Assembly (NCBI RefSeq): GCF_019744875.1
Contig: NZ_JAIETU010000002.1
Location: 248,001-312,000 of the forward strand
Reading direction: 5' to 3'
Origin: Hyphomicrobium sp.
GTDB lineage: Bacteria; Pseudomonadota; Alphaproteobacteria; Rhizobiales; Hyphomicrobiaceae
Length of the DNA stretch: 64,000 bases
In this document: piece after piece, positions 1-64,000 of the stretch
Numbering within the stretch: the first letter of the stretch is position 1
Layout of the letters: every line of letters begins with the position of its first letter
Translations under genes and position numbers: made by a program
The notes under the pieces: generated by a model
What the model saw: only the letters and a program-made list of their open reading frames with translations
Told to the model about the DNA's origin: nothing
Databases searched by the model: none

Positions 1-157
1 CGTGATGCATGCGGCCGGACGCGAACGCCGTGAGCAGCGTGTGCTCGGCTTCGTCATGGCCATAGAGCCTCGGCGTGGCGCGCGGATGGGCAAAGCCTTC
101 CAGGCGGTCGGCCTCGGGGAAATCCTCGATTTCGTGCAGGGCGGGCGCGCGGGCCAT
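1..157 (-). CDS. holB: DNA polymerase III delta' subunit, N-terminal part (cut by window edge)
   Basis: Only the first 52 codons are inside the window; the gene runs off the left edge. The product would be the clamp-loader subunit delta prime, which works with gamma/tau and delta to load the beta clamp. The visible start reads MARAPALHEIEDFPEADR and continues to a GHDEAEHTLL...SGRMHH stretch, which is the usual lead-in to the Walker A region of alphaproteobacterial HolB. Its ATG overlaps the tmk stop by one base (TGATG), so the two are translationally coupled; tmk-holB is a common operon order. The ATP-binding region itself is not visible. Confidence 0.85.
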   Translation of the reverse strand, partial: MARAPALHEIEDFPEADRLEGFAHPRATPRLYGHDEAEHTLLTAFASGRMHH

Positions 158-786
158 CAGGGCCGCGCCTCGGCGAGCAATCGGGTTTCGACAGTGCGCC
201 AGATGTCGGCTGCGATCTCGTCCGCCGCGCGGCTGCCGTCCACCATCACGCAGCGCTCGGGCTCGGCTAAGGCCACCCTGCGGAACGCTTCGCGCAGCTC
301 GACGTGATAGGCCGCATGCTCGGCATCGAAGCGCGTCAGAGCGCCCCGGGCTTCGGTCCGCTTCAAGCCTTCCTCGGCCGGTACGTCGAGCACGACCGTC
401 AGGTCGGGAAACGTAGGCGCGACCGTTCGCATTTCGATGGCGCCAATCAAGTCAGCGGACACGCCGGCCATGACGCCCTGGTAGACGCGTGTCGAGTCGA
501 CGAAGCGGTCGCACAGCACCCACGTGCCATGCGCGAGCGCCGGGCGGATCACCTTGGCGACGTGCTCAGCGCGGGCGGCGGCGAACAGCAGCAGCTCGGT
601 CACGGGCTCAGGCGAGGCACCCAGCACCACGTCGCGGATGCTCTCGCCGAGGGGCGTACCACCAGGCTCGCGCGTGACGACGGTTTCGACGCCGCCGGCG
701 CGGAGACGCTCGGCCAGGCGGGCGACCTGGGTGGTCTTGCCGGCCCCCTCGCCGCCCTCGAATGTGATGAACTTTCCGCGTGTCAT
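157..786 (-). CDS. tmk: Thymidylate kinase
   Basis: Cytosolic kinase that phosphorylates dTMP to dTDP for DNA synthesis; 209 residues, normal for the family. The P-loop is FEGGEGAGKTTQ near residues 8-19, followed by the TREPGGTPLGE dTMP-binding motif near residue 38 and the CDRFVDSTRVYQG motif near residue 91, all diagnostic of Tmk. The ATG at 786 was chosen because the family starts just before the P-loop; the frame stays open for another 500 bases upstream through unrelated sequence antisense to the intergenic repeat and the dac gene. It lies between the carboxypeptidase gene and holB, all on the minus strand, and overlaps holB by one base. Confidence 0.95.
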   Translation of the reverse strand: MTRGKFITFEGGEGAGKTTQVARLAERLRAGGVETVVTREPGGTPLGESIRDVVLGASPEPVTELLLFAAARAEHVAKVIRPALAHGTWVLCDRFVDSTRVYQGVMAGVSADLIGAIEMRTVAPTFPDLTVVLDVPAEEGLKRTEARGALTRFDAEHAAYHVELREAFRRVALAEPERCVMVDGSRAADEIAADIWRTVETRLLAEARP

Positions 787-796
787 GGGGCGGACA

Positions 797-824
797 CTAG
801 AGCCTTTCCGCGGAAAGACTCTAG
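797..824. repeat. 28-bp near-perfect palindrome of the CTAGAG family
   Basis: Two 14-base arms, CTAGAGCCTTTCCG and CGGAAAGACTCTAG, match as an inverted repeat with one mismatch. It sits in the 125-base gap between tmk and the carboxypeptidase gene. There is no T-run after it on the minus strand, so it is not a convincing terminator. The same core with the same right flank (CTCTAGCCC..TGTTT) recurs at 2241-2275, and a variant CTAGAGCATTTTCCG occurs at 14558, which points to a small interspersed repeat family. Confidence 0.6.
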
Positions 825-911
825 CCCTTTGTTTCGCCGTGCGGCGGGGGCTGGACCCCGCCGTATGGGCCCGATGGAGGCTGCGCATTTCACGAGGCGC
901 GGCCCGGCCGG

Positions 912-2126
912 CTAGCGGTTGAGGAACCGGCGCACATCGGGCACGACCCGAAAGCCCAGGTGCAAGAGCGAATCGACGCCGCGCCAGACGAAGCTCGCTT
1001 CGTCGACATCCCGTTCGGCATAAAGCGGGGTCTCGCTCACGGCGATCGGCTCGCTGCTGCCGGGCGCGGTGCTTGTGACGCGGAACATGGCCACCTGATC
1101 GCCTTTGCGCACGGGCGGCTTGAGCGGGCCCTCGTAGACGATCTCGCCGCGGATCTTCTGGTTCACCGGGTACTTGGGCAGGATCACCTCGAGGTCGCCC
1201 TCGCCGCCGAGCGGCACGTAGAAGTCGCTGCCACCCCAGACGCGCGCATAGCCGATGGCCTCGCCGGCGTTGAACAGCTTGGCCCGCGACACGCTCTTGG
1301 CGCCCCACTCCAGCATGCGCTGGGTTTCGGACTTGCGCTCTTTCTCGGTCTGCAGTCCGGCCATGACGCCGATCAGGCGACGGCCGTCGGCGATGGACGA
1401 CACGACGATGCCGTATCCGGCCTCCGTGGTGTGGCCGGTCTTCATGCCGTCCACTCCGAGACCTTCCTCGCGGAGCAGCGGGTTGCGATTGTAGAACTTG
1501 TGCTTGCGATACTGGAATTCGCGCTGGGAGAAGGTTTTGTAGTAGTCCGGGTACTCTTTGATGATGTACCGGGCGAGCTGGGTCAGCTCGCGTGCCGTCA
1601 TCAAGTGCTCGGGATGATTGAGGCCGGTCGGATTACGGAAGGTCGACTTCTTGAGGCCGATGCGACGGGCCTCCTCCTCCATCATCACCGCGAACTTCTC
1701 GGTAGACCCGGCGATGCCTTCGGCGACGGTGATGCAGGCGTCGTTGCCGGACTGGACGATGATGCCCTGGATCAGCTCGCTGATCGGTGTCTTGGAGTTG
1801 ATCGGGATGAACATGGCCGAGGTGCCGGAGGGCGCGCCGCCCGTGCGCCAGGCGTTCTCGCTCGTCGTGAATTCATCCTCGAGCTTGTACTTGCCGTCCT
1901 TGAGCGCCTTGAACAGCACCGCGAGCGTCATGAGCTTGCTCATGCTGGCGGGCGGGATCAGCTCGTCGGCGGCTTTCTGGAAAATGATCGAGCCCGACGC
2001 GGAATCCATCAGGATTGCGTTCGGCGCGGTGGTCGAGAAACCGCCGGACTGCTGGGCGCGCGCAGCGGTACCAAACGCCAGCAGCAGACCAGCGAATGCG
2101 GCGGCGATCGTCAGCGTGCGCTTCAT
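912..2126 (-). CDS. D-alanyl-D-alanine carboxypeptidase (PBP5/6 type, peptidase S11)
   Basis: Trims the terminal D-alanine of peptidoglycan stem peptides in the periplasm. The 404-residue product has an N-terminal signal peptide ending near ARA-QQ (residue 24), then the three penicillin-binding motifs in order: SMSK at residues 61-64 with the nucleophilic serine, SGN at 126-128, and KTG at 229-231. A C-terminal beta-rich domain of about 100 residues fits the PBP5 C-terminal domain, and the last residues (LGFRVVPDVRRFLNR) could form the amphipathic membrane-anchoring helix. ATG 2126 gives a clean signal peptide; an in-frame ATG at 2138 is the alternative. It is upstream of tmk on the same strand, separated by a repeat. 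Confidence 0.93.
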   Translation of the reverse strand: MKRTLTIAAAFAGLLLAFGTAARAQQSGGFSTTAPNAILMDSASGSIIFQKAADELIPPASMSKLMTLAVLFKALKDGKYKLEDEFTTSENAWRTGGAPSGTSAMFIPINSKTPISELIQGIIVQSGNDACITVAEGIAGSTEKFAVMMEEEARRIGLKKSTFRNPTGLNHPEHLMTARELTQLARYIIKEYPDYYKTFSQREFQYRKHKFYNRNPLLREEGLGVDGMKTGHTTEAGYGIVVSSIADGRRLIGVMAGLQTEKERKSETQRMLEWGAKSVSRAKLFNAGEAIGYARVWGGSDFYVPLGGEGDLEVILPKYPVNQKIRGEIVYEGPLKPPVRKGDQVAMFRVTSTAPGSSEPIAVSETPLYAERDVDEASFVWRGVDSLLHLGFRVVPDVRRFLNR

Positions 2127-2240
2127 GAAATGAGGCATCCTCGCGCGGAGCGGCAATCGCCGGACTATCGCCCGGCGCGGCGCCAAGTCAATGCCATGCG
2201 GGCGCGCCTTGAAACGCGACCGAGCTTTTTGCCCGTCTCG

Positions 2241-2275
2241 GGTAAAGGCTCTAGCCCGCTGTTTTGACGTGCTTC
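2241..2275. repeat. Second copy of the CTAGAG interspersed repeat
   Basis: The stretch GGTAAAGGCTCTAGCCC followed by CGCTGTTTTGACG matches the right half and flank of the palindrome at 797-836 (GGAAAGACTCTAGCCC then TTTGTTTCGCCG). It lies in the gap between the carboxypeptidase and the next minus-strand gene. Copy number elsewhere in the genome cannot be seen here. Confidence 0.45.
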
Positions 2276-2367
2276 TTCTTGCTCGCTGTTGTCGCAGCGG
2301 CTGCGGTGCGTCCGGGTTTTCGCTCCCCGGACACACATCTTTTTGGGCCCCTGCGTCCGGAAGAGCT

Positions 2368-3051
2368 CTACTGGGAGGACGAGTTCGTCGACGTCTGCCA
2401 GTCCTTGGCGTGCATGAAGATCGTGCCGATCTCGAAGGCGCGGGCGTCGTAGAACGGCAGCTCGCGCGTGAACGAGACCGAGATGGGTTTGGACGCCTGC
2501 TTCATGCCCAGACCGTTCGCGCCGTCTGCCGGCGTGAGGGTGAGCTTGAATTCGTAGGGCCCGACCTCGCGGATGATCTGCTCGGGCTTTTCCTCTTCGC
2601 CGCGCGTGTAGAACAGGATCGACTCCGTGCGGCTCGACCGGCCTTCGAGCGGGATCGGCGCGAAGCCGGTGTAGCTCTTGGTGCGGGTGCGCTCCATCGA
2701 CCAGACGCCGAACTCGGCGGCGTAGAAGTTCTTGGTCTGCTTGGTGCGCGGATCCGTGACCGCAAGGTCCATGTGCAGGATCGTGCCGGTCTGTGCGCCC
2801 TCGTTCGAGATCGTGACCGGGATCGAGATCATTTCGAAGTTCGTGTTCTGATACGGCGAGGCGTAATAGATCACGCGCGGAACGTAGGCCTTCAGATCCG
2901 CGCTCTTGAGCGACGTATCCCAAAGACTGTATGCGGAAAATAGAACCGCTATCGCCGAGAGCACCGTCGCCGCGACGCCCCCCGAGACATGTCTTGCGTT
3001 GTCGGTCGTGATGTCCGTCGCGTCGTGCACGCTTTTGCGGCCGAGATCCAT
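2368..3051 (-). CDS. Uncharacterised membrane-anchored protein
   Basis: I do not recognise a family. The 227-residue product has a short polar N-terminus, one hydrophobic segment near residues 24-45 (VAATVLSAIAVLFSAYSLW) that should anchor it in the inner membrane, and then a beta-rich soluble domain of about 170 residues facing the periplasm. That domain has alternating hydrophobic strands (FEMISIPVTISNEG, TILHMDLAVTD) resembling an immunoglobulin-like or DUF4352-like fold, but this is only a pattern impression. The ATG at 3051 is preceded by a GGGGAG site. It stands alone on the minus strand, divergent from the CoA-transferase gene. Confidence 0.7.
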   Translation of the reverse strand: MDLGRKSVHDATDITTDNARHVSGGVAATVLSAIAVLFSAYSLWDTSLKSADLKAYVPRVIYYASPYQNTNFEMISIPVTISNEGAQTGTILHMDLAVTDPRTKQTKNFYAAEFGVWSMERTRTKSYTGFAPIPLEGRSSRTESILFYTRGEEEKPEQIIREVGPYEFKLTLTPADGANGLGMKQASKPISVSFTRELPFYDARAFEIGTIFMHAKDWQTSTNSSSQ

Positions 3052-3144
3052 GTGTCAGTGCTCCCCAATCCCCTCGTTTCAGCCCGGCAAGGGGAACGAG
3101 CATTTCGGCGAACATGTGGCTGCCGATGTTGCAGTGCAATGCGA

Positions 3145-3171
3145 GGGTGGGTAGGCGCTTCTTACCCACCC
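3145..3171. promoter_or_regulatory. Perfect 9-bp inverted repeat upstream of the CoA-transferase gene
   Basis: The arms GGGTGGGTA (3145-3153) and TACCCACCC (3163-3171) are exact complements around a 9-base spacer. The hairpin lies in the 273-base intergenic region between two divergent genes, 154 bases before the CoA-transferase ATG. No T-run follows, so it is either an operator or a 5' leader structure; I cannot tell which. Confidence 0.4.
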
Positions 3172-3324
3172 GAGTAGGACGATGTGCTGCGCGACCGGGT
3201 CGTTGTCTGGAATGGGGGGCGACCTTATACCCAGAGCAAGCTTCGAGCACTTCACCGACTGCCGGATACGCGGCCATCCGCGAGCCGGCCTCAAAGAGTG
3301 AAGGCCCCTGGGGGAAAACAAGAC

Positions 3325-5265
3325 ATGCGGACCAATAAAGTCGTTTCGGCGGATGAAGCTGTTGCGCGCATTCGTGACAACGATGTGATCGCGACCACCG
3401 GCTTCGTGCAAAGCTGCATTCCCGAAATGCTGCACGCCGCGCTTGAGAAGCGCTTCGTGGAGACACAGGGGCCGCGCGACCTGACGCTCATCATGTGCGC
3501 GGGCGCCGGCGACAGCAAAGGGCTCGGCACCGGGCGTCTGCATCACGAGGGCCTGCTCAAGCGCGTCATCGCCGCCAACTTCGGGCGCATGCCGAAGGTT
3601 GCCCAGGCCGCCCAGGACAACAAGATCCAGGGCTACAACCTTCCCCAGGGCGTCATTTCCAAGTTGTACCGGACATGCGCATCGAGCAGCCCGGGCCTGT
3701 TCTCGAAGGTCGGGTTGCATACCTACGTCGATCCGCGCCTCGGGGGCGGCAAAGTTAACACCGTGACCAAGGAAGACCTCGTCAAGCTCGTCGAGGTCGA
3801 GGGCCAGGAGTGGTTGTTCTACAAGGCGACGCCGCTCAACGTCGCGCTCATCCGCGCCACGAGCGCCGACCCGCTCGGCAACCTCAGCATGGAGCGCGAG
3901 GCGCTGACGCTGGACGTGCTCGCGCAGGCCATGGCCGCCCACAACAACGGCGGCCTCGTCATCGCCCAGGTGGAGCGCATCGTCGCCGAAGGCTCGATCA
4001 AGCCCAAGGACGTCAAGGTGCCCGGCATTCTCGTCGATTGCGTCGTGATCGCCGATCCGCCCGAGATGCACCGCATGAACTACGGCGTCATCTACGATGC
4101 CGGTCTTGCCGGTGAAGTGCGCGTGACCGTCGACAGCCTGCCGACGATGGAGCTCGACGAGCGCAAGATCATTGCGCGGCGCGCGGCTTTCGAGCTGCCG
4201 CCCAACGGCGTCATCAATCTCGGTGTCGGCGCGCCGGACGGCGTGGCAAACGTGGCGAACGAAGAGAAGGTCACGCCGTACCTCGTCATGACGACGGAAG
4301 CGGGCGCAGTCGGCGGCGTGCTGGCTGGCGGATCGAGCTTCGGCTCATCGGCCAACGCGCATTCGATCCTCGATCAGAACCAGATGTTCGACTTCTACCA
4401 TGGCGGCGGTCTCGACCTTACCTGCCTCGGCATGGCGGAGTGCGACAGCCTGGGCAACGTCAACACGAGCAAGTTCGGCGGCAAGCTGAACGGCTGCGGC
4501 GGCTTCATCGACATTTCGCAGAACGCGCGCGCCGTGGTGTTCGCGGGCACGTTCACAGCGGGCGGGCTCGACATCGCCATCGAGGACGGCAAGCTGCGCA
4601 TCGTCAAGGAAGGGCGCGCGCGCAAGTTCGTGAAGCAGGTGGAGCAGGTGACGTTCTCCGGCCAGTACGCCGCGCAGAAGGGCCAGCCGGTCATCTACGT
4701 CACGGAGCGCTGCGTGTTCCAGCTCACGGACCACGGCCTCGAATTGATCGAGGTTGCGCCCGGCATCGATATCGAGCGGGACATCCTTCCGCACATGGCG
4801 TTCAAGCCGCACATCCACAAGCCGATCGGCATGAACCCGCGGTTGTTCCTCGACGGGCCGATGGATCTGCTGTCCGATCTGTTGAACCTCAACCTCACCG
4901 ACCGCGTGAGCTACGACGCGGCCCGCAATATTCTCTCGGTCAACCTGCAGGCCTGGAGCGTTCGCAAGAAGGCCGACGTCGCCGACCTCCAGAAGGTTCT
5001 TGTGGCTGCGTGCGAGAAGGTCGGCAAGCGCGTCAACTCGGTCGTCAATCAGGACGGCTGCCGGATCGCCGAGGACCTCTACGGCGAGTACGCCGACATG
5101 GTCGCCTACATGGTCAAGCATCACTATGGGCGCACCGCGCGCTACGCCACGAGCGAGCTCACGCGCGAGAAGCTTCAGAATGCGTTGCGCCGCCGGGGCC
5201 TCACGACGCAGGTCTACCAGAACGCCGAAGACGCTTATGCGTCGCTCGCTGAAGAGAAGGTCTAG
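3325..5265 (+). CDS. Acyl-CoA:carboxylate CoA-transferase (propionate/acetate CoA-transferase type) with C-terminal extension
   Basis: Family I CoA-transferases move CoA between an acyl-CoA and a carboxylic acid through a glutamyl-CoA intermediate. The alpha-like half has the VIATTGFVQS glycine loop near residue 22, and the beta-like half has VMTTEAGAVGG, whose Glu at about 325 is the expected catalytic residue, with GVGAPDG shortly before. At 646 residues it is about 120 longer than typical fused enzymes; residues from roughly 528 onward (SVNLQAWSVRKKAD...) form an extra domain I do not recognise. The ATG at 3325 follows a GGGGGAAAAC site; the frame is open further upstream but without a good site. 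No catabolic partner gene is adjacent, so the substrate is unknown. Confidence 0.85.
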   Translation: MRTNKVVSADEAVARIRDNDVIATTGFVQSCIPEMLHAALEKRFVETQGPRDLTLIMCAGAGDSKGLGTGRLHHEGLLKRVIAANFGRMPKVAQAAQDNKIQGYNLPQGVISKLYRTCASSSPGLFSKVGLHTYVDPRLGGGKVNTVTKEDLVKLVEVEGQEWLFYKATPLNVALIRATSADPLGNLSMEREALTLDVLAQAMAAHNNGGLVIAQVERIVAEGSIKPKDVKVPGILVDCVVIADPPEMHRMNYGVIYDAGLAGEVRVTVDSLPTMELDERKIIARRAAFELPPNGVINLGVGAPDGVANVANEEKVTPYLVMTTEAGAVGGVLAGGSSFGSSANAHSILDQNQMFDFYHGGGLDLTCLGMAECDSLGNVNTSKFGGKLNGCGGFIDISQNARAVVFAGTFTAGGLDIAIEDGKLRIVKEGRARKFVKQVEQVTFSGQYAAQKGQPVIYVTERCVFQLTDHGLELIEVAPGIDIERDILPHMAFKPHIHKPIGMNPRLFLDGPMDLLSDLLNLNLTDRVSYDAARNILSVNLQAWSVRKKADVADLQKVLVAACEKVGKRVNSVVNQDGCRIAEDLYGEYADMVAYMVKHHYGRTARYATSELTREKLQNALRRRGLTTQVYQNAEDAYASLAEEKV

Positions 5266-5358
5266 ACGGGGCTGCTCCGGCACGGCTGCCGGGCGCGGTC
5301 TTCGTGACGTTTTCGGTTGGACAGGCGGGCTGCGGCGGATGTCGCGGCCCGCAATCTT

Positions 5359-6714
5359 TTAGAGACGCGCCGTGAGCGCGGCAGACAGAATTTCGAGCGC
5401 CTTGACGAGCTGCGCGCGGTTCTGGGCCGCGCCAAGCCCGAGGCGGATCGCGCTGGGCGGATCGGCATCGGCGGCAAATGCGTCCGACGTGACGACGGCC
5501 AGTCCGCGGCCATGCAGATCGGCGGCGAAGCGTGCGGCGGACAGACCGTCCGGCAATGGCACCCACGCATGCAGGCCCTGCGGGTGCGCCACCAGGTGGT
5601 CCGGCCCCAGGATGCCGCGCGCGAGCGTCTGCCTGGCTGTTGCCTCGGTGCGGACGGCATTGACGATGGCAAGGGCCGTTCCGTCGCGCATCCATCGGGT
5701 CAAAACGGCGACCATCAGCGGCACCGACATCTGCAGCATCGCGCGCAACCGCGTCGCCACCGCCTCTGCCGCCTGTGCGTCGGGTGCGACGAGGATCGAG
5801 ATACGAAATCCCGGCGCGATGCATTTCGAGAGGCTGGCTGCCAGATAGCTTCGCTCCGGGATCAAGGCCGAGAGCGGGAGATGTCCCGGCGCGAGAAACG
5901 CGTGCGGGTCATCTTCGATCAACAGAAGATCGCGTTCGCGGATCACGTGGGCGACGCGGCGGCGGCGCTCCTCCGGCATGGTGATCGTCGTCGGATTGTG
6001 GATCGTCGGCATGAGGTAGACGAGCTTTGCGGCATGCTTGCGCGCGACCCGGTCCAGTTCCTCCGGGATGATGCCTTCGCCGTCCATCGCGACGCCCGCG
6101 AGCGTGACGCCGGCGAGTTCGGCCGCAGCCTTCATGCCGGGGAATGTCAGATGCTCGGTGAGGATCGTGGCGCCGGGCTCGGCGTGCTGCAGCAGGAGCG
6201 CATAGAGCGCCGCCTGCGTTCCGGGCGCGAGCAGCACGCGGTCCGCAGCCACACCCGCTAGCACCGGGCCCAGCCAGTCGGCCGCGATCTGGCGCTCGCT
6301 CGCCGTACCAGCGGCCTGGCGATAGGTCAGGTAGGCGGACAGTCCGGGACCGGCGCGTATTTCGCCGAGGGTGTGGGCGAGGTGGGAATCGAACCGCGCG
6401 TTCGCTGGGAACGGCGGGAGGTTCATCGACAGATCGATGCCGGGAGACGCGGCGGAGCGAACCGAGGCCGGAGGCGCCCCTTTGACGAACGTTCCGCGCC
6501 CGACGCGGGCTTCCGTCAGCCCCTGCCGGCCGGCCTCCGTGTAGGCCCGCGTGACGGTCGTGACGTCGACCCCCAGCGCCGCCGCGAGCGACCTGTGGGT
6601 GGGAAGCGTCTGGCCGGCATGAACCCGGCCGGCTGCGATGTCGTCCGCCAACGCATTAACGATGCGCTGGTAGATCGGCCCCTGACGGTCTGAGATTGTC
6701 GGCGTCCAAACCAT
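5359..6714 (-). CDS. MocR-type PLP-dependent transcriptional regulator (GntR + aminotransferase fold)
   Basis: DNA-binding regulator in which a winged-helix GntR domain is fused to a fold-type I aminotransferase domain used to sense a PLP-linked ligand. The 451 residues show the GntR domain at about 10-78 (LPTHRSLAAALGVDVTTVTRAY) and the aminotransferase domain from about 95 on, with IEDDPHAF near 268 and the PLP-binding lysine in SLSKCIAPGFR at 297. Nothing suggests loss of PLP binding. It is divergent from the DUF983-EamA pair across an 86-base gap carrying two direct CCATACAAT repeats, one of which covers its own start codon, so self-repression and control of the pair are likely. Confidence 0.9.
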   Translation of the reverse strand: MVWTPTISDRQGPIYQRIVNALADDIAAGRVHAGQTLPTHRSLAAALGVDVTTVTRAYTEAGRQGLTEARVGRGTFVKGAPPASVRSAASPGIDLSMNLPPFPANARFDSHLAHTLGEIRAGPGLSAYLTYRQAAGTASERQIAADWLGPVLAGVAADRVLLAPGTQAALYALLLQHAEPGATILTEHLTFPGMKAAAELAGVTLAGVAMDGEGIIPEELDRVARKHAAKLVYLMPTIHNPTTITMPEERRRRVAHVIRERDLLLIEDDPHAFLAPGHLPLSALIPERSYLAASLSKCIAPGFRISILVAPDAQAAEAVATRLRAMLQMSVPLMVAVLTRWMRDGTALAIVNAVRTEATARQTLARGILGPDHLVAHPQGLHAWVPLPDGLSAARFAADLHGRGLAVVTSDAFAADADPPSAIRLGLGAAQNRAQLVKALEILSAALTARL

Positions 6715-6752
6715 ACAATTGGGTCATTACGCGCGTTGTTGATCCATACAAT
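6711..6752. promoter_or_regulatory. Candidate MocR operator: two direct CCATACAAT repeats 33 bp apart
   Basis: CCATACAAT occurs at 6711-6719 and again at 6744-6752, the same orientation and 33 bases (about three helical turns) from start to start. The first copy contains the complement of the regulator's ATG (6712-6714). MocR-family regulators are known to bind pairs of direct repeats in their divergent intergenic regions, so this is a natural binding site; binding itself is inference. Confidence 0.6.
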
Positions 6753-6800
6753 CGCGGGTATCGTTTGGGAAATCAATAAGCCCAACTGAGGAGACCTTTC

Positions 6801-7208
6801 ATGACCGCTTCCGAGCCAACCATGAGTCAGGCGCTCTTGCGCGGCGCGAGCTGCAAGTGTCCGGAGTGCGGTGAAGGCCGCCTGTTTCGCAAGTTTCTCA
6901 AGGTCGCCGAGACCTGCCCGTCGTGCGGCGAGGAGTTGCATCACCATCGCGCTGACGACATGCCGGCGTACATCGTCATGTCCATCGTCGGCCACATCGT
7001 CGTCGGTCTCGTCCTCTGGGCTGAATTCACGTACGCGCCGCCAGTCTGGGTGCACTGGTCGCTCTGGCTGCCACTCACGGTCATCCTGACGCTGGCGCTG
7101 CTGCAGCCGGTCAAGGGCTTCATCGTGGCGCTGCAGTGGAAGCTGCGCATGCACGGTTTCGGCACCAGCCGGGCCGCGCCCACGCCCGACCCGGTCGTTG
7201 CGGGCTAG
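6801..7208 (+). CDS. DUF983 family zinc-ribbon membrane protein
   Basis: The 135-residue protein starts with two CxxC knuckles (CKCPECGEG near residue 18 and CPSCGEEL near residue 38) that look like a zinc ribbon, followed by two hydrophobic segments (about 57-78 and 83-106) and a short basic tail. This architecture is that of DUF983, a conserved alphaproteobacterial inner-membrane family of unknown biochemical function, often linked loosely to cytochrome oxidase loci. GAGGAGACC lies just before the ATG. It is the first gene of the pair divergent from the MocR regulator and is followed by a strong terminator-like hairpin. Confidence 0.88.
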   Translation: MTASEPTMSQALLRGASCKCPECGEGRLFRKFLKVAETCPSCGEELHHHRADDMPAYIVMSIVGHIVVGLVLWAEFTYAPPVWVHWSLWLPLTVILTLALLQPVKGFIVALQWKLRMHGFGTSRAAPTPDPVVAG

Positions 7209-7224
7209 TCCCTCGTTCATTCCC

Positions 7225-7257
7225 CGGCTGCCGTGACCCCGGCAGCCGCTCATTTTC
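7225..7257 (+). terminator. Terminator-like hairpin after the DUF983 gene
   Basis: CGGCTGCC (7225-7232) pairs with GGCAGCCG (7241-7248) across an 8-base loop and is followed by CTCATTTT. It begins 17 bases after the DUF983 stop. The T-run is short, so it may attenuate rather than stop transcription into the EamA gene. Confidence 0.55.
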
Positions 7258-7270
7258 CAGGCTCCGCCCT

Positions 7271-8167
7271 TTGCGCATCGCGCCCCAAACTCTCTCGTTG
7301 CGCGATGCGCTCATAGCCATTGCAATCACGGCTGTCTGGGGCTCGAACTTCGTCGTCATTCACGTCGGGCTCGAGCAGCTTCCGCCGCTGCTGTTTGCGG
7401 CGCTGCGCTTTACGTTCGCGCTCATTCCGGCCGTGTTGTTCATCAAGCGGCCCGCCGTGCCGTGGCGCAATCTCGCGGCCTACGGTGTTTTCGTGGGCGC
7501 TGGGCAGTTCGGCCTGCTCTATACAGCCATGAGCGGTTACATCACGCCGGGCCTGGCCTCGCTCGTGGTCCAGACGCAGGTGTTCTTCACGATTTTGCTG
7601 GCGGGCGTGCTCAATGGCGAGAGGCTGCGGGTGTTTCAGGTCATCGCGCTCCTGCTGGCGCTGGCCGGCATTCTCATCATCCTCCGCCACACGGACGCGA
7701 CGACCACGGCGCTCGGACTCGCGCTCGTTCTCGCCGCGGCGGCCGGGTGGGCTGCAAGCAACATGGTCGTGCGTGCGACGCCGGGCGTGGACATGCTCGG
7801 CTTCGTGGTGTGGGCGAGCTTCTTCTCGGCGGTGCCGCTGTTTGCGATGTCGTATCTGTTCGAAGGCTGGCCCGCGATCTCGACCGGCCTTGCGAACGCG
7901 ACGGCGGCCACGTGGGGGGCGGTCGCCTGGCAGTCGACCGGTAACACGCTGTTCGGGTACGCGGCCTGGAGTGCGCTGCTCGCGCGCTATCCCGTGGCGA
8001 CGATTGCGCCGATGACGCTGCTGGTGCCGATTTTCGGCATGGGGGCGTCGGCTCTCGCGCTGGGTGAGCCGCTCCACGACTGGAAGCTCGTGGCGGCGTG
8101 CTTCGTCATGTCGGGACTTGCGCTCAACGTGTTGTGGCCGCGCCTGCGCAAGGTTCTCGCCGGGTAG
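7271..8167 (+). CDS. EamA-domain (DMT superfamily) exporter
   Basis: Inner-membrane transporter of the drug/metabolite superfamily; about 298 residues with ten predicted hydrophobic segments arranged as two EamA repeats. The first repeat carries AVWGSNFVVIHVGLEQLPPLL, the usual EamA opening, and the second has VARYP-like and PIFGMGASALALGEPL near residue 255, the typical repeat end. Such proteins commonly export amino acids or metabolites (YedA/RhtA type). No ATG is available at a sensible position; the TTG at 7271 gives the expected length, and TTG 7298 is an alternative. Its position beside a MocR regulator suggests amine or vitamin B6-related export, but that is a guess. Confidence 0.85.
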   Translation: MRIAPQTLSLRDALIAIAITAVWGSNFVVIHVGLEQLPPLLFAALRFTFALIPAVLFIKRPAVPWRNLAAYGVFVGAGQFGLLYTAMSGYITPGLASLVVQTQVFFTILLAGVLNGERLRVFQVIALLLALAGILIILRHTDATTTALGLALVLAAAAGWAASNMVVRATPGVDMLGFVVWASFFSAVPLFAMSYLFEGWPAISTGLANATAATWGAVAWQSTGNTLFGYAAWSALLARYPVATIAPMTLLVPIFGMGASALALGEPLHDWKLVAACFVMSGLALNVLWPRLRKVLAG

Positions 8168-8192
8168 GCGCTCTCGCGAGCTTGAGCGCAAA

Positions 8193-9962
8193 CTAGTGGG
8201 CGGCGCTTTCCGCCTCCGCCCCGCCCTCCGCCGCCTTCGGGATCGTGAAGCCGCCCTCCGCCACCATGCGCGCGAAGAGACCCTTTCCGGCCGCGAGCTC
8301 CGCAAACCTGCCCCGCTCCACGATGCGTCCCTGGTCGAGCACGAGGATTTCGTCGGCATTGGCGACGGTCGAGAGGCGGTGGGCGATGATGAAGGTCGTG
8401 CGGCCGGCGCGCAGGCGATCGAGCGCCCGCTTGATGCGCGCCTCCGTCTCCGCGTCGAGGGCGCTTGTTGCTTCATCGAGCACGAGGATCGGCGCATCTT
8501 TCAGGATGGCGCGCGCGATGGCGATGCGCTGGCGCTCGCCGCCCGACAACGCAACGCCGCGCTCGCCGATGACGAAACCATAGCCGTCCGGCTTGCGGGC
8601 GATGAAGTCATGCGCTTCCGCCATGCGGGCGGCGTGCTCGACCTCGGCCAGCGTTGCACCCGGCCGGCCGATGGCGATGTTGTCGCCGATCGAGCGATTG
8701 AACAGCCCGGCATCCTGGAACACGACGGCGATCTGCTGGCGAACGGATGCGAGGGTCATGTCGGCGATGTCATGGCCGTCGATCAGCACGCGGCCGGCGT
8801 CGGGATTGCGCAGGCGCATCAGCAGCGAGGCGGTGGTGGATTTGCCTGAGCCCGTCGGGCCGACGAGCGCCACGGTCTGCCCGGGCTTTGCGCTCAGCGT
8901 GAGATCGAAGACGCCCTGCTCGCTCTCGGGAAAGCGGAAGCTCACGCCCTCGTAGCGTACGTCTCCCTTGACCGGCGGGAGTGGCGCGGCGCCGGGACGC
9001 TCGGAAATCTCGTCGCGCTCATCGAGCAGCGCAAAGTAGGCCCGCATGATGGGCGCGCGCCGGTGCATCGCCGTGACAAAACCCGAGATCTGGTCGAGCT
9101 TGGCGATCAGGAGGCTGGCGAAGCCGACGAACGAGACGATCTCGCCCACCGTCAGCTCGCCGCGACCGGCAAGCACGGCGCCGGTTGCGAAGACGGCGAC
9201 CATCGTGATGGTCGCGGCGGCGCGCTGCAGCACGGTCAGGATGCCCCACCACGTCAGCACCGGATACTGGGCGGCAAGGAGGTCGCTCATGACGGCGCGC
9301 ATGGCATCGCTCTCGGCGCGCAGCCGCGCGAAGCTCTGCACCACCGTGACGTTGCCGATCACGTCGCCGACGCGGCCGTAGACCGCCGAGTTGTAGCGTT
9401 CGACATTCGCCTGCCCGGTCTTCGTCTTGCGCATGACGAGGGCGTTCATGGCGATGTAGGCGACGGCGAGCACGGCCAGGATGGCTGCCATGCGCGGATC
9501 CATGCTGATGGCGGTTGGCACCAGCATCAGCACGCCGGCGACGGCCGTCACCTGCTCGCGCATGGCGCCGAGCCAGAGCCAGAAGAGCGAATCCGTTCCC
9601 TGCAAGAGCGAGCGGACGACGGCGCCCGAACCGCGGCTGGCGTGATAGCCCTGCGGCAGGGTGATGGCGCGCTCGAAGGCGTCCGCCATGGCTGCCAGAT
9701 GACGCCGGTGCGCAAGGCGGTCGGCGAAGACCGCCACCACGACGCTCGCGAGAATGCCGAACAGGCCGAGCGCGGCCCATAGCCCAATTGTCGGGAAGGC
9801 CGCTTCTCCGCGCGAGAGCGCATCGACTACGCGGCCGAGCAGGATCGGCTCGGCGAGCTGCACGAAGCCGATCGCGACCGATGCCAGCGCGAGTGTGGCG
9901 GCCAGGACCTTTTCCGACGAGAGCTGGGAGAGCGCACGCGTGTAGAGGCGGAAGAGATCCAT
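8193..9962 (-). CDS. ABC exporter with fused permease and ATPase, NdvA/ChvA-like (beta-1,2-glucan type)
   Basis: Half-transporter of 589 residues that should work as a homodimer in the inner membrane. The N-terminal 310 residues form six membrane segments and the C-terminal part is an ATPase with Walker A GPTGSGKST, Q-loop, signature LSGGERQR, Walker B ILVLDEATSALD and the switch histidine in IIAHRLS. The opening MDLFRLYTRALSQL and the AEPILLGRVVDAL segment resemble ChvA/NdvA, exporters of cyclic beta-1,2-glucan in Rhizobiales. No glucan synthase (ndvB) lies nearby, so the substrate is not proven and a lipid or drug exporter of the same subfamily remains possible. Confidence 0.85.
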   Translation of the reverse strand: MDLFRLYTRALSQLSSEKVLAATLALASVAIGFVQLAEPILLGRVVDALSRGEAAFPTIGLWAALGLFGILASVVVAVFADRLAHRRHLAAMADAFERAITLPQGYHASRGSGAVVRSLLQGTDSLFWLWLGAMREQVTAVAGVLMLVPTAISMDPRMAAILAVLAVAYIAMNALVMRKTKTGQANVERYNSAVYGRVGDVIGNVTVVQSFARLRAESDAMRAVMSDLLAAQYPVLTWWGILTVLQRAAATITMVAVFATGAVLAGRGELTVGEIVSFVGFASLLIAKLDQISGFVTAMHRRAPIMRAYFALLDERDEISERPGAAPLPPVKGDVRYEGVSFRFPESEQGVFDLTLSAKPGQTVALVGPTGSGKSTTASLLMRLRNPDAGRVLIDGHDIADMTLASVRQQIAVVFQDAGLFNRSIGDNIAIGRPGATLAEVEHAARMAEAHDFIARKPDGYGFVIGERGVALSGGERQRIAIARAILKDAPILVLDEATSALDAETEARIKRALDRLRAGRTTFIIAHRLSTVANADEILVLDQGRIVERGRFAELAAGKGLFARMVAEGGFTIPKAAEGGAEAESAAH

Positions 9963-10069
9963 GCAGGGCGGCGCTCCAGGCGGTCACTCAATCGACCGGG
10001 CGCCTAGTCTAATCGTCCGCCCAGCGGGGCGACATGCGTTGTTTCGCGCGTCTTGCAGGACCCCGGCGG

Positions 10070-10510
10070 CTAAGCGCCGCCGGCGAGGACTTCGCGCAGG
10101 GCCTCGATTGTGAAGGGCTTGCTCACGAAGGCCGCGTCGGCGAAGGGAAGCGGGAACGCTTCCCGGTCGCCGTATCCGGTGGCGAAGGCGAACGGCACGC
10201 CCAGTGCGGCCAGCCGCTCGGCCACCTCGAAGCCCTTGGTCTGCCCCAGATTGACGTCCAGCAGTCCGAACTCCGGCACCCTGGCGGCGATCATCTCGAG
10301 GGCGGCCTCGACCGAATCCGCGCTGCGGACGCTGGCGACGCCAAGCTCAGCCAGCATCTCCTGCGTATCCAGGGCGATCAGGAAATTGTCCTCGACGATG
10401 AGCACGTCGGAGGGCACGCGCGGGGTAGGTTCGGGCGCGAACTCGGTGGGGCCCATGACTGGCTCGCCTGATTGGAGGTCTATGTGGAAGACGCGTTCGA
10501 TGTGGTCCAC
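10070..10510 (-). CDS. Single-domain response regulator (CheY-like receiver)
   Basis: The 146-residue product has about 30 N-terminal residues and then one receiver domain: acidic pocket in VLIVEDNFLIALD (about 37-49), phospho-acceptor aspartate in LLDVNLG (about 85), and the conserved lysine in FVSKPFT (about 130). There is no output domain, so it would pass phosphate to or compete with a partner protein, as in alphaproteobacterial general-stress or motility circuits. No kinase is adjacent. It is divergent from a Crp/Fnr regulator 234 bases away, which need not mean joint function. Confidence 0.85.
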   Translation of the reverse strand: MDHIERVFHIDLQSGEPVMGPTEFAPEPTPRVPSDVLIVEDNFLIALDTQEMLAELGVASVRSADSVEAALEMIAARVPEFGLLDVNLGQTKGFEVAERLAALGVPFAFATGYGDREAFPLPFADAAFVSKPFTIEALREVLAGGA

Positions 10511-10744
10511 GGGCCAACTCCTGCTGATAGCCAGGACACCTGCGATGGGTCTTGATTTGTCGCTCGACTTTTGGTCGCCTGGGGATGCCTCACGGAAACA
10601 AGTGCAATCGGCGGGAAGGACGTCGTGATGCTCGCAATGGGGTCGCCTGAGCCCACTTCGATGCCGCTACACAATCAGCTCGCGCTCGCGCTGTCTGTTC
10701 ACTTGTGCACACAATGCCATTCACAGGCGTGTTAGGGTGGCGTG

Positions 10745-11491
10745 ATGGTTCTCGAGCGCAGCCCGTCCATGGGCGATACCGAAGTTTGTGAAAGCAACCT
10801 GCTACGCGCTTTGCGGCGCGATGATTTCGCGTTGCTCAGCCCGCATCTCGACGTGACCGAGTGCGAGGCCGGACAGGAGCTTTACAAGCCTGGGGACAAC
10901 GTCGCGACGGTGTATTTCCCGTGCGGGCCGAGCCTCATCTCCTATCTCGTCACCAACGCGGACGGACGCGACGTCGAAACGATCCTGATCGGGCGCGAGG
11001 GGGCCGTCGGGGGCATCGTCAGCTCCGGCAATCTGCCCGCCTACTGCCGCGTCGTCGTCAAGTTCGGCGGGCGGTTCGGGTTCCTGCCGGTGAGCCAGCT
11101 CGAGGCAGCAAAGGCGCGTTCTCCGAGCCTGCGCTCCCTGTTTGCGCGCTATGCCGATTGCCTGCTGGCGCAGATTTTCCAATCGACGGCCTGCAACGCC
11201 ATCCACTCCATCGAGCAGCGCACGGCCAAGTGGATCCTGTCGGCCATGGAGCGCATGGACACCCAGGTCGTGCCGCTCACGCACGAAGAGCTTGCGTCGA
11301 TGCTCGGCGTGGGGCGCAGCTATACCAGCCGCGTGATCCAGACCTTCAAGGCGGACGGCATTCTGGAAACCCGTCGCGGCTCGCTCGTCGTCAGTGACAA
11401 GGACCTGCTCGTCAAGCGCTCGTGCGCCTGCAACGACAGCGTGAAATCGCACTTCGCAGAGGTGCTGCGCGGCGTTTATCCGGACGACTAG
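10745..11491 (+). CDS. Crp/Fnr family transcriptional regulator
   Basis: The 248-residue protein has an N-terminal cyclic-nucleotide-binding-like beta-roll (about 20-140) and a C-terminal winged helix with THEELASMLGVGRSYTSRVI at about 178-197 as the recognition helix. It lacks an FNR-type N-terminal cysteine cluster and the beta-roll carries CGPSLISYL instead of a cAMP phosphate-binding motif, so the effector is unknown. A CAC cysteine pair lies near the C-terminus (KRSCACNDS). This type is frequent and multi-copy in Hyphomicrobiales. Start: ATG 10745, with a GTG immediately before it; the site AGGGTGG lies upstream. Confidence 0.88.
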   Translation: MVLERSPSMGDTEVCESNLLRALRRDDFALLSPHLDVTECEAGQELYKPGDNVATVYFPCGPSLISYLVTNADGRDVETILIGREGAVGGIVSSGNLPAYCRVVVKFGGRFGFLPVSQLEAAKARSPSLRSLFARYADCLLAQIFQSTACNAIHSIEQRTAKWILSAMERMDTQVVPLTHEELASMLGVGRSYTSRVIQTFKADGILETRRGSLVVSDKDLLVKRSCACNDSVKSHFAEVLRGVYPDD

Positions 11492-11573
11492 GCACCCGGC
11501 GGCAGGAGGGATATACCGGTTCCCGGATCGGGCACGGCGGCGCGGTTCAATCGATCGAAAACCGAAGGTGGTG

Positions 11574-12383
11574 ATGATGCGATCCGTGTTCGCCGTTTTG
11601 TCTGCTGTTGGCCTCTCTTTTACAGTCCCCGCTCAGCCCGCGCTGGCGCAAGATCTCTGGCAGTATATCGATCTCAACTCGGACGCCTTCACCAAGGCCG
11701 ATGTCTCGCGCGCGGACGTGGAGGCCGCCATCACGGCCGCGGGGACGGGAGGCCGCGTGGACTTCAGCGGCAAGCAGCTCAACCGGCTCGATCTCTCCGG
11801 GCTGGATCTGCATGGCGCCAACCTGCAGGCGGCGCGCCTCAACGGCACGAACCTCACGGGCGCGAACCTCGCAGGCGCGATGCTCGATCAGGCCTGGGGC
11901 GTGGATGCCAATCTCACGAGCGCCAATCTCGAAGGCGCGAGCCTCGTCTCCTCGCAATTCCTGCGCGCCAAGCTCGACGGGGCCAACCTCGCGAAGGCGC
12001 GCGTGGCGTGCGATCTTTCGCAGGCGAGCCTCGTCGGCGCGCACCTCGACGGCATTAACATGACCGACGGCAAGCCTGCCCGCGACAGCCGCCGCCACCC
12101 CTTCATTCTGCGTTCGGCCAAGCTCGACGGCGCGTCCGTGACGAACGCGGGGCTGATCGGCGCCGTGCTCGAATTCGCCTCTCTCAAGGACACGAACCTC
12201 TCCGGCAGTGTGCTTGCGGGTGCGGCGCTCTCGGGCGCGGATTTTCACGGCGCGAACGTCGCGAAGACGGATTTCAACGGAGCGGATCTGAGCTCTGCCC
12301 ACATCGAAGTGCTGGTAGGCCGCGATCAGGCCGTCAACTTCGACAAGGCGCGCAATCTCGACCGGGCCTATTCGGCGCCTTGA
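11574..12383 (+). CDS. Exported pentapeptide-repeat protein
   Basis: After a signal peptide ending near PALA-QD, the 269-residue protein contains long runs of A(N/D)LxG-type pentapeptides, for example LDLSGLDLHGANLQAARL and ANLTSANLEGASL, which fold as a right-handed square beta-helix. Export to the periplasm is unlike the cytosolic Qnr/MfpA gyrase-protecting type. No enzymatic motif is visible. Start was placed at ATG 11574, nine bases after GAAGG; GTG codons precede it in frame. Its last 16 bases overlap the 3' end of the convergent membrane protein gene. Confidence 0.85.
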   Translation: MMRSVFAVLSAVGLSFTVPAQPALAQDLWQYIDLNSDAFTKADVSRADVEAAITAAGTGGRVDFSGKQLNRLDLSGLDLHGANLQAARLNGTNLTGANLAGAMLDQAWGVDANLTSANLEGASLVSSQFLRAKLDGANLAKARVACDLSQASLVGAHLDGINMTDGKPARDSRRHPFILRSAKLDGASVTNAGLIGAVLEFASLKDTNLSGSVLAGAALSGADFHGANVAKTDFNGADLSSAHIEVLVGRDQAVNFDKARNLDRAYSAP

Positions 12384-12772
12384 CGGGGTGGTTCGAAATT
12401 CTTGTCGAGCAGATCGATGCCGGCGAGCAGCAGCACCTCGTAGAGCCCCCACAGGCCGACGAAGACCGCGAGCGTGATCGTCCAGATCCGCAGGAAGGCT
12501 CGCGTCGGCAGCGGCCGGTCTCCGTGCATCGTCACCGCGAACGCCACTGATGCCGCGAATACGATAACTAGGAGCGACCAGGGCCGCTCGAGAGTGGCAG
12601 CCGCCGCGAACGCCGCGAGGTAGGCGGCGAAGTAGGCCACGAACTGCCGCAGCATGGGCGCGCGCTCGCTCGGGTCGTCGCCGTTGAGCCGCGCCTTGAG
12701 CGCCAACATCACCACAGTCGCTAACGCTCCGCCGGCCGAAATCGTGAGCGCGACCCAGGTTTCGTTCTGCAT
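12368..12772 (-). CDS. Small four-helix membrane protein, function unknown
   Basis: The 134-residue protein has four hydrophobic segments (about 8-27, 42-62, 67-85 and 95-120) separated by short charged loops such as RLNGDDPSERAPM. I recognise no family. It follows the TPR protein gene on the minus strand with a 57-base gap and overlaps the convergent pentapeptide gene by 16 bases. Codon use and composition match the neighbours, and the ATG at 12772 is the only sensible start. Confidence 0.7.
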   Translation of the reverse strand: MQNETWVALTISAGGALATVVMLALKARLNGDDPSERAPMLRQFVAYFAAYLAAFAAAATLERPWSLLVIVFAASVAFAVTMHGDRPLPTRAFLRIWTITLAVFVGLWGLYEVLLLAGIDLLDKNFEPPRQGAE

Positions 12773-12829
12773 GGTGTCGCTCTGGACGTTTCGAACTCGG
12801 GGAGACAGACGGAATGAGATGCGACTTGG

Positions 12830-14281
12830 CTAGAGAACAGCGCCGGACTGTCCCGCGGGATCGCCGGCATTGCGCAGCCAGCCTTGCATCTTTTCGATCA
12901 TCGGCTTTGCGCCGATCTGCCGGGACAGATCGAGGGCTCTCCGCCAATAGTCGCACGCCTCGGCGAGATTGCCGCGCCTTTCGCTGAGGATGCCGAGGTT
13001 GCCGTAGGCGTTGGCCATGCCTACCTTGTCCCCCAGCTCCACGTTGATCGCGAGCCCCTTCCGGTACATCGCTTCGGCCTGCTCGAGATCGTCTCTAATG
13101 TCGAACACGATGCCCAAGTTTCCGTAGTGATTGGCGATGCCTTGCTTGTGGCCCAGCTTGGTGTCGATCTCCAGCGCCTTGCGGAACATGGCCTCGGCCG
13201 CATCGATCTCGTCGCGCGTCAGGTGGACGTTGCCGAGATTGCCGGTAGAGGTGGCGATGTCCGTCGCGCTGCCAAGCTCCTCATAGAGCGCCAATGCCTT
13301 ACGATACATCGCCTCCGCCTTGTCGGGCTGCTCACATCTCAAAAAGACGTTGCCGATGTTGGCGTAGGCGTTGGCCATACCGTCCTTGCGGCCGAGCGCC
13401 TCGTCGATTGCGAGCGCCTGCCGAAAAGCCGACAGCGCCTTTTCGAAATCGCCACGCGCCGCATGGACGCTGCCGAGGTTTCCCAACTGATTGGCCATGC
13501 CAACCTTGTTTCCCAGCTTCTCGTAGATCCGGAGGGCCTCTGTGAGCGAGCGCTCCGCTGCGCTGATCTCGGAACGAGCTATTTGTGAAATGCCGATGTT
13601 GCCGATGGCCATGGCAGCGATGGGCAGGTTTCCGCTTTTGTCGGCAAGACCACGAACACGCTCGAAGGACGCGATGGCCTCGCCTGACTTGCCGACGCGC
13701 TGCTGGAGATGACCGAGCGCGTTCCAGGCCTCCACATCGTCCGGGTCGAGTTCGGTCGCCTTCGCATAGGCTGCGAGGGCCGCTTTCGTGTCACGCAAAA
13801 ATGCGAGGGCACCTTTCTGCCGCCACAGCGCGGCCTCCTCCTTCGACTGCCGTTTGCGCGCGGCGGCGTGCTCGGCCAGGAGTGCATCGATGGCCGCTTC
13901 GACCGCGGCCGCCGTTTTGTCTTTCAGCGCGCGGCGATTGCCTGCCTTGAGGGCGGTGTCCAGGGCTGCATCCAAGTCGCGGGCCAGGCCGGTGTCTGGC
14001 GCTGAAACCGGGTTGCCGCTGTGGGACGGCTGCGATGCCTCCCGGGCCTCCCGGAGGGCCTGCAGCTCCTGGCGAAGCGTTTCGATGTCCTGCTTCGTTG
14101 CGCTGCCGCCGCCGCGGATGAGCGCTCCAAGGCCCCAAATGCCGGCAATCGCCGACGTGATGAGACCGATCCAGTCGATGATGTTCTTTGCGCGCTCGTC
14201 GGGCCGCCATCCGGTGAGGTGCTCGATCGCGGCCGCGATCCAGTTGCCGAAGTACTCGGCAATGCCAAAGACAAAATCCAT
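12830..14281 (-). CDS. Membrane-anchored tetratricopeptide-repeat protein
   Basis: The 483-residue protein opens with MDFVFGIAEYFGNW, a hydrophobic helix near residues 38-58, a short coiled-coil-like helix (TLRQELQALREAREA), a charged linker and then at least seven TPR units from about residue 165 to the end. The central units follow a regular 40-residue period, each with Y/GNLGxVxxxRGDxExA, as in kinesin light chain or bacterial scaffolding TPRs (TPR_10/TPR_12 class). This is a protein-interaction scaffold; partner unknown. The ATG at 14281 was preferred over an upstream ATG because residues from there read as a membrane protein. Confidence 0.85.
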   Translation of the reverse strand: MDFVFGIAEYFGNWIAAAIEHLTGWRPDERAKNIIDWIGLITSAIAGIWGLGALIRGGGSATKQDIETLRQELQALREAREASQPSHSGNPVSAPDTGLARDLDAALDTALKAGNRRALKDKTAAAVEAAIDALLAEHAAARKRQSKEEAALWRQKGALAFLRDTKAALAAYAKATELDPDDVEAWNALGHLQQRVGKSGEAIASFERVRGLADKSGNLPIAAMAIGNIGISQIARSEISAAERSLTEALRIYEKLGNKVGMANQLGNLGSVHAARGDFEKALSAFRQALAIDEALGRKDGMANAYANIGNVFLRCEQPDKAEAMYRKALALYEELGSATDIATSTGNLGNVHLTRDEIDAAEAMFRKALEIDTKLGHKQGIANHYGNLGIVFDIRDDLEQAEAMYRKGLAINVELGDKVGMANAYGNLGILSERRGNLAEACDYWRRALDLSRQIGAKPMIEKMQGWLRNAGDPAGQSGAVL

Positions 14282-14557
14282 GGTGACGCCCCTCACGCCG
14301 CACAACGCTTGCGCCACATCGTACCGGAGGGCGGAGATGTGGCAACAGCAAGTTGTCGGATGATTGAGGCCGTTGGCAGGTTGATGCGCTGAAGCACGTC
14401 GCGCTTGTTTGTCGGAGCTCCCTAGGGAGTGGACGATATGGATCGGCCAGAGCGCTGCTCAAAAACAATCAATCGCAGCGCGGTGCGGTTGTCGCAATGT
14501 CATACGCGAGGCTGCACAGCGGGGCTCTTCCCCGCATGTGCGGCCCACTCGCGTGTG
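14282..14557. other. Intergenic stretch with no recognisable gene
   Basis: This is the left part of a 473-base gap between the TPR protein and the PsiF-like protein. I see no open frame with a credible start and no tRNA or terminator. The right part of the gap is occupied by the MITE-like element at 14558-14758. Confidence 0.5.
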
Positions 14558-14758
14558 CTAGAGCATTTTCCGATCACACGGCTTCGCGCTAGTCCGCTCG
14601 ATGAGCACAGCTTGAGACGTGACTGGGCCCTGACCTTCGTCAGGGTGACGGGTTTATTGGTCGCTACGGACCGCTCATTCCACACGTCATCCTGGCGGAG
14701 GCCAGGATCCAGCCACCTAGATCCTCTTGCCTACTCCGTCAGATCGGAAATGCACTAG
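14558..14758. mobile_element. MITE-like element, about 200 bp, with terminal inverted repeats
   Basis: The left end CTAGAGCATTTTCCGATC (14558-14575) and the right end GATCGGAAATGCACTAG (14742-14758) are inverted repeats with one mismatch and one base indel. The interior is non-coding and holds two REP-type palindromes (14628-14645 and 14689-14708). The right end contains the stop codon of the PsiF-like gene. A CTAG tetranucleotide occupies both outer ends. It has no transposase and would need one in trans. Confidence 0.6.
14628..14708. repeat. REP-type palindrome pair
   Basis: CCCTGAC-CTTC-GTCAGGG at 14628-14645 and ATCCTGGC-GGAG-GCCAGGAT at 14689-14708 are two different palindromes about 60 bases apart. 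The same two types recur at 34457-34543 in reversed order of orientation, and the first type again at 34820-34837. Such paired palindromes are common extragenic repeats in Hyphomicrobiales genomes. Confidence 0.65.
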
Positions 14759-14988
14759 ACGCCCTTCATGCACTTCGTCACGAAACTCATCTCGGCGGCG
14801 CCGTGCAGGCTCTTGGCCTTGGCGTCGGTCTCGCACTTGGACTTCGCATCCGACGAGCACTTCTTGATGAAGCTCGTCTCGGCCGCGCCGTGCAGGCTTT
14901 TCGCGGTCGCCTGCGATTTGCACGTGTCGGCGAATGCCGGCCCGGCGAAAGCGATCATGATGGCGAGCGGGATTGCAAGTCTGGTCAT
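14755..14988 (-). CDS. PsiF-like small exported protein with two internal repeats
   Basis: The 77-residue product has a signal peptide cut near AFA-DT and a mature part of about 56 residues built from two copies of a motif: AKSLHGAAETSFIKKC and AKSLHGAAEMSFVTKC. This matches the repeat of PsiF-type proteins (phosphate-starvation-inducible in enterobacteria, function unknown). Five cysteines in the mature part should form disulfides in the periplasm. AAGGAGG lies eight bases before the ATG, a very strong ribosome-binding site. The last codon and stop fall inside the terminal repeat of the neighbouring MITE-like element. Confidence 0.8.
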   Translation of the reverse strand: MTRLAIPLAIMIAFAGPAFADTCKSQATAKSLHGAAETSFIKKCSSDAKSKCETDAKAKSLHGAAEMSFVTKCMKGV

Positions 14989-15148
14989 CGTAGCCTCCTT
15001 GGCCTTGGTGTTATGAGGCCAGTTCTAATCCCGGAGACCGATGAAGTGCGCTTACTTCGCGCTTACAAATGCGTAAAGCTTGGGTAACGCCGCGCGCGGC
15101 GGGCGCTGCCCACCGCGTGCGTTGCTTCGTTTCGTGCGTTCGGCTTCC

Positions 15149-16810
15149 TTACCGCTCGAAGCGCTTGAACTTGATGCGGTGAGGCTCGACGGAGGCGTCG
15201 CCCAGGCGGCGCTTCTTGTCTTCCTCGTAGGCTTCGAAGTTGCCCTCGAACCATTCGACATGGCTGTCGCCTTCGAAGGCCAGGATGTGGGTCGCGAGGC
15301 GGTCGAGGAAGAAGCGGTCATGTGAGATGACCACGGCGCAGCCGGGGAAATCTTCGAGTGCCGCTTCGAGCGCGCCGAGCGTTTCGGTGTCGAGGTCGTT
15401 GGTCGGCTCGTCGAGCAGCAGCAGGTTGCCGCCCTCCTTCAGCATCTTGGCGAGATGCACGCGGTTGCGCTCGCCGCCCGAGAGCAGCCCGACCTTCTTC
15501 TGCTGATCCGGTCCCTTGAAGTTGAACCAGCCGCAATAGGCGCGCGACGACATCTCGCGCTTGTCGCCGAACTTCATGATGTCGAGGCCGCCCGAGATTT
15601 CCTCCCACACGGTCTTCTTATCGTCGAGGTGATCGCGGCTCTGGTCGACGTAGGCAAGCTTGACGGTGGGGCCGAGCTTGATGGCGCCGCCGTCCGGCTG
15701 CTCCTTGCCGGTCAGCATCTTGAAGAGCGTCGTCTTGCCGGCGCCGTTCGGGCCGATGACGCCGACGATGCCGCCGGGCGGCAGTTTGAAGGTCAGGTTG
15801 TCGATCAGCAGGCGATCGCCGAACGCCTTCGACAGGCCGTCGACCTCGACCACCATGTCGCCGAGCCGTGGGCCGGGCGCGATCGAGAACGAGGCCTTGC
15901 CCACGTCCTCGCGGCCGGCCTGCTCGACCAGCTTGTCGTAGGCGGAAATACGCGCCTTGGATTTCGCCTGCCGCGCCTTGGGCGAGGAGCGGATCCATTC
16001 CAACTCGCGGGCCATCTGCTTCTGGCGGCCTTCCTCGGCGGCCTTTTCGCTCTCGGCGCGCTTGGCCTTCTGCTCGAGCCAGCTCGAGTAGTTGCCCTTC
16101 CACGGCACGCCCTGGCCGCGATCAAGCTCCAGCGTCCAGTCGGTGAGGTTGTCGAGGAAGTAGCGGTCGTGCGTCACGAGGATGACGCAGCCCGTGTACT
16201 CTTTCAGGAAGTGCTCGAGCCAGGCGACGCTCTCGGCGTCGAGATGGTTGGTCGGTTCGTCGAGCAGCAGGATGTCCGGCTTCGAGAGCAGGAGCCGCGT
16301 GAGCGCAACGCGGCGCTTTTCGCCGCCGGAGAGCTTCGTGACGTCGGCATCGCCCGGAGGGCAGCGCAGCGCGTCGAGCGCCTGCTCGACCTGCGTGTCG
16401 AGATCCCACAGGTTCAGCGCGTCGATCTGGTCCTGGAGCGCCGTCATCTCGTCGGCGGTCTCTTCGGAGTAGTTGGCCGCGATCTCGTTATAGCGGTCGA
16501 GGATCGCCTTCTTCTCCGCCACGCCTTCCATGGCGTTGCCGAGTACGTCCTTGGCGGGATCGAGTTCGGGTTCCTGCGCCAGGTAGCCGACCTTGATGCC
16601 GTCGGCGGGCTTTGCCTCACCCAGGAAGTCGTCGACGGTGCCGGCCATGATCTTGAGCAGGGTCGATTTTCCCGCGCCGTTGAGCCCCACGACGCCGATC
16701 TTGGCGCCGGGCAGGAACGAGAGCGAGATGTCCTTCAGGACCTGCTTGCCCCCCGGGTATGCCTTGGAGAGCTTGTGCATGTGGTAGACGTACTGGTGGG
16801 CCGCAGCCAT
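15149..16810 (-). CDS. ettA: Energy-dependent translational throttle protein (ABC-F)
   Basis: Cytosolic ABC-F ATPase that binds the ribosomal E site and gates entry into elongation according to ATP/ADP ratio. The 553 residues contain two ATPase domains: Walker [10 protein letters not shown] with signature LSGGEKRR and Walker [13 protein letters not shown] in the first, and [17 protein letters not shown] and [12 protein letters not shown] in the second. The arm and the charged linker ([31 protein letters not shown]) between them match EttA rather than Uup or YheS, and the length is close to the 555 of E. coli EttA. The ATG at 16810 is the family start ([16 protein letters not shown]). Confidence 0.95.
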
Positions 16811-17016
16811 TAGGGCGCCTCTTCGAATTCGAGGTTTCAGGAGTTGCAGGGGTTTTAGCGGATCGCCTGGGCAATCTCAATGTCTGGGAAAGGCCTGCTC
16901 TGGGAAAGGATTGGCTCCGGTCAGGATCTGCGGGCCGGTCTGAAATGCCGCGCCCATTGCGGTTCGCCGGCCTCCACGCCAACTTCCCAGGAAACGCTCC
17001 ATCCAGAGGCTCGACC

Positions 17017-17718
17017 ATGCACCCCAACGGCAGTTCATCGAACAAGGCGTCCTGCGCCATCACGGGGCGCGACCTGCCGCGCAAGCAGCTCGTGAACCTG
17101 GAGACCATCCGCCCGACGCTCGCCGATCTGATCCACCGCGATCATCCGGGCTTGGCGCACGACGCCCTCGTCTCCCGGTCTGAAATTGCCCGGTACCGGA
17201 CGCGCTATGTCGAGGAGCTGCTGTCGGCGGAGACGGGCGACATCAGCGAGATCGAGCGGCGGGTGGCCGAGAGCCTCGCCACCAACGAGACGCTGGCCGA
17301 GAACGTGGAGGAGGAGTTCGAAGAAAAGCGCAGCTTCGGCGAAGTCGTCTCCGACCATCTCGCCTCGTTCGGCGGAAGCTGGATGTTCATCCTGAGCTTC
17401 CTCGTGCTGCTCGGCGTGTGGATCGCCTTCAATCTCGCGCGCGGGATCAACTCGTTCGATCCCTACCCGTTCATCCTGCTCAACCTGATCCTGTCGTGCA
17501 TCGCCGCGCTGCAGGCGCCCGTCATCATGATGAGCCAGAAGCGGCAGGAGGCGAAAGACCGGCTGCGGTCGCTCAACGACTATCAGGTGAACCTCAAGGC
17601 GGAGCTTGAGATCCGCCACCTGCACGAAAAACTCGATCACCTGATCAGCAAGCAGTGGCAGCGGCTGGCCGAGATCCAGCAGTTGCAGCTCGAGATCATG
17701 CAGGACAGGCGGCGTTAA
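17017..17718 (+). CDS. DUF1003 domain membrane protein
   Basis: The 233-residue protein has a soluble N-terminal part of about 115 residues (with DLPRKQLVNLETIRPTL near residue 18), two hydrophobic segments at about 121-140 and 148-167, and a C-terminal coiled coil (HLHEKLDHLISKQWQRLAEIQQLQLEIM). FGGSWMFI followed by NxxxxFDPYPFILLNLxLS is the hallmark of DUF1003, a widespread inner-membrane family of unknown function. The ATG at 17017 is the family start; the frame is open upstream antisense to ettA. It is divergent from ettA. Confidence 0.88.
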   Translation: MHPNGSSSNKASCAITGRDLPRKQLVNLETIRPTLADLIHRDHPGLAHDALVSRSEIARYRTRYVEELLSAETGDISEIERRVAESLATNETLAENVEEEFEEKRSFGEVVSDHLASFGGSWMFILSFLVLLGVWIAFNLARGINSFDPYPFILLNLILSCIAALQAPVIMMSQKRQEAKDRLRSLNDYQVNLKAELEIRHLHEKLDHLISKQWQRLAEIQQLQLEIMQDRRR

Positions 17719-17925
17719 GAGAGTGGCGACGGTATCAGGAAGGTCGGTGAGATTTCCCCTTCGGCACCCGATTTTGGTCAGTACGCAAAGTTTGAGCAGA
17801 GAACGCTCTGCGCCGACGCCGATCACGCGACTTGCGGTTGCCGTCACAAAAAAGTGGCTTCTGCGCACAGGCTCCTGAGACTACAGAACTGACTGCAAGC
17901 CCGTTCCAGGAAGGATTCTCAGAAG

Positions 17926-18414
17926 ATGAAGCGGATGCTCAGCGGCGCGGTCGCAGGTCTCATTTTGGCAATCGTCTCGACGCACGCGTTGGCGCAAGGC
18001 GATCAAATCGATCGGTTGACCATCTCGAAGATGGAGAACTTCGAACTCTCGGGCATCGCATGGAAGCATGAGGCATTGCTGCCGGGAGCCGCCGAAAGCG
18101 CGCTCATCGCCGGAGATCCAAGCAAGCCCGGCGTGTTCATGGCCTACCTCAAGTTCCCGGCAAACTACGAGATCCCTGCGCACACGCATCCATTCGCCGA
18201 GGTGGTCACGGTTTTGAAGGGTACGGTTTGGAACGGAATGGGCGATAAGCTCGATCGGCAAAAGGGCGATAAACTCGGAGCCGGATCGAGCTTCACGTTG
18301 CCGGCGGGCCATGCCCATTATCTGTGGAACGAGGAAGAGACCATCGTTCTTCTCACTGCGACCGGGCCATGGAACATTACGTACATCAATCCCGCTGACG
18401 ATCCTCGCAAGTAG
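17926..18414 (+). CDS. Exported cupin-domain protein
   Basis: A signal peptide (cleavage near ALA-QG, residue 24) is followed by one cupin barrel. The metal-binding motifs are recognisable as PAHTHPFAEVVTVLKGTVW (about 84-102, two histidines and a glutamate) and LPAGHAHYLW (about 125-134). Small periplasmic cupins of this type are usually of unknown function; a ChrR-like or anti-oxidant role is only a possibility. AAGGATTCTC precedes the ATG. It is isolated between DUF1003 and a convergent membrane protease-like gene. Confidence 0.82.
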   Translation: MKRMLSGAVAGLILAIVSTHALAQGDQIDRLTISKMENFELSGIAWKHEALLPGAAESALIAGDPSKPGVFMAYLKFPANYEIPAHTHPFAEVVTVLKGTVWNGMGDKLDRQKGDKLGAGSSFTLPAGHAHYLWNEEETIVLLTATGPWNITYINPADDPRK

Positions 18415-18452
18415 GGGTGCGTCCGCTGCCGGCCGAGCTTGCGTTCGCCACC

Positions 18453-19193
18453 TCAAACGTTCGATACACCGGTGAAGAAGTAGCGGCCGAGGCCGATGGT
18501 GAAGATCAGCCAGCCCCAGATCGTGTGCTCGATGAAAACGGCCCAGAAACTGCGCGTCTGCGCATAGCGCGCGGCCAGCACCAGGCCGCCGAGCGTCGTC
18601 GCAATGATCGCGAACTGCGAGCCCATGACGATGTGGGCAAAGCCGAACGCCATGCCGTTGACGATCACCGCCAGCCACTTCTGGCCGCCGAACAGCGGCC
18701 CGTAGCGGTGGAAAAAGAACGTGCGATAGAGCAGCTCCTGCGCCGCGACCGAGAACACCGGATAGGCGAACATGATGCGCCGGTAGGTCTCCGGCCGGTT
18801 GGTCGGAAATTCCAGGAACCAGTCGGGGTGATGCGTCATCACCCAATAGGTTGCATAGCCGCCACCCAGCGCGAAGATGGCGAGCACCGAGAGGGCGTTG
18901 CGCCAGGAGATGCGCCGCGTCAACTCGCGGCGGAGCTGGAACGTGCGATCGGCGATCAGCATGACGACGGCGATGGCCAGTACCGGCAGCAGCGCGACGA
19001 AGATCGGAATTTTCGTGCCCGGCGGGATGTAGTTCGACAGCAGCGGAATGCGCTCGCCATGCACGGCCCAATACATGCCGATGGGCCCGAGCCCAAACAG
19101 GATCGCCATCTCGATCCAGCGCCAGAGGCGCGACGCAAGGGAGAGGTCGCCCTCGGTAGGGAGCGTGCCGCCGGCGGTGATGGGTGCCGTCAT
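18453..19193 (-). CDS. CPBP-like intramembrane protease family protein, motif variant
   Basis: The 246-residue protein has about seven hydrophobic segments. In the C-terminal half, AAQELLYRTFFFHRYG (about 147-162), GFAHIVMG (about 183-190) and FIEHTIWG (about 221-228) line up with the three CPBP (Abi) motifs EExxxR, FxxxH and HxxxN/B. The first glutamate of motif 1 is replaced by glutamine and the asparagine of motif 3 is missing, so activity is uncertain. It follows no clear operon partner: 37 bases after its start comes the 3' end of the ELM1-like gene on the same strand, so co-transcription is possible. Confidence 0.75.
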   Translation of the reverse strand: MTAPITAGGTLPTEGDLSLASRLWRWIEMAILFGLGPIGMYWAVHGERIPLLSNYIPPGTKIPIFVALLPVLAIAVVMLIADRTFQLRRELTRRISWRNALSVLAIFALGGGYATYWVMTHHPDWFLEFPTNRPETYRRIMFAYPVFSVAAQELLYRTFFFHRYGPLFGGQKWLAVIVNGMAFGFAHIVMGSQFAIIATTLGGLVLAARYAQTRSFWAVFIEHTIWGWLIFTIGLGRYFFTGVSNV

Positions 19194-19230
19194 GGGAGGG
19201 AGGCTCTCGTCGTGGTTTGCGTGTTGGCGA

Positions 19231-20283
19231 TCACGTCAGGCCCGGCAGCATGGCCTTGCGGCGCTGCCAGCGGGTTTCGATCTCGCGGGCGATGGCGGTG
19301 GCGGCGTAGAGCGGCGGGTAGCTCCATTGCTCAAGGGTGTGTTCCGCGCCGCCGAAGCGCGTGGGCGCGAGGCGCGTTACGCCTTGGGCGCGCAAAGCGT
19401 CGTGAAACGCCGCGAACTTCGGCGCGCCGCCTTCAGGCTCGAAGATGTAAATCGGCCGCCCCGTGGTTGCCGCTTCACCCACCATGTTGACGCTGTCGGC
19501 TGTAACGAGGAAAGCATCGGCATGAGCCAGGAATGCGGCGTAGGGATTGGCCCCCTCGCCTTTCCAGAACAGCGCGTCCGCGCCGGCAACGGCATCGTCG
19601 AGCGCGGCCACGAGATCCGGCGGCGTGCGGCGCGACACGGTGATCATCAAGCCCGCACCGAGGGCTGCGAGCGAGCGGACCGTTTCGGCAAGGCGCGCGA
19701 TGGTCTCGGGCGGGTAGCGGTAGCGTTCGTTCGGCCCGCCGATCAGCACCGCGACGCGCGGGGCCTTGAGGCGCGCGATGGCGTCGTGCCCCTGCCCGCG
19801 AATTTCGGCAAGGCGGGCCGGTGATAGCGGATGGGGCGCGGTTAGGGTCGAAATCACGTTGGGGCCGCGCCGCTTGTCGTGCTCGGGCACCCAGATCAGG
19901 TCGGCGCTGCGGGGGCTCGTCTTCGGGTCCATCATGACGACGGAGTAGGTTTTGAGGCCGGCCCGTTTCCTCAGCGCGCGGAGATAGGGCATCGTCGTGC
20001 GCCCGGCCGCGAAGGCGATGTCCGGCCAGGGGGGAGCAAACGTGCTGCCGGGTTGGCCAAAGCGCTCAGACGGCGCAACAGGCCCCCAGGGCGCGAGCGC
20101 CTTCCAGAGGCCGGTGGGCGAAATTCGCTTCCATTCGATGGCGAGCCCAAGTGCCTCGGCCACGCCGCGCGTCAGGGCTTCGTGGCCTGCCTTGCCATCG
20201 CTGAAAATCCAGGCGCGCGCGCCCGCCAGCGTGGGCGTCGGGCGGTGGCGCGCTGGTTCGCTCGGCGGCGTATCGGTCTGCAT
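19231..20283 (-). CDS. ELM1/GtrOC1 family protein (mitochondrial fission ELM1-like)
   Basis: The 350-residue protein begins after a proline-rich lead with AWIFSDGKAGHE (about 24-35), the typical opening of the ELM1 family, and contains WPDIAFAAGRTT, VVMMDPKTSP, VWVPEHDKR-like and IGGPNERYRY motifs. In plants ELM1 recruits dynamin to mitochondria; in bacteria the family looks like a GT-B glycosyltransferase-like nucleoside-sugar protein and is common in Alphaproteobacteria with no proven role. The ATG at 20283 was chosen because the frame upstream lacks a site. It is divergent from the Lrp-type regulator 161 bases away. Confidence 0.82.
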   Translation of the reverse strand: MQTDTPPSEPARHRPTPTLAGARAWIFSDGKAGHEALTRGVAEALGLAIEWKRISPTGLWKALAPWGPVAPSERFGQPGSTFAPPWPDIAFAAGRTTMPYLRALRKRAGLKTYSVVMMDPKTSPRSADLIWVPEHDKRRGPNVISTLTAPHPLSPARLAEIRGQGHDAIARLKAPRVAVLIGGPNERYRYPPETIARLAETVRSLAALGAGLMITVSRRTPPDLVAALDDAVAGADALFWKGEGANPYAAFLAHADAFLVTADSVNMVGEAATTGRPIYIFEPEGGAPKFAAFHDALRAQGVTRLAPTRFGGAEHTLEQWSYPPLYAATAIAREIETRWQRRKAMLPGLT

Positions 20284-20444
20284 TGCGCGATCATCCCTGC
20301 CCGGCGCGCCTCTGTCTACTGCGGCATACCCGTCGATCCCGCGATCGCGGTGAAAGGTTTGGCGGAGCATTCCTTTGCATTTGTTGCGCGGCTATTCTAG
20401 GTGCCTAGGTCCGGGTTTCGACCGAATTTCTTGAGAGAGCTGCC

Positions 20445-20927
20445 ATGCCCCTTCGCCTGGACGCCGTAGACCGCCGCATCGTGCGCGAACTCATGAGCGA
20501 CGGCGCGCTCACCAACGTGGCGCTCGCCAAGCGCGTCGGGCTCTCCGCCCCGCCGTGCCTGCGCCGCGTGCGGGCGCTGGAGGATGCCGGCGTGATCCAG
20601 GGCTATACGGCGCTGATCGACGAGAAGGCGCTGGGCTTCGAGCTGACCGCCTTCGCCATGGTGGGGCTTCACAACCAGGCGGAGCCCGATCTGCGCGCGT
20701 TCGAGAACCGCGTGCTCGGCTGGCCGATGGTGCGGGAAGCACACATGCTCTCTGGCGAGAGCGACTACATCCTGAAATGCGTCGCGCCCGATCTCTCCTC
20801 GTTCCAGGAGTTCGTGCTCAAGGAGCTGACGGCGGCGCCGAACGTGGCGAGCGTGAAAACCAATCTCGCCATCCGGCGCGCCAAGCTCGCGCCGGGAGTG
20901 CCGATGTCCGCCCGCGACGACGCGTAG
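20445..20927 (+). CDS. Lrp/AsnC family transcriptional regulator
   Basis: The 160-residue protein has an AsnC-type helix-turn-helix at about 8-55 (LTNVALAKRVGLSAPPCLRRVRALEDAGVIQGY) and a RAM ligand-binding domain from about 68 to 150 (SGESDYILKCVAPDLSSFQEFV). Family members sense amino acids and form octamers. The closest potential target is the divergent ELM1-like gene, but Lrp proteins often act elsewhere. The start ATG 20445 follows GAGAGAGCTGCC. Confidence 0.93.
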   Translation: MPLRLDAVDRRIVRELMSDGALTNVALAKRVGLSAPPCLRRVRALEDAGVIQGYTALIDEKALGFELTAFAMVGLHNQAEPDLRAFENRVLGWPMVREAHMLSGESDYILKCVAPDLSSFQEFVLKELTAAPNVASVKTNLAIRRAKLAPGVPMSARDDA

Positions 20928-20947
20928 GTCCCGATCAGGCGGCGGCC

Positions 20948-22198
20948 TCAGGTCAGGCGGCGCTTGTTGTAGAGCTCGGGGAAGAACTTCGTCCAAAGCG
21001 CGGTGATGGCGAGCGTGCCGACGCCGCCGATGACGACGGCCGGCACGGCGCCGATGAACGCGGCGGTGGTACCGGCGCGAAACTCGCCGACCTCGTTCGA
21101 GGCGCCGATGAAGACGCTGTTGACGGCCGTGACGCGGCCGCGCAGTTCGTCGGGCGTTGCGAGCTGGATCAGTGTCGAGCGCACGTTGACGCTCACCATG
21201 TCGGCCGCGCCCATGACGAACAGCGCGGGCAGCGACAGCCAGAGCGTCGTCGAGAGACCGAAGACGATGATCGACAGGCCGTAGACGGCGACGGTGGCGA
21301 ACATCACCTTGCCGGCGTGGTCGCGGATCGGATTGCGGACGAGCCAGGCGACCATGACGAGCGCGCCGACGCCCGCGGCCGAGCGCAGAAAGCCGAGCCC
21401 CCAGGGGCCGACCTCGAGCACGTCACGCGCGAACACGGGCAGGAGCGCGGTCGCGCCGCCCAGCAGCACGGCGAACATGTCGAGCGAGATGGCGCCGAGG
21501 ACGACGGGATTGTTGCGAATGTAGCGGAAGCCCGCCAGCATGGTTTCGATGGAGCGCGGTTCCGACGAGGTCTTTTGCAGCGTGTTCGGGATGAGAATGG
21601 TCATCAGGGCCGCGAGCCCGAACAGGACGAACGAGACCGCATAGGGCACGAGCGAGGAGATGCCGTAGAGCAGGCCCCCGATCGCCGGGCCAATCGTGAA
21701 GGACGCCTGCATCGCCGAGGAGTTCCAGGCCACGGCGTTGGCGAAGGCTTCGCGCGGCACGATGTTGGCCGCGAGCGATTGCACCGATGGCGTCAGAAAC
21801 GCCCGCGCGACGCCGAACAGCGTGAGGATGACGAACACAGGCCAGACGTGGCCGTACTGGCCGGGATTGGCGGCGTGGAAAATCCAGAAGCCCGCCAGCG
21901 CCGCCACGCAGAGCGCTTCGAGGCCGATGCACAGGGTCATCACGACGCGGCGGTTGTAGCGGTCCGCGACGGTACCGGTGATCAGCACGAAGACGATGGC
22001 GGGGGCGAACTGAACCAGACCGACGAGGCCAAGCAGAAAGGGATCGCGCGTCTCGTCGTAAATCTGCCAGCCGACGGCCACCGAGATGATCTGGGTGGCA
22101 AAGCCGTTCAGAAACCGCGCCATCCAGTAGAGGCGGAAAGACCTATAGGCGAAGGCCGAGATCGGCTGCGCCGGAGGTCCACTGTCAGGTTCGCTCAA
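20948..22198 (-). CDS. MFS transporter (EntS/DHA3-like)
   Basis: The 416-residue inner-membrane protein has twelve hydrophobic segments. The first loop motif is GTVADRYNRRVVM at about 75-87, a variant of the MFS motif A, and the second half has FMGAADMVSVNVRSTLIQLATPDELRGRVTAV near 320-350, which is characteristic of the EntS/MFS_3 (DHA3) branch that includes the enterobactin exporter. The substrate cannot be inferred: no siderophore genes are nearby. It ends 20 bases past the convergent Lrp regulator and is preceded by greA on the same strand. Confidence 0.88.
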   Translation of the reverse strand: MSEPDSGPPAQPISAFAYRSFRLYWMARFLNGFATQIISVAVGWQIYDETRDPFLLGLVGLVQFAPAIVFVLITGTVADRYNRRVVMTLCIGLEALCVAALAGFWIFHAANPGQYGHVWPVFVILTLFGVARAFLTPSVQSLAANIVPREAFANAVAWNSSAMQASFTIGPAIGGLLYGISSLVPYAVSFVLFGLAALMTILIPNTLQKTSSEPRSIETMLAGFRYIRNNPVVLGAISLDMFAVLLGGATALLPVFARDVLEVGPWGLGFLRSAAGVGALVMVAWLVRNPIRDHAGKVMFATVAVYGLSIIVFGLSTTLWLSLPALFVMGAADMVSVNVRSTLIQLATPDELRGRVTAVNSVFIGASNEVGEFRAGTTAAFIGAVPAVVIGGVGTLAITALWTKFFPELYNKRRLT

Positions 22199-22273
22199 AG
22201 GCTGTCACCCGCACGGGGGATGTGAGGACGCGACCGACGCCAGCCCTGGGCTGACGATCCGGCCGGCTCTCGC

Positions 22274-22753
22274 TCACTTCCACTCGACTTTCAAAACTTC
22301 ATAGGAGCGCGAGCCCTTGGGCGTCGTCACCTCGGCGGAATCGCCCTTGGACTTGCCGATCAGGGCGCGCGCGATGGGGCTCGAAATCGAGATCTTGCCG
22401 TCGCGGACGTTGGCTTCGAGGTCGCCCACGATCTTGTATTTGACCTTCTCGTCGGTGTCCTCGTCGACCAGGGTGACGGTGGCGCCGAACTTGATGGACG
22501 TGCCGGACAGCTTCGAAGTGTCGACGACCTCGGCGCGGCCGATCTTGTCCTCCAGCTCCGCGACGCGGGCCTCGTTCATGCCCTGGGCTTCCTTGGCCGC
22601 GTGGTATTCCGCGTTCTCGGAGAGGTCGCCGTGCGAACGGGCTTCGGAAATCGCCTGGATGATGCGCGGGCGCTCCTCGGCCTTGAGGCGGTGCAGCTCC
22701 GCCTCGAGGGTGTTGAAGCCTTCAACCGTCATCGGGACGCGTTCCATCGACAT
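22274..22753 (-). CDS. greA: Transcription elongation factor GreA
   Basis: Rescues backtracked RNA polymerase by stimulating transcript cleavage. The 159-residue product has the N-terminal coiled coil with [17 protein letters not shown] (tip aspartate and glutamate present, equivalent to E. coli D41 and E44) and the C-terminal FKBP-like domain ([25 protein letters not shown]). ATG 22753 was preferred because GGGAG lies ten bases upstream; the ATG at 22747 (MERVPMT) equals the usual family start and is also possible. It sits between carB and the MFS gene. A second, divergent GreA-like gene is at 40101-40568. Confidence 0.93.
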
Positions 22754-22865
22754 TTCGCTAAAATCTCCCATCCGGCCCGGCCTAACCGGCCGGCACCAAA
22801 ACTAGCAACATCCCTGTACGCTTGTGAACCCGGGCGTCACATAACGCCTGACGAGGCGTAAAGTC

Positions 22866-26243
<3,378 letters not shown>

Positions 26244-26401
26244 GGCGAGGCCGGTTCTATTCGACGATGTGAGATTTGGCTATAGGCGAGACGCGACGGC
26301 GATCACAGGCTGCCTGCGACATCTGCGAAAGGCCGGACAGCAAACGAGGGCGCCGTGGGGCACCCTCGCTGACCGATCCGTTCGTCTGCCGCAGTCGGCG
26401 T

Positions 26402-27058
26402 CTATTTGACGACGTCTTTTGGCGGTTCGATGACAATCGTGTCGGGATAGGTGTAGACCTCCATGAAGATCGGCTTATCCATGTGGCCAGGGCGGCCGAG
26501 CATGCTGCGCGCCGGAAGCCCGGTCTTCGGGTCGAGATAGACCATGCGGATCGCTTCGTTCTTTATCTTTTCTTCCGGCTTCTGGCCGGGCGCGGACGGC
26601 GGCGGCTCGTCGAGGCCGCGGTAGCCGCGCAGCTCGCGGCCGTCGATGGTCTCGAGGCCGGTGCATTCGAACTTGCCGACCTCCTGGTAGACCTGGGCGA
26701 TCGACTTGATCATGAACTGGACGAGCTGATCGGCCTCGTGCGACGGCGACACCTTCCAGCCCTCGCCGTTGTTGGTCCAGGCCTTGTCGCCCACGACGAC
26801 GCTTTCGACGGGCTTGCCTTCGGTCAGCGGCGTGAGGATCTGGCGCATGCGGTCGGGCGTGGCGTATTCGACCACCATCTTGGCGGGGCCCGCCTCGGTG
26901 ATCATGCTCGTTTCCTTGCGCAGAAACTTCTGCTTGCCTTGCGAATTGACGCCCAGGGCAACCTCGGTCGAGCAATCTGCAAAGGCCGGCGCGGCGGCGA
27001 GCAGGCCAATCGCAGTTGCCATGGCCGCGACGCTGGTGGTGGCGCGCTTCAAACCCAT
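26402..27058 (-). CDS. Uncharacterised exported protein, paralogue of the upstream neighbour
   Basis: The 218-residue protein has a signal peptide cut near AFA-DC and a mature beta-rich domain reminiscent of the LolA/LppX half-barrel fold, although I cannot name a family. It is clearly related to the next gene upstream: both share VEYATPDRMRQ / FDFAPPDRIYRK, VGDKAWTNN / IGKQAWTNA, an FxCxG core and a YPxDxxIExP tail. Two mature cysteines (CSTE, FECTG) probably pair. AGGAGA lies nine bases before ATG 27058. The pair is inserted between carA and carB on the same strand. Confidence 0.75.
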   Translation of the reverse strand: MGLKRATTSVAAMATAIGLLAAAPAFADCSTEVALGVNSQGKQKFLRKETSMITEAGPAKMVVEYATPDRMRQILTPLTEGKPVESVVVGDKAWTNNGEGWKVSPSHEADQLVQFMIKSIAQVYQEVGKFECTGLETIDGRELRGYRGLDEPPPSAPGQKPEEKIKNEAIRMVYLDPKTGLPARSMLGRPGHMDKPIFMEVYTYPDTIVIEPPKDVVK

Positions 27059-27157
27059 ATTCCGTCTTCTCCTGACATCGCGAGCCTTTGGGCCGCGGGC
27101 TGCATTTCTTCCCAGTCTTTGCGCCTGAGCCACGCGGCTCGGGCGCATCGGTCCGCT

Positions 27158-27754
27158 TTAGAGCGGCTTCTCGATCGTGACGTCCTTCGGATAGCTGTAG
27201 GCTTCCTTCATCAGCTCTTCCTTGCCGTCGACGGTGCCGACGACGTTGAAGGCCGGGAGCTTCGTTTCGGGGTCGACGTAGATCGTGCGCGCGACCACCT
27301 TGCCTTCAACTGTCTCGGGCTCCGTCTGATAGCCGAGCAGTTTCCTGCCTTCGAAATCCACCGGGCCAAGGCATTTGAACGCCACGGACACCCGCGGTGG
27401 CGCGAACGTCGTTTTCATATGCGTCGACACGAGCAGCGCCAGCTCCGCTTTCATCTCTTCCCAGGCGCCGGTCGCGTTGGTCCAAGCCTGCTTGCCGATG
27501 CCGACCGTCTCGACGCTTTCGGCGCCTGACGTCACCTTGCGATAGATGCGGTCGGGGGGCGCGAAATCGAAGACCTGCGACTGGGTCATGCCGGTGTCGC
27601 TCTTGGAGGCGCTTTCGGTGCGCCAGGGGTGCTGGTGCTGCGCGGTGAAAGCGGCCTCGATCTCTGCTTTGGCATCGCACGCCTGGGCACCGGCGGGCGC
27701 GACAAGGGGCGCCACCAGGACGGCGAGCGGGACGATCAACAAACGGGTGCGCAT
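27158..27754 (-). CDS. Uncharacterised exported protein, paralogue of the downstream neighbour
   Basis: The 198-residue product has a signal peptide ending near AQA-CD and a mature part that shares its motif order with the following gene (FDFAPPDRIYRK, GKQAWTNATG, FKCLG, YVDPETKLPAF, YPKDVTIEKP). Two cysteines, one at the mature N-terminus and one at FKCLG, are conserved between the paralogues. The shared core suggests a lipoprotein-sorting-like or ligand-binding fold. The ATG at 27754 begins the signal peptide; sequence upstream in the frame is unlike protein. It is 130 bases downstream of carA. Confidence 0.75.
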   Translation of the reverse strand: MRTRLLIVPLAVLVAPLVAPAGAQACDAKAEIEAAFTAQHQHPWRTESASKSDTGMTQSQVFDFAPPDRIYRKVTSGAESVETVGIGKQAWTNATGAWEEMKAELALLVSTHMKTTFAPPRVSVAFKCLGPVDFEGRKLLGYQTEPETVEGKVVARTIYVDPETKLPAFNVVGTVDGKEELMKEAYSYPKDVTIEKPL

Positions 27755-27884
27755 TTCGGCTTCTCTTCGTTCGTGCTTCGACTTGGTCCCTCGGACCGGC
27801 GGGCATCCTATACGGGGCCCCGGGAAAAAGTCGATCATGGACGGGATTAATTCGCCGTCATGAAAAACACGAGAGGCGCGCGGC

Positions 27885-29087
27885 TTAGCGCTCCGACTTC
27901 AGCGGGACGCCCTGGCGTTCCCGCATCTTGTTGACGAAGCGCGTGAACAGATAGTGGCTGTCCTGAGGACCGGGCGATGCCTCGGGATGGTACTGAACGG
28001 AGAATACCGGGCGGCCTTCCAGCTCGAGGCCGCAGTTGGTGTTGTCGAACAGCGAGACATGGGTCTCGACCACGCCCTTGGGCAGCGTCTCGCGATCCAC
28101 GGTAAAGCCATGGTTCATCGAGGTAATTTCCACCTTGTTGGTGGTGAAGTCCTTGACCGGATGGTTGGCGCCGTGATGGCCCTGGTGCATCTTGCGGGTC
28201 GTGGCGCCCAGCGCGAGGCCGAGCATCTGGTGGCCGAGGCAGATGCCGAACACGGGCAGGCCCGAGTCGACCAGCTTGCGGATTTCGGGGACGGCGTATT
28301 CGCCCGTCGCCGCCGGATCGCCCGGACCGTTCGACAGGAACACGCCATCCGGCTTGCGGTCCAAAATGTCCGCGGCTTTGGTCGTGGCCGGGACGACCGT
28401 CACCTTGCAGCCCGCAGACGCCAGGCAGCGCAGAATGTTGCGCTTCAAGCCGTAGTCGATGGCGACGACGTGGAATTCAGGCGCTTCGTTGCGGCCGTAG
28501 CCCTTGTCCCAGACCCAGCGCGTCTCGTCCCAGGTGTAGCTCTGGCCGCTCGTCACATCCGGCACCAGGTCGAGGCCGAGCAACCCGGGCCAGGCCTTCG
28601 CCTCGGCGCGGAGCTTCTCGATGTCGAACTCACCCGAAGGCTCGTGGGCGATGACGGCGTTCGGCATGCCCTTGTCACGAATGCGGGCCGTGAGCGCGCG
28701 CGTATCGACGCCGCTGATCGCGATGATGCCGCGCGCCTTCAACCAGGCGTCAAAGTTCTGTGCGGCACGATAGTTCGAGGGGCCGGTGATCTCGGCGCGC
28801 AGCACGCAGCCGCGAACGCCGGAGCGGGAGGCGAGATTCGACGTCTCGGTGTCTTCGGCGTTGGCGCCGATGTTGCCGATGTGGGGAAACGTGAAGGTGA
28901 TGATCTGGCCGGCGTACGACGGATCCGTCAGGATTTCCTGGTAGCCCGTCATGGCGGTGTTGAAGCAGACTTCGCCGGGGGCGGAGCCGGTCGCGCCGAG
29001 GCCAACGCCCGAAATGACCGTGCCGTCGTCGAGCACCAGGCGCGCCGTTTTTTTCGTGTCGGTCCAGGGGGCGGGGTCAAACGACAT
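27885..29087 (-). CDS. carA: Carbamoyl-phosphate synthase small (glutaminase) subunit
   Basis: Supplies ammonia from glutamine to CarB. The 400-residue protein has the N-terminal CPSase small-chain domain ([20 protein letters not shown], residues about 42-61) and a C-terminal class I glutamine amidotransferase domain with NGPGDP, the nucleophile in [10 protein letters not shown] (about 283) and the His-Glu pair in [10 protein letters not shown] (about 368). ATG 29087 starts MSFDPAPW; the open frame continues upstream without a good site. It is divergent from the YqeY gene and separated from carB by two exported-protein genes. Confidence 0.96.
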
Positions 29088-29467
29088 TGGCGGCCTGCTC
29101 GTTCTGGGCTCGGCGGTGCCGTCTCGCGCGCGCTGGGCAGTTGCGAGGTCCGCTCGGGCCGGGGTCCATGGATCGCGGCGGACCCTATGCGAGGGGTGAC
29201 GGCCGGTCAAGGAATGGGGCGCAGTGTGAGCGTCACAAATCTGCGCTGCGCCGCCGCACCCGGTGCGCGGCTGCCGGGCGGACATAGGCAGCGGGATATT
29301 CGGCGGCGGGACATCGGCGGCATTGCCCTCCCCGCATCCCGATCTCCGCCCTGGATATCTCTACGATTCCCCCGGGGCCGTTCGCGTCGCTCGCTCTTCC
29401 CGCGCAGCTCGCCTATATACCGGCCCAACAGAGAGCCGCCCGGCACAGACAGAATGAGAGGATTTCC
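29088..29467. other. 380-base divergent intergenic region between carA and the YqeY gene
   Basis: No open frame here looks like protein. It must hold the promoters of carA (leftward) and of YqeY-dnaG (rightward). A TATATA-containing stretch at about 29412-29417, some 50 bases before the YqeY ATG, is the only AT-rich patch and could be part of a -10 element. GAGAGGA just before 29468 is the YqeY ribosome-binding site. I see no hairpin typical of a pyrimidine attenuator. Confidence 0.4.
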
Positions 29468-29917
29468 ATGCGCGCACGCATCAATCAGGACGTCAAGGAC
29501 GCCATGAAATCCGGCGACAAGGCCCGCCTTGCCACGCTGCGTCTCCTGACCGCCGCGATCAAGGACCGGGAGATCGGCGTCGGCGGGCAGGCGCCCGTTG
29601 AGGTTGGCGATACCGAGGTCGTGGCCATCCTGCAGAAAATGGTGAAGCAGCGCCGCGAGAGCATCACCACCTATGAGGGCGCCGGGCGCACAGATCTGGC
29701 CGACAAGGAAAAGGCCGAAATCGCCGTGCTCGAGACCTATCTGCCGAAGCAGCTCGACGAAGCGGCCACCAAGGCCGCCGTGGCTGCGCTGGTCGCCGAG
29801 CTTGGAGCGGCCGGCCCGAAGGACATGGGCCGCGTCATGGGCGCCATGAAGGAGCGCTTCGCGGGGCAGATGGATTTCGGCAAAGCGAGCGGCGTGTTGA
29901 AGGAGTTGCTGAAGTAG
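29468..29917 (+). CDS. GatB/YqeY domain protein
   Basis: A 149-residue stand-alone YqeY domain, related to the tRNA-binding tail of GatB. The sequence has the family pattern KDAMKSGDKARLATLRLLTAA near the start, KQRRESITTYEGAGR in the middle, and VMGAMKERFAGQMDFGKAS near the end. It is thought to act on tRNA or amidotransferase but the function is not proven. GAGAGGA precedes the ATG. The order carA-YqeY-dnaG-rpoD is widely conserved in Alphaproteobacteria, with YqeY in the place that rpsU takes in enterobacteria. Confidence 0.93.
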   Translation: MRARINQDVKDAMKSGDKARLATLRLLTAAIKDREIGVGGQAPVEVGDTEVVAILQKMVKQRRESITTYEGAGRTDLADKEKAEIAVLETYLPKQLDEAATKAAVAALVAELGAAGPKDMGRVMGAMKERFAGQMDFGKASGVLKELLK

Positions 29918-30126
29918 GCAGCGGGCATCGAAGGCGTAGCGCTCTCCCTACTGCCGACTGCCTCACTCCCGGCTGCCTGTTGCCAGCTGCCCGATGCCCC
30001 TCCTCCCTGTGGATTGTGCTCACAACGGGTTCGAGGGCTCGGGGGCGGGTAAGGAGGGGGGCGCGAATCGCGTAAGTCTGACAGACGCGTTTTTGTGAAC
30101 GACGCAGCTTGGACCTCTGATCTTCC
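29918..30126. other. Spacer with degenerate GCTGCC-type repeats before dnaG
   Basis: Between about 29950 and 30000 the motif (C/G)(A/C)CTGCC appears five times at irregular spacing, and GGGCATCG (about 29923) is complementary to CGATGCCC (about 29990). The stretch may fold as a long imperfect hairpin and could reduce read-through from YqeY. No gene is visible. Confidence 0.35.
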
Positions 30127-32121
30127 ATGCGATTTTCGCCCCATCTGCTGGACGAAATCCGCGCCAGGCTCCCTGTGAGCCATGTGGTGGGCCGGAAGGT
30201 TGCGCTCAAGCGCAAGGGGCGTGAGTACGCTGGGCTGTCGCCGTTCAAGATGGAGAAGACGCCCTCGTTCTTCGTCAACGATCAGAAGGGTTTCTACCAC
30301 TGCTTCGCGTCGGGCGAGCACGGCGACATCTTCAAGTTCGTCATGACGACGGAGGGGCTCAGCTTTCCGGAAGCGGTGGAGCGGCTTGCCCAGGAAGCGG
30401 GCGTGGCCCTGCCCAAGGTGGAAGTCGAAGATCAGGAGCGGGCCGACGAGCGCACGCGTTTGCTGGCGCTCATGGAAGAGGCCGCAAAGTTCTTTCAGGC
30501 GGCGCTCGTGGGTGCACCCGGCACCGAAGCGCGGCGCTACATCGAGAAGCGCGGCCTCAAGCGCGAGACGCTGGCCACATTTCGCATCGGGTACGCGCCC
30601 AACTCGCGCTCGGCGCTCAAGGAGCATCTGGCGAAGGCGGGCTATACGCTCGAAGAGATGACGCTATCGGGCATGCTGATCGCCGGCGACGACATCCCCG
30701 TGGCCTACGACCGGTTCCGGCACCGCGTGATGTTTCCCATTGGGGATGCGAAGGGCCGCATCGTCGCCTTCGGCGGGCGCGCGCTCGATCCCGAGCAGAA
30801 CGCCAAGTACCTGAACTCGCCGGAAACGCCGCTGTTTCACAAAGGCCATCTGCTGTTCAACGCGCACCGCGCGCGTGCCGCCGCCCATGACAAGGATCGC
30901 GTCATTGCGGTCGAGGGCTACATGGACGTCATCTCGCTGGCGGAAGCGGGCTTCGACGAGGCGGTCGCCCCGCTCGGGACGGCGCTCACCGAGGATCAGC
31001 TCAAGCTGCTCTGGCGCATGTCGGCCGAGCCCATCCTCTGCTTCGACGGCGACAGCGCGGGTAAGCGCGCCGCGTTCCGGGCGGTCGACACCGCCCTGCC
31101 CCACCTGAAGCCCGGCGCGAGCGTGATGTTCGCGTTCCTGCCGGACGGTCTCGATCCGGACGACCTCGTGCGCCAGCAGGGCGCGGCTGCGCTCGATGGC
31201 TGCCTCGGGCGGGCCCGGCCGCTGGTCGACGTGCTGTTCGAGCGCGAATGGGCGGGCCGGGACTGGTCCACGCCCGAACGCCGGGCGGGCCTCGAAAAGT
31301 CCCTCAAGACGCTGATTTCCCAGATCGAAGACGAGAGCGTGCGCGCCCACTACCGGCAAGCGCTGGGCCAGCGCCTGCGCGCGGCCTGGGGCGAGCCGGT
31401 GGACGGGCGCGGAGCGCCTCGTGACGGCGCGGGCGCCAGAGGTGGCGCCGGCGGCAACCGCAGCGGGTCCTGGCCACGGGCCGGGGCGCAGGGCACGCGC
31501 AACGGGCCGTTGGGTGCGCTGCGGCGCGGCCCTGGCGGGCGGGCCTTCCCCCCGTCGCTCGGCCAAGGCACGGAGCGCGTTAACCCGAGCTCCAGCCTCA
31601 GAAAAAGCGCGCTCGTTTCGAGCGAAGGCCCGCAAACGGCGCATCGCGAGGCGGTTCTGATTAAGGCTGTCCTTAACCATCCGTGGCTTATCGAGGACCA
31701 GGCTGAAGTTCTGGCGGACCTGCCGTTCACCTCGAGTGCGCTTTCCGGGCTACGGGACGCCATTCTTTCGGCTCACGCGCTTGATAATTCACTTGACACG
31801 GAGTCGCTTCGAACCCACTTGAACAAATCCAGCGTCGGCAAGGTCCTGAGCCTCGTCGAACGCTCCGTTTCGCATAAATGCGATCGGTTTGCTGAGCCCC
31901 AAGCCGGGCGCTCCGAGGTGGCAGATGGTTGGCGCCACGCCCTCGCGATGCATGAGCGGCATGTTCTGCTTCAGCAATCGCTGGAGGCGGCCGAGCGCGC
32001 TTGGCATGACGATCGCAGTGAGGTGTCATTTGCCCGCATCTGCGATCTCAAGCGGCAGCTCGAGGCGCTCAGCAGTGCCGATGTCTTCGATGCCGCGGCC
32101 GACGCCGGCCGCACGTCATGA
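30127..32121 (+). CDS. dnaG: DNA primase with degenerate zinc finger
   Basis: Synthesises RNA primers at the replication fork. The 664-residue protein has the N-terminal zinc-binding domain, the RNA polymerase/Toprim core (AVEGYMDVISLAEAGF at about 262 and LCFDGDSAGKRA at about 307) and a C-terminal helicase-binding region. In the zinc domain the expected CPFH..CxxC ligands read SPFK and CFAS, so only one cysteine remains; zinc binding is probably lost, as I recall for other Rhizobiales primases. Residues about 430-485 are a Gly/Arg/Ala-rich linker. The ATG at 30127 is the family start (MRFSPHLLDEIRARL). It is followed by rpoD. Confidence 0.95.
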   Translation: MRFSPHLLDEIRARLPVSHVVGRKVALKRKGREYAGLSPFKMEKTPSFFVNDQKGFYHCFASGEHGDIFKFVMTTEGLSFPEAVERLAQEAGVALPKVEVEDQERADERTRLLALMEEAAKFFQAALVGAPGTEARRYIEKRGLKRETLATFRIGYAPNSRSALKEHLAKAGYTLEEMTLSGMLIAGDDIPVAYDRFRHRVMFPIGDAKGRIVAFGGRALDPEQNAKYLNSPETPLFHKGHLLFNAHRARAAAHDKDRVIAVEGYMDVISLAEAGFDEAVAPLGTALTEDQLKLLWRMSAEPILCFDGDSAGKRAAFRAVDTALPHLKPGASVMFAFLPDGLDPDDLVRQQGAAALDGCLGRARPLVDVLFEREWAGRDWSTPERRAGLEKSLKTLISQIEDESVRAHYRQALGQRLRAAWGEPVDGRGAPRDGAGARGGAGGNRSGSWPRAGAQGTRNGPLGALRRGPGGRAFPPSLGQGTERVNPSSSLRKSALVSSEGPQTAHREAVLIKAVLNHPWLIEDQAEVLADLPFTSSALSGLRDAILSAHALDNSLDTESLRTHLNKSSVGKVLSLVERSVSHKCDRFAEPQAGRSEVADGWRHALAMHERHVLLQQSLEAAERAWHDDRSEVSFARICDLKRQLEALSSADVFDAAADAGRTS

Positions 32122-32256
32122 TAGGGGGGCGCCACGTCCGGAATTGTGACCAATGCAGCCGATAGGGGCACTCGCGTTTTCCTGGCCGGAACACGCGACA
32201 TCCAAGATCGACGCGAACGTCCAGACTGCGAACGGGCTGAAGCACTCACTTCGAAC

Positions 32257-32310
32257 GGGCTTTTGCCCACTTTGATAGGGCTGACGCCCACCTTGATAGG
32301 GCTGACGCCC
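32257..32310. repeat. 21-bp tandem duplication and small hairpin upstream of rpoD
   Basis: The unit GCCCAC(T/C)TTGATAGGGCTGAC occurs twice back to back (32265-32285 and 32286-32306) with one difference and is followed by a third partial GCCC. Immediately before, GGGC-TTTT-GCCC (32257-32268) forms a small hairpin overlapping the first unit. The region ends about 100 bases before the rpoD ATG, within its promoter region. Confidence 0.6.
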
Positions 32311-32412
32311 AGAGATCCATGACCTCCATGGCCGGCGGGCCGCGGAGGGAACGCGACAAACAGGGTGCACCAGCAGCATCCTTTCCTCAGTTTAGGCGAC
32401 GGTTAAGAACAC

Positions 32413-34389
32413 ATGGCAAACGCTGCAAAGAACGAAGAGCAGGATACCGCGACGGCCGAACCTTCGGAGCGCGATAGCCCGCTACTCGACCTCTCGGACC
32501 AGGCGGTCAAGCGCCTGCTCAAGACGGCTAAGGCGCGCGGCTACGTCACGCTCGACGAACTGAACTCGGTGCTGCCTTCGGAAGAGGTTTCGCCCGACCA
32601 GATCGAAGACACGATGGCGATGCTCTCCGACATGGGCATCAATGTCGTCGAGACAGAAGAAGGCGAGGAAGGCGCGGATTCCGCCGCGCCGGATGCGGAC
32701 GAGGATGAAGGCGGCCGCTCGGTCGTCTCGGCCGGGCTTCCCGCCCGATCGGAAACGCGCGCCGAGCCCACGGAGCGCACCGACGATCCCGTGCGCATGT
32801 ACCTGCGCGAAATGGGCTCCGTCGAGCTGCTGTCGCGCGAGGGCGAAATTGCCATCGCAAAGCGCATCGAGGCGGGCCGCGAGGCGATGATCGCGGGCCT
32901 GTGCGAAAGCCCCCTCACCTTCCAGGCCATCATCATCTGGCGCGACGAGCTCAACGAAGGGAAAATTCTGCTTCGCGACATCATCGATCTCGAAGCGACC
33001 TACGAAGGCCCCGAGGCCAAGGCGCCGCCCGCCCTCGGCGGTGAAGCCGGCGATGAAGACGCGGCACCGGAAGCGGCCACGCCCGGCCAGGGCGAAGGCG
33101 ACGACGAGGACGAGTTCGAAAACGCGCTCTCGCTTGCGGCCATGGAAGCCGAGCTCAAGCCGAAGGTTCTCGAGACCTTCGACAACATCGCGGGCACGTA
33201 CAAGAAGCTTCGCAAGCAGCAGGACAAGAAGCTCGAGCAGCAGGTGGCGGGCGAGAGCGGCTCGCGCCAGCAGCAGAAGGCCTACGACAAGCTGCGCGAA
33301 GAAATCATCGCGGACGTGAAGAGCCTGTCGCTCAACAACGCCCGTATCGAGAGCCTCGTCGAGCAGCTCTATTCGATCAACCGGCGTCTCGTCGGTCTCG
33401 AAGGCCGCCTGATGCGCCTTGCCGACAGCTATGGCGTGCCGCGCCAGACGTTCATCGACGAGTACTTCGGCAACGAGCTGGATCAGACCTGGCTCGACCG
33501 CATGGCCGACAACGGCAAGAAGTGGGGCAACCTCATCAAGAACGAGCGGCCTGCGATTGCGCAGATCCGCAAGGACATCCACGAGCTGGCGACGGAAACG
33601 GGCCTCGAAATCACCGAGTACCGCCGCATCGTGAAGGCCGTGCAGAAGGGCGAGCGCGAAGCCCGCCAGGCGAAGAAGGAAATGGTGGAAGCCAACCTTC
33701 GCCTCGTGATCTCGATCGCCAAGAAGTACACGAACCGCGGCCTGCAGTTCCTCGACCTCATTCAGGAAGGCAACATCGGCCTGATGAAGGCGGTCGATAA
33801 GTTCGAGTATCGCCGCGGCTACAAGTTCTCGACCTACGCGACGTGGTGGATCCGTCAGGCCATCACGCGCTCGATCGCGGACCAGGCGCGCACGATCCGA
33901 ATCCCTGTGCACATGATCGAGACGATCAACAAGATCGTGCGCACGAGCCGCCAGATGCTGCACGAAATCGGCCGCGAGCCGACGCCGGAAGAGCTGGCCG
34001 AAAAGCTTGCGATGCCGCTCGAGAAGGTGCGCAAGGTTCTGAAGATCGCCAAGGAGCCGATCTCGCTCGAAACGCCGATCGGCGACGAGGAGGATTCGCA
34101 TCTCGGCGACTTCATCGAGGACCGTAACGCGGTGCTGCCAGATCAGGCGGCCATCGCGGCCAACCTGCGCGAGACGACGACGCGGGTGCTGGCGTCGCTC
34201 ACCCCGCGCGAAGAGCGCGTGCTGCGCATGCGCTTCGGCATCGGCATGAACACCGACCACACGCTGGAAGAAGTCGGCCAGCAGTTCTCGGTGACGCGCG
34301 AACGTATTCGCCAGATTGAAGCGAAGGCGCTGCGGAAGCTGAAGCATCCCTCGCGGAGCCGGAAGCTGCGCAGCTTCCTCGACAACTGA
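32413..34389 (+). CDS. rpoD: RNA polymerase primary sigma factor (sigma-70)
   Basis: Housekeeping sigma factor of 658 residues. Region 1.1 is at about 25-80 ([21 protein letters not shown]), region 1.2 at 118-150 ([11 protein letters not shown]), a long non-conserved acidic segment follows ([23 protein letters not shown] in the middle), then regions 2 to 4 with [36 protein letters not shown] and the -10 recognition helix [10 protein letters not shown] near 478. Region 4.2 near the end ([26 protein letters not shown]) contacts -35. It is transcribed with dnaG across a 291-base gap with its own likely promoter, and ends in a strong terminator. Confidence 0.97.
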
Positions 34390-34395
34390 TCAAGC

Positions 34396-34426
34396 AAAAG
34401 CCCCCGAGAGATCGGGGGCTTTTTTG
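34396..34426 (+). terminator. Rho-independent terminator of rpoD
   Basis: AAAAGCCCCCGA pairs with TCGGGGGCTTTT around a GAGA loop and continues into a run of six T. It starts seven bases after the rpoD stop, a textbook intrinsic terminator. Confidence 0.9.
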
Positions 34427-34456
34427 TTCGCGAGCCGGAGCCGAAGAAGACCGGCA

Positions 34457-34543
34457 CCCTGACGAAGGTCAGGATCCAGCCATGGATCGGTCGACCCGTG
34501 ACAGCCAGGGCTGACGTGTCTGGATCCCGGCCTTCGCCGGGAT
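34457..34543. repeat. REP-type palindrome pair downstream of rpoD
   Basis: CCCTGAC-GAAG-GTCAGGA at 34457-34474 and ATCCCGGC-CTTC-GCCGGGAT at 34524-34543 are the same two palindrome types as at 14628-14708. The internal flanks (GGATCCAGCCA, GATGACGG) also match the first locus, in the opposite orientation. This is an extragenic repeat pair of the kind scattered through Hyphomicrobiales genomes. Confidence 0.7.
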
Positions 34544-34562
34544 GACGGAGCGGATTTAACTC

Positions 34563-34808
34563 ATGGCAGCAGGAGAAATGGATCGCGAGGTCTATGGCAA
34601 TCACGGAGGCAATTCCGGCGTACGCTATTTCGCGTTCGGCCCCTCTTCCATTCGCGTTTGGTTCAAGGGCGACGACGGCTACGAGTACGACGACAGCCGC
34701 CCGGGCCGCGCCCATGTTGACGCGATGAAGCGGCTGGCGGCGGAAGGTCGAGGGTTGGCCACGTACATCAATCGACACATCCGCGGAAACTATGCACGCA
34801 AGCTCTGA
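34563..34808 (+). CDS. Small KTSC-like domain protein
   Basis: The 81-residue product has the pattern IRVWFKGDDGYEYDDSRPG followed by a helix ending in GRGLATYINRHI, which resembles the KTSC domain (a small fold found alone or with other proteins, function unknown). The N-terminus (MAAGEMDREVYGNHGGNSG) is Gly/Asn-rich. GCAGGAG lies inside the first codons rather than upstream, so the real start may be ATG 34578 (MDREVYG), which has GCAGGAGAA eight bases before it. It is flanked on both sides by REP palindromes. Confidence 0.65.
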   Translation: MAAGEMDREVYGNHGGNSGVRYFAFGPSSIRVWFKGDDGYEYDDSRPGRAHVDAMKRLAAEGRGLATYINRHIRGNYARKL

Positions 34809-34819
34809 AATGCGCGTGA

Positions 34820-34837
34820 CCCTGACGAAGGTCAGGG
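34820..34837. repeat. Solo REP-type palindrome
   Basis: CCCTGAC-GAAG-GTCAGGG is a perfect palindrome with a four-base loop, starting 12 bases after the KTSC-like gene. It matches the first palindrome type at 14628 and 34457 but has no partner nearby. Confidence 0.6.
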
Positions 34838-34938
34838 CCCAGGCGAAGGCGGCCCGACGGGATGGATAGATTTCGTTGCTGACCCAGCTATCACCATCCC
34901 GATATGCTAGCCGCGGTCATGGCCAAGGCGTCGTACAG

Positions 34939-35658
34939 ATGACGATCCGGATCACTTCTGCCTTCGCTGCTGTTTGCGTGCTGGTATTCAGCGCGAGCAT
35001 TGCAGAGGCGCAGCAGCGTCCGCTAGCAGCGGTGCCGCTCTCCATCCCGCCCGCCGATATCGCGACGCCGCCGGGGTTGCCGCAGGTCGGGAAATGGATG
35101 ATCGCGCGCGACGGATCGGTGGCGCACTGGCTGGGCGAGCGCGTCGACGGCAAGATGCTGCATGAGCCGATCAACGTCATCCTGATCGACGGCGCTTCAA
35201 CGACCGCCGATCAGGCGCGCCGGACATTAACGGCAGCGGCGACGAAAGCGGGCTATCCCGTCCGCTTCGGCCACTCGACGGGCTATCGCGGCTTCATCGG
35301 CGGATCGGTCTACGGCCAGCTTCCGCAAGGGCGCGACGACGCGTTCTCCAATCGGATTTTCGAGGAGACCAACAATCACGGGCGCATTTTCGGCCCGCAT
35401 GCTTACGAGGGCGGCTTCGTTTTTGTCGGCGCGTTCAGCCGCGAAGCCGTGGATTTCCTGCGCGACCCGCCGCATCGCTATGCCTCGTTCAAGCAAGCGC
35501 GCGATAACTTCGCCGCCGAACTCACCGCGCACACCGCGTTCCGGCCGGCCGGCATGGCGCCGCTCGACAACGCCATTTCCGGCAACCCGGACATCACCAC
35601 CGGCGACCACGATGGGCTCGCCGTGGTGTTGAAGCTCGACGCGGCGCAGAAGCCGTAG
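34939..35658 (+). CDS. Uncharacterised exported protein
   Basis: I recognise no family with confidence. The 239-residue protein has a signal peptide cut near AEA-QQ and a mature domain of about 215 residues containing PINVILIDGASTTADQARRTL and NNHGRIFGPHAYEGG. A weak resemblance to the LssY C-terminal domain (a leading PxNhhhhG strand and a central HxRxxGP) can be seen, but that is only an impression. The ATG at 34939 begins the signal peptide; a longer frame upstream has no site. It is followed by a strong bidirectional terminator-like hairpin at 35725. Confidence 0.7.
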   Translation: MTIRITSAFAAVCVLVFSASIAEAQQRPLAAVPLSIPPADIATPPGLPQVGKWMIARDGSVAHWLGERVDGKMLHEPINVILIDGASTTADQARRTLTAAATKAGYPVRFGHSTGYRGFIGGSVYGQLPQGRDDAFSNRIFEETNNHGRIFGPHAYEGGFVFVGAFSREAVDFLRDPPHRYASFKQARDNFAAELTAHTAFRPAGMAPLDNAISGNPDITTGDHDGLAVVLKLDAAQKP

Positions 35659-35724
35659 TCGCCGAGCGCGGCGCTTCAGTGGAAGCGGCTGTGTGTGACG
35701 AGGCTCTTCGACTACGCCCACGCG

Positions 35725-35756
35725 AAAGCCTCCGAGCGGGTTGGCTCGGAGGCTTT
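35725..35756. terminator. Bidirectional terminator between two convergent genes
   Basis: AAAGCCTCCGAGC (35725-35737) and GCTCGGAGGCTTT (35744-35756) form a perfect 13-bp stem with a short loop. It lies between the exported protein gene at left and the small minus-strand gene at right, so it can serve both. Confidence 0.75.
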
Positions 35757-35780
35757 GCTGTCTCGATCGGCGTGCGGGCG

Positions 35781-35975
35781 CTATGCGTTCAGCCGGCCGC
35801 GCCGCGCGCGGAGGCTTCTGGCGAAGCGCAGCACAGCGACGGCTGCGGTGCGGCCTTCGCGCGTTCCGAGCGACGCATACCGGCGCGCCTGCGCCTTCGC
35901 GTGCTCGATGATGCTGGTGTAGGTTTCGTCCCGGACCTTTGAGGCGTTGTCCCGGTAACCGCTGGCATACTGCAT
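35781..35975 (-). CDS. Small basic protein of 64 residues, unknown
   Basis: The product starts MQYASGYRDNASKVRDETY and is rich in Arg and Ala, with an amphipathic helical look throughout and a very basic C-terminus (RFARSLRARRGRLNA). GGAGGA lies six bases upstream of the ATG at 35975, which is much better than for the longer upstream start (ATG 36011). It is alone on the minus strand and shares a bidirectional terminator with the gene to its left. It could bind nucleic acid, but nothing proves that. Confidence 0.65.
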   Translation of the reverse strand: MQYASGYRDNASKVRDETYTSIIEHAKAQARRYASLGTREGRTAAVAVLRFARSLRARRGRLNA

Positions 35976-36174
35976 GGATGTCCTCCGCGCTGTCGTGCTA
36001 CGCGGAGACATGTAGGAGGCGCGCGTGGCGACGCAACGGCGCGGATGTGGCGAGAATCTTACAAATAATCAAATCATCGCAGATGGTTGTAACAGACCTC
36101 ACGGATGCCGACCCTTATGGAGACGGCGTGTGACGCCAGGGGGCGCGCTCCCCGGCAGGATCATCGAGGATGCC

Positions 36175-36549
36175 ATGACGAGCAAAGTCACGCTGACAGG
36201 CTTCGAGCCTCGCAACAAAAAGGTGATCCCGCGCTTTTTGTTCGCGCAGCGGATGGCGCGGGCGATCGGGCTATGGCTGGCGCTGACGTTCGTCGGGCTG
36301 GTGATCGGCATGGCGGGCTACGCGTTCACCGAGGGCATGGGGCTCGCGGATTCCTTCGTCAATGCGGCGATGATCCTTTCGGGCATGGGCCCGGTGTCTG
36401 AGTTGCATACGACAGGGGGCAAGTGGTTCGCCGGGTTCTACGCCATCCTTTCCGGCCTCATCATCGTGATCGCGACAGGCTTCGTGCTGGCGCCGATTTT
36501 CCATCGCGTGCTGCACCACTTCCACGTCGAGAGCGGAAAGTCCGACTAG
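36175..36549 (+). CDS. Small membrane protein, two-helix channel-like
   Basis: The 124-residue protein has two or three hydrophobic segments: about 28-49, a shorter semi-hydrophobic stretch at 57-72 (SFVNAAMILSGMGPV) and 80-102. The order helix, re-entrant-like loop, helix recalls the two-helix potassium-channel pore, with SGMGPV where the filter TVGYG would be. Without the filter it cannot be called a channel. The C-terminus is histidine-rich (FHRVLHHFHVE). GAGGATGCC precedes the ATG. It is upstream of the diguanylate cyclase by 138 bases on the same strand. Confidence 0.7.
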   Translation: MTSKVTLTGFEPRNKKVIPRFLFAQRMARAIGLWLALTFVGLVIGMAGYAFTEGMGLADSFVNAAMILSGMGPVSELHTTGGKWFAGFYAILSGLIIVIATGFVLAPIFHRVLHHFHVESGKSD

Positions 36550-36687
36550 CGAGGCCCGCGCCGCGCCCTCATGGTCAACAAGTCCTTACCGAACTCGCTT
36601 GCATTTGCGGGCTCGCATTGCAGCGCCCTCAAGCATTGCAGCGCAAGATGAACCCAAGGGAAAGAACATCTTGGGGGATGTCGAGCC

Positions 36688-38247
36688 ATGCGGACGAAGC
36701 AGGAGACGAGCGGCGTTAAGCTCGCGCGGTGGATCGGGCTCGCCATGGGCCTGCCCGCGCTCGTCGCCGTCGTGCTGCTCGGCAAGGACGCCCTTCTGGT
36801 CGTCAACCAGATCAACGAAAACGCACTGGAACGCGAGCGGGCGGCCATCGAGCGCGGCATCAAGGTGCTCGGCGAGCTGCATGCGTCCGAAATGGTGTCT
36901 CAGACCAATTGGGATGCGGCCTTCCACAACGTCGTGGTGAACAAGCGGACCGAGTGGATCCGCAAGAATTTCGGCAGCGAAGCCCTCTCGCCGACCGGGC
37001 CGCAACAGATCGTCATCGTCGATCCGACGGGCCGCGCCACCTTCTCGAGCGAATACAATGCCGCGCCGCCGCCCGACAGGGTGGCCGGATTGCTCGCGGC
37101 GGCGGCCAATCCGATGGAGCGCGCGCGCCGTCTCTACAGGGACGCGCGGGCGACGGGCGATTTCGATCCGCGCCTCGACGGAGCAATGACGGACGGGCTT
37201 TACGTCAACGACATCGTCAAGCTCGACGGGAAGGCCGCGTTGATCACGGTGTCGCCGTTCACCCCCGACGACGAGACCCTCGCGACGCCAACCGAGCCGA
37301 CGCTGCTCATCGGCGTCCAGGTCATGACGCCTGCGGTGCTCGACAAGCTCGAAAGCCTCACCCACATCGACGATTTGAGTGTCAGCTCGGGCAAACAGGG
37401 CGACGATGAGAATGCTCATCCCGTGCGCGATGCGCGCGGAAACGTCATTGCGCACCTGACGTGGGAATTTGCCTCCCCCGGTGAAGCCATCCTGCTGGCG
37501 GCGCTGCCCGCCATCGCCGTGTCGCTGGGATTGATCCTGGCCATGACGCTGTTCGCCGCTTTCACCGTGCGCCGGCTGACGCGCCGCCTCGCCGAGAGCG
37601 AGCAGGCCGCCGTCTATTCCTCGCGCCATGACGCGGCGACGGGGCTTGCCAATCGCGGCTGGTTCATGAGCGTGTTTTCGAGCCTGCTGACGTCGGGCGC
37701 CCAGAAGCAGAGCACGTACGCGGTGCTCTTGATCGACTGCGACTACTTCAAGTCCGTCAACGATACGCTGGGCCATGCGGCGGGTGACGCCGTGCTCGGC
37801 GCCATCGCGGACAGGTTGCGCGCGTGCGACGGCAGGCTCACGATCTCTGCCCGCCTCGGCGGCGATGAGTTCGCGGCCGTGACGCGTCCCCTCGCCTGCC
37901 TGGAAGACGCGGCGGGCGTCGTGCGCCTGATCGAGCGGACGCTCATGATGCCGGTGCTCTACGGCTCCAAGGTGATCGACGTGAGCGTCAGCATCGGCGC
38001 CGCCATGTTCGAGGCGCCGTCGGCACTCTCCATCGACGGTCTGCTGGCGAAGGCCGACATGGCGCTCTACCGGGCGAAGCGGGACGGGCGCGGCTGCTCG
38101 CGCCTCTACGATCCCACGTTGGACGCCGAGGCGGCCGAGACCTCAAGCTCGTTCCTGCGCGCCAGCGAGAACGTGTCCAAATCACCTGAGGCGAGCACAC
38201 CCGAGCCGGGCGCGCCCGCTGCACTCTCGCACGACCGCGCGGCGTAG
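36688..38247 (+). CDS. Diguanylate cyclase with periplasmic CHASE4-like sensor
   Basis: Membrane enzyme that makes cyclic di-GMP in response to an extracytoplasmic signal. The 519-residue protein has a first membrane segment at about 17-40, a periplasmic domain at 41-265 containing SQTNWDAAFHNVVVN (about 71-85) as in CHASE4 domains, a second membrane segment at 266-295, then a GGDEF domain with LLIDCDYFKSVNDTLGH (about 347) and the signature RLGGDEF at 389-395. The inhibitory RxxD site is not present at the usual five residues before GGDEF. A disordered tail of about 45 residues follows. No EAL domain is present. Confidence 0.92.
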   Translation: MRTKQETSGVKLARWIGLAMGLPALVAVVLLGKDALLVVNQINENALERERAAIERGIKVLGELHASEMVSQTNWDAAFHNVVVNKRTEWIRKNFGSEALSPTGPQQIVIVDPTGRATFSSEYNAAPPPDRVAGLLAAAANPMERARRLYRDARATGDFDPRLDGAMTDGLYVNDIVKLDGKAALITVSPFTPDDETLATPTEPTLLIGVQVMTPAVLDKLESLTHIDDLSVSSGKQGDDENAHPVRDARGNVIAHLTWEFASPGEAILLAALPAIAVSLGLILAMTLFAAFTVRRLTRRLAESEQAAVYSSRHDAATGLANRGWFMSVFSSLLTSGAQKQSTYAVLLIDCDYFKSVNDTLGHAAGDAVLGAIADRLRACDGRLTISARLGGDEFAAVTRPLACLEDAAGVVRLIERTLMMPVLYGSKVIDVSVSIGAAMFEAPSALSIDGLLAKADMALYRAKRDGRGCSRLYDPTLDAEAAETSSSFLRASENVSKSPEASTPEPGAPAALSHDRAA

Positions 38248-38273
38248 AACGGCGGCGTGAGGCTACCTGCGCC

Positions 38274-38861
38274 TCAGCGGTCGATGCGCGTGATCTTGGA
38301 GCCTTCGAGGGTGAGGTTGTACATCAGGCCCTTCTGATCGAGGATGAAGCCGATCACGGGCTTCTTGATCTGGTTGCTGTCGATGGAGCCGCCTACGCCG
38401 ACCGTGATCAACGCGACCGATCCGTCGACCCCGACTTTCCAGCCCTGCTTGCGGCGGAAGCTGCCCAGCGCCTCCTCGCTCATGAACAGGATGATGACGG
38501 TGCGCGCCTGGGCGCCGAGCTGGAAGCCGAACGAGGCGGAGACGGTGTTGTAATAGCCCTCGGTGTAGCCGCCGCGGCGCAACGCGCCCTCGCCGTATTC
38601 GCCGCCGACGCCAAAGCCGGCCTTGATCACCGAAGGAAAGACGAGCACGCCCGCCGCGTCGCGCACGAGCTCGCGGGCGCCGCCGACCGAGCGGTAGAAG
38701 TGCGACAGCGCGTGGTCCACGTCGGCGTCGATGGCGCGGGCCGATGCGGCCCCGGCATCGCGCGTGGCGCTCGCGAGCAGCACGAGAGCCAGCATCAGGT
38801 TGAGGGCGAGCGCGCGGCAGATCGCGGACGTCATCTTGGCGGTCGTCGTCGGGGCGGTCAT
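38274..38861 (-). CDS. Exported SYLF-domain (Ysc84-type) lipid-binding protein
   Basis: The 195-residue protein has a signal peptide (hydrophobic stretch LNLMLALVLLASA, cleavage near AGA-AS) and a single SYLF domain: LVFPSVIKAGFGVGGEYGEG (about 74-93), YNTVSASFGFQLGAQ (about 104-118) and a C-terminal GLMYNLTLEGSKI. SYLF domains bind phosphoinositides in eukaryotes; bacterial versions are periplasmic and poorly known. It is convergent with the diguanylate cyclase. The ATG at 38861 was chosen because upstream in-frame residues are not signal-like. Confidence 0.85.
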   Translation of the reverse strand: MTAPTTTAKMTSAICRALALNLMLALVLLASATRDAGAASARAIDADVDHALSHFYRSVGGARELVRDAAGVLVFPSVIKAGFGVGGEYGEGALRRGGYTEGYYNTVSASFGFQLGAQARTVIILFMSEEALGSFRRKQGWKVGVDGSVALITVGVGGSIDSNQIKKPVIGFILDQKGLMYNLTLEGSKITRIDR

Positions 38862-39001
38862 CGTCAAAACATCCTGTGCTTCCTGGGCCCGGTTGTTGCG
38901 GCGCAACGTAACCGGTGCCGACTCAGAGTGCGCCATCTCTAGCAAGACGGCGCGGAATGAATGTGGCGCAACCGGCTGGCGGGCGGATCAAAACTGCGAT
39001 T

Positions 39002-39511
39002 TCAGCAGAACAGGCACGCGCTGCACATCGTGGCCGCTTCCGAAATGTGGGCGTCGAGCACCTTCTGGTACTCGAGCAGCTTCGGCCGCCACGTGTCGCA
39101 CAAGGCCTTCTTCTTCTCGGGATCGCCGTGGGCGGTTTCCCAGCCCTTGATGTATTCGGACTTCTTGGTGCGGAAGACGGCCGCGACCTTGCGCAGCGAC
39201 GCCACCTCCACGCAGGGGCTGACCGCCGCCCACGTGCGCCGCTGCAGGTTCAGCTTGCGGCCGCAGAACTCCTGCAACGCATCGACCGTGGCGTATTCGT
39301 CCACGCGCCGCCAAAGGGTCGCGCGATCGGTCTTGTTCATCGAGTTGAGGCCGAGCTTGACCTCGACCAGGCCGGCCATCGGAGCATCTTCTCCGGCGCG
39401 CGCGAAGGTTGCTGCGGCGGCGAGCCCGCACACGGCGAGCATGCAGAGAACCGCACCCGCGGCGCTGCCGCCCGCGAAATGCCGTCTCAGAAATGGCTCC
39501 CAGATCCGCAT
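39002..39511 (-). CDS. Uncharacterised exported protein rich in cysteine
   Basis: I do not recognise a family. The 169-residue product has a hydrophobic segment near 15-38 (AGAVLCMLAVCGLAAAATFA) ending at an ARA-GE signal cleavage site, and a helical mature part with cysteines at about 82, 99, 138 and a C-terminal MCSACLFC cluster. The cluster could bind metal or form disulfides. Charged helices (RTKKSEYIKGWETAHGDPEKKKAL) lack sequence repeats. The ATG at 39511 is the only start giving a signal peptide. Confidence 0.65.
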   Translation of the reverse strand: MRIWEPFLRRHFAGGSAAGAVLCMLAVCGLAAAATFARAGEDAPMAGLVEVKLGLNSMNKTDRATLWRRVDEYATVDALQEFCGRKLNLQRRTWAAVSPCVEVASLRKVAAVFRTKKSEYIKGWETAHGDPEKKKALCDTWRPKLLEYQKVLDAHISEAATMCSACLFC

Positions 39512-39657
39512 CTCAGCCCCCGCCTGCGTGTGGCGCGCGTCACGATGGGCGAGTCTAAAACTGGCCGGCGCTTTTTCGCAAGGGCTTCGGGCGGCAAAAA
39601 CGACAGCGGCCGGATCGTTGTGAGACGACCCGGCAACAGTCTTTGATCGGCGGCGGC

Positions 39658-39957
39658 TTAGCGCAGGGGGCGCGCTTCGACCTCACATTCAGTTTCGGTG
39701 CGGTGGGTCTTGCACTTCACCTTCTTCTCGGTGGCGGTGCGCCAGACCGGCGTGTTTCCGTCGCGAGCGACTTCGCGCTTCCATTCCGCGATCGCCGCGC
39801 GCCGGGCCGCCTTCGTGGCTTCGGGGCCTACGCCTTTGACCTCGGCCTCGGCGCTCTTGTCGTCCGGACGGCTGCCCGCCATGGCTGCCGGAACGACGGC
39901 CAGCGAGAGGACGGAAAGTGCAAGTGCGGCAACGCCGGCGCGGAAGATGCTGCTCAT
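39658..39957 (-). CDS. Small exported protein, unknown
   Basis: The 99-residue product has a signal peptide cut near AMA-GS and a mature domain of about 70 residues that carries TKAARRAAIAEWKREVARD (helix) and a strand pair CKTHRTETECEVEAR with two cysteines spaced nine apart. I recognise no named family. GGAGTTTCCC precedes the ATG. It is 146 bases upstream (in transcription terms) of the cysteine-rich exported protein on the same strand. Confidence 0.65.
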   Translation of the reverse strand: MSSIFRAGVAALALSVLSLAVVPAAMAGSRPDDKSAEAEVKGVGPEATKAARRAAIAEWKREVARDGNTPVWRTATEKKVKCKTHRTETECEVEARPLR

Positions 39958-40100
39958 TGGGAAACTCCTTGTACCCTGTTCTGCGGCCCGGCGGCGCCGG
40001 GCTCGTGGGCCTGATTAGAATGCCCGCGCGGCTTCGAGCTGTTTCCCAAGGAACAGGCGCAATCGCGCCCCTGCACGCCCAGCGGGGTGCGAATAACGCG

Positions 40101-40568
40101 TTAGGTTAATTCGACAATCTCGATCTCACCCGCGCCCACGACGATCACGTCGCCCGGAGACTTGCCCATCAGCGCGCGAGCGAGAGGCGAGACGTAGGAG
40201 AGCGTCCCGGCCGCGGGATCGGCCTCATCCTCGCCGACGATGCGATAGGTCTGCCGGCGGCCGTCGCCGCGCGCGATCGTCACGCGCGAGCCGAAGCGTA
40301 CTTCGGTCGCGGGGCCTGAAGCGGGCACCAGCTCAGCGGTTGCGCGGCGCGCGTTCCAATAGCGCAAGTCACGGGCGGCGACATTGAGGGCTGCGCGATC
40401 GCCGGAGGCCTGCGCGTCTGCGTAGGCGCGCGACAGGCGTGCCACCTCGTGCTCGATGGCGGCAAGACCGGCCTCGGTGACGAGGTTGGGATTGGACGAC
40501 ACGAGACGTTCGGGAAGCTCGTCGAAGGCTTCCAGTCCGTCCGGTTCTTTGACGAAGGCTCTGCTCAT
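40101..40568 (-). CDS. Divergent GreA/GreB-family protein
   Basis: The 155-residue protein has the GreA C-terminal domain (TYRIVGEDEADPAAGTLSYVSPLARALMGKSPGD, residues about 105-138) and a coiled-coil N-terminal domain. In the coiled-coil tip the GreA motif GDLxENAEY reads GDRAALNVA: the first catalytic aspartate is kept, the glutamate is replaced by alanine. It may therefore bind RNA polymerase without stimulating cleavage, or act like Gfh/Rnk-type modulators; the coiled coil is longer than in Rnk. The true greA is at 22274-22753. It is divergent from yjbQ. Confidence 0.85.
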   Translation of the reverse strand: MSRAFVKEPDGLEAFDELPERLVSSNPNLVTEAGLAAIEHEVARLSRAYADAQASGDRAALNVAARDLRYWNARRATAELVPASGPATEVRFGSRVTIARGDGRRQTYRIVGEDEADPAAGTLSYVSPLARALMGKSPGDVIVVGAGEIEIVELT

Positions 40569-40615
40569 GGCACTAATATAGGCTCATCCAAGCCAATGTT
40601 CACGAGGTCACTTCG

Positions 40616-41035
40616 ATGCGGCAGGTGCTGCGCGAAATTACACTTAAGACGTCAGGCGCTGGGCTCTACGAGTTCAGCCGCGAGGCGCACGCCTTCGTCG
40701 CCTCGGCGGAGATGGAAACGGGGCTTTTTACGGCCTTTTGCCGGCATACCTCGGCCTCGCTTGTCATCCAGGAGAACGCGGATCCGGACGTTCAGCGCGA
40801 TCTCGCGGCCTTCTTCCGCAGGCTCGTGCCGGATGGCGATCCGCTCTTCGTGCACACGATGGAAGGCCCCGACGACATGCCGGCGCATGTGAAGAGCGCG
40901 CTCACGCAATCTTCTCTCGTCGTGCCCATCGCTCAAGGCTCGCTCGTGCTCGGCACGTGGCAAGGTCTTTACCTGTTCGAGCACCGCCATGCGCCGCATG
41001 CACGCAAGATCGTGTTGCATGTGATGGGCGCGTGA
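40616..41035 (+). CDS. YjbQ family protein (UPF0047)
   Basis: The 139-residue protein has the family signature: FCRHTSASLVIQENADPDVQRDL (about 41-63), HTMEGPDDMPAHVKSAL (about 80-96) and a GTWQGLYLFEHR motif near 113. These carry the conserved histidines and acidic residues of UPF0047, for which a secondary thiamine-phosphate synthase activity has been reported in E. coli YjbQ. It is divergent from the GreA-like gene with only 47 bases between starts, so they share a promoter region. The histone-like gene follows 35 bases downstream. Confidence 0.93.
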   Translation: MRQVLREITLKTSGAGLYEFSREAHAFVASAEMETGLFTAFCRHTSASLVIQENADPDVQRDLAAFFRRLVPDGDPLFVHTMEGPDDMPAHVKSALTQSSLVVPIAQGSLVLGTWQGLYLFEHRHAPHARKIVLHVMGA

Positions 41036-41070
41036 CCGACACTGCGGTTCGAATCCACTGAGAGGACATC

Positions 41071-41394
41071 ATGGCAAAGAACAAAGAAGCCGGAGACAAT
41101 CGTCGCGTTGGAGCGGTGAAGTCGCGTTCGCAAATCAAGAACGTGATTACGGGCACGTGGACGAAACGCGACGAGAAGAGCGGCAAGTTCCTTGACGTCA
41201 AGGAAGACAAGAAGCCGTTCAAGGGCGTGCGCAAGAAGGCGAGCGGAGCTGCTGCCAAGACTGCGGCCGCGAAGTCTGCAGCCGCAAAGAAGGCGTCCGC
41301 CAAGAAGGCAGCGGCCAAGAAGCCGGCAGCCAAGAAGGCCGTGAAGCGCGTCGTCAAGAAGGTGCCCGCCCGGAAGGCGGCCAAGAAGCGCTAG
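41071..41394 (+). CDS. Histone H1-like basic-tail protein
   Basis: The N-terminal 55 residues contain NVITGTWTKRDEKSGKFLDVKEDKKPFKGVRKE-like spacing, a motif seen in small alphaproteobacterial proteins of unknown role. The C-terminal half is Lys/Ala-rich with repeats of KKAAAKK and KKPAAKK, as in eukaryotic histone H1 tails and bacterial H1-like DNA-compaction proteins. DNA binding is very likely by charge (about 36 lysines or arginines in 107 residues) but not proven. GAGAGGAC is eight bases before the ATG, and the gene follows yjbQ closely. Confidence 0.8.
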   Translation: MAKNKEAGDNRRVGAVKSRSQIKNVITGTWTKRDEKSGKFLDVKEDKKPFKGVRKKASGAAAKTAAAKSAAAKKASAKKAAAKKPAAKKAVKRVVKKVPARKAAKKR

Positions 41395-41618
41395 AGCCGG
41401 CGCCAGGGCATTGGGCCTCGAGAGCCTGACGCACGCTGATTTTTCTGCAGCCTGGCCCCTCTCCTCCTTCGACATTAACGATTTTCACTCTCGCGCGTGA
41501 TCGCGGACGGCCGCTGGCGATGCTCTTTGTCGCGTGGCGGTTGTCCGCGTTCCCTTTGAGGCCGCACCCGCAATTTGCTAATGAGGCGGCCAAATCCCCC
41601 TGTCCGGAGCCAAGAGCC

Positions 41619-42044
41619 ATGAGCGACGCCGAAAGCCAGACCCGCATTGAAACCGCAAAGCTGATCCGCACCTACTACGAGGCGTTCAACGCCGGCGACA
41701 GCGAGGGCATGCTGGCGCACCTCACCGACGACGTGATCCACGACGTCAACCAGGGCGAGCGCCGCGTCGGCAAGGACAAGTTCCGCGCCTTCAACGCGCG
41801 CATGACGCACCACTACAAGGAGATCCTGACCGAGATCACGGTGCTGGTCTCGAAGGACGGCACGCGCGCCGCCGCCGAGTTCAACGTCAACGGCACCTAC
41901 ATCAACAGCGACAGCGATCTGCCTGCCGCCAACGGCCAGACGTATCTGTTGCCGGCCGGAACGTTCTTCGCCATTCGCGACGGCAAGATCGCGCGCGTGA
42001 CGACGTACTACAATCTCACGGACTGGATCGCGCAGGTCGCCTGA
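41619..42044 (+). CDS. Ketosteroid isomerase-like (SnoaL/NTF2 fold) protein
   Basis: The 141-residue protein has the NTF2-like fold pattern: TKLIRTYYEAFNAGDSEGMLAHLTDDV opening, RRVGKDKFRAFNARM, and a C-terminal GTFFAIRDGKIARVTTYYN strand. It matches the group annotated as ketosteroid isomerase-related. No catalytic Tyr/Asp pair can be assigned with confidence. It is the first of three genes (with GNAT and nitrilase) in the same direction, a trio I recall from other Hyphomicrobiales; the common substrate is unknown. AGCCAAGAG precedes the ATG at 41619. Confidence 0.85.
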   Translation: MSDAESQTRIETAKLIRTYYEAFNAGDSEGMLAHLTDDVIHDVNQGERRVGKDKFRAFNARMTHHYKEILTEITVLVSKDGTRAAAEFNVNGTYINSDSDLPAANGQTYLLPAGTFFAIRDGKIARVTTYYNLTDWIAQVA

Positions 42045-42165
42045 TCCGGCTGCGGCCGCCGATCCGCTCGCTTCGCGGAGAGACCTCTCGCGCGAGGCGC
42101 GCGTCGGGGCGCGGCTGTGCTACCCGCCCCTTTCGGGGCAAACGTGCTGAGAAAGGACGTCGCTC

Positions 42166-42759
42166 ATGAGCCTCTCGGTTCAGGCGCTCACCGGCGAGGA
42201 CATCAAAGCGGCGTTGCCGGAGCTGGCGCGTCTGCGCATCACCGTGTTCCGCGACTGGCCCTACCTCTACGACGGCACGCTGGCCTACGAGGAAGAGTAC
42301 CTCGCGAAGTTTGCGGCCGCGATGGGCGCCGTCTGTGTGATCGCACGGGACGGTGACCTCGTCGTCGGCGCGTCGACGGGCGCGCCGATGATCGAGCATG
42401 CGGATGAATTCGGCGAGCCCTTCCGGCAGGCCGGGTACGACCTTTCAAAGATTTTCTATTGCGGCGAGAGCGTGCTTCTCAAAAGCCATCGCGGGCACGG
42501 GCTTGGCCACAAGTTTTTCGATCTGCGCGAAGGGCAAGCGCACGCGCTCGGCGGCTTCACGCATTCCACCTTCTGCCGCGTCGTGCGTCCTGACGACCAT
42601 CCGCTCAAGCCGGCCGACTACGTTCCGCTCGACGGCTTCTGGACGAAACGCGGCTACGCTCCCGTTCCCGGGCTGACTGCGACGTACGACTGGAAAGACG
42701 TCGACCACGACGACGAGACCACGCACACGATGCAATTCTGGATGAAAGCCCTCCGATGA
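42166..42759 (+). CDS. GNAT family N-acetyltransferase
   Basis: The 197-residue protein shows acetyl-CoA-binding features of the GNAT fold: ESVLLKSHRGHGLGHKFFDLREGQA (about 103-127), where RGHGLG is a version of the Q/RxxGxG/A loop. Before it lie strands with DLVVGASTGAPM. The substrate is unknown. It overlaps the nitrilase gene by four bases (ATGA), implying translational coupling and a shared pathway. AGAAAGGACG lies upstream of the ATG. Confidence 0.88.
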   Translation: MSLSVQALTGEDIKAALPELARLRITVFRDWPYLYDGTLAYEEEYLAKFAAAMGAVCVIARDGDLVVGASTGAPMIEHADEFGEPFRQAGYDLSKIFYCGESVLLKSHRGHGLGHKFFDLREGQAHALGGFTHSTFCRVVRPDDHPLKPADYVPLDGFWTKRGYAPVPGLTATYDWKDVDHDDETTHTMQFWMKALR

Positions 42760-43664
42760 CGGCGCCGCAGATTCTCAAGGTTGCCTCCGCGCAATATCCG
42801 ATCGGCCAGCCCGATTCGCTCGCGGAGTGGGAAGACAAGATCTCGACCTGGGTGGCTGCCGGGGCCGCAACCGGAGCTGAGTTGCTCGTGTTTCCGGAGT
42901 ACGCCGCGATCGAACAGGCCGCGTGTTTCGGGCCCGACGTCTACAACGATCTCACGACGACGCTCGAGCGCGTCGCGCATCTTGCCGATGAGCGCGTCGC
43001 CTTTCACGCCAACCTGGCGGCGAAGCACGGCGTGCATATCCTCGTCGGATCGGGCCCGGCAAAGACGGCGGACGGGCGCTTCGTCAATTCGGCGCAGCTC
43101 GTCACGCCGACGGGCGCCGTGGGCGTGCAGGACAAGCTCATCATGACGCCGTTCGAGCACGGCTGGGGCGTGACGGCCGGGGCGCCGCTGCGGGTGTTCG
43201 ACACCGCGCTCGGCAAGCTCGCCGTGCTGATCTGCTACGACAGCGAGTTTCCGCTGCTGGCGCGGGCAGCCGTGGAGGCGGGAGCCGACGCCATTCTCGT
43301 GCCGTCGTGCACGGAGCGCATTTCCGGCTATTGGCGCGTCCGCACCGGTTCGCAGGCGCGTGCGCTGGAAAACACCATCGTGACGGTGCAAAGCCCGACA
43401 GTCGGCGATGCGCCGTGGTCTCCGGCGGTCGACTTCAATGTCGGAGCGGCGGGCATCTACGTGCCGCCCGAGCACGGCGTGAGCGACACGGGCGTGCTGG
43501 CGGAGGGGACGTTGAACAAGGCGGAGTGGGTTTATGCCGCCGTCAACCTCGCCTCGCTGCGCCAGCTCCGCACCAGCGGCGAGATGCGCAATTTCGGCGA
43601 TTGGCCGGCCCAGCCCGGCGCCGAGCCGCTCAAGAAGACCGTCGAGATGGTGACGCTTTCCTGA
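42756..43664 (+). CDS. Carbon-nitrogen hydrolase (nitrilase superfamily)
   Basis: The 302-residue enzyme has the Glu-Lys-Cys triad in usual positions: E48 in VFPEYAAIE, K127 in QDKLIMTPFE, and nucleophile C160 in LICYDSEFP. This makes it an amidase or N-carbamoylase-like hydrolase of the superfamily; the subgroup often occurs fused or adjacent to GNAT proteins, as here. The substrate is not known. ATG 42756 overlaps the end of the GNAT gene. Confidence 0.92.
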   Translation: MTAPQILKVASAQYPIGQPDSLAEWEDKISTWVAAGAATGAELLVFPEYAAIEQAACFGPDVYNDLTTTLERVAHLADERVAFHANLAAKHGVHILVGSGPAKTADGRFVNSAQLVTPTGAVGVQDKLIMTPFEHGWGVTAGAPLRVFDTALGKLAVLICYDSEFPLLARAAVEAGADAILVPSCTERISGYWRVRTGSQARALENTIVTVQSPTVGDAPWSPAVDFNVGAAGIYVPPEHGVSDTGVLAEGTLNKAEWVYAAVNLASLRQLRTSGEMRNFGDWPAQPGAEPLKKTVEMVTLS

Positions 43665-43730
43665 GCTGCTCGGTTCGGGCGTGGGTTTTTCCGGCCGTGG
43701 CTACTTCGATCTCCGGATCGCTTCAGAAGA

Positions 43731-44447
43731 TCACTTCAGTTTCCAGGTGATGGTGACGCGGGCTTCCAGCGTCTCCGTACCGGCTTCGACGGGCACCGAA
43801 TCCGCCTTCATGGAGGCGCGCGCCATCGCCATCGGCCGAGGCCCTGAATACTGCACATCTTCCGCGATGCTCACGACCTCCCCCACTTCGGCACCGGCGG
43901 CGCCTGCAAGCAGCTCAGCGCGGCGGCGCGCGTTGGCGACGGCCTCCTTGCGCGCATCGTCCTTGAGCGTCTCGGCCTTGCTGACCTCGAACGTCAATCC
44001 GTAGATCTGGTTGGCGCCGAGGGTGGCCAGCTTGTCGAGCAGTGTGCCGATCGCCGACACGTCGCGAACGAGGATCGTCACCTGGTTCGACACGCGATAG
44101 CCGTCGATCTTGGACGGTGAGCCGTCCTGCGGATTGGTGTAGCGCGGCTCGACGCTGAAGTTGCTCGTCTGGATGTCTTTCGCATCGACGCCGGCTTCCT
44201 TCAGGCCGGCCACGACCTGCTGCATTTTTTCGGTGTTGGCGGTCAGGGCCGCGCGTGCGGTGTCGGCTTCGGAGGCGACGCCGGAGGAGACGCGCGCGCG
44301 ATCCGGCTCGGCATAGGCATAGCCCGTCGCGGAGACGGTGATCAGGCGATCCATGGACTTGTCCTCGGCGCGAAGGGGAGACGAAAGAGTAAGCAGCAGA
44401 GCAGCGGCGGCGAAAACAGCGGGTTTGGTGGCATTCAACAGTCGCAT
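43731..44447 (-). CDS. Exported SIMPL-domain (DUF541) protein
   Basis: The 238-residue protein has a signal peptide cut near LRA-ED and a mature SIMPL domain: ITVSATGYAYAEPDRARVSSGV (about 36-57), IQTSNFSVEPRY, VSNQVTILVRDVSAIGTLLDKL (about 121-142) and a C-terminal VEARVTITWKLK-type strand. SIMPL proteins assemble into ring oligomers in the periplasm; roles in oxidative stress have been proposed. CTGGAGGATGG lies upstream of ATG 44447. It is downstream of the PQQ-linked genes on the minus strand but is probably unrelated to them. Confidence 0.88.
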   Translation of the reverse strand: MRLLNATKPAVFAAAALLLTLSSPLRAEDKSMDRLITVSATGYAYAEPDRARVSSGVASEADTARAALTANTEKMQQVVAGLKEAGVDAKDIQTSNFSVEPRYTNPQDGSPSKIDGYRVSNQVTILVRDVSAIGTLLDKLATLGANQIYGLTFEVSKAETLKDDARKEAVANARRRAELLAGAAGAEVGEVVSIAEDVQYSGPRPMAMARASMKADSVPVEAGTETLEARVTITWKLK

Positions 44448-44601
44448 TCCATCCTCCAGGTTGGTGGGCTGGAGGTAGGATATGTTCGCGGTGGAAATTA
44501 GGCCGGGGCACGCGGCGCCGCGGCGCTGAGCGTTGAAATCGGCGGCGCAAATTGGGGAGCGCGTCGGCGCACACCGAGCGCCCTCGTTCGTGCGTGCGCG
44601 G

Positions 44602-45195
44602 TCAGTTCGGAGCTGCGGCCGAGACGTCCAGCGGCACGGGAGCAGCCGGTTCGAGCGTTCCCTCCCAGTCGCGCCAGTCGTCCGTGCCGCCGGGAAACCA
44701 GTAGACGCGCGTGTAGCCATAGGCGGCGGCCCGCTTCGCCGCATTCCACCCCATCCAGCAGTCGGCGAGACAATAGATGATCAGCGCGCGGGCTTGATCG
44801 CCCTGAGTGATGCGATCGAGGTTGGTTCTGAAATAGCGATCCATGGCCGGGCTCAGCACGCCCTTGCCGACATCCGGCAGCCAGATCGATCCCGGAATGT
44901 GCTCGCGCTTTTTGCTCAGCCGCCATGCGCCGGTTTTCGGATCGGGCCCCGCGCCTTCGGCCGGCATCGCATCGACCAGCACGGCGCGCTCGTCCTTGAG
45001 CAGCCGGCGGACGTCGTCAACGGAGATCGTGGTTGCGCCCGGCACGGTGTCCGGGGTCGGCGCGCGATAGCGGTCGATGCGGTAGCCCGTAGTGGCATCG
45101 AAATGCGTCTCGTCACCGGCGCGCGCGTTCGTGCCCAGGGTTGCGGTGATTACGAAGGCGACGGCAACGAGGCTCGCATGCCTGGCGCGGATCAG
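44602..45195 (-). CDS. PQQ-associated rhodanese-like protein with CXXXCW motif, unusual start
   Basis: A periplasmic rhodanese-fold protein (TIGR03865-type, annotated as PQQ-dependent catabolism-associated). Residues IIYCLADCWMGWNAAKRA contain the cysteines near the active-site loop and the Trp typical of this family. A Sec signal peptide (RHASLVAVAFVITATLG, then NARA-GD) is encoded upstream, but there is no in-frame ATG, GTG or TTG before it. The CTG at 45195 overlaps the stop of the upstream beta-propeller gene (CTGA) and would work; otherwise a frameshift has split the start. An ATG at 45179 is in a different frame. The GTG at 45045 would remove the signal peptide. Confidence 0.75.
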   Translation of the reverse strand: MIRARHASLVAVAFVITATLGTNARAGDETHFDATTGYRIDRYRAPTPDTVPGATTISVDDVRRLLKDERAVLVDAMPAEGAGPDPKTGAWRLSKKREHIPGSIWLPDVGKGVLSPAMDRYFRTNLDRITQGDQARALIIYCLADCWMGWNAAKRAAAYGYTRVYWFPGGTDDWRDWEGTLEPAAPVPLDVSAAAPN

Positions 45196-46205
45196 CGTGT
45201 CTCGGTCGATGTTTCACCCGACGTGTGGGTAGGCTGCGGACGAACGGCGGCCCCCCACGGGTAGCGGCCGACTTTGATCGATTTAGTCGCCTTCTTCGAG
45301 GCCGTGTCAACGATCGTCACGTCATTGGAAACGCCGTTGGTGGTGATCAGCATGTTTTCCTGCGGCGTGAACGCGAGGTGCCAGACGCGCTGCCCGACCA
45401 GGATGTAGTGCGTGACCTCGTACGAGCGCGTGTCGACGACGGCCACCCGGTTGGCGGGGCCGAGCGCCACGTAAGCCGTCGCGCCGTCCTGCGTGATGCG
45501 GAAGCCGACGGGCTGGATCTTGTCGCGCGACACGCCCGGTATCTCGAACTGGATCGTCTTCTCGACCTTGTGCGTGGCAACATCGACGATCGTGACCGTG
45601 CCGCCGATCTCGGAGGAGATCCAGATCTTGGCGCCATCCGGCGTGAACTCCGCGTGGCGCGGGCGGGCGTCGACCAGGATGTTGTCGACCACGGTGTTGG
45701 TCTTGGTGTCGATCAGATGCGCCATGTTGGTCGTCTCTGACGTGGTGACGACGAGGCTGTCATCCGGCGAGATGGCCATGCCTTCCGGTTCGACTCCGAC
45801 CGGGATCTGGGCGATGACCTGGCGCGTTGCGACATCGACCACGGTGGTGATCGCGTCGTCCTCGTTGGCGATGTAGAGACGCTTGCCATCGTGCGAGAGC
45901 ACGAACTGCTCGGGATCGGCGCCCGAGGGCAGATCGTGGAGGAGCGTGCCTGTCGCCGTATCGTAGACCTGGACGGCGTTGTCGTCGCTCGCGCAAACGA
46001 AAAAGCGGTTGTAGTCGCGCGAGAAGGTGATGCCGCGCGGGCGCTTGCCGACCTTGATCGTGCGCACCACCGAAAGCGATTTCGTATCGATGACGCTGAC
46101 GGTGTTGTCTTTCTCGTTGGTGACGTAGACCTCATGGGCGGCGCACGGAGCAGCCAGGGCGATGAGGGCCCCACACCAAGCGACAATTGCGTTGAAGCGC
46201 AGCAT
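45192..46205 (-). CDS. PQQ-dependent catabolism-associated YVTN beta-propeller protein, copy 1
   Basis: Exported 337-residue beta-propeller. After a signal peptide (cleavage near CAA-HE) come seven or so YVTN blades: HEVYVTNEKDNTVSVIDT, RPRGITFSRDYNRFFVC, DGKRLYIANEDDAITTVVDV, EPEGMAISPDD and so on. The family is known from PQQ-ADH gene clusters (TIGR03866-type) and its task is not settled. It is the first gene of a leftward operon with the CXXXCW protein and is divergent from the cytochrome c operon. A close paralogue is at 55809-56780. Confidence 0.88.
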   Translation of the reverse strand: MLRFNAIVAWCGALIALAAPCAAHEVYVTNEKDNTVSVIDTKSLSVVRTIKVGKRPRGITFSRDYNRFFVCASDDNAVQVYDTATGTLLHDLPSGADPEQFVLSHDGKRLYIANEDDAITTVVDVATRQVIAQIPVGVEPEGMAISPDDSLVVTTSETTNMAHLIDTKTNTVVDNILVDARPRHAEFTPDGAKIWISSEIGGTVTIVDVATHKVEKTIQFEIPGVSRDKIQPVGFRITQDGATAYVALGPANRVAVVDTRSYEVTHYILVGQRVWHLAFTPQENMLITTNGVSNDVTIVDTASKKATKSIKVGRYPWGAAVRPQPTHTSGETSTETR

Positions 46206-46435
46206 GAATGGCCTTTCCGGACACGGTCGTTGGTGTCGCCGCACAATGCGCCGTGTGACTTGTATAGGGGTGCCGGGATGATCTGATATTCGACCATAGT
46301 GCAAAGCTGCAATTCGCACGGGAAGTTCGCCGCTTTTCTTTGGGAATTACACTAAATGTCAATTTCCTAGTCTTCCCGCCCGCGTCATAGCTGAGGAAAA
46401 GAAAAACGTATGGGCGGACCCGGGAGCAGCACTTC
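46206..46435. promoter_or_regulatory. Divergent promoter region of module A
   Basis: The 230 bases between the beta-propeller and the cytochrome gene must contain promoters in both directions. The AT-rich stretch around 46340-46370 (GGGAATTACACTAAATG and CAATTTCCTAG) is the most likely promoter core. No clear operator could be assigned. GGGAGC lies eight bases before the cytochrome start. Confidence 0.4.
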
Positions 46436-46870
46436 ATGTCAATTCGGCTTTTGGCGGCGGCATTTGCAGTCGCGACGGCACTTTTTGCCTTCAATGTCGC
46501 GGAAGTTTCGGCACACGGCGACGTCACGCCCCAGCCGGTCGACACGACGGGTCTCGATCCCCTCGGCGAGGAATGGCGCAAGCACAATCCTTATCGCGAG
46601 AACGCGAAGGCGATTGAAATCGGCACCTCCGGCTACAATCAGAACTGCGCGCGCTGCCATGGCCTCGAAGCCATCTCCGGTGGCCTCGCACCCGATCTCC
46701 GCCTGCTCGACAAGGGCGACGCGGGCGACGAATGGTTCATGGAGCGCATTCGCCACGGCGCCAAGAAGCCCGACGGCACGACGATGATGCCCGCCTTCGA
46801 TGGGCTGATCAGTCAGGAAGCCATGTGGGCGATCCGGACCTATCTCGAGTCGAAGTACACGCCTCAGTGA
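46436..46870 (+). CDS. pedF: Cytochrome c-550 PedF type
   Basis: Periplasmic electron acceptor for PQQ alcohol dehydrogenases. The 144-residue product has a signal peptide (cleavage near VSA-HG), the PedF-type mature start HGDVTPQPVDTTGLDPLGE, one heme site CARCH near residue 66 (with LLDKGDAGDEW after it), and a distal methionine in TMMPAF near residue 121. Such cytochromes accept electrons from quinoprotein ethanol dehydrogenases. It starts a rightward operon of five genes ending in the PQQ-ADH, with spacing of 14 bases to the next start. Confidence 0.9.
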   Translation: MSIRLLAAAFAVATALFAFNVAEVSAHGDVTPQPVDTTGLDPLGEEWRKHNPYRENAKAIEIGTSGYNQNCARCHGLEAISGGLAPDLRLLDKGDAGDEWFMERIRHGAKKPDGTTMMPAFDGLISQEAMWAIRTYLESKYTPQ

Positions 46871-46884
46871 CATACGCGTCCGTG

Positions 46885-47733
46885 ATGATGCGCGCTGTTC
46901 TCAGGATTGCGACCCTCATCGTTTGTTGCAGCGGGCTCGGCCTCTCCGCCTCGGCGCGCCCGCTCGATGAGGTCGTCGCGTCCGGCTCGTTGCGGGTCAT
47001 CTCTTATCTCGACAATGCGCCGTTCTCGTTCGAGGAGAACGGGAAGCCCGCTGGGATCGACGTCGAGATCGCGCGCGCCATCGCAAAGGAGCTCGGCGTC
47101 ACGGCCGAAATCGTGCTGCGCATGCAGGGCGAAAAGGCCGACGACGATGTTCGCGCGAATGTCTGGCGCGGCCCGCTGACCGGCGGCGGCACGGGCGACA
47201 TCATGATGAACGTGCCGATGGACCGGGAGTTTGCGCTGCGCAATCCCGAGGCCGTGTTCGGTAACGCCTATTTCCAGGAACGCGTCGTACTCGCCGTCGA
47301 TCCTGGCGAACGCACGGACATCTCGTCGTTCGACGCTTTCAAAACCCGTAAGATCGGCGTGCAGCTTGCGACCGTCGCCGACTACTTCCTGATGACATAC
47401 GACGACGGCGCACTAATTGAAAACATTTCCCATCATCTGAAGCCAGAACAGGGGGTTCAGGAGTTTCTCAACAAGGACGTATCGGCGCTTCTGGGCATTC
47501 AGTCGAAACTCGAATCGCTGCTTCACGCGTCCAAGGGCCGGGCGAAGTTCCTTAATCCCGACATGCCCGGCATTGTACGAAAGACCTGGGTCATCGGAAT
47601 GGCCTGGAAGGAAAACAGCCGCGATCTTGGGTATGCAATCGACGCGGCACTCGTTAAGCTTTCGGCATCTGGCGATTTGGCCCGATGCTTCGAAAAGTAC
47701 GGCGTGAGCTACGTCTCGCCCCCATTGAACTGA
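46885..47733 (+). CDS. Periplasmic solute-binding protein of the quinoprotein locus (MoxJ/XoxJ-like)
   Basis: A 282-residue family 3-type binding protein fold. The signal peptide ends near ASA-RP, then SLRVISYLDNAPFSFEENGKPAGIDVEIARAIAKELG (about 34-70) is the usual beginning of type-3 solute-binding proteins. In quinoprotein loci such proteins (XoxJ/MoxJ) lack ABC partners and are thought to help the dehydrogenase mature or pass electrons. No permease is in the window. ATG 46885 (MMRAVLR) was chosen for its signal peptide; the open frame extends upstream into the cytochrome gene. Confidence 0.85.
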   Translation: MMRAVLRIATLIVCCSGLGLSASARPLDEVVASGSLRVISYLDNAPFSFEENGKPAGIDVEIARAIAKELGVTAEIVLRMQGEKADDDVRANVWRGPLTGGGTGDIMMNVPMDREFALRNPEAVFGNAYFQERVVLAVDPGERTDISSFDAFKTRKIGVQLATVADYFLMTYDDGALIENISHHLKPEQGVQEFLNKDVSALLGIQSKLESLLHASKGRAKFLNPDMPGIVRKTWVIGMAWKENSRDLGYAIDAALVKLSASGDLARCFEKYGVSYVSPPLN

Positions 47734-47747
47734 TCCGGGAGTTGGCC

Positions 47748-48548
47748 ATGCGCCTGCTTGCGAGCACTTTTCTTCTGCTCCTCGTTTCGGGCGCGGCCTA
47801 CGCAGCGCCGCCCAGTGATCCGCTCGGCTCGCCGATGTGGGCCGACATGGTCGAGCGCGTGCTCGAAGGCGGTGAAGTCGTTTTCGACGACAAGGTCAAA
47901 GTCGTCGTCCCGAGCATCGTCGAGAATCAGGCGCAGGTGCCCGTTACGGCAGATGCGCGGGCGCTGCCCGGCGTGACCAAGCTCGTGGTGTTCGCCGACC
48001 TCAACCCGATCCAACACGTGCTGACGCTGACGCCCGGCAAGTCGGCTCCTTACATCGGCTTTCGCATGAAAGTCGAACAGGGCACGCCCGTGCGCGCGGC
48101 CGCGCAAACAGCAGATGGCGTGTGGCATGTCGGCAGCGTCTATCTCGATGCCGCGGGCGGGGGCTGTTCCGCACCCGCCATGGCGCGCAATGAAGAGTCG
48201 TGGTCGACCACGGTCGGTCAGACCCAGGGGCGCATCTGGCGGGACATCTCGGGGCTCGCGCGCGCGCGGTTCCGCATTCGCCATCCCATGGACACGGGCC
48301 TCGCACGTGACAACACCCCGGCCTTCTATATCGAATCCGTGAAGGTGACCTCGAGCGCGGGCGCGCCACTCGCAACGCTGCAGATGTTCGAGCCCGTGAG
48401 CGAAGATCCGACCGTGACCCTCATGCTGCCGTTGGCGCCGTCTGATGGCGCGATCGACATCGAGGGACGCGACATCAACGGCGGACTTTTCCGTTCGCAG
48501 ATCACTGCGCCCTGGCGGCAGAGCAATGTTGTCGTCCCCCGTGGCTAA
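47748..48548 (+). CDS. Quinoprotein dehydrogenase-associated SoxYZ-like carrier protein
   Basis: A 266-residue periplasmic protein in which a SoxY-like domain is fused to a SoxZ-like domain. The signal peptide ends near AYA-AP. The SoxY-like half ends in DAAGGGCSAPAMARN with the carrier-type cysteine at 140; the SoxZ-like half is from about 150 to 266 with MDTGLARDNTPAFYI and ITAPWRQS. SoxYZ carries sulfur intermediates on the SoxY cysteine; this fused form occurs with PQQ dehydrogenases and SoxH-like hydrolases and its cargo is unknown. Its stop overlaps the start of the next gene. Confidence 0.9.
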   Translation: MRLLASTFLLLLVSGAAYAAPPSDPLGSPMWADMVERVLEGGEVVFDDKVKVVVPSIVENQAQVPVTADARALPGVTKLVVFADLNPIQHVLTLTPGKSAPYIGFRMKVEQGTPVRAAAQTADGVWHVGSVYLDAAGGGCSAPAMARNEESWSTTVGQTQGRIWRDISGLARARFRIRHPMDTGLARDNTPAFYIESVKVTSSAGAPLATLQMFEPVSEDPTVTLMLPLAPSDGAIDIEGRDINGGLFRSQITAPWRQSNVVVPRG

Positions 48549-49530
48549 GCGCGACCGTACGACCGGCCTTTCGCGCCGGCAGGCGATGACGGCGCTTTCG
48601 GCAACGCTCGCCTCGTGCTGGCTGCCCGCATTCGATGCGCGGGCGCTGCCTCTTTCCTATTCATTGAAGCCCGAGAAGCTCACGGACGGCGTCTGGATGA
48701 TCCCCGGCGCGCAAGAGGCGATCACGCAATCCAACGGCGGGGCGATCGCCAACATCACAATTCTCGACACCAAGGCCGGTGCGGTGATCGTCGATACGGG
48801 GCCGTCCCTCCGGTTCGGCTCGGCGCTTTCGGCGCTTGCGACCGAACTCACGGGAAAGCCCGTCGCGCGCGTCTACATTACGCATTTCCACCCGGACCAC
48901 GTGTTCGGCAATCAAGCCTTCGAAGCGGGCACGATCGCGACGACACCGGCGGTCGTGAAGGGCCTCGAAGCCCTGGGCGAAGCGTTCGCGGATTCGATGT
49001 ATCGCTCGGCCGGCGACTGGATGCGCGGGACGGAGCTCAAGCTTCCCGGCAAAATCATCGAAGGCGGCGTCGAGGATTTCGGCGACCGGCGTATCCGCTG
49101 CCTGCCCATGCGCGGGCACACCGATTCCGATCTCGTGCTGTTCGACGAGAAGTCCGGCATCCTGATCGCGGGCGATCTCGTTTTCCTCGACAGAGCGCCG
49201 ACAACACCTCATGCCGACTTCGAGCGTTGGCGCATCAGCCTCGCCAATCTCGGCGGCATTCCCTGCTCGCGGATTGTGCCCGGGCACGGCCCTTCCGAGG
49301 ACACCGATCGCGGAATTCGCCAGACGCGAGATTGGCTCGAGGCCGTTTACGCGATGATTTCCGATGCATTCGAAAAGGGTCTCGATGTTTCCGAGGCCGT
49401 TGCGCTCGAATTGCCTTCGTGGACAAACAAGATTGCACTCGCGCGCTATGAATACGAACGCACGGTGATGCATCTCTATCCGAAGCTCGAAGCCGGGAAA
49501 TTACCCCGCGTCGATGCCCAAAGCCGATAG
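48526..49530 (+). CDS. Quinoprotein relay system zinc metallohydrolase (SoxH-like)
   Basis: A 334-residue metallo-beta-lactamase-fold protein with THFHPDHVFGN near residue 128 (the HxHxDH zinc motif), GHTDSDLVLF near residue 203, and PGHGPS near residue 255 with a third zinc histidine. The N-terminus SRRQAMTALSATLA is a Tat signal of the RR type, so it is exported folded. It belongs with SoxH-related relay proteins associated with PQQ dehydrogenases. ATG 48526 overlaps the previous gene by 23 bases; the GTG at 48541 is an alternative with less overlap. Confidence 0.87.
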   Translation: MLSSPVAKRDRTTGLSRRQAMTALSATLASCWLPAFDARALPLSYSLKPEKLTDGVWMIPGAQEAITQSNGGAIANITILDTKAGAVIVDTGPSLRFGSALSALATELTGKPVARVYITHFHPDHVFGNQAFEAGTIATTPAVVKGLEALGEAFADSMYRSAGDWMRGTELKLPGKIIEGGVEDFGDRRIRCLPMRGHTDSDLVLFDEKSGILIAGDLVFLDRAPTTPHADFERWRISLANLGGIPCSRIVPGHGPSEDTDRGIRQTRDWLEAVYAMISDAFEKGLDVSEAVALELPSWTNKIALARYEYERTVMHLYPKLEAGKLPRVDAQSR

Positions 49531-49577
49531 TTTCTTTCCTTTTGCGAATTTGTTTTCACTGATGTTGTCGCGACTTT

Positions 49578-49625
49578 AGGCGAATAGACTATTTGCCTAT
49601 TATTCCTGGACATACCCTGGAATAA
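49578..49625. promoter_or_regulatory. Two palindromes upstream of the PQQ alcohol dehydrogenase
   Basis: AGGCGAATAG-A-CTATTTGCCT (49578-49598) and TTATTCCTGG ... CCTGGAATAA (49600-49625; arm match 9 of 10) lie next to each other within the 179-base gap between the SoxH-like gene and the dehydrogenase. They end 84 bases before its ATG. They look like operator half-site pairs for a dimeric regulator; none is encoded next door. Confidence 0.5.
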
Positions 49626-49709
49626 GTTCCTGCCCAGCCTGCCTTCCTTGCCCGGTACTCAACGGGAAAAACGCCGGAAGCGGGTAGGAAACGAACCAAG
49701 GGGATTCCC

Positions 49710-51482
49710 ATGATGACCGCCAAATGGCTCGCATCTGCGAGTGCGCCGGCGCTTGCGCTCGCGCTGACACTTTCGACGCCGGCACGCGCCGACGTTTCGA
49801 TCGAAGACATTCTGAAAGATGCCACCACGACCAATGACGTCGTGACCTCGGGTCTCGGCACGCAGGGTCAGCGCTACAGCCCCCTCAAGACCATCGACAA
49901 GGACAACGTCAGCCAGCTCGCGCCCGCCTGGGCCATGTCGCTCGGCGGCGAGAAGATGCGCGGCCAGCAGGCGCAGCCGCTCGTCAAGGACGGCGTGATG
50001 TACGTCACGGGGTCCTACAGCCGCCTCTGGGCCATCGACGTCAAGACAGGCCATGAAATCTGGCAGTACGATCATCGCCTGCCGGAAGGCATTCTGCCGT
50101 GCTGCGACGTCGTCAACCGCGGCGCAGCCCTGATCAACGACAAGGTCATCTTCGGCACGCTTGACGCCAAGCTGGTGGCCCTCGATCGGAAGACGGGCAA
50201 GGTCGTCTGGACCAAGGAAATCGACGATTTCAAGGGTGGCTACTCCTACACGGCTGCACCGCTGATCGTACCCTCGAAGGCGCACGGCCCGCTGGTCGTG
50301 ACCGGCGTATCGGGCGGCGAGTTCGGCATCGTCGGCCGGGTCGAAGCGCGCAAGGCAGACAACGGCGATCTCGTCTGGTCGCGTCCGACCATCGAAGGCC
50401 ACGTCGGGACGCTCGACGGCAAGCCGTCGACGATGACCGGTAAGAAGGGCGAGAGCTGGCCGGGCGATCTCTGGAAGACGGGCGGCGGCGCGACCTGGCT
50501 CGGCGGCACGTACGATCCCGAAACCAACCTGATCTTCGTCGGTGCGGGCAACCCTGCTCCGTGGAACAGCCACATGCGTCCTGGAGACAACAAGTGGTCG
50601 TGCTCGCGCATCGCGATCGACCCCGAGACGGGCGAGATCAAGTGGGGCTACCAGACGACGCCGAATGACGGCTGGGACTTCGACGGCGTGAACGAAGTCG
50701 TTTCGTTCGATCTCAACGGCACCAAGGCTGTCGCCACCGCCGACCGCAACGGCTTCTTCTATGTTCTCGGCCGCGAAGACGGCAAGTTCATCTCGGGAAC
50801 GCCGTTCGTCGAGAAGATCACGTGGGCCAAGGAAATCGGCAAGGACGGCCGTCCGGTTTACAATCCGGACAACCGCCCCGGCAATCCGAAGGACTCGAAG
50901 GACGGCAAGAAGGGCGAGTCGGTCTTCGCCGTGCCGAGCTTCCTCGGCGGCAAGAACCAGCAGCCGATGGCCTACAGCCCGGATACCAAGCTCTTCTATG
51001 TTCCCGCCAACGAGTGGGGCATGGACATCCACAACGAGCCTGTGACCTACAAGAAGGGTGCCGCCTACCTCGGCGCTGGCTTCACCATCAAGCCGATCTT
51101 CGAAGATCACATCGGCGCGCTCAAGGCTGTCGATCCGGCCACCGGCAAGATCGTCTGGACCTACAAGAACCGCGCTCCGCTCTGGGGTGGCGTGCTGACG
51201 ACGGGCTCCAACCTCGTGTTCTTCGGAACGCCCGAGGGTGATCTCAAGGCGCTCGACGCAACGGACGGCAAGGAGCTTTGGAGCTTCAACACCGGTTCGG
51301 GCATCGTGGCTCCTCCGATCACGTGGGAGCAGGACGGCGAGCAGTTCGTCTCGGTTCTCTCGGGCTGGGGTGGTGCTGTTCCGCTCTGGGGCGGTGAAGT
51401 CGCCAAGACGGTCGCAAACCTGAACCAGGGCGGCATGCTCTGGACGTTCAAGCTGCCGAAGAAGCTGGCTGCAGCTCAGTAA
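49710..51482 (+). CDS. PQQ-dependent alcohol dehydrogenase, ExaF/PedH-like (lanthanide type)
   Basis: A 590-residue periplasmic quinoprotein with a signal peptide ending near ARA-DV and an eight-bladed WD-like propeller fold. The vicinal disulfide Cys131-Cys132 (PCCDVVNR) and the PQQ-site residues are present. At GWDFDGVNE the catalytic Asp is at 323 and an extra Asp at 325 is present; that Asp-x-Asp pair marks lanthanide-dependent enzymes rather than calcium-dependent ones. The preceding accessory genes (PedF cytochrome) and shorter length than XoxF support the ethanol dehydrogenase branch (ExaF/PedH). AAGGGGA is before the ATG. A terminator follows. Confidence 0.88.
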
Positions 51483-51524
51483 GCACGCGCGAAACAAAAA
51501 AGAGACGGGATTCCTCCCTCCTTG

Positions 51525-51557
51525 GCGGAGTAGACATAGGTCTACTCCGCCTTTTTG
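51525..51557 (+). terminator. Rho-independent terminator of the PQQ dehydrogenase operon
   Basis: GGCGGAGTAGAC pairs perfectly (12 bp) with GTCTACTCCGCC across an ATAG loop and is followed by TTTTTG. It starts 42 bases after the dehydrogenase stop codon. Confidence 0.9.
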
Positions 51558-51625
51558 TTTGGCGGGTCTGGATCGGCGTCCCGCGCCGTGTCCCTTTTCA
51601 CTGCGAGACGAGGAGCACATCAGAG

Positions 51626-52450
51626 ATGCCGCTGACCGCCCTGCGCAACGCACTTGCCTGTGCGATCTCGGCCATGCTGGCGCTCGCGTATCCGGCAAGC
51701 TGCTCGCATGCGGGTGGCGGCGAGGAGGGCGCGCGGGTCGACACGGCGCTGGTGCTCGCCGTCGACGTTTCCGAATCGGTCGATGCGGAACGCTATCGCT
51801 TGCAGATGGAAGGCATCGCCCGGGCGCTCGAAGATCCGGCCGTGATCGACGCGATCACGAGCGGCCCCAGGGGCGGCATCACCCTCAGCCTGTTGGCGTG
51901 GTCGGACGACGCGGAGCTCGTCATGCCGTGGCAGACCATCCGCAACGTGGACGATGCGCGACGCGTCGCGGGCATTGTGCGGACGCTGCCGCAAAAAGGC
52001 GGCGAATACACCTGCGTGTCGCGGATGCTCTATCGCGTGCACGACAGTCTTCTGCCGCAGGCCGCGCTCAGCGCAGACCACACCGTGATCGACGTTTCCG
52101 GGGACGGCATCGACAATTGCGCGGTGCGCAAAGCCAGCGACACCGCCCGCGATGCCATCGTGGCTCAGGGTGCGACGATCAACGGCCTGCCGATCATCGT
52201 CCAGGGCGAGAACGATGTCGTCGGCGCGGGTACGTTCCGGCGTCCCGGTTTCGCCTTTGAAGACCTGGGCCTCGACCGGGACGCGACCACGCTGGATGCC
52301 TGGTACCGCGATCATATCATCGGCGGCGCCGGGGGCTTCCTGCATCTGGCTGACGGGTATGAGGATTTCGGTCGCGCGTTCCGGCACAAGTTCGTGACGG
52401 AGATCAGCGCGCGGGGCGCGCCCATGCCCCTCGTCCGCGCTGCAAAATAG
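51626..52450 (+). CDS. Exported DUF1194 protein (von Willebrand A-like fold)
   Basis: The 274-residue protein has a signal peptide (hydrophobic to about residue 22) and a vWA-like domain. DVSESVDAERY near residue 48 is a DxSxS metal-ion site, and DVSGDGIDNC near residue 157 fits the DUF1194 motif. Such proteins occur in many Alphaproteobacteria next to redox loci, without known function. GACGAGGAG lies upstream of the ATG at 51626. It follows the dehydrogenase terminator, so it is likely a separate unit. Confidence 0.82.
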   Translation: MPLTALRNALACAISAMLALAYPASCSHAGGGEEGARVDTALVLAVDVSESVDAERYRLQMEGIARALEDPAVIDAITSGPRGGITLSLLAWSDDAELVMPWQTIRNVDDARRVAGIVRTLPQKGGEYTCVSRMLYRVHDSLLPQAALSADHTVIDVSGDGIDNCAVRKASDTARDAIVAQGATINGLPIIVQGENDVVGAGTFRRPGFAFEDLGLDRDATTLDAWYRDHIIGGAGGFLHLADGYEDFGRAFRHKFVTEISARGAPMPLVRAAK

Positions 52451-52483
52451 ACGGCGTCGCGGCCGGAAGATCGGCTCCGGGCC

Positions 52484-52498
52484 ATCACGAATTGTGAT
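52484..52498. promoter_or_regulatory. 15-bp palindrome upstream of the DUF3617 gene
   Basis: ATCAC-GAATT-GTGAT is a perfect inverted repeat (5-bp arms, 5-base spacer) 87 bases before the GTG start of the DUF3617 gene. It resembles a compact operator of a dimeric repressor. Binding protein unknown. Confidence 0.35.
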
Positions 52499-52584
52499 AC
52501 TTTATAACATTGTTCCAAATCCCGCGGCGCCCGTGTAAGCTTCCCGGCACAAAAAGTGAAAAAATACACTTCGAGGGCGGACAC

Positions 52585-53097
52585 GTGAAAAGATCTTGTT
52601 TGCTTGCGGCGTTGGCGGCTGCGATGGCGGCCTTATCAGTCTTCCCGGCAGCAGCCGAGCCGGCCCGCATGCCGGAGCGCAAAGCCGGTCTGTGGCACAT
52701 GACGACGACCATGGACGAGGGCAATGGCGCCGTGACGCAGGATCTCACGATGTGCGTCGATGCCCGCATGGAACGCCTGACCGTCTCGACCAGCGCGGAA
52801 GAGCACGGCAAGCAATGCGCGCGCTATGACATCGCGCGGCGGGGCGAGGCCACCGTCGTCGAGATGTCCTGCCAGTTCTCGGGGCGGCAGGTCGAGAGCA
52901 AGACGGAGATGAGCGGCGATTTCCAGTCGGCGTTTGCCGTCAAGATCGAAAGCACGACGTCGGGCGAGCAGGATGCGCAGTCTGTCAGCGTCAAACGCAC
53001 CATCCAACAGACGGGAACGTATCTCGGCGCGGATTGCGGCGACCTTTCCGGCGGCGAAGCAAAGGGGCCGGACGGAACCCGGGTCATGGTGCAATGA
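52585..53097 (+). CDS. Exported DUF3617-like protein
   Basis: The 170-residue product starts with GTG (GAGGGCGG upstream), has a signal peptide cut near AAA-EP, and a mature domain with RKAGLWHMTTTMD near the N-terminus and LTMCVDARMERL, typical of DUF3617 (a short beta-rich exported family with a conserved CxxxxC pattern). Cysteine pairs: CVD and QCARYD; CQF and DCGD. Function unknown. It stands 134 bases after DUF1194 and 81 before the kinase, in the same direction. Confidence 0.78.
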   Translation: MKRSCLLAALAAAMAALSVFPAAAEPARMPERKAGLWHMTTTMDEGNGAVTQDLTMCVDARMERLTVSTSAEEHGKQCARYDIARRGEATVVEMSCQFSGRQVESKTEMSGDFQSAFAVKIESTTSGEQDAQSVSVKRTIQQTGTYLGADCGDLSGGEAKGPDGTRVMVQ

Positions 53098-53178
53098 CGC
53101 CGGGGCCGATGAAACCGGCTGGCGGTCGCAGTCCTGTTCTCGGTGAGCTCCGGGAGCAACAAACAAGGATAGCGTAGC

Positions 53179-54630
53179 TTGGCCCTTCCTCAAGCGCCCA
53201 GCGCTTCGGCCCGCAGCGATGAGACGACCGCCTTCGCCTCGCTCGGCCGATGGTGGAACAGGTTTCCGTTCCGGTGGCAGATCCTCATCGCCATCTCGAT
53301 CCTCGCTCTGATCACCAGCATGCTCGGCAGCGTGTTTGCCGTACTCGACGCCAAGCGGCGCGCGGACATGGAAACGCGCACGAACATCGATCTCTGGGCC
53401 AATCATATCGCCGCGAAGGTGCGGGCTCTGGACCGGCCGGACCAGCTCCGCGAGTTTGCCGCGCAGCTCGAATCCGAAATGGCCAACGTGCGCCACGTCT
53501 CGGTCGGCGTGCAGGACAGCCACGGCAATCCGGTCGACGTTCATTCCACGAAAAAGGCCGGGCCGCCGGAGGATCGCGCGCCCGAATGGTTTACCGCGCT
53601 CGTGCAGCCCAACGCCGCCTTCCAGACGGTCAACATTACGTCCCGCGGCGAGCCGATCGGCACGGTCACGATCCACGGCGTGCCGGACGACGAGATCGCG
53701 GAAACCTGGGACTTCCTGGAGCTGATGGGGTCGCTCTGGCTCGGCGCGATCGCGCTGATGATGGTGGGCCTCTACTTCATTCTCGGCCTCGTGCTCAATC
53801 CGCTCGCGATCCTTGGCGACGGCATGAAGGAGCTGGAGGACGGCGACTACACGTTCCGCCTCGACATCTCGCAAGTCCGGGAACTCGAGTCGATCTCGTC
53901 GGCTTTCAATACGCTGGCGGCTGCCCTCGACACGGCGAACACGGAAAACGGGCGTCTCTACCGCCAGCTCATCGCCGTGCAGGAGGAAGAGCGGCGCGAG
54001 ATCTCCCGCGATCTGCACGACGAATTCGGACCCTGCCTGTTCGGCATCATGGCGGCGACGACCGCCGTCGCCCATCACGCCAAGCAGCTTCCCGAGGCGA
54101 AGGCGGCGCCGATCCTCGCCTGCGTCGACGAGATCGTGCAGGTCTCCTCGCATCTCAAGAGCATGAACCGGGCGCTGCTCAACCGGCTGCGGCCCATCGC
54201 GCTTGGCCGCCATACCATCGAGCAGCTCATTGCCGAACTGATCGACACGTTCAAGCGGCGGCACGCGGGCATCACGTTCGATCTCGACACCGCCGCCCTC
54301 CCCGCTACGTTCGGCGAAATCATCGACCTGACGGTCTATCGTTGCGTGCAGGAAGGCGTGACGAACGCGATCCGGCACGGGCGGCCGGGCCGCATTGAAG
54401 TCGAGCTTGCGCTGGCGGAGGACGGCTCCGCGCGAACCGTAACCCTCAACGTTCGCGACAATGGTACCGGGATTGCGGCCCACGCGCCGTTCGGCTACGG
54501 GCTGAGCAGCATGCGGGAGCGAGTCGGCGCGCTGGATGGCACGGTACGGGTCGGCGCTTCGTCGCCGCGCGGAACCTGCCTCACGGTCATCATCCCCTTA
54601 GCAGACGACGCGCCGAGAGTGGGCGTCTAG
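53179..54630 (+). CDS. Sensor histidine kinase of the HisKA_3 (NarL/UhpB) type
   Basis: The 483-residue protein has a membrane segment at about 33-55, a periplasmic sensor of about 130 residues, a second membrane segment at about 183-205, a HAMP-like linker (LNPLAILGDGMKEL, about 207), the HisKA_3 dimerisation helix with phospho-accepting H280 in EISRDLHDEFGP, and an HATPase domain (VYRCVQEGVTNAIRHG at about 395 and VRDNGTGI at about 435). The partner of this type is a LuxR-family response regulator, but none is in the window. Start is TTG 53179 with AAGGA ten bases before. Location between two quinoprotein modules suggests alcohol or metal sensing. Confidence 0.88.
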   Translation: MALPQAPSASARSDETTAFASLGRWWNRFPFRWQILIAISILALITSMLGSVFAVLDAKRRADMETRTNIDLWANHIAAKVRALDRPDQLREFAAQLESEMANVRHVSVGVQDSHGNPVDVHSTKKAGPPEDRAPEWFTALVQPNAAFQTVNITSRGEPIGTVTIHGVPDDEIAETWDFLELMGSLWLGAIALMMVGLYFILGLVLNPLAILGDGMKELEDGDYTFRLDISQVRELESISSAFNTLAAALDTANTENGRLYRQLIAVQEEERREISRDLHDEFGPCLFGIMAATTAVAHHAKQLPEAKAAPILACVDEIVQVSSHLKSMNRALLNRLRPIALGRHTIEQLIAELIDTFKRRHAGITFDLDTAALPATFGEIIDLTVYRCVQEGVTNAIRHGRPGRIEVELALAEDGSARTVTLNVRDNGTGIAAHAPFGYGLSSMRERVGALDGTVRVGASSPRGTCLTVIIPLADDAPRVGV

Positions 54631-54665
54631 CACTCCGTTCCGCCCGGAATGCAATTTCCGCAGCG

Positions 54666-55781
54666 TTACGGCGCGGGCGGACCTGCCGGCCAGACCTTTG
54701 CCGTCCCGTCGAGCGATGCTGTGAGGATGAAGCGCCCGTCGGGGCTGAACTCTGCCATCTCGACAGATTTTTCGTGCCCCTCAAGGGTGGCGATCAGCTT
54801 TCCCGTCTGCGCATCCCAGAGCGCCGCGCGGTTGTCGTGCGCGGCGGTCACGACCTTTGTACCATCGTGATCGAACTCGACGCTGCTGATCAGGCGGCGA
54901 TGCGCGCCCGACATCTCAGCCAGCACCTGTCCCGTCGCGGCATCGAACACGCGGGCGATTTTGTCGGCGGCACCGGTCACGATGCGCTTGCCGTCCGGGC
55001 TGAAGGCGGCGCATCGGACGCCGCGCGTATGCCCCGCGAGGGTTGCAACCAGTGCGCCCGACGTGGTCTCCCAGACCTTGGCCGTCTTGTCGCTCGACAC
55101 CGTGACGATGCGGGTTCCGTCCGGACTGAAGCGCGCCATGGCGATCATGCTCTCATGTCCGTCGAGTGTGAGGCGGACATTGCCCGTCTCCGTGTCGAAC
55201 AGGCGCGCCTTCTCGTCGCTCGATGACGTCAGCACCGATTTTCCGTCCGGACTGAACGTGGCTCCCGTCACCCACTCCCCGTGCGCCGCCAGCGTTGCGA
55301 GCTTGCCGCCTTTCGTGTCCCAGACGATGGCCGTCTTGTCGTGCGATGCGGTCACGACGCGGTCGCCGGCCTCATTGAAGGCGATCTGCTCGATCATGGC
55401 GGCGTGGCCGACGAGATCGGCGATACGCGCGCCCGTGTGCGCATCCCAGACCGCCGCGGCGCCGTCGCGGCTGGCGGTGGCCAGCAGCTTGCCATCCGGG
55501 CTGAACGCCACGCAGCGCACGCCTTCGGTGAACCCGGTGAGCGACAGCTGCTCTTTCCCGGTTTTTGCATCCCACAGGCGCACCGTGCGATCGTTCGCGG
55601 CGGTCACGATGCGGGAGCCGTCCGGGCTGAAATGCGCAACAGTCAGGTCAGCGGTGTGCCCGCGCAAGGTGAGCGATGCGGACCCAGGATCCGCGTGCGC
55701 CTTCGCGGCCGAGTGAACGATGGACGCCAGGATCAGGAGGCATCCCAGCCATAAGTTCACCGGCCGGATCGGAAGTGTCAT
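54666..55781 (-). CDS. Exported WD40-repeat beta-propeller protein
   Basis: The 371-residue product has a signal peptide (LWLGCLLILASIVHSA, cleavage near AHA-DP) and about eight WD40 units in which HFSPDGSRIVTAANDRTVRLWD is the pattern of each, with TVRLWD, AAVWD, AIVWD, ARLFD, AKVWE, ARVFD and AALWD strand ends. WD40 proteins are uncommon in the periplasm; this probably forms an interaction scaffold near the quinoprotein complex. It is the last gene of the leftward module-B operon, 27 bases after the YVTN protein, and ends next to the histidine kinase end. Confidence 0.85.
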   Translation of the reverse strand: MTLPIRPVNLWLGCLLILASIVHSAAKAHADPGSASLTLRGHTADLTVAHFSPDGSRIVTAANDRTVRLWDAKTGKEQLSLTGFTEGVRCVAFSPDGKLLATASRDGAAAVWDAHTGARIADLVGHAAMIEQIAFNEAGDRVVTASHDKTAIVWDTKGGKLATLAAHGEWVTGATFSPDGKSVLTSSSDEKARLFDTETGNVRLTLDGHESMIAMARFSPDGTRIVTVSSDKTAKVWETTSGALVATLAGHTRGVRCAAFSPDGKRIVTGAADKIARVFDAATGQVLAEMSGAHRRLISSVEFDHDGTKVVTAAHDNRAALWDAQTGKLIATLEGHEKSVEMAEFSPDGRFILTASLDGTAKVWPAGPPAP

Positions 55782-55808
55782 GGCGCCCTCCGCGGAGTTG
55801 GATGACCA

Positions 55809-56780
55809 TCACGGCTTGACGAGGACGCCCCACGGCAGGCGGCCGACGGGAACCGACTTCTCGGCCTTGCGCGTCGCGACATCGACGATCGTCATGTCGT
55901 TGGTGAGGCCGTTGGCGACATAGAGCTTGGCGCCGTCGGGGCTCAGCGCCATGTGCCAGGGGCGCTGGCCGACTAGGATGTACTCTTTCGTCGTGTAGGT
56001 CGCGACGTCGACGACGGCGACCCGGTTGGCCGTACTGAGCGCTACGAATGCGGTCTTGCCGTCCTTCGTGAACCGGATGCCCATCGGCTGGATCAGCTCG
56101 CGCCGCACGCCCGGGATTTCGAAACCGAACTTCTTGACCACCTTGCGCGTCACGGGATCGATCACCGACACCGTGCCGCCGATCTCGGCCGAAACCCAGA
56201 CGAGCTTTCCGTCGCGCTCGAACTCGGCGACGCGCGGGCGCGTATCGACGAGCACGTTCGCAGTCACCTTGAACGTTTCGTTGTCGATAAAATGCGCCAT
56301 GCTCGTTTGCTCGGACGTGGCGACGGTGAACTTGTTGTCGGGCGAAACCGCCATGCCTTCCGGCTCGACGCCGACCGGGATCTCCGCCAGCACCTTGCCG
56401 CTGACGCGCTCCAGAACGGTCACATAGCCCTCGTCTTCGTTGGCGATGTAGACGCGCTCGCCCTTGGGGTCGATATCGAGCAGCTCGGGATCGGGGCCGG
56501 ATTCGAGCGTGCGGACGACTTCCAGAGTTTCGGTGTCGATGACATCCAGGCGATTGTCGTCACCGACGCAGACCAGAAGCTCCTTGAAGTCCGGCGTCAG
56601 CGCCATCCCGCGCGGGCGCGCGCCGGTTGGGATGGTCTTGACGATCGCGAGCGTCTCGCTGTCAAGAACCGTGACCGTATTGTCCTTTTCGTTCGACACG
56701 AAAAGCGTCGCGGCCGATACGGGCTGCGCGCCGAAGTTTCCAATCGCAGCGATAACCGCGGCTGCGTAAATGCGCTTCAT
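55809..56780 (-). CDS. PQQ-associated YVTN beta-propeller protein, copy 2
   Basis: A 323-residue exported propeller (signal cleavage near VSA-AT). It aligns with the protein at 45192-46205 along its full length: LFVSNEKDNTVTVLDS, RPRGMALTPDFKELLVC, GERVYIANEDEGYVTVL, EPEGMAVSPDN and VDTRPRVAEF are all shared. It is therefore a paralogue, one in each module. Family as for copy 1 (TIGR03866-type); function not known. It is 22 bases from the binding-protein gene in the same operon. Confidence 0.88.
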   Translation of the reverse strand: MKRIYAAAVIAAIGNFGAQPVSAATLFVSNEKDNTVTVLDSETLAIVKTIPTGARPRGMALTPDFKELLVCVGDDNRLDVIDTETLEVVRTLESGPDPELLDIDPKGERVYIANEDEGYVTVLERVSGKVLAEIPVGVEPEGMAVSPDNKFTVATSEQTSMAHFIDNETFKVTANVLVDTRPRVAEFERDGKLVWVSAEIGGTVSVIDPVTRKVVKKFGFEIPGVRRELIQPMGIRFTKDGKTAFVALSTANRVAVVDVATYTTKEYILVGQRPWHMALSPDGAKLYVANGLTNDMTIVDVATRKAEKSVPVGRLPWGVLVKP

Positions 56781-56802
56781 GAGCGGTTCCCTTTCGAGCG
56801 GA

Positions 56803-58071
56803 CTATTGTTTCTGCATCCGGCACTTCGTCTCGGGCTCGTCGAAGCCCAGCGTGTCGGCGAGAGACGTCTGATGCAGGAAGCCTTCCTGCGGGGAGATCG
56901 AGACCAGGGTGCGCGGGCCCGACAGCAGGATGGGCTGGCGCATCTGATGATCCCAGGTGCGGAACGTCAGACCGATGCCCTTGAAGCCCGCGACCGCAAA
57001 ATCCTTCGAGAGGATGTAGCGCTTGATGTCGGCGGGGGCGTTGATGGCCGTTCGCGTGACCGCCTCACCGACAACGCGCACGCCAAGCCATGACGTGTAG
57101 TCGCGCTCGGTCATCATGCGGCGGGCCTGCTTTTCGAACCGGTTCTGCAGCTGGGTTCCGCCGTACTGCTCAAAGGTGCGGTGCCACGCGACCGCCTGCA
57201 GCCCCTGCGAACCCACGACCGGGCGCGGCTCGTAGGTGCGAAACAGCAGATAGTCGCCGAACGCCTCGCCGACGTCGGACGCAAAAATGATGTCATAATC
57301 CGGCGCGCCCTGCGTGAGCATCGGCATCTGCGTCTGGATCTGCTGGTGGCCGGAATCCGTGCGCCGCGAACCGGCATCGAATTCATAGGAGCGCTCGTCC
57401 ACGATCTTGGCGCCGTACTTCTGGGCCGAGCGCCGGATGGCGACCAGGTAGTCCTTGTCGCCCGGCGTCGTGCCATAGACGACCAGCCATCGGCGCCATC
57501 TCTTCCAGGACAGGTATTGCGCCAGCGCATCGGCGCGCATCGCCCAGTTCGGGATGATGTGAAAGACGTTCTGGCGGCAGTCCTGCTGCCTCAACTCATC
57601 GCGGCTCGACCGCACATTGAAGATGATGGCACCTTTCGCCTCGGGGAGATCGGCCATCGCCAGAAGGTCGGACGGTTCGAGGTCGGCAATGATCAGGCCC
57701 TGCTTCTTGGCGAGCTCGGCACGCGCCTTCGTGACGACGTCCTCATTGGCATCCGCGACCACCTCGGTGAGCTCGAAATGCTGCTCGATGAGCCGGCCGG
57801 TCATGTTGTTTTCTTTGATCGCGAGGCGTGCACCCTGCACCCCCTCGTCGGTCAGATCCTTGTCGAGCAGCGACAGCGGCAACGGCTCGGGATAGCGCTT
57901 GCCCACGTAAAGGATTTTGGTCACGAGGGCGCCTTCCGGCGCGTGGGTCGGAGCCTCGGGAATAGCCGCGGCGGGATACGCCGCGACCAGCCAGCCTAAA
58001 ACGAGAGAGAAGACGGCCGCCGAGCCGAGCTTCGCGTGCGCACCCGAAATCGGCAGCCGTCGTTCCCTCAT
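56803..58071 (-). CDS. PQQ-associated ABC transporter-type substrate-binding protein
   Basis: A 422-residue periplasmic binding protein of the branched-chain amino acid/urea type (type-1 fold), from the family found in PQQ-ADH clusters (TIGR03863-type). The signal region has FSLVLGWLVAAYPAAA; the mature part has LLDKDLTDEGVQGARLAIKENN near residue 65 and repeats of a Leu-Ile-Val fold. The start codon ATG 58071 overlaps the cytochrome stop as ATGA, which supports it over the GTG at 58077. No permease or ATPase genes are in the window, so its transport partner is absent or remote. Confidence 0.88.
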   Translation of the reverse strand: MRERRLPISGAHAKLGSAAVFSLVLGWLVAAYPAAAIPEAPTHAPEGALVTKILYVGKRYPEPLPLSLLDKDLTDEGVQGARLAIKENNMTGRLIEQHFELTEVVADANEDVVTKARAELAKKQGLIIADLEPSDLLAMADLPEAKGAIIFNVRSSRDELRQQDCRQNVFHIIPNWAMRADALAQYLSWKRWRRWLVVYGTTPGDKDYLVAIRRSAQKYGAKIVDERSYEFDAGSRRTDSGHQQIQTQMPMLTQGAPDYDIIFASDVGEAFGDYLLFRTYEPRPVVGSQGLQAVAWHRTFEQYGGTQLQNRFEKQARRMMTERDYTSWLGVRVVGEAVTRTAINAPADIKRYILSKDFAVAGFKGIGLTFRTWDHQMRQPILLSGPRTLVSISPQEGFLHQTSLADTLGFDEPETKCRMQKQ

Positions 58072-58670
58072 TGCCACACCTTCTTCTCAGCGCGCCCGCC
58101 CCAGACGGTGCGGATCCATGCGATGGCTTTCCAGAGCTTCGTCTCGTCGTCGATGAGCTCGCCAAAGGGCGGCATCGGGCCGACGACCGATTCCGTTCCC
58201 GTGCGCGTGGCGTTGTACTTTTTCTTGTACTCCTGGGTGCCCAGCGTGATCAGGCGAAAGAGCGTGTCGTCGTCGCCGCCGTACACCCACGTCTCGTTCG
58301 TGAGCGGCGGGCACATGCCGCCGCCACCGCCGCCGCCGTGGCAGCCGTTGCAGGAGAGCCCCATGTAGATCTTGTGGCCTTCGTCGGTGATGGCCTTGTC
58401 GGTCGAGCTGTAGGGGTTCTTGAGCGTTCCTTTTTCAGTCGAGTTGACGCGGTCGATCGGCTTCATCGGCGCGCCGCCGGCAGCCGGAGCTGCCGCCGCT
58501 TCGCCGGACGGTGCCGCTTCCGGAGCCGCAGCAGGATCGGCTTTCTTGTCGGCTGCTGCAGGTTCCGATTTCTCTGCCGGCGCGGGCGCGTCTGCGGCAC
58601 CAGCGGCACCGACGAACGCTCCGACCGAGAGCGCTGCTGCAAGCAGCAGCCTTATGAATTGGCTTTTCAC
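58068..58670 (-). CDS. Methanol metabolism-related c-type cytochrome
   Basis: A 200-residue cytochrome with a signal peptide (cleavage near GAA-DA) and a 40-residue Ala/Pro/Glu/Lys linker before one heme domain: CNGCH at about 107-111 followed by a seven-glycine run and MCPPLTNETWVYGGDDDTLF, and the distal methionine in VVGPMPPFG. The Gly-rich segment and CPPL are the marks of the TIGR03874-type cytochromes of methylotrophs. Starts at GTG 58670 (GGGGAC upstream). It probably accepts electrons from the XoxF encoded upstream in the same direction. Confidence 0.88.
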   Translation of the reverse strand: MKSQFIRLLLAAALSVGAFVGAAGAADAPAPAEKSEPAAADKKADPAAAPEAAPSGEAAAAPAAGGAPMKPIDRVNSTEKGTLKNPYSSTDKAITDEGHKIYMGLSCNGCHGGGGGGGMCPPLTNETWVYGGDDDTLFRLITLGTQEYKKKYNATRTGTESVVGPMPPFGELIDDETKLWKAIAWIRTVWGGRAEKKVWQ

Positions 58671-58778
58671 GTTTTAGTCCCCTGTTTCATTCACGAACTG
58701 CGCCTCCCAGTCAGTCCAGCGGCGGCGAGGCCTCCGCCCCTGTCTTCCCCGTATCTCCCTCAGCAGCCCATCGCATGC

Positions 58779-60599
58779 TCAGAGTTTGTCCTTGGCGCCT
58801 GCGCCGTCGCCCGGCTGCGATCGCTCCGAGATGGTGGCCTTGAACAGCTCGATGGACTTCACGGCATCCTCGTTGAGGTTGTCGCGCGCGATGTCGATCG
58901 CGGTCTTTCCGGCCTTCGATGTCGTTGTTGGGTCGGCGCCTGCCTCGAGCAGCAGGCCGATCATCGGGAGGTTGCCGCGCGCCGAGGCGATCATCAACGG
59001 CGTCACACCCTGAGCATTCACCGCGTTGACGTCGGCGCCGCGCTCGATCAGCGCCGTCGCGATGTCGGTCGAGCGCAGGCCCTGGCGACGTTCTATTTCC
59101 TTCGCCGCTTCGCCGACAGCGAGCTGACTTGCAGAGACCATCAACGGCGTGACGCGGTCGGTGCCGGCCACCGCGTTCACCGATGCGCCGAGTTCGATCA
59201 GCGACTTCGCGGCGAGAAATTTGTTGCTCTCGATGGCGAGCGACAGCGGGCCGAAGCCGCCGTCGACCGCCTTCTCGATATCCGCGCCCGCCGTGACGAG
59301 CGCCTTGATGGACGGCACGTGGTTGCGTTCGGCTGCGTGGATCAGCGCGGTGAAACCGTCATTGTCGCGACCGTTGACGTCGGCCTTGAGCTCGATCAGG
59401 AGCGGAATGATCTTGTCGTTGCGATTGCGCGCGGCGGCCTGGAGCGCGCCGTAACCCTGCGCATCGTGCTTGTTGATGTCGGCTCCCTTCTCGATCAGGA
59501 AGCGGATGCGCTCGGCGTCGGAGGCGAGCACCGCGTTCGCAAGCTCGCCCTGGACGTCGGCGCCTTCGGCCAGCCACGCCTCAAGGCGCTCGCGCGTCAC
59601 GCGCTGATCGGGCGATGCTTCGACCTTCTGTCCCTGGCTGATCTCGAACGGTTTCGTGTAGGAGCCGTGTGCCGGCAAATCGCCGGGCACGACGCACTTG
59701 CTGCACTTGACGAGCGGCACGCCATAGTCGCGCAGGATCTTCTCGATCTCGGTGCGGCTCGCGTCGAGCGCGTAATCGAGGGCATATTTGAGCACGACAT
59801 TGGTCGGGCGCACGCCGAGCGACAGATCGAATTCAAGCGGCACCTCGTCTTCCATGAGGTTCACCGGCAGCACGGCGACGGGCGCGCCCTTCATGGTGCG
59901 GAACCATCCCGCGAACGGGCCCCAGACGGCCGCGACGTCGAGACGGCCGTCGACCACCTGCTGCACCTGATACGTCGGCTGCTGCTCGGGCAGGAGATCG
60001 CCGTTGTGGCTTACGGTATGGATGACGACGTTCGTGCTGAGGCCGCGCCTCTTCAGAACCTCGCGGATCGCCGAGGTCTGGTACACGCCGATCTTGAGAT
60101 CCTTGAGCTTCGGGTCGTCGAGACCCGAGATGTCGAGCCCGCGATCGTTCTTCCACACCAGCACATAGGTGGTGCGGTACACGGGATTGGTGGTGAGCAC
60201 ACCGCCGTAGACGGTCGGCATATCGACGAGCACGTCGCAGTCGTTGGTTTCGAAAGTCTGGCGCGTCATGCCGCGCTCGAGATAGGGACGCCAGAAATTG
60301 ATGACCTGCGTGCCCATCGCCTTGGCGAGCACGGCCATGATCTTGTTCTGGAAGCCTTGGCCATCTGCCGACGAGAGCGGCATGTTGCCGGGATCGCCGC
60401 AGACGCGGAGCGCGGCAATTGACTTGGTCTCGAAGGCTTTCTTTCCGGCTGCGCGCGCTGCGGTTTTCTCGGCCGCTGTCAGCTCGTCGAATTCCTTGTT
60501 GGCGCGGAATCCCTGATCCGCCGCAAACGCACCCGAAAGGCTGAAGCCGAGTAAAGCTCCCGCGGCAAGAACAGACGCCAGAAGTCGAAACGGCCTCAC
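58779..60599 (-). CDS. Quinoprotein-associated binding protein fused to ankyrin repeats (XoxJ-like)
   Basis: A 606-residue exported fusion. The signal peptide (LLASVLAAGALLGFSLSGAFA) is followed by a binding-protein domain: ALRVCGDPGNMPLSSADGQGFQNKI (about 60-84) and the NFWRPYLERGMTRQTFETNDCDVLVDMP motif region, typical of the TIGR03871-type proteins near methanol dehydrogenases, to about residue 330. From about 345 to 590 come seven or so ankyrin repeats (ADINKHDAQGYGALQAAA, GADVNAVNAQGVTPLMIASA). The GTG at 60599 has GGAGAG 10 bases before it and starts the signal peptide cleanly; ATG 60620 is in frame but poorer. Confidence 0.88.
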   Translation of the reverse strand: MRPFRLLASVLAAGALLGFSLSGAFAADQGFRANKEFDELTAAEKTAARAAGKKAFETKSIAALRVCGDPGNMPLSSADGQGFQNKIMAVLAKAMGTQVINFWRPYLERGMTRQTFETNDCDVLVDMPTVYGGVLTTNPVYRTTYVLVWKNDRGLDISGLDDPKLKDLKIGVYQTSAIREVLKRRGLSTNVVIHTVSHNGDLLPEQQPTYQVQQVVDGRLDVAAVWGPFAGWFRTMKGAPVAVLPVNLMEDEVPLEFDLSLGVRPTNVVLKYALDYALDASRTEIEKILRDYGVPLVKCSKCVVPGDLPAHGSYTKPFEISQGQKVEASPDQRVTRERLEAWLAEGADVQGELANAVLASDAERIRFLIEKGADINKHDAQGYGALQAAARNRNDKIIPLLIELKADVNGRDNDGFTALIHAAERNHVPSIKALVTAGADIEKAVDGGFGPLSLAIESNKFLAAKSLIELGASVNAVAGTDRVTPLMVSASQLAVGEAAKEIERRQGLRSTDIATALIERGADVNAVNAQGVTPLMIASARGNLPMIGLLLEAGADPTTTSKAGKTAIDIARDNLNEDAVKSIELFKATISERSQPGDGAGAKDKL

Positions 60600-60721
60600 G
60601 AGGACACACTCTCCAATCATGCAACGGCGTTATGTAACTGTATATTGTTGCGTTTCATTCGCGACAAGCAATCAACCCAGCGCTCATGATCAAGTTCCGT
60701 TGAACGCGTCCCGGTTGAGCA

Positions 60722-60756
60722 AGAAAAACGCCCAGCGCCATACGACGCTGGGCGTT
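60722..60756 (-). terminator. Rho-independent terminator of xoxF
   Basis: On the minus strand AACGCCCAGCG pairs perfectly (11 bp) with CGCTGGGCGTT and the stem is followed by TTTTTCTT. It lies 21 bases after the xoxF stop, between xoxF and the ankyrin-fusion gene, so those can be transcribed separately. Confidence 0.88.
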
Positions 60757-60776
60757 CCGTTACTTCAGTAAATCGA

Positions 60777-62657
60777 TCACTCGAAGACCCGGAACGTGAA
60801 GAGCGTTCCTGCCTGCGGGATCTTGTCGAGGTTGGCGGCCTTGGTCATGGCCGTCGCGCCGATCGCACCGAACTTGTCGTTGAGATCGAGGCCAGCCGTG
60901 ACGGGAACGCCGATCCAGCCGCCGATGCCGGAGAGGATCGAGACATACTGCTTGCCCTTCACCTTGTAGGTCATCGGGTTGCCGATGATGCCGGAGGCGA
61001 GCTTGCGGCTCCAGAGCACCTTGCCCGACTTGCGGTCGACAGCGCGGAAGTCACCGCCGAGCGAGCCGTAGAACATCAGGCCGCCGTCGGTCACCATGGT
61101 GCCGCCCCAGTTCGGATACGGATCCGGGATCTCCCAATCCGCCGTGCCGCTGAGCACGTCGAACTTCTTGATCTTGCCGGTCGTGCCGGGCTTCTCCGGA
61201 TACATGAACACGTTCGCGAACACGTAGACCGTGCCCTGCTGCGTGTGCGTGCGCTCCTGAGGCTCAAGCTCCATGCACCAGTTGTTGGTGGGGCAGTAGA
61301 ACTTGGTCGGATCGGCAGGATCGACGGAGCACGGCTGCTGATCCTTGCCGCCCATGGCGGAGGGGCATGCCGAGACGTTGCGACCGCGCTCGAGCGGCGA
61401 GTGCTCGCGCACCTTCACGGGACGACCCGTCTTGAGGTCGACCTTCTCGGCCCAGTCCGTCGTCACGTACTTGTGGGCGCGCAGCAGCGTGCCGTCCGCA
61501 CGATCGAGAACGTAGGCGAAGCCGTTGCGGTCGAAGTGCACGAGGGCCTTGTGGTCCTTGCCGTCAACCTTCATGTCGACGAGGATGTTCTCGTTGACGC
61601 CGTCGTAGTCCCACTGGTCGAAGGGCGTCATCTGGTAGGCCCAGACAGCTTCACCGGTTTCGACCTTGCGGGCGAAAATGGTCATCGACCACTTGTTGTC
61701 GAACTCGCCCGTGTTGCACTCTTCGTGCGTCTTCTTCGAGCAGCGATACGAGGGGCTCCAGAGACCCGGGTTGCCGGTCGAGTAGTAGACGAGCTTGAGC
61801 TCGGGATCGTAGCTGAACCACGCCCAGGCAGCGCCGCCGCCGATCTTGTAGTCCTCGCCGACGTGCGTCTTGATGCCGAGGTCCTGGCCGGCGGTGCCGT
61901 AGTGCGGGTTGGCCTTGTTGGTCTCGGGCGTCAGGCAGACGTCCTTGTCGGAGCCCGTGGAGTGGCACTCCCAGACCTTCTTGCCGTCGTTGAGATCATA
62001 AGCCGTGACGCGGCCGCGGGCTGCGAACTCGTCGCCGCCGAAGCCGAGGATGACGAGGTTGCCGGCGATCAGCGGAGCGCTGGTGCTGGTCTCGCCCTTT
62101 TCGGGCCAGGCGTGCTTGACGACCCAGGCCTCTTTGCCGGTTGCGGCATCGAGTGCGATCAGGAAGCCGTCGAGCGTGCCGTAGTAGAGCTTGCCGTTGG
62201 CGTAGGCCGGTCCCCGATTGACGGTGTCGCAGCAGGCGCGCGGCACGGCCGATTCATCACGGTCGGTGGTCTTGACGTAGTTCCAGATCTGCTTCGGATG
62301 GTCGGGGTCCGAGAGATCGAGACCCTGTGCGATGTTGCACTGGGCCATGTTCGGACAACCCGACACGAAGAACAGCATCGGCTTGCCGCCGACGTCTTCA
62401 ATGAACAGCGGCTGGCCTTCATGGCCACGCAGGGCGCCGGTCGACTGCGACCAGACCATCTGCAGCTTGCTCACGTTGTCGGTGGTGATGTCCTTCAGCG
62501 GCGAATGGCGGGTCAATGAATTGTCGCGCCCGGGGGAACCCCATTGGTTGGGGTCAGCCGCGCGCTTGTCGACCTCGTCGTTTGCGAAGGCGGGGACGGC
62601 AAGTCCCAGCATCGCAAACATGAGGCCGCCCGCGAGCAGGCCCATTTTTTTCGTCAT
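60777..62657 (-). CDS. xoxF: Lanthanide-dependent methanol dehydrogenase XoxF
   Basis: Periplasmic PQQ enzyme of 626 residues that oxidises methanol. A signal peptide (cleavage near AFA-ND) precedes the propeller. The vicinal disulfide is Cys142-Cys143 (RACCDTVNRG). FDQWDYDGVNEN has the catalytic Asp350 and the extra Asp352, the lanthanide marker of XoxF; MxaF has Ala there. Insertions at about 240-270 and 300-320 (SYRCSKKTHEECNTG) differ from the common XoxF5 type, so another clade is likely. A strong GGAGAGGAG site lies upstream of ATG 62657. No mxaFI is nearby. Confidence 0.94.
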   Translation of the reverse strand: MTKKMGLLAGGLMFAMLGLAVPAFANDEVDKRAADPNQWGSPGRDNSLTRHSPLKDITTDNVSKLQMVWSQSTGALRGHEGQPLFIEDVGGKPMLFFVSGCPNMAQCNIAQGLDLSDPDHPKQIWNYVKTTDRDESAVPRACCDTVNRGPAYANGKLYYGTLDGFLIALDAATGKEAWVVKHAWPEKGETSTSAPLIAGNLVILGFGGDEFAARGRVTAYDLNDGKKVWECHSTGSDKDVCLTPETNKANPHYGTAGQDLGIKTHVGEDYKIGGGAAWAWFSYDPELKLVYYSTGNPGLWSPSYRCSKKTHEECNTGEFDNKWSMTIFARKVETGEAVWAYQMTPFDQWDYDGVNENILVDMKVDGKDHKALVHFDRNGFAYVLDRADGTLLRAHKYVTTDWAEKVDLKTGRPVKVREHSPLERGRNVSACPSAMGGKDQQPCSVDPADPTKFYCPTNNWCMELEPQERTHTQQGTVYVFANVFMYPEKPGTTGKIKKFDVLSGTADWEIPDPYPNWGGTMVTDGGLMFYGSLGGDFRAVDRKSGKVLWSRKLASGIIGNPMTYKVKGKQYVSILSGIGGWIGVPVTAGLDLNDKFGAIGATAMTKAANLDKIPQAGTLFTFRVFE

Positions 62658-63016
62658 GTCAGGTCTCCTCTCCTATCTTCGAAGGTTTGAGGATTGAGGA
62701 GCCAGGCAAAGCACATCCGCCCGCCCGAGAGGTTCAGCAAGAAACCCCGGACGATCCGCTCACGCGAGTATGTGACTTTGGCAGGGCGATCTGGCTCTTT
62801 CAGCGAGCCTTATGTCCCGCAACCTACGCTGCAGGCGGACCGCGCTTCTGCTCCCTGGCGTTCAATTCACAAACGTCGGTGAGAGCGAGCGCGTGCAATT
62901 CATGCCGAATATGCCTGCGTGGACGCCCTACCCACAGCACGCACGGTAGGGATGTTATACCAGAACTTCGAGAGGGAAATGTCCCATCTCCGCGGGGGCA
63001 TTTTCCCAATCACGGA
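62658..63016. promoter_or_regulatory. Upstream region of xoxF, 359 bases
   Basis: No gene is visible. It should contain the xoxF promoter. GGGAAAATG and CATTTCCC, read on the minus strand at about 62971-63008, form an interrupted inverted repeat just after the stop of the SUMF1-type gene, which could act as a weak terminator for it. I see no palindrome of the kind found before the other dehydrogenase. Confidence 0.4.
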
Positions 63017-64000
63017 CTAGTGATCGATTGGCTCGAGCGTGCGCGCGACGCGGAAACCAACACTGAAGTTCCTGAAGTCAGGCACGTTGCGGGCGCGCAT
63101 GCCTGAGCGCATGACCTTGGGCGAGTAGAAGACGGATCCGCCGCGCATGCTGCGCACACCACGCGACGGCGGTTGATCGTCAACAGGAGCGCAATCGTCG
63201 GCACTACGCGGCGCTCCGTTCCTGGGGCCAGACGCATAGTCTTCGCAGTAGAAGTCTGCCGTCCATTCCCAGACGTTTCCGTGGACATTGTGAAGTCCCC
63301 ACGCGTTCGGTGCGAACGCATTGGCTGGCGCCGGCGCTTTTCCGTCCCATTCGCCACCGCACCCCTTGCACGCCGCGCGGGGCGCGCCATCGGCGGGAAG
63401 CGTATCGCCCCACCAGTAGGCCGTTGTCGTGCCGGCGCGCGCGGCAAACTCCCACTCGGCTTCGGACGGCAATCGATAGTCGTGGCCGGTCTTTGCGGTG
63501 AGCCACGCCGCATAGGCCATCGCGTCGTTGAAGCTCACGCCGACGATCGGCTGGCCCGGCGCCGTGAGGTTGTCTCCCAGATTGCGATAGTAGCGGCTCG
63601 ATCCGGTCTCGATGTTGTGCTGCCCGCCTGGCTCGCGCCACTCCGCCGGTTTGCATCCGCCGTCGGCGACGCAGGCTTCGTACTCGGCAACGGTCGTTTC
63701 CAGTGCCGCGATGGCGAACGGCGCGATGGCGACCTCCACTTGGATCTCGTCCTCCATGTGGTCGCGTTCGCTTTCGGGTGTGCCGATCTTGAAGCCCTTC
63801 GGCGACGGCGGCAGGGCGACCAGCACCGGGCAGTCTTTTTCGCAATCCCGGAACGGATTGGCGCCGCCCGCAATCCGCGTCGTCTCCGTGTGTTGCCCCT
63901 TCAGCCCGGCGGGGAACGACAGAACGGCAAGGCCGAGCTCACGGGCGCGCGCGGCAACAGCGTCTTTGTCCTGCGGATTTGCTGTGAGGATCGCCTCGAG
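63017..64000 (-). CDS. SUMF1/FGE-fold protein without catalytic cysteines, partial at the 5' end
   Basis: The visible 327 residues run from the window edge; the true start lies beyond. An unassigned N-terminal part (ILTANPQDKDAVAARAREL) leads into ANPFRDCEKDCPVLVALPPSP and a complete SUMF1-type domain: IGTPESERDHMEDE, FAIAALETTVAEYEACV, YRLPSEAEWEFAARAG, WGLHNVHGNVWEWTADFY and VRSMRGGSVFYSP. The cysteine pair used by true formylglycine-generating enzymes near the C-terminus is missing (MRSGMRARNVPDFRN), so it is a non-catalytic or differently acting member. It is followed by xoxF in the same direction. Confidence 0.88.
   Translation of the reverse strand, partial: LEAILTANPQDKDAVAARARELGLAVLSFPAGLKGQHTETTRIAGGANPFRDCEKDCPVLVALPPSPKGFKIGTPESERDHMEDEIQVEVAIAPFAIAALETTVAEYEACVADGGCKPAEWREPGGQHNIETGSSRYYRNLGDNLTAPGQPIVGVSFNDAMAYAAWLTAKTGHDYRLPSEAEWEFAARAGTTTAYWWGDTLPADGAPRAACKGCGGEWDGKAPAPANAFAPNAWGLHNVHGNVWEWTADFYCEDYASGPRNGAPRSADDCAPVDDQPPSRGVRSMRGGSVFYSPKVMRSGMRARNVPDFRNFSVGFRVARTLEPIDH

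Follow-up and report, generated by a model that had tools for sequence, protein, structure and literature searches.

The stretch of Hyphomicrobium sp. DNA analysed here (the window, 64,000 nucleotides) carries two separate alcohol-oxidising gene sets, arranged tail to tail. Module A (44.6-54.6 kb) has the order pedF-pedG-SoxYZ-SoxH-pedH, and module B (54.7-64.2 kb) is centred on a XoxF1-clade methanol dehydrogenase. On balance, we believe that these are two adjacent periplasmic PQQ alcohol-oxidation modules with their own helpers, and that module B is a XoxF1 module with a dedicated XoxJ-ankyrin fusion (J-ankyrin). The host is best explained as a Hyphomicrobium-like methylotroph, in which the modules sit in a larger island reaching mxaFJG and an ExaA/PedE-like enzyme.

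Every part named in the sequence-only reading is present, and all except the module B cytochrome matched a family above its curated cut-off. Homologues were counted in 73 XoxF1 loci, taken from the best 80 of 235 matches; the titles among those were all proteobacterial as read. The genes of the module A interval are as follows.

44602-45045, minus strand: CXXXCW rhodanese-like protein (TIGR03865, 165.3 bits)
45192-46319, minus strand: YVTN beta-propeller of the PedA2/LutB kind (TIGR03866, 507.7 bits)
46436-46870, plus strand: cytochrome c-550 PedF (TIGR04494, 202.5 bits, cut-off 122)
46732-47733, plus strand: periplasmic binding protein in the PedG place (SBP_bac_3, 49.1 bits; likely start about 46885)
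47685-48548, plus strand: SoxYZ-like fusion carrier with a GGGCSAP arm (TIGR04557, 210.9 bits, cut-off 140)
48445-49530, plus strand: SoxH-like zinc metallohydrolase 1 with THFHPDH (TIGR04558, 367.5 bits)
49710-51482, plus strand: ExaF/PedH-type PQQ dehydrogenase (TIGR03075, 754.6 bits, cut-off 480.05)
51626-52450, plus strand: DUF1194 (VWA-like) exported protein, of uncertain membership in module A
52510-53097, plus strand: DUF3617 protein (homologue in 15/73 XoxF1 loci)
53179-54630, plus strand: histidine kinase with a LapD/MoxY periplasmic domain (homologue in 33/73 XoxF1 loci)

The module A dehydrogenase carries WDFDGVN from W322, which gives the pair Asp323/Asp325. Its closest solved chains were those of PedH, 6zcv and 6zcw (6zcv 833.6 bits; 1flg 667.2 bits). 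The CXXXCW frame is open upstream to about 45195 and includes a signal-peptide-like stretch; no ATG, GTG or TTG occurs there. Module A is best explained as a ped-type set of PedH-like enzyme, PedF, PedG-like binding protein, SoxYZ-like, SoxH-like and CXXXCW proteins. Module B and the genes just past the window edge are as follows.

54666-55781, minus strand: exported WD40 propeller (homologue in 10/73 XoxF1 loci)
55809-56780, minus strand: YVTN beta-propeller (TIGR03866, 442.4 bits)
56803-58077, minus strand: ABC-type binding protein of the PedA1/LutA kind (TIGR03863, 455.5 bits)
58068-58670, minus strand: XoxG1-like cytochrome c with a CNGCH haem motif (MoxG match weak at 37 bits against a cut-off of 147.8; homologue in 52/73 XoxF1 loci)
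58779-60620, minus strand: XoxJ-ankyrin fusion (TIGR03871, 239.7 bits, cut-off 212.15, plus ankyrin)
60777-62657, minus strand: XoxF1-clade methanol dehydrogenase (TIGR03075, 551.4 bits, cut-off 480.05)
63017-64000, minus strand, frame running to window 64180 (L010:1018-2181): FGE-sulfatase/PvdO-like protein (homologue in 10/73 XoxF1 loci)
window 64125-65033, just beyond the window edge: module B SoxYZ-like carrier (TIGR04557, 246.7 bits, cut-off 140)
window 74.5-78.1 kb, 10-14 kb past the window edge: mxaF, mxaJ and mxaG

The genes described in the sequence-only reading of this region were confirmed, and its interpretation was supported in part. It had claimed two Asp-x-Asp PQQ dehydrogenases, each with its own cytochrome c and YVTN propeller, together with CXXXCW, SoxYZ-like and SoxH-like genes, and all of these are present. 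Its ethanol-type and methanol-type specificities agree with the nearest solved chains, PedH for module A and XoxF1 7o6z for module B. The proposed XoxJ-like and ABC-type binding proteins were borne out by the SBP_bac_3, TIGR03863 and TIGR03871 matches, but the fusion of the XoxJ-like protein to ankyrin had been overlooked. The claimed lack of pqq, mxa and ABC permease genes is right as to mxa within the window, but mxaF, mxaJ and mxaG lie shortly beyond it, and both pqqE and an ABC ATPase/permease pair with its own TIGR03863 and TIGR03866 proteins occur elsewhere on the same contig. Among the LutAB/PedA1A2 profiles, module B has TIGR03863 and TIGR03866; the ATPase (TIGR03864) and the permease (TIGR03861) were found only at the second set, at about 670-676 kb of contig C1.

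By sequence, the module B enzyme is classed as a XoxF1-clade methanol dehydrogenase. The enzyme groups with 7o6z and away from other XoxF, from MxaF and from ExaF; in the tree, a single branch (100/100) divided all ten XoxF1 rows from eight more dehydrogenases that this genome encodes. In the host order, identity was at least 73% within the XoxF1 group and the next value was 50%. WDYDGVN from W349 gives Asp350/Asp352, and D350 and D352 were present in 75/75 aligned XoxF1 rows; the metal is presumably a lanthanide. The enzyme also has four extra cysteine pairs. In the same 75 rows, both cysteines of 306/314 were present in all 75, those of 231/241 in 73 (neither in 2), those of 101/107 in 44 (neither in 31) and those of 443/455 in 40 (neither in 35). 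No row had one cysteine of a pair without the other, so the pairs of proteobacterial XoxF1 are kept or lost jointly.

The ankyrin fusion is the most distinctive feature of the region. It consists of a signal peptide, a XoxJ domain (residues 70-304), an extension with a CxxC (C306/C309), a low-confidence linker and ankyrin repeats (about 343-601). It passes the TIGR03871 cut-off for the XoxJ/MxaJ family, but the chain goes on past the binding-protein fold into the repeats, which makes it a fused variant. The AlphaFold model of residues 60-613 had a pLDDT of 89.7 and a pTM of 0.56, at which the arrangement of the two halves is not fixed. In Foldseek the model matched ankyrin/DARPin chains as well as XoxJ 6onp (TMt 0.88), MxaJ 5sv6 (0.80) and MxaJ in its complex with MxaF (9ism, 0.77). 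Both the ankyrin Pfam match and the CxxC were found in 61/61 aligned fusions. The CxxC was present in 47/47 fusions and 0/32 plain J proteins, and the stricter motif with a following GxLP in 43/47 and 0/32. The model places it directly behind the last J helix, where confidence is high (model residues 241-260, block means 95-96). Because the model is confident there, we regard the CxxC as an extension of the J domain and not as a junction outside both folds. It comes after the binding-protein fold with no thioredoxin fold around it in the model, and no thioredoxin was named among the 50 Foldseek matches listed of 1820. The mean top-residue frequency was lower in the ankyrin half (0.53) than in the J half (0.64). 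The invariant ankyrin positions look like ankyrin framework, and therefore they do not show a conserved partner surface.

The fusion keeps close company with XoxF1. A J match was found in 65/73 XoxF1 loci (from the best 80 of 235 matches), and all 65 were ankyrin-J, with the frame split in two cases. In the host order, XoxF1 occurred in 17/297 genomes and ankyrin-J in 15/297, every one within the 17; this check took J matches with an open frame of at least 461 aa, plus loci L017-L046. Of the two remaining XoxF1 genomes, one is truncated there by a contig end (G009) and the other has a decayed J-ankyrin (G277). In a phylum sample of 398 genomes, four further long-frame J proteins were inspected: two with ankyrin adjoin XoxF1 of 75% and 68% identity, and two without ankyrin adjoin other dehydrogenases. 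The 73 loci and the genome samples overlap in some genomes. In the tree, 47 ankyrin rows lay together on one side of a single branch (100/99); the fusion thus has a single origin. Four XoxF1 loci away from contig ends had no complete J (L086, L090, L094 and L103), and each of their genomes holds another XoxF1 locus with J-ankyrin. Therefore, a J beside every XoxF1 copy is not required. A long J frame was rejected as a sign of fusion, because long frames without an ankyrin match exist (L047, with 938 aa, L071-L073 and L157-L159).

The best reading of these sequences is that J-ankyrin acts as a dedicated XoxF1 maturation factor, with a thiol role possible. The XoxJ domain would grip XoxF1 during maturation, as MxaJ does MxaF. 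The solenoid could be an additional surface on which XoxF1 or a partner, such as the cytochrome or a LutA/LutB-type carrier, docks, and docking there would make PQQ and metal loading specific for XoxF1. The CxxC may assist in making or checking the additional disulfides that distinguish proteobacterial XoxF1. We infer the binding, the maturation role and the thiol chemistry. The fullest version, a periplasmic maturation and oxidative-folding factor whose J domain and solenoid clamp XoxF1, whose CxxC helps clade-specific disulfides, and which evolved with the enzyme as a unit of enzyme and thiol-bearing chaperone across Proteobacteria, is tentative and in our view rather doubtful. The co-occurrence of the CxxC with the XoxF1 cysteines is one evolutionary event and not independent support, because both are fixed in one clade. 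A structural disulfide would suit the CxxC at least as well, given the confident stretch after the last J helix.

Solenoids of ankyrin repeats bind proteins. It is quite possible, if short of probable, that the ankyrin half serves as a passive scaffold on which the cytochrome, the LutA/LutB-type carriers or the propeller dock, and that the CxxC forms nothing more than a structural disulfide closing the J domain, with no thiol chemistry. The position of the CxxC beside the J fold is consistent with this, as is the company of the proposed partners in the 73 XoxF1 loci (from the best 80 of 235 matches): cytochrome in 52, TIGR03863 in 31 and propeller in 51, by any of three TIGR03866 queries. The scaffold leaves unexplained the absence of the CxxC from plain J proteins and the extra XoxF1 cysteine pairs, but neither point excludes it.

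Module B might instead be mainly a sensor, in which XoxF1 and J-ankyrin report metal or methanol status to the MoxY-like kinase and control the neighbouring mxa genes. The kinase counts in the 73 loci (from the best 80 of 235 matches) fit this, and an Asp-x-Ala (MxaF-type) motif lay within 25 kb of XoxF1 in 7/17 host-order XoxF1 genomes (G000, G074, G090, G109, G177, G191 and G233), with mxaFJG also near XoxF1 in L155. A regulatory role was suggested as possible for Methylocella XoxF1, in a passage that calls the role unclear (PMC9291206). However, XoxF1-clade enzymes are active methanol dehydrogenases in Methylacidimicrobium (PMC8546591) and, as told in PMC9291206, in Methylomirabilis, and the module B gene set retains cytochrome and carriers. 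We consider a sensor improbable.

The SoxYZ-like family was compared with dehydrogenase motif types across the host order, in genomes that are related and not independent. Among the 93 genomes listed of 101 over the cut-off, 87 had the Asp-x-Asp pattern and 6 did not. For the 150 SoxYZ rows listed, the nearest motif within 15 kb was Asp-x-Asp in 54, Ca-type in 5 (1 Asp-x-Ala and 4 Asp-x-Ser) and none in 91; the Ca-type pattern misses the Ser codons AGT/AGC. Among the rows listed, a SoxYZ row lay within 15 kb of 56/150 Asp-x-Asp motifs (150 rows covering 83/95 genomes), 2/43 Asp-x-Ala and 5/21 Asp-x-Ser motifs. The profiling by motif type that had been proposed thus finds that the family tracks Asp-x-Asp enzymes, but a strict lanthanide link was rejected on the 6 genomes and 5 rows above. 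In this genome, each of three different Asp-x-Asp motifs has a SoxYZ-like copy at a distance of 2.7-2.8 kb, and another CXXXCW gene stands next to the third enzyme, as does a SoxH-like gene of type 2. These copies suggest that relay genes accompany individual Asp-x-Asp enzymes. One system with a thiol relay of CXXXCW, SoxYZ-like and SoxH-like proteins common to both dehydrogenases, as first proposed from the position of the three genes between or around the enzymes and in line with the family's tracking of Asp-x-Asp and the similar roles offered in section 15 of PMC12997753, is very unlikely and is rejected as stated because of these three copies, one of them module B's own; module A alone has the published ped order, and tblastn with the window proteins in the 73 XoxF1 loci and flanks of at most 7 kb on either side (loci from the best 80 of 235 matches), a search which distant homologues could escape, found CXXXCW in 0, SoxH-like in 1 and SoxYZ-like in 13.

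M. extorquens depends on XoxJ to oxidise methanol with lanthanides: when it grows on methanol with La, losing xoxJ is equivalent to losing its xoxF genes (PMC7391723). In the present data, the J form with an added solenoid and an invariant CxxC occurs with one enzyme clade only, which predicts a complex specific for that clade and perhaps also a disulfide step specific for it. J-ankyrin can also serve as a sequence marker for XoxF1 modules. Among open-licence PMC papers, we found none on XoxJ together with ankyrin and none on MxaJ cryo-EM with methanol dehydrogenase; ankyrin with xoxF or lanthanide methanol dehydrogenase gave unrelated mentions alone in the texts returned.

Module A shares its gene order with the described ped cluster of Pseudomonas putida (pedF, pedG, PP_2677, PP_2678, pedH; PP_2666), with CXXXCW nearby in both (PMC12997753). 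That review already covers the CXXXCW, SoxYZ-like and SoxH-like families with guessed roles in disulfide formation, cofactor stabilisation and PQQ protection. Unlike in P. putida, CXXXCW and the propeller are divergent from pedF in module A, and the ABC ATPase/permease lies about 375 kb away; the binding protein is equated with PedG by place and class (SBP_bac_3). The TIGR03863 and TIGR03866 proteins of the window are, by family name, of the same kind as LutA/LutB (PMC7391723) and PedA1/PedA2 (PMC12997753), but have no adjacent permease or ATPase.

The described XoxF1 of Methylacidimicrobium thermophilum AP8 (7o6z; PMC8546591) shares 61% identity, the clade (100/100) and the Asp-x-Asp pair with the window enzyme, but has no cysteines at 231, 241, 306, 314, 431 and 461. 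The xoxF1 cluster of Methylocella silvestris (Msil_3146-3149) has XoxF1, XoxJ1, XoxG1 and ABC-transporter protein neighbours, as in module B, and its description in PMC9291206 does not mention ankyrin for XoxJ1. XoxF1, XoxJ1 and XoxG1 shift together with La there, and XoxF1 is repressed by La (PMC9291206); because of this repression, a simple La-induced role fits poorly. The N-terminal half of the fusion shares its family with XoxJ/MxaJ by profile (TIGR03871/TIGR03870) and fold (6onp, 5sv6, 9ism), but the solved chains matched have 211-249 residues in the structure library, to which the fusion adds the CxxC extension and a series of ankyrin repeats about 260 residues long. The verrucomicrobial XoxGJ is likewise a J joined to another domain beside a XoxF, according to the account in PMC8498564, which says that XoxG and XoxJ are separate genes in Methylacidimicrobium; in XoxGJ of Methylacidiphilum the J is joined to cytochrome c, whereas in the window it is joined to ankyrin.

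The window covers C1:248001-312000 in a 4.52 Mb genome. Genes were picked by frame length and codon-position GC and named from NCBIfam and Pfam. With this naming, every feature of the sequence-only reading was found in the window, and its positions for both Asp-x-Asp pairs were exact. The dehydrogenase of Module B (54.7-64.2 kb) was closest to 7o6z, the XoxF1-type Methylacidimicrobium enzyme (851.7 bits, 61% identity; next 4mae, 549.6 bits). The tree placed both in one clade (100/100), in agreement with the methanol-type enzyme proposed from the sequence. The Methylorubrum extorquens gene named xoxF1 is presumably clade 5 and distinct from the XoxF1 meant here. XoxF1 is followed downstream by J (the XoxJ/MxaJ-type binding protein), a cytochrome c, the TIGR03863 and TIGR03866 proteins and one WD40 propeller, and upstream is an FGE/PvdO-like protein. 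The J protein is J-ankyrin, a XoxJ domain with a CxxC extension and ankyrin repeats.

54666-55781, exported WD40 propeller with seven matched WD40 stretches; homologues in 10 of 73 named XoxF1 loci
58779-60620, minus strand, J-ankyrin
63017-64180, protein of FGE-sulfatase/PvdO-like type, upstream of XoxF1; 10 of the 73 named XoxF1 loci have homologues

The 73 named XoxF1 loci came from the best 80 of 235 matches, and some overlap or share one genome; the closest were Hyphomicrobium/Hyphomicrobiales, with 91-93% identity, which marks the source of the window as Hyphomicrobium-like. Methylotenera mobilis and Hyphomicrobium zavarzinii are among the organisms with a named XoxF1 locus. They held 70 J matches in 65 loci. 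Ankyrin was detected by phmmer in 68 of the 70. In L091 and L109 the frame is split, and the remaining two matches are its leading parts; the ankyrin lies in the trailing parts. Eight of the 73 loci were without a J match. No J match was seen in L104, L105, L135 and L136, where the contig stops less than 1 kb past XoxF1. XoxF1 stands without a nearby J in L094 and L103, and in L090 it is followed directly by the cytochrome, with no J between. After XoxF1 in L086, a short ankyrin frame without a J domain (8985-9384) was found, suggesting decay of the fusion. Two XoxF1 genes stand in tandem ahead of one J-ankyrin in L064, L065, L066, L069, L088 and L091, the last two from Methyloceanibacter. XoxF1/J-ankyrin pairs are doubled about 9-11 kb apart, within one genome each, in L048/L049 and L061/L062.

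XoxF1 (at least 73% identity) was present in 17 of the 297 genomes of the order, with no matches between 73% and 50%. The 27 J loci of the order with the longest open frames (at least 461 aa) were fetched and checked for ankyrin. Every ankyrin-J among them adjoins XoxF1, except in L055, where the contig breaks off directly upstream of J. Including the window genome, ankyrin-J was found in 15 genomes (14 + 1) of the order, every one among the 17 with XoxF1. G009 has XoxF1 and no complete ankyrin-J, and its 3.4 kb contig stops 348 bases past XoxF1; in G277, an XoxF1 frame with an internal stop is followed by a truncated J-ankyrin. J without ankyrin (L047, L071-L073) had other dehydrogenases or none in view. 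In the phylum sample, J was present in 42 of 398 genomes, and four new long-frame J (G654, G559, G555, G255) and one shorter J (G591) were inspected. Those of G654 and G559 are ankyrin-J adjoining XoxF1 (75% and 68% identity); those of G555, G255 and G591 are without ankyrin and have other dehydrogenases alongside. No ankyrin-J without XoxF1 was found in the loci checked, namely the 27 of the order and the five of the phylum sample.

The J-domain tree contained 79 rows: stop-free J matches from L017-L073 with a length of 180 aa or more, every third one of the named loci, and three proteins from the window genome. The named and unnamed sets overlap in genomes, as identical rows in this tree indicate. 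All 47 ankyrin rows lay to the same side of a single branch (100/99), which points to one origin of J-ankyrin in this non-random sample, where the long MxaJ branch meets that of the ankyrin group (a warning of the tool).

The fusion alignment had 61 rows, the window protein and 60 of 64, with four split fragments, two contig-end frames and four over-long or near-duplicate rows left out. Cysteines stood at positions 15, 69, 247 and 250 in 60, 61, 61 and 61 rows, respectively. By simple motifs, plain J also has cysteines of the first two kinds (26/32 and 32/32), whereas the CxxC was found in 47 of 47 fusions and 0 of 32 plain J. AlphaFold modelled residues 60-613 of J-ankyrin with mean pLDDT 89.7 and pTM 0.56; the block means of the CxxC stretch were 95-96, and that of the following ten residues was 55. 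In Foldseek, one half of the model matched ankyrin/DARPin chains and the other matched XoxJ 6onp (TMt 0.88), MxaJ 5sv6 (0.80) and the MxaJ chain of 9ism (0.77). By its title, we take 9ism to be an MxaF/MxaJ complex, which indicates that a J protein can bind its own dehydrogenase.

XoxF1 cysteines were compared in 75 sequences, the window enzyme and stop-free matches of more than 590 residues (window enzyme numbering). Both cysteines were present at 231/241 in 73 rows (neither in 2), at 306/314 in 75 (neither in 0), at 101/107 in 44 (neither in 31) and at 443/455 in 40 (neither in 35). The pair 431/461 was complete in 75 of 75 and is common to MxaF, DH_L14 and DH_L16. One cysteine alone was seen in no pair of any row. 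Positions 231, 241, 306 and 314 carry no cysteine in 7o6z, nor do they in the six aligned other dehydrogenases of this genome (of eight). Both-or-neither is the pattern that putative disulfides would give, among rows that are related.

According to PMC7391723, losing xoxJ affects M. extorquens in the same way as losing its xoxF genes, and XoxJ is described as an interaction partner, perhaps an activator, of XoxF. In Methylocella, XoxF1, XoxJ1, XoxG1 and an ABC-transporter protein all go down with La, as given in part of PMC9291206. From the observed gene set, fusion, company with XoxF1, CxxC and paired cysteines, we propose that J-ankyrin may hold XoxF1 while the cofactor loads, and that the ankyrin solenoid could add specificity. 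The CxxC may act upon the extra XoxF1 disulfides, which is the least secure step; a fair rival is that the CxxC forms a structural disulfide instead of acting as a thiol on XoxF1.

One system with a shared relay of CXXXCW, SoxYZ-like and SoxH-like proteins had been proposed, and the analysis did not support it. Three SoxYZ-like copies adjoin separate Asp-x-Asp enzymes, with 2.8, 2.7 and 2.7 kb from match to motif, and this arrangement argues against a shared relay. The second copy (window 64125-65033; 246.7 bits, cut-off 140) lies just outside the edge and adjoins Module B. The third, at C1:681.9 kb, stands by another Asp-x-Asp enzyme with CXXXCW and SoxH-like type 2 proteins. Five matches were counted in this genome, four of them among the matches listed; the fourth listed copy (C2:254 kb) has no Asp-x-Asp neighbour. 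A further Asp-x-Asp enzyme (WDYDGTN, L015:9074-10888) groups with the ExaF-like enzyme, and no SoxYZ-like gene was found within 15 kb of it among the matches listed.

In the order, the Asp-x-Asp DNA pattern occurred in 95 of 297 genomes, the Asp-x-Ala/Ser pattern in 55, and SoxYZ-like matches above the cut-off in 101, of which 93 were among the matches listed. The Asp-x-Asp pattern was shared by 87 of these 93 (Fisher odds ratio 355, kinship ignored), and 8 of the 95 Asp-x-Asp genomes fell outside them. Among the 150 SoxYZ rows listed, 54 had Asp-x-Asp as the nearest of the listed motifs within 15 kb, 1 had Asp-x-Ala, 4 had Asp-x-Ser and 91 had none. The tie to Asp-x-Asp enzymes is strong by genome but not strict.

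Outside the window, mxaG, mxaJ and an MxaF-type gene were found, along with a response regulator.

74475-78093 (L010:12476-16094), mxaG, mxaJ and MxaF-type dehydrogenase, 10-14 kb beyond the window end
L011:44-3688, Asp-x-Ser dehydrogenase (WDYSGNN), second PedF cytochrome, and pentapeptide-repeat protein that scored under the curated cut-offs

With the two Asp-x-Asp enzymes of the window, these make an island with four dehydrogenases of different kinds. Of the order's 17 genomes with XoxF1, 7 (G000, G074, G090, G109, G177, G191, G233) have an Asp-x-Ala (MxaF-type) motif within 25 kb of it, and XoxF1 is near mxaFJG in L155. Because a Methylomirabilis enzyme was purified as an XoxF and MxaI hybrid, as recounted in a passage of PMC9291206, a mixed XoxF/Mxa enzyme is conceivable here too.

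Among solved structures, the Module A (44.6-54.6 kb) dehydrogenase was closest to PedH (6zcv, 833.6 bits; ExaA 1flg, 667.2 bits), which bears out the ethanol-type enzyme of the sequence-only reading.

46436, pedF, first in the ped order
46732, binding protein in the pedG place
47685, SoxYZ-like protein
48445, SoxH-like protein
49710, PQQ dehydrogenase, nearest solved relative PedH

This order is that of the Pseudomonas putida ped cluster in the text available from PMC12997753, and the L011 set resembles the PedD/PedE/PedF part of that cluster. The same source, as far as available, already treats the CXXXCW, SoxYZ-like and SoxH-like proteins: conservation is described across methylotrophs and further Proteobacteria that have lanthanide- and PQQ-dependent enzymes, their disruption without rare earths gives minimal phenotypes, and disulfide formation, cofactor stabilisation or PQQ protection are the proposed roles. 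Since both gene order and relay families are described there, Module A is of a known kind. No description of an XoxF1-linked XoxJ-ankyrin fusion was found in a literature search of open-licence PMC papers. Within that search, the XoxJ-ankyrin fusion tied to XoxF1 is a new form of the known XoxJ family.
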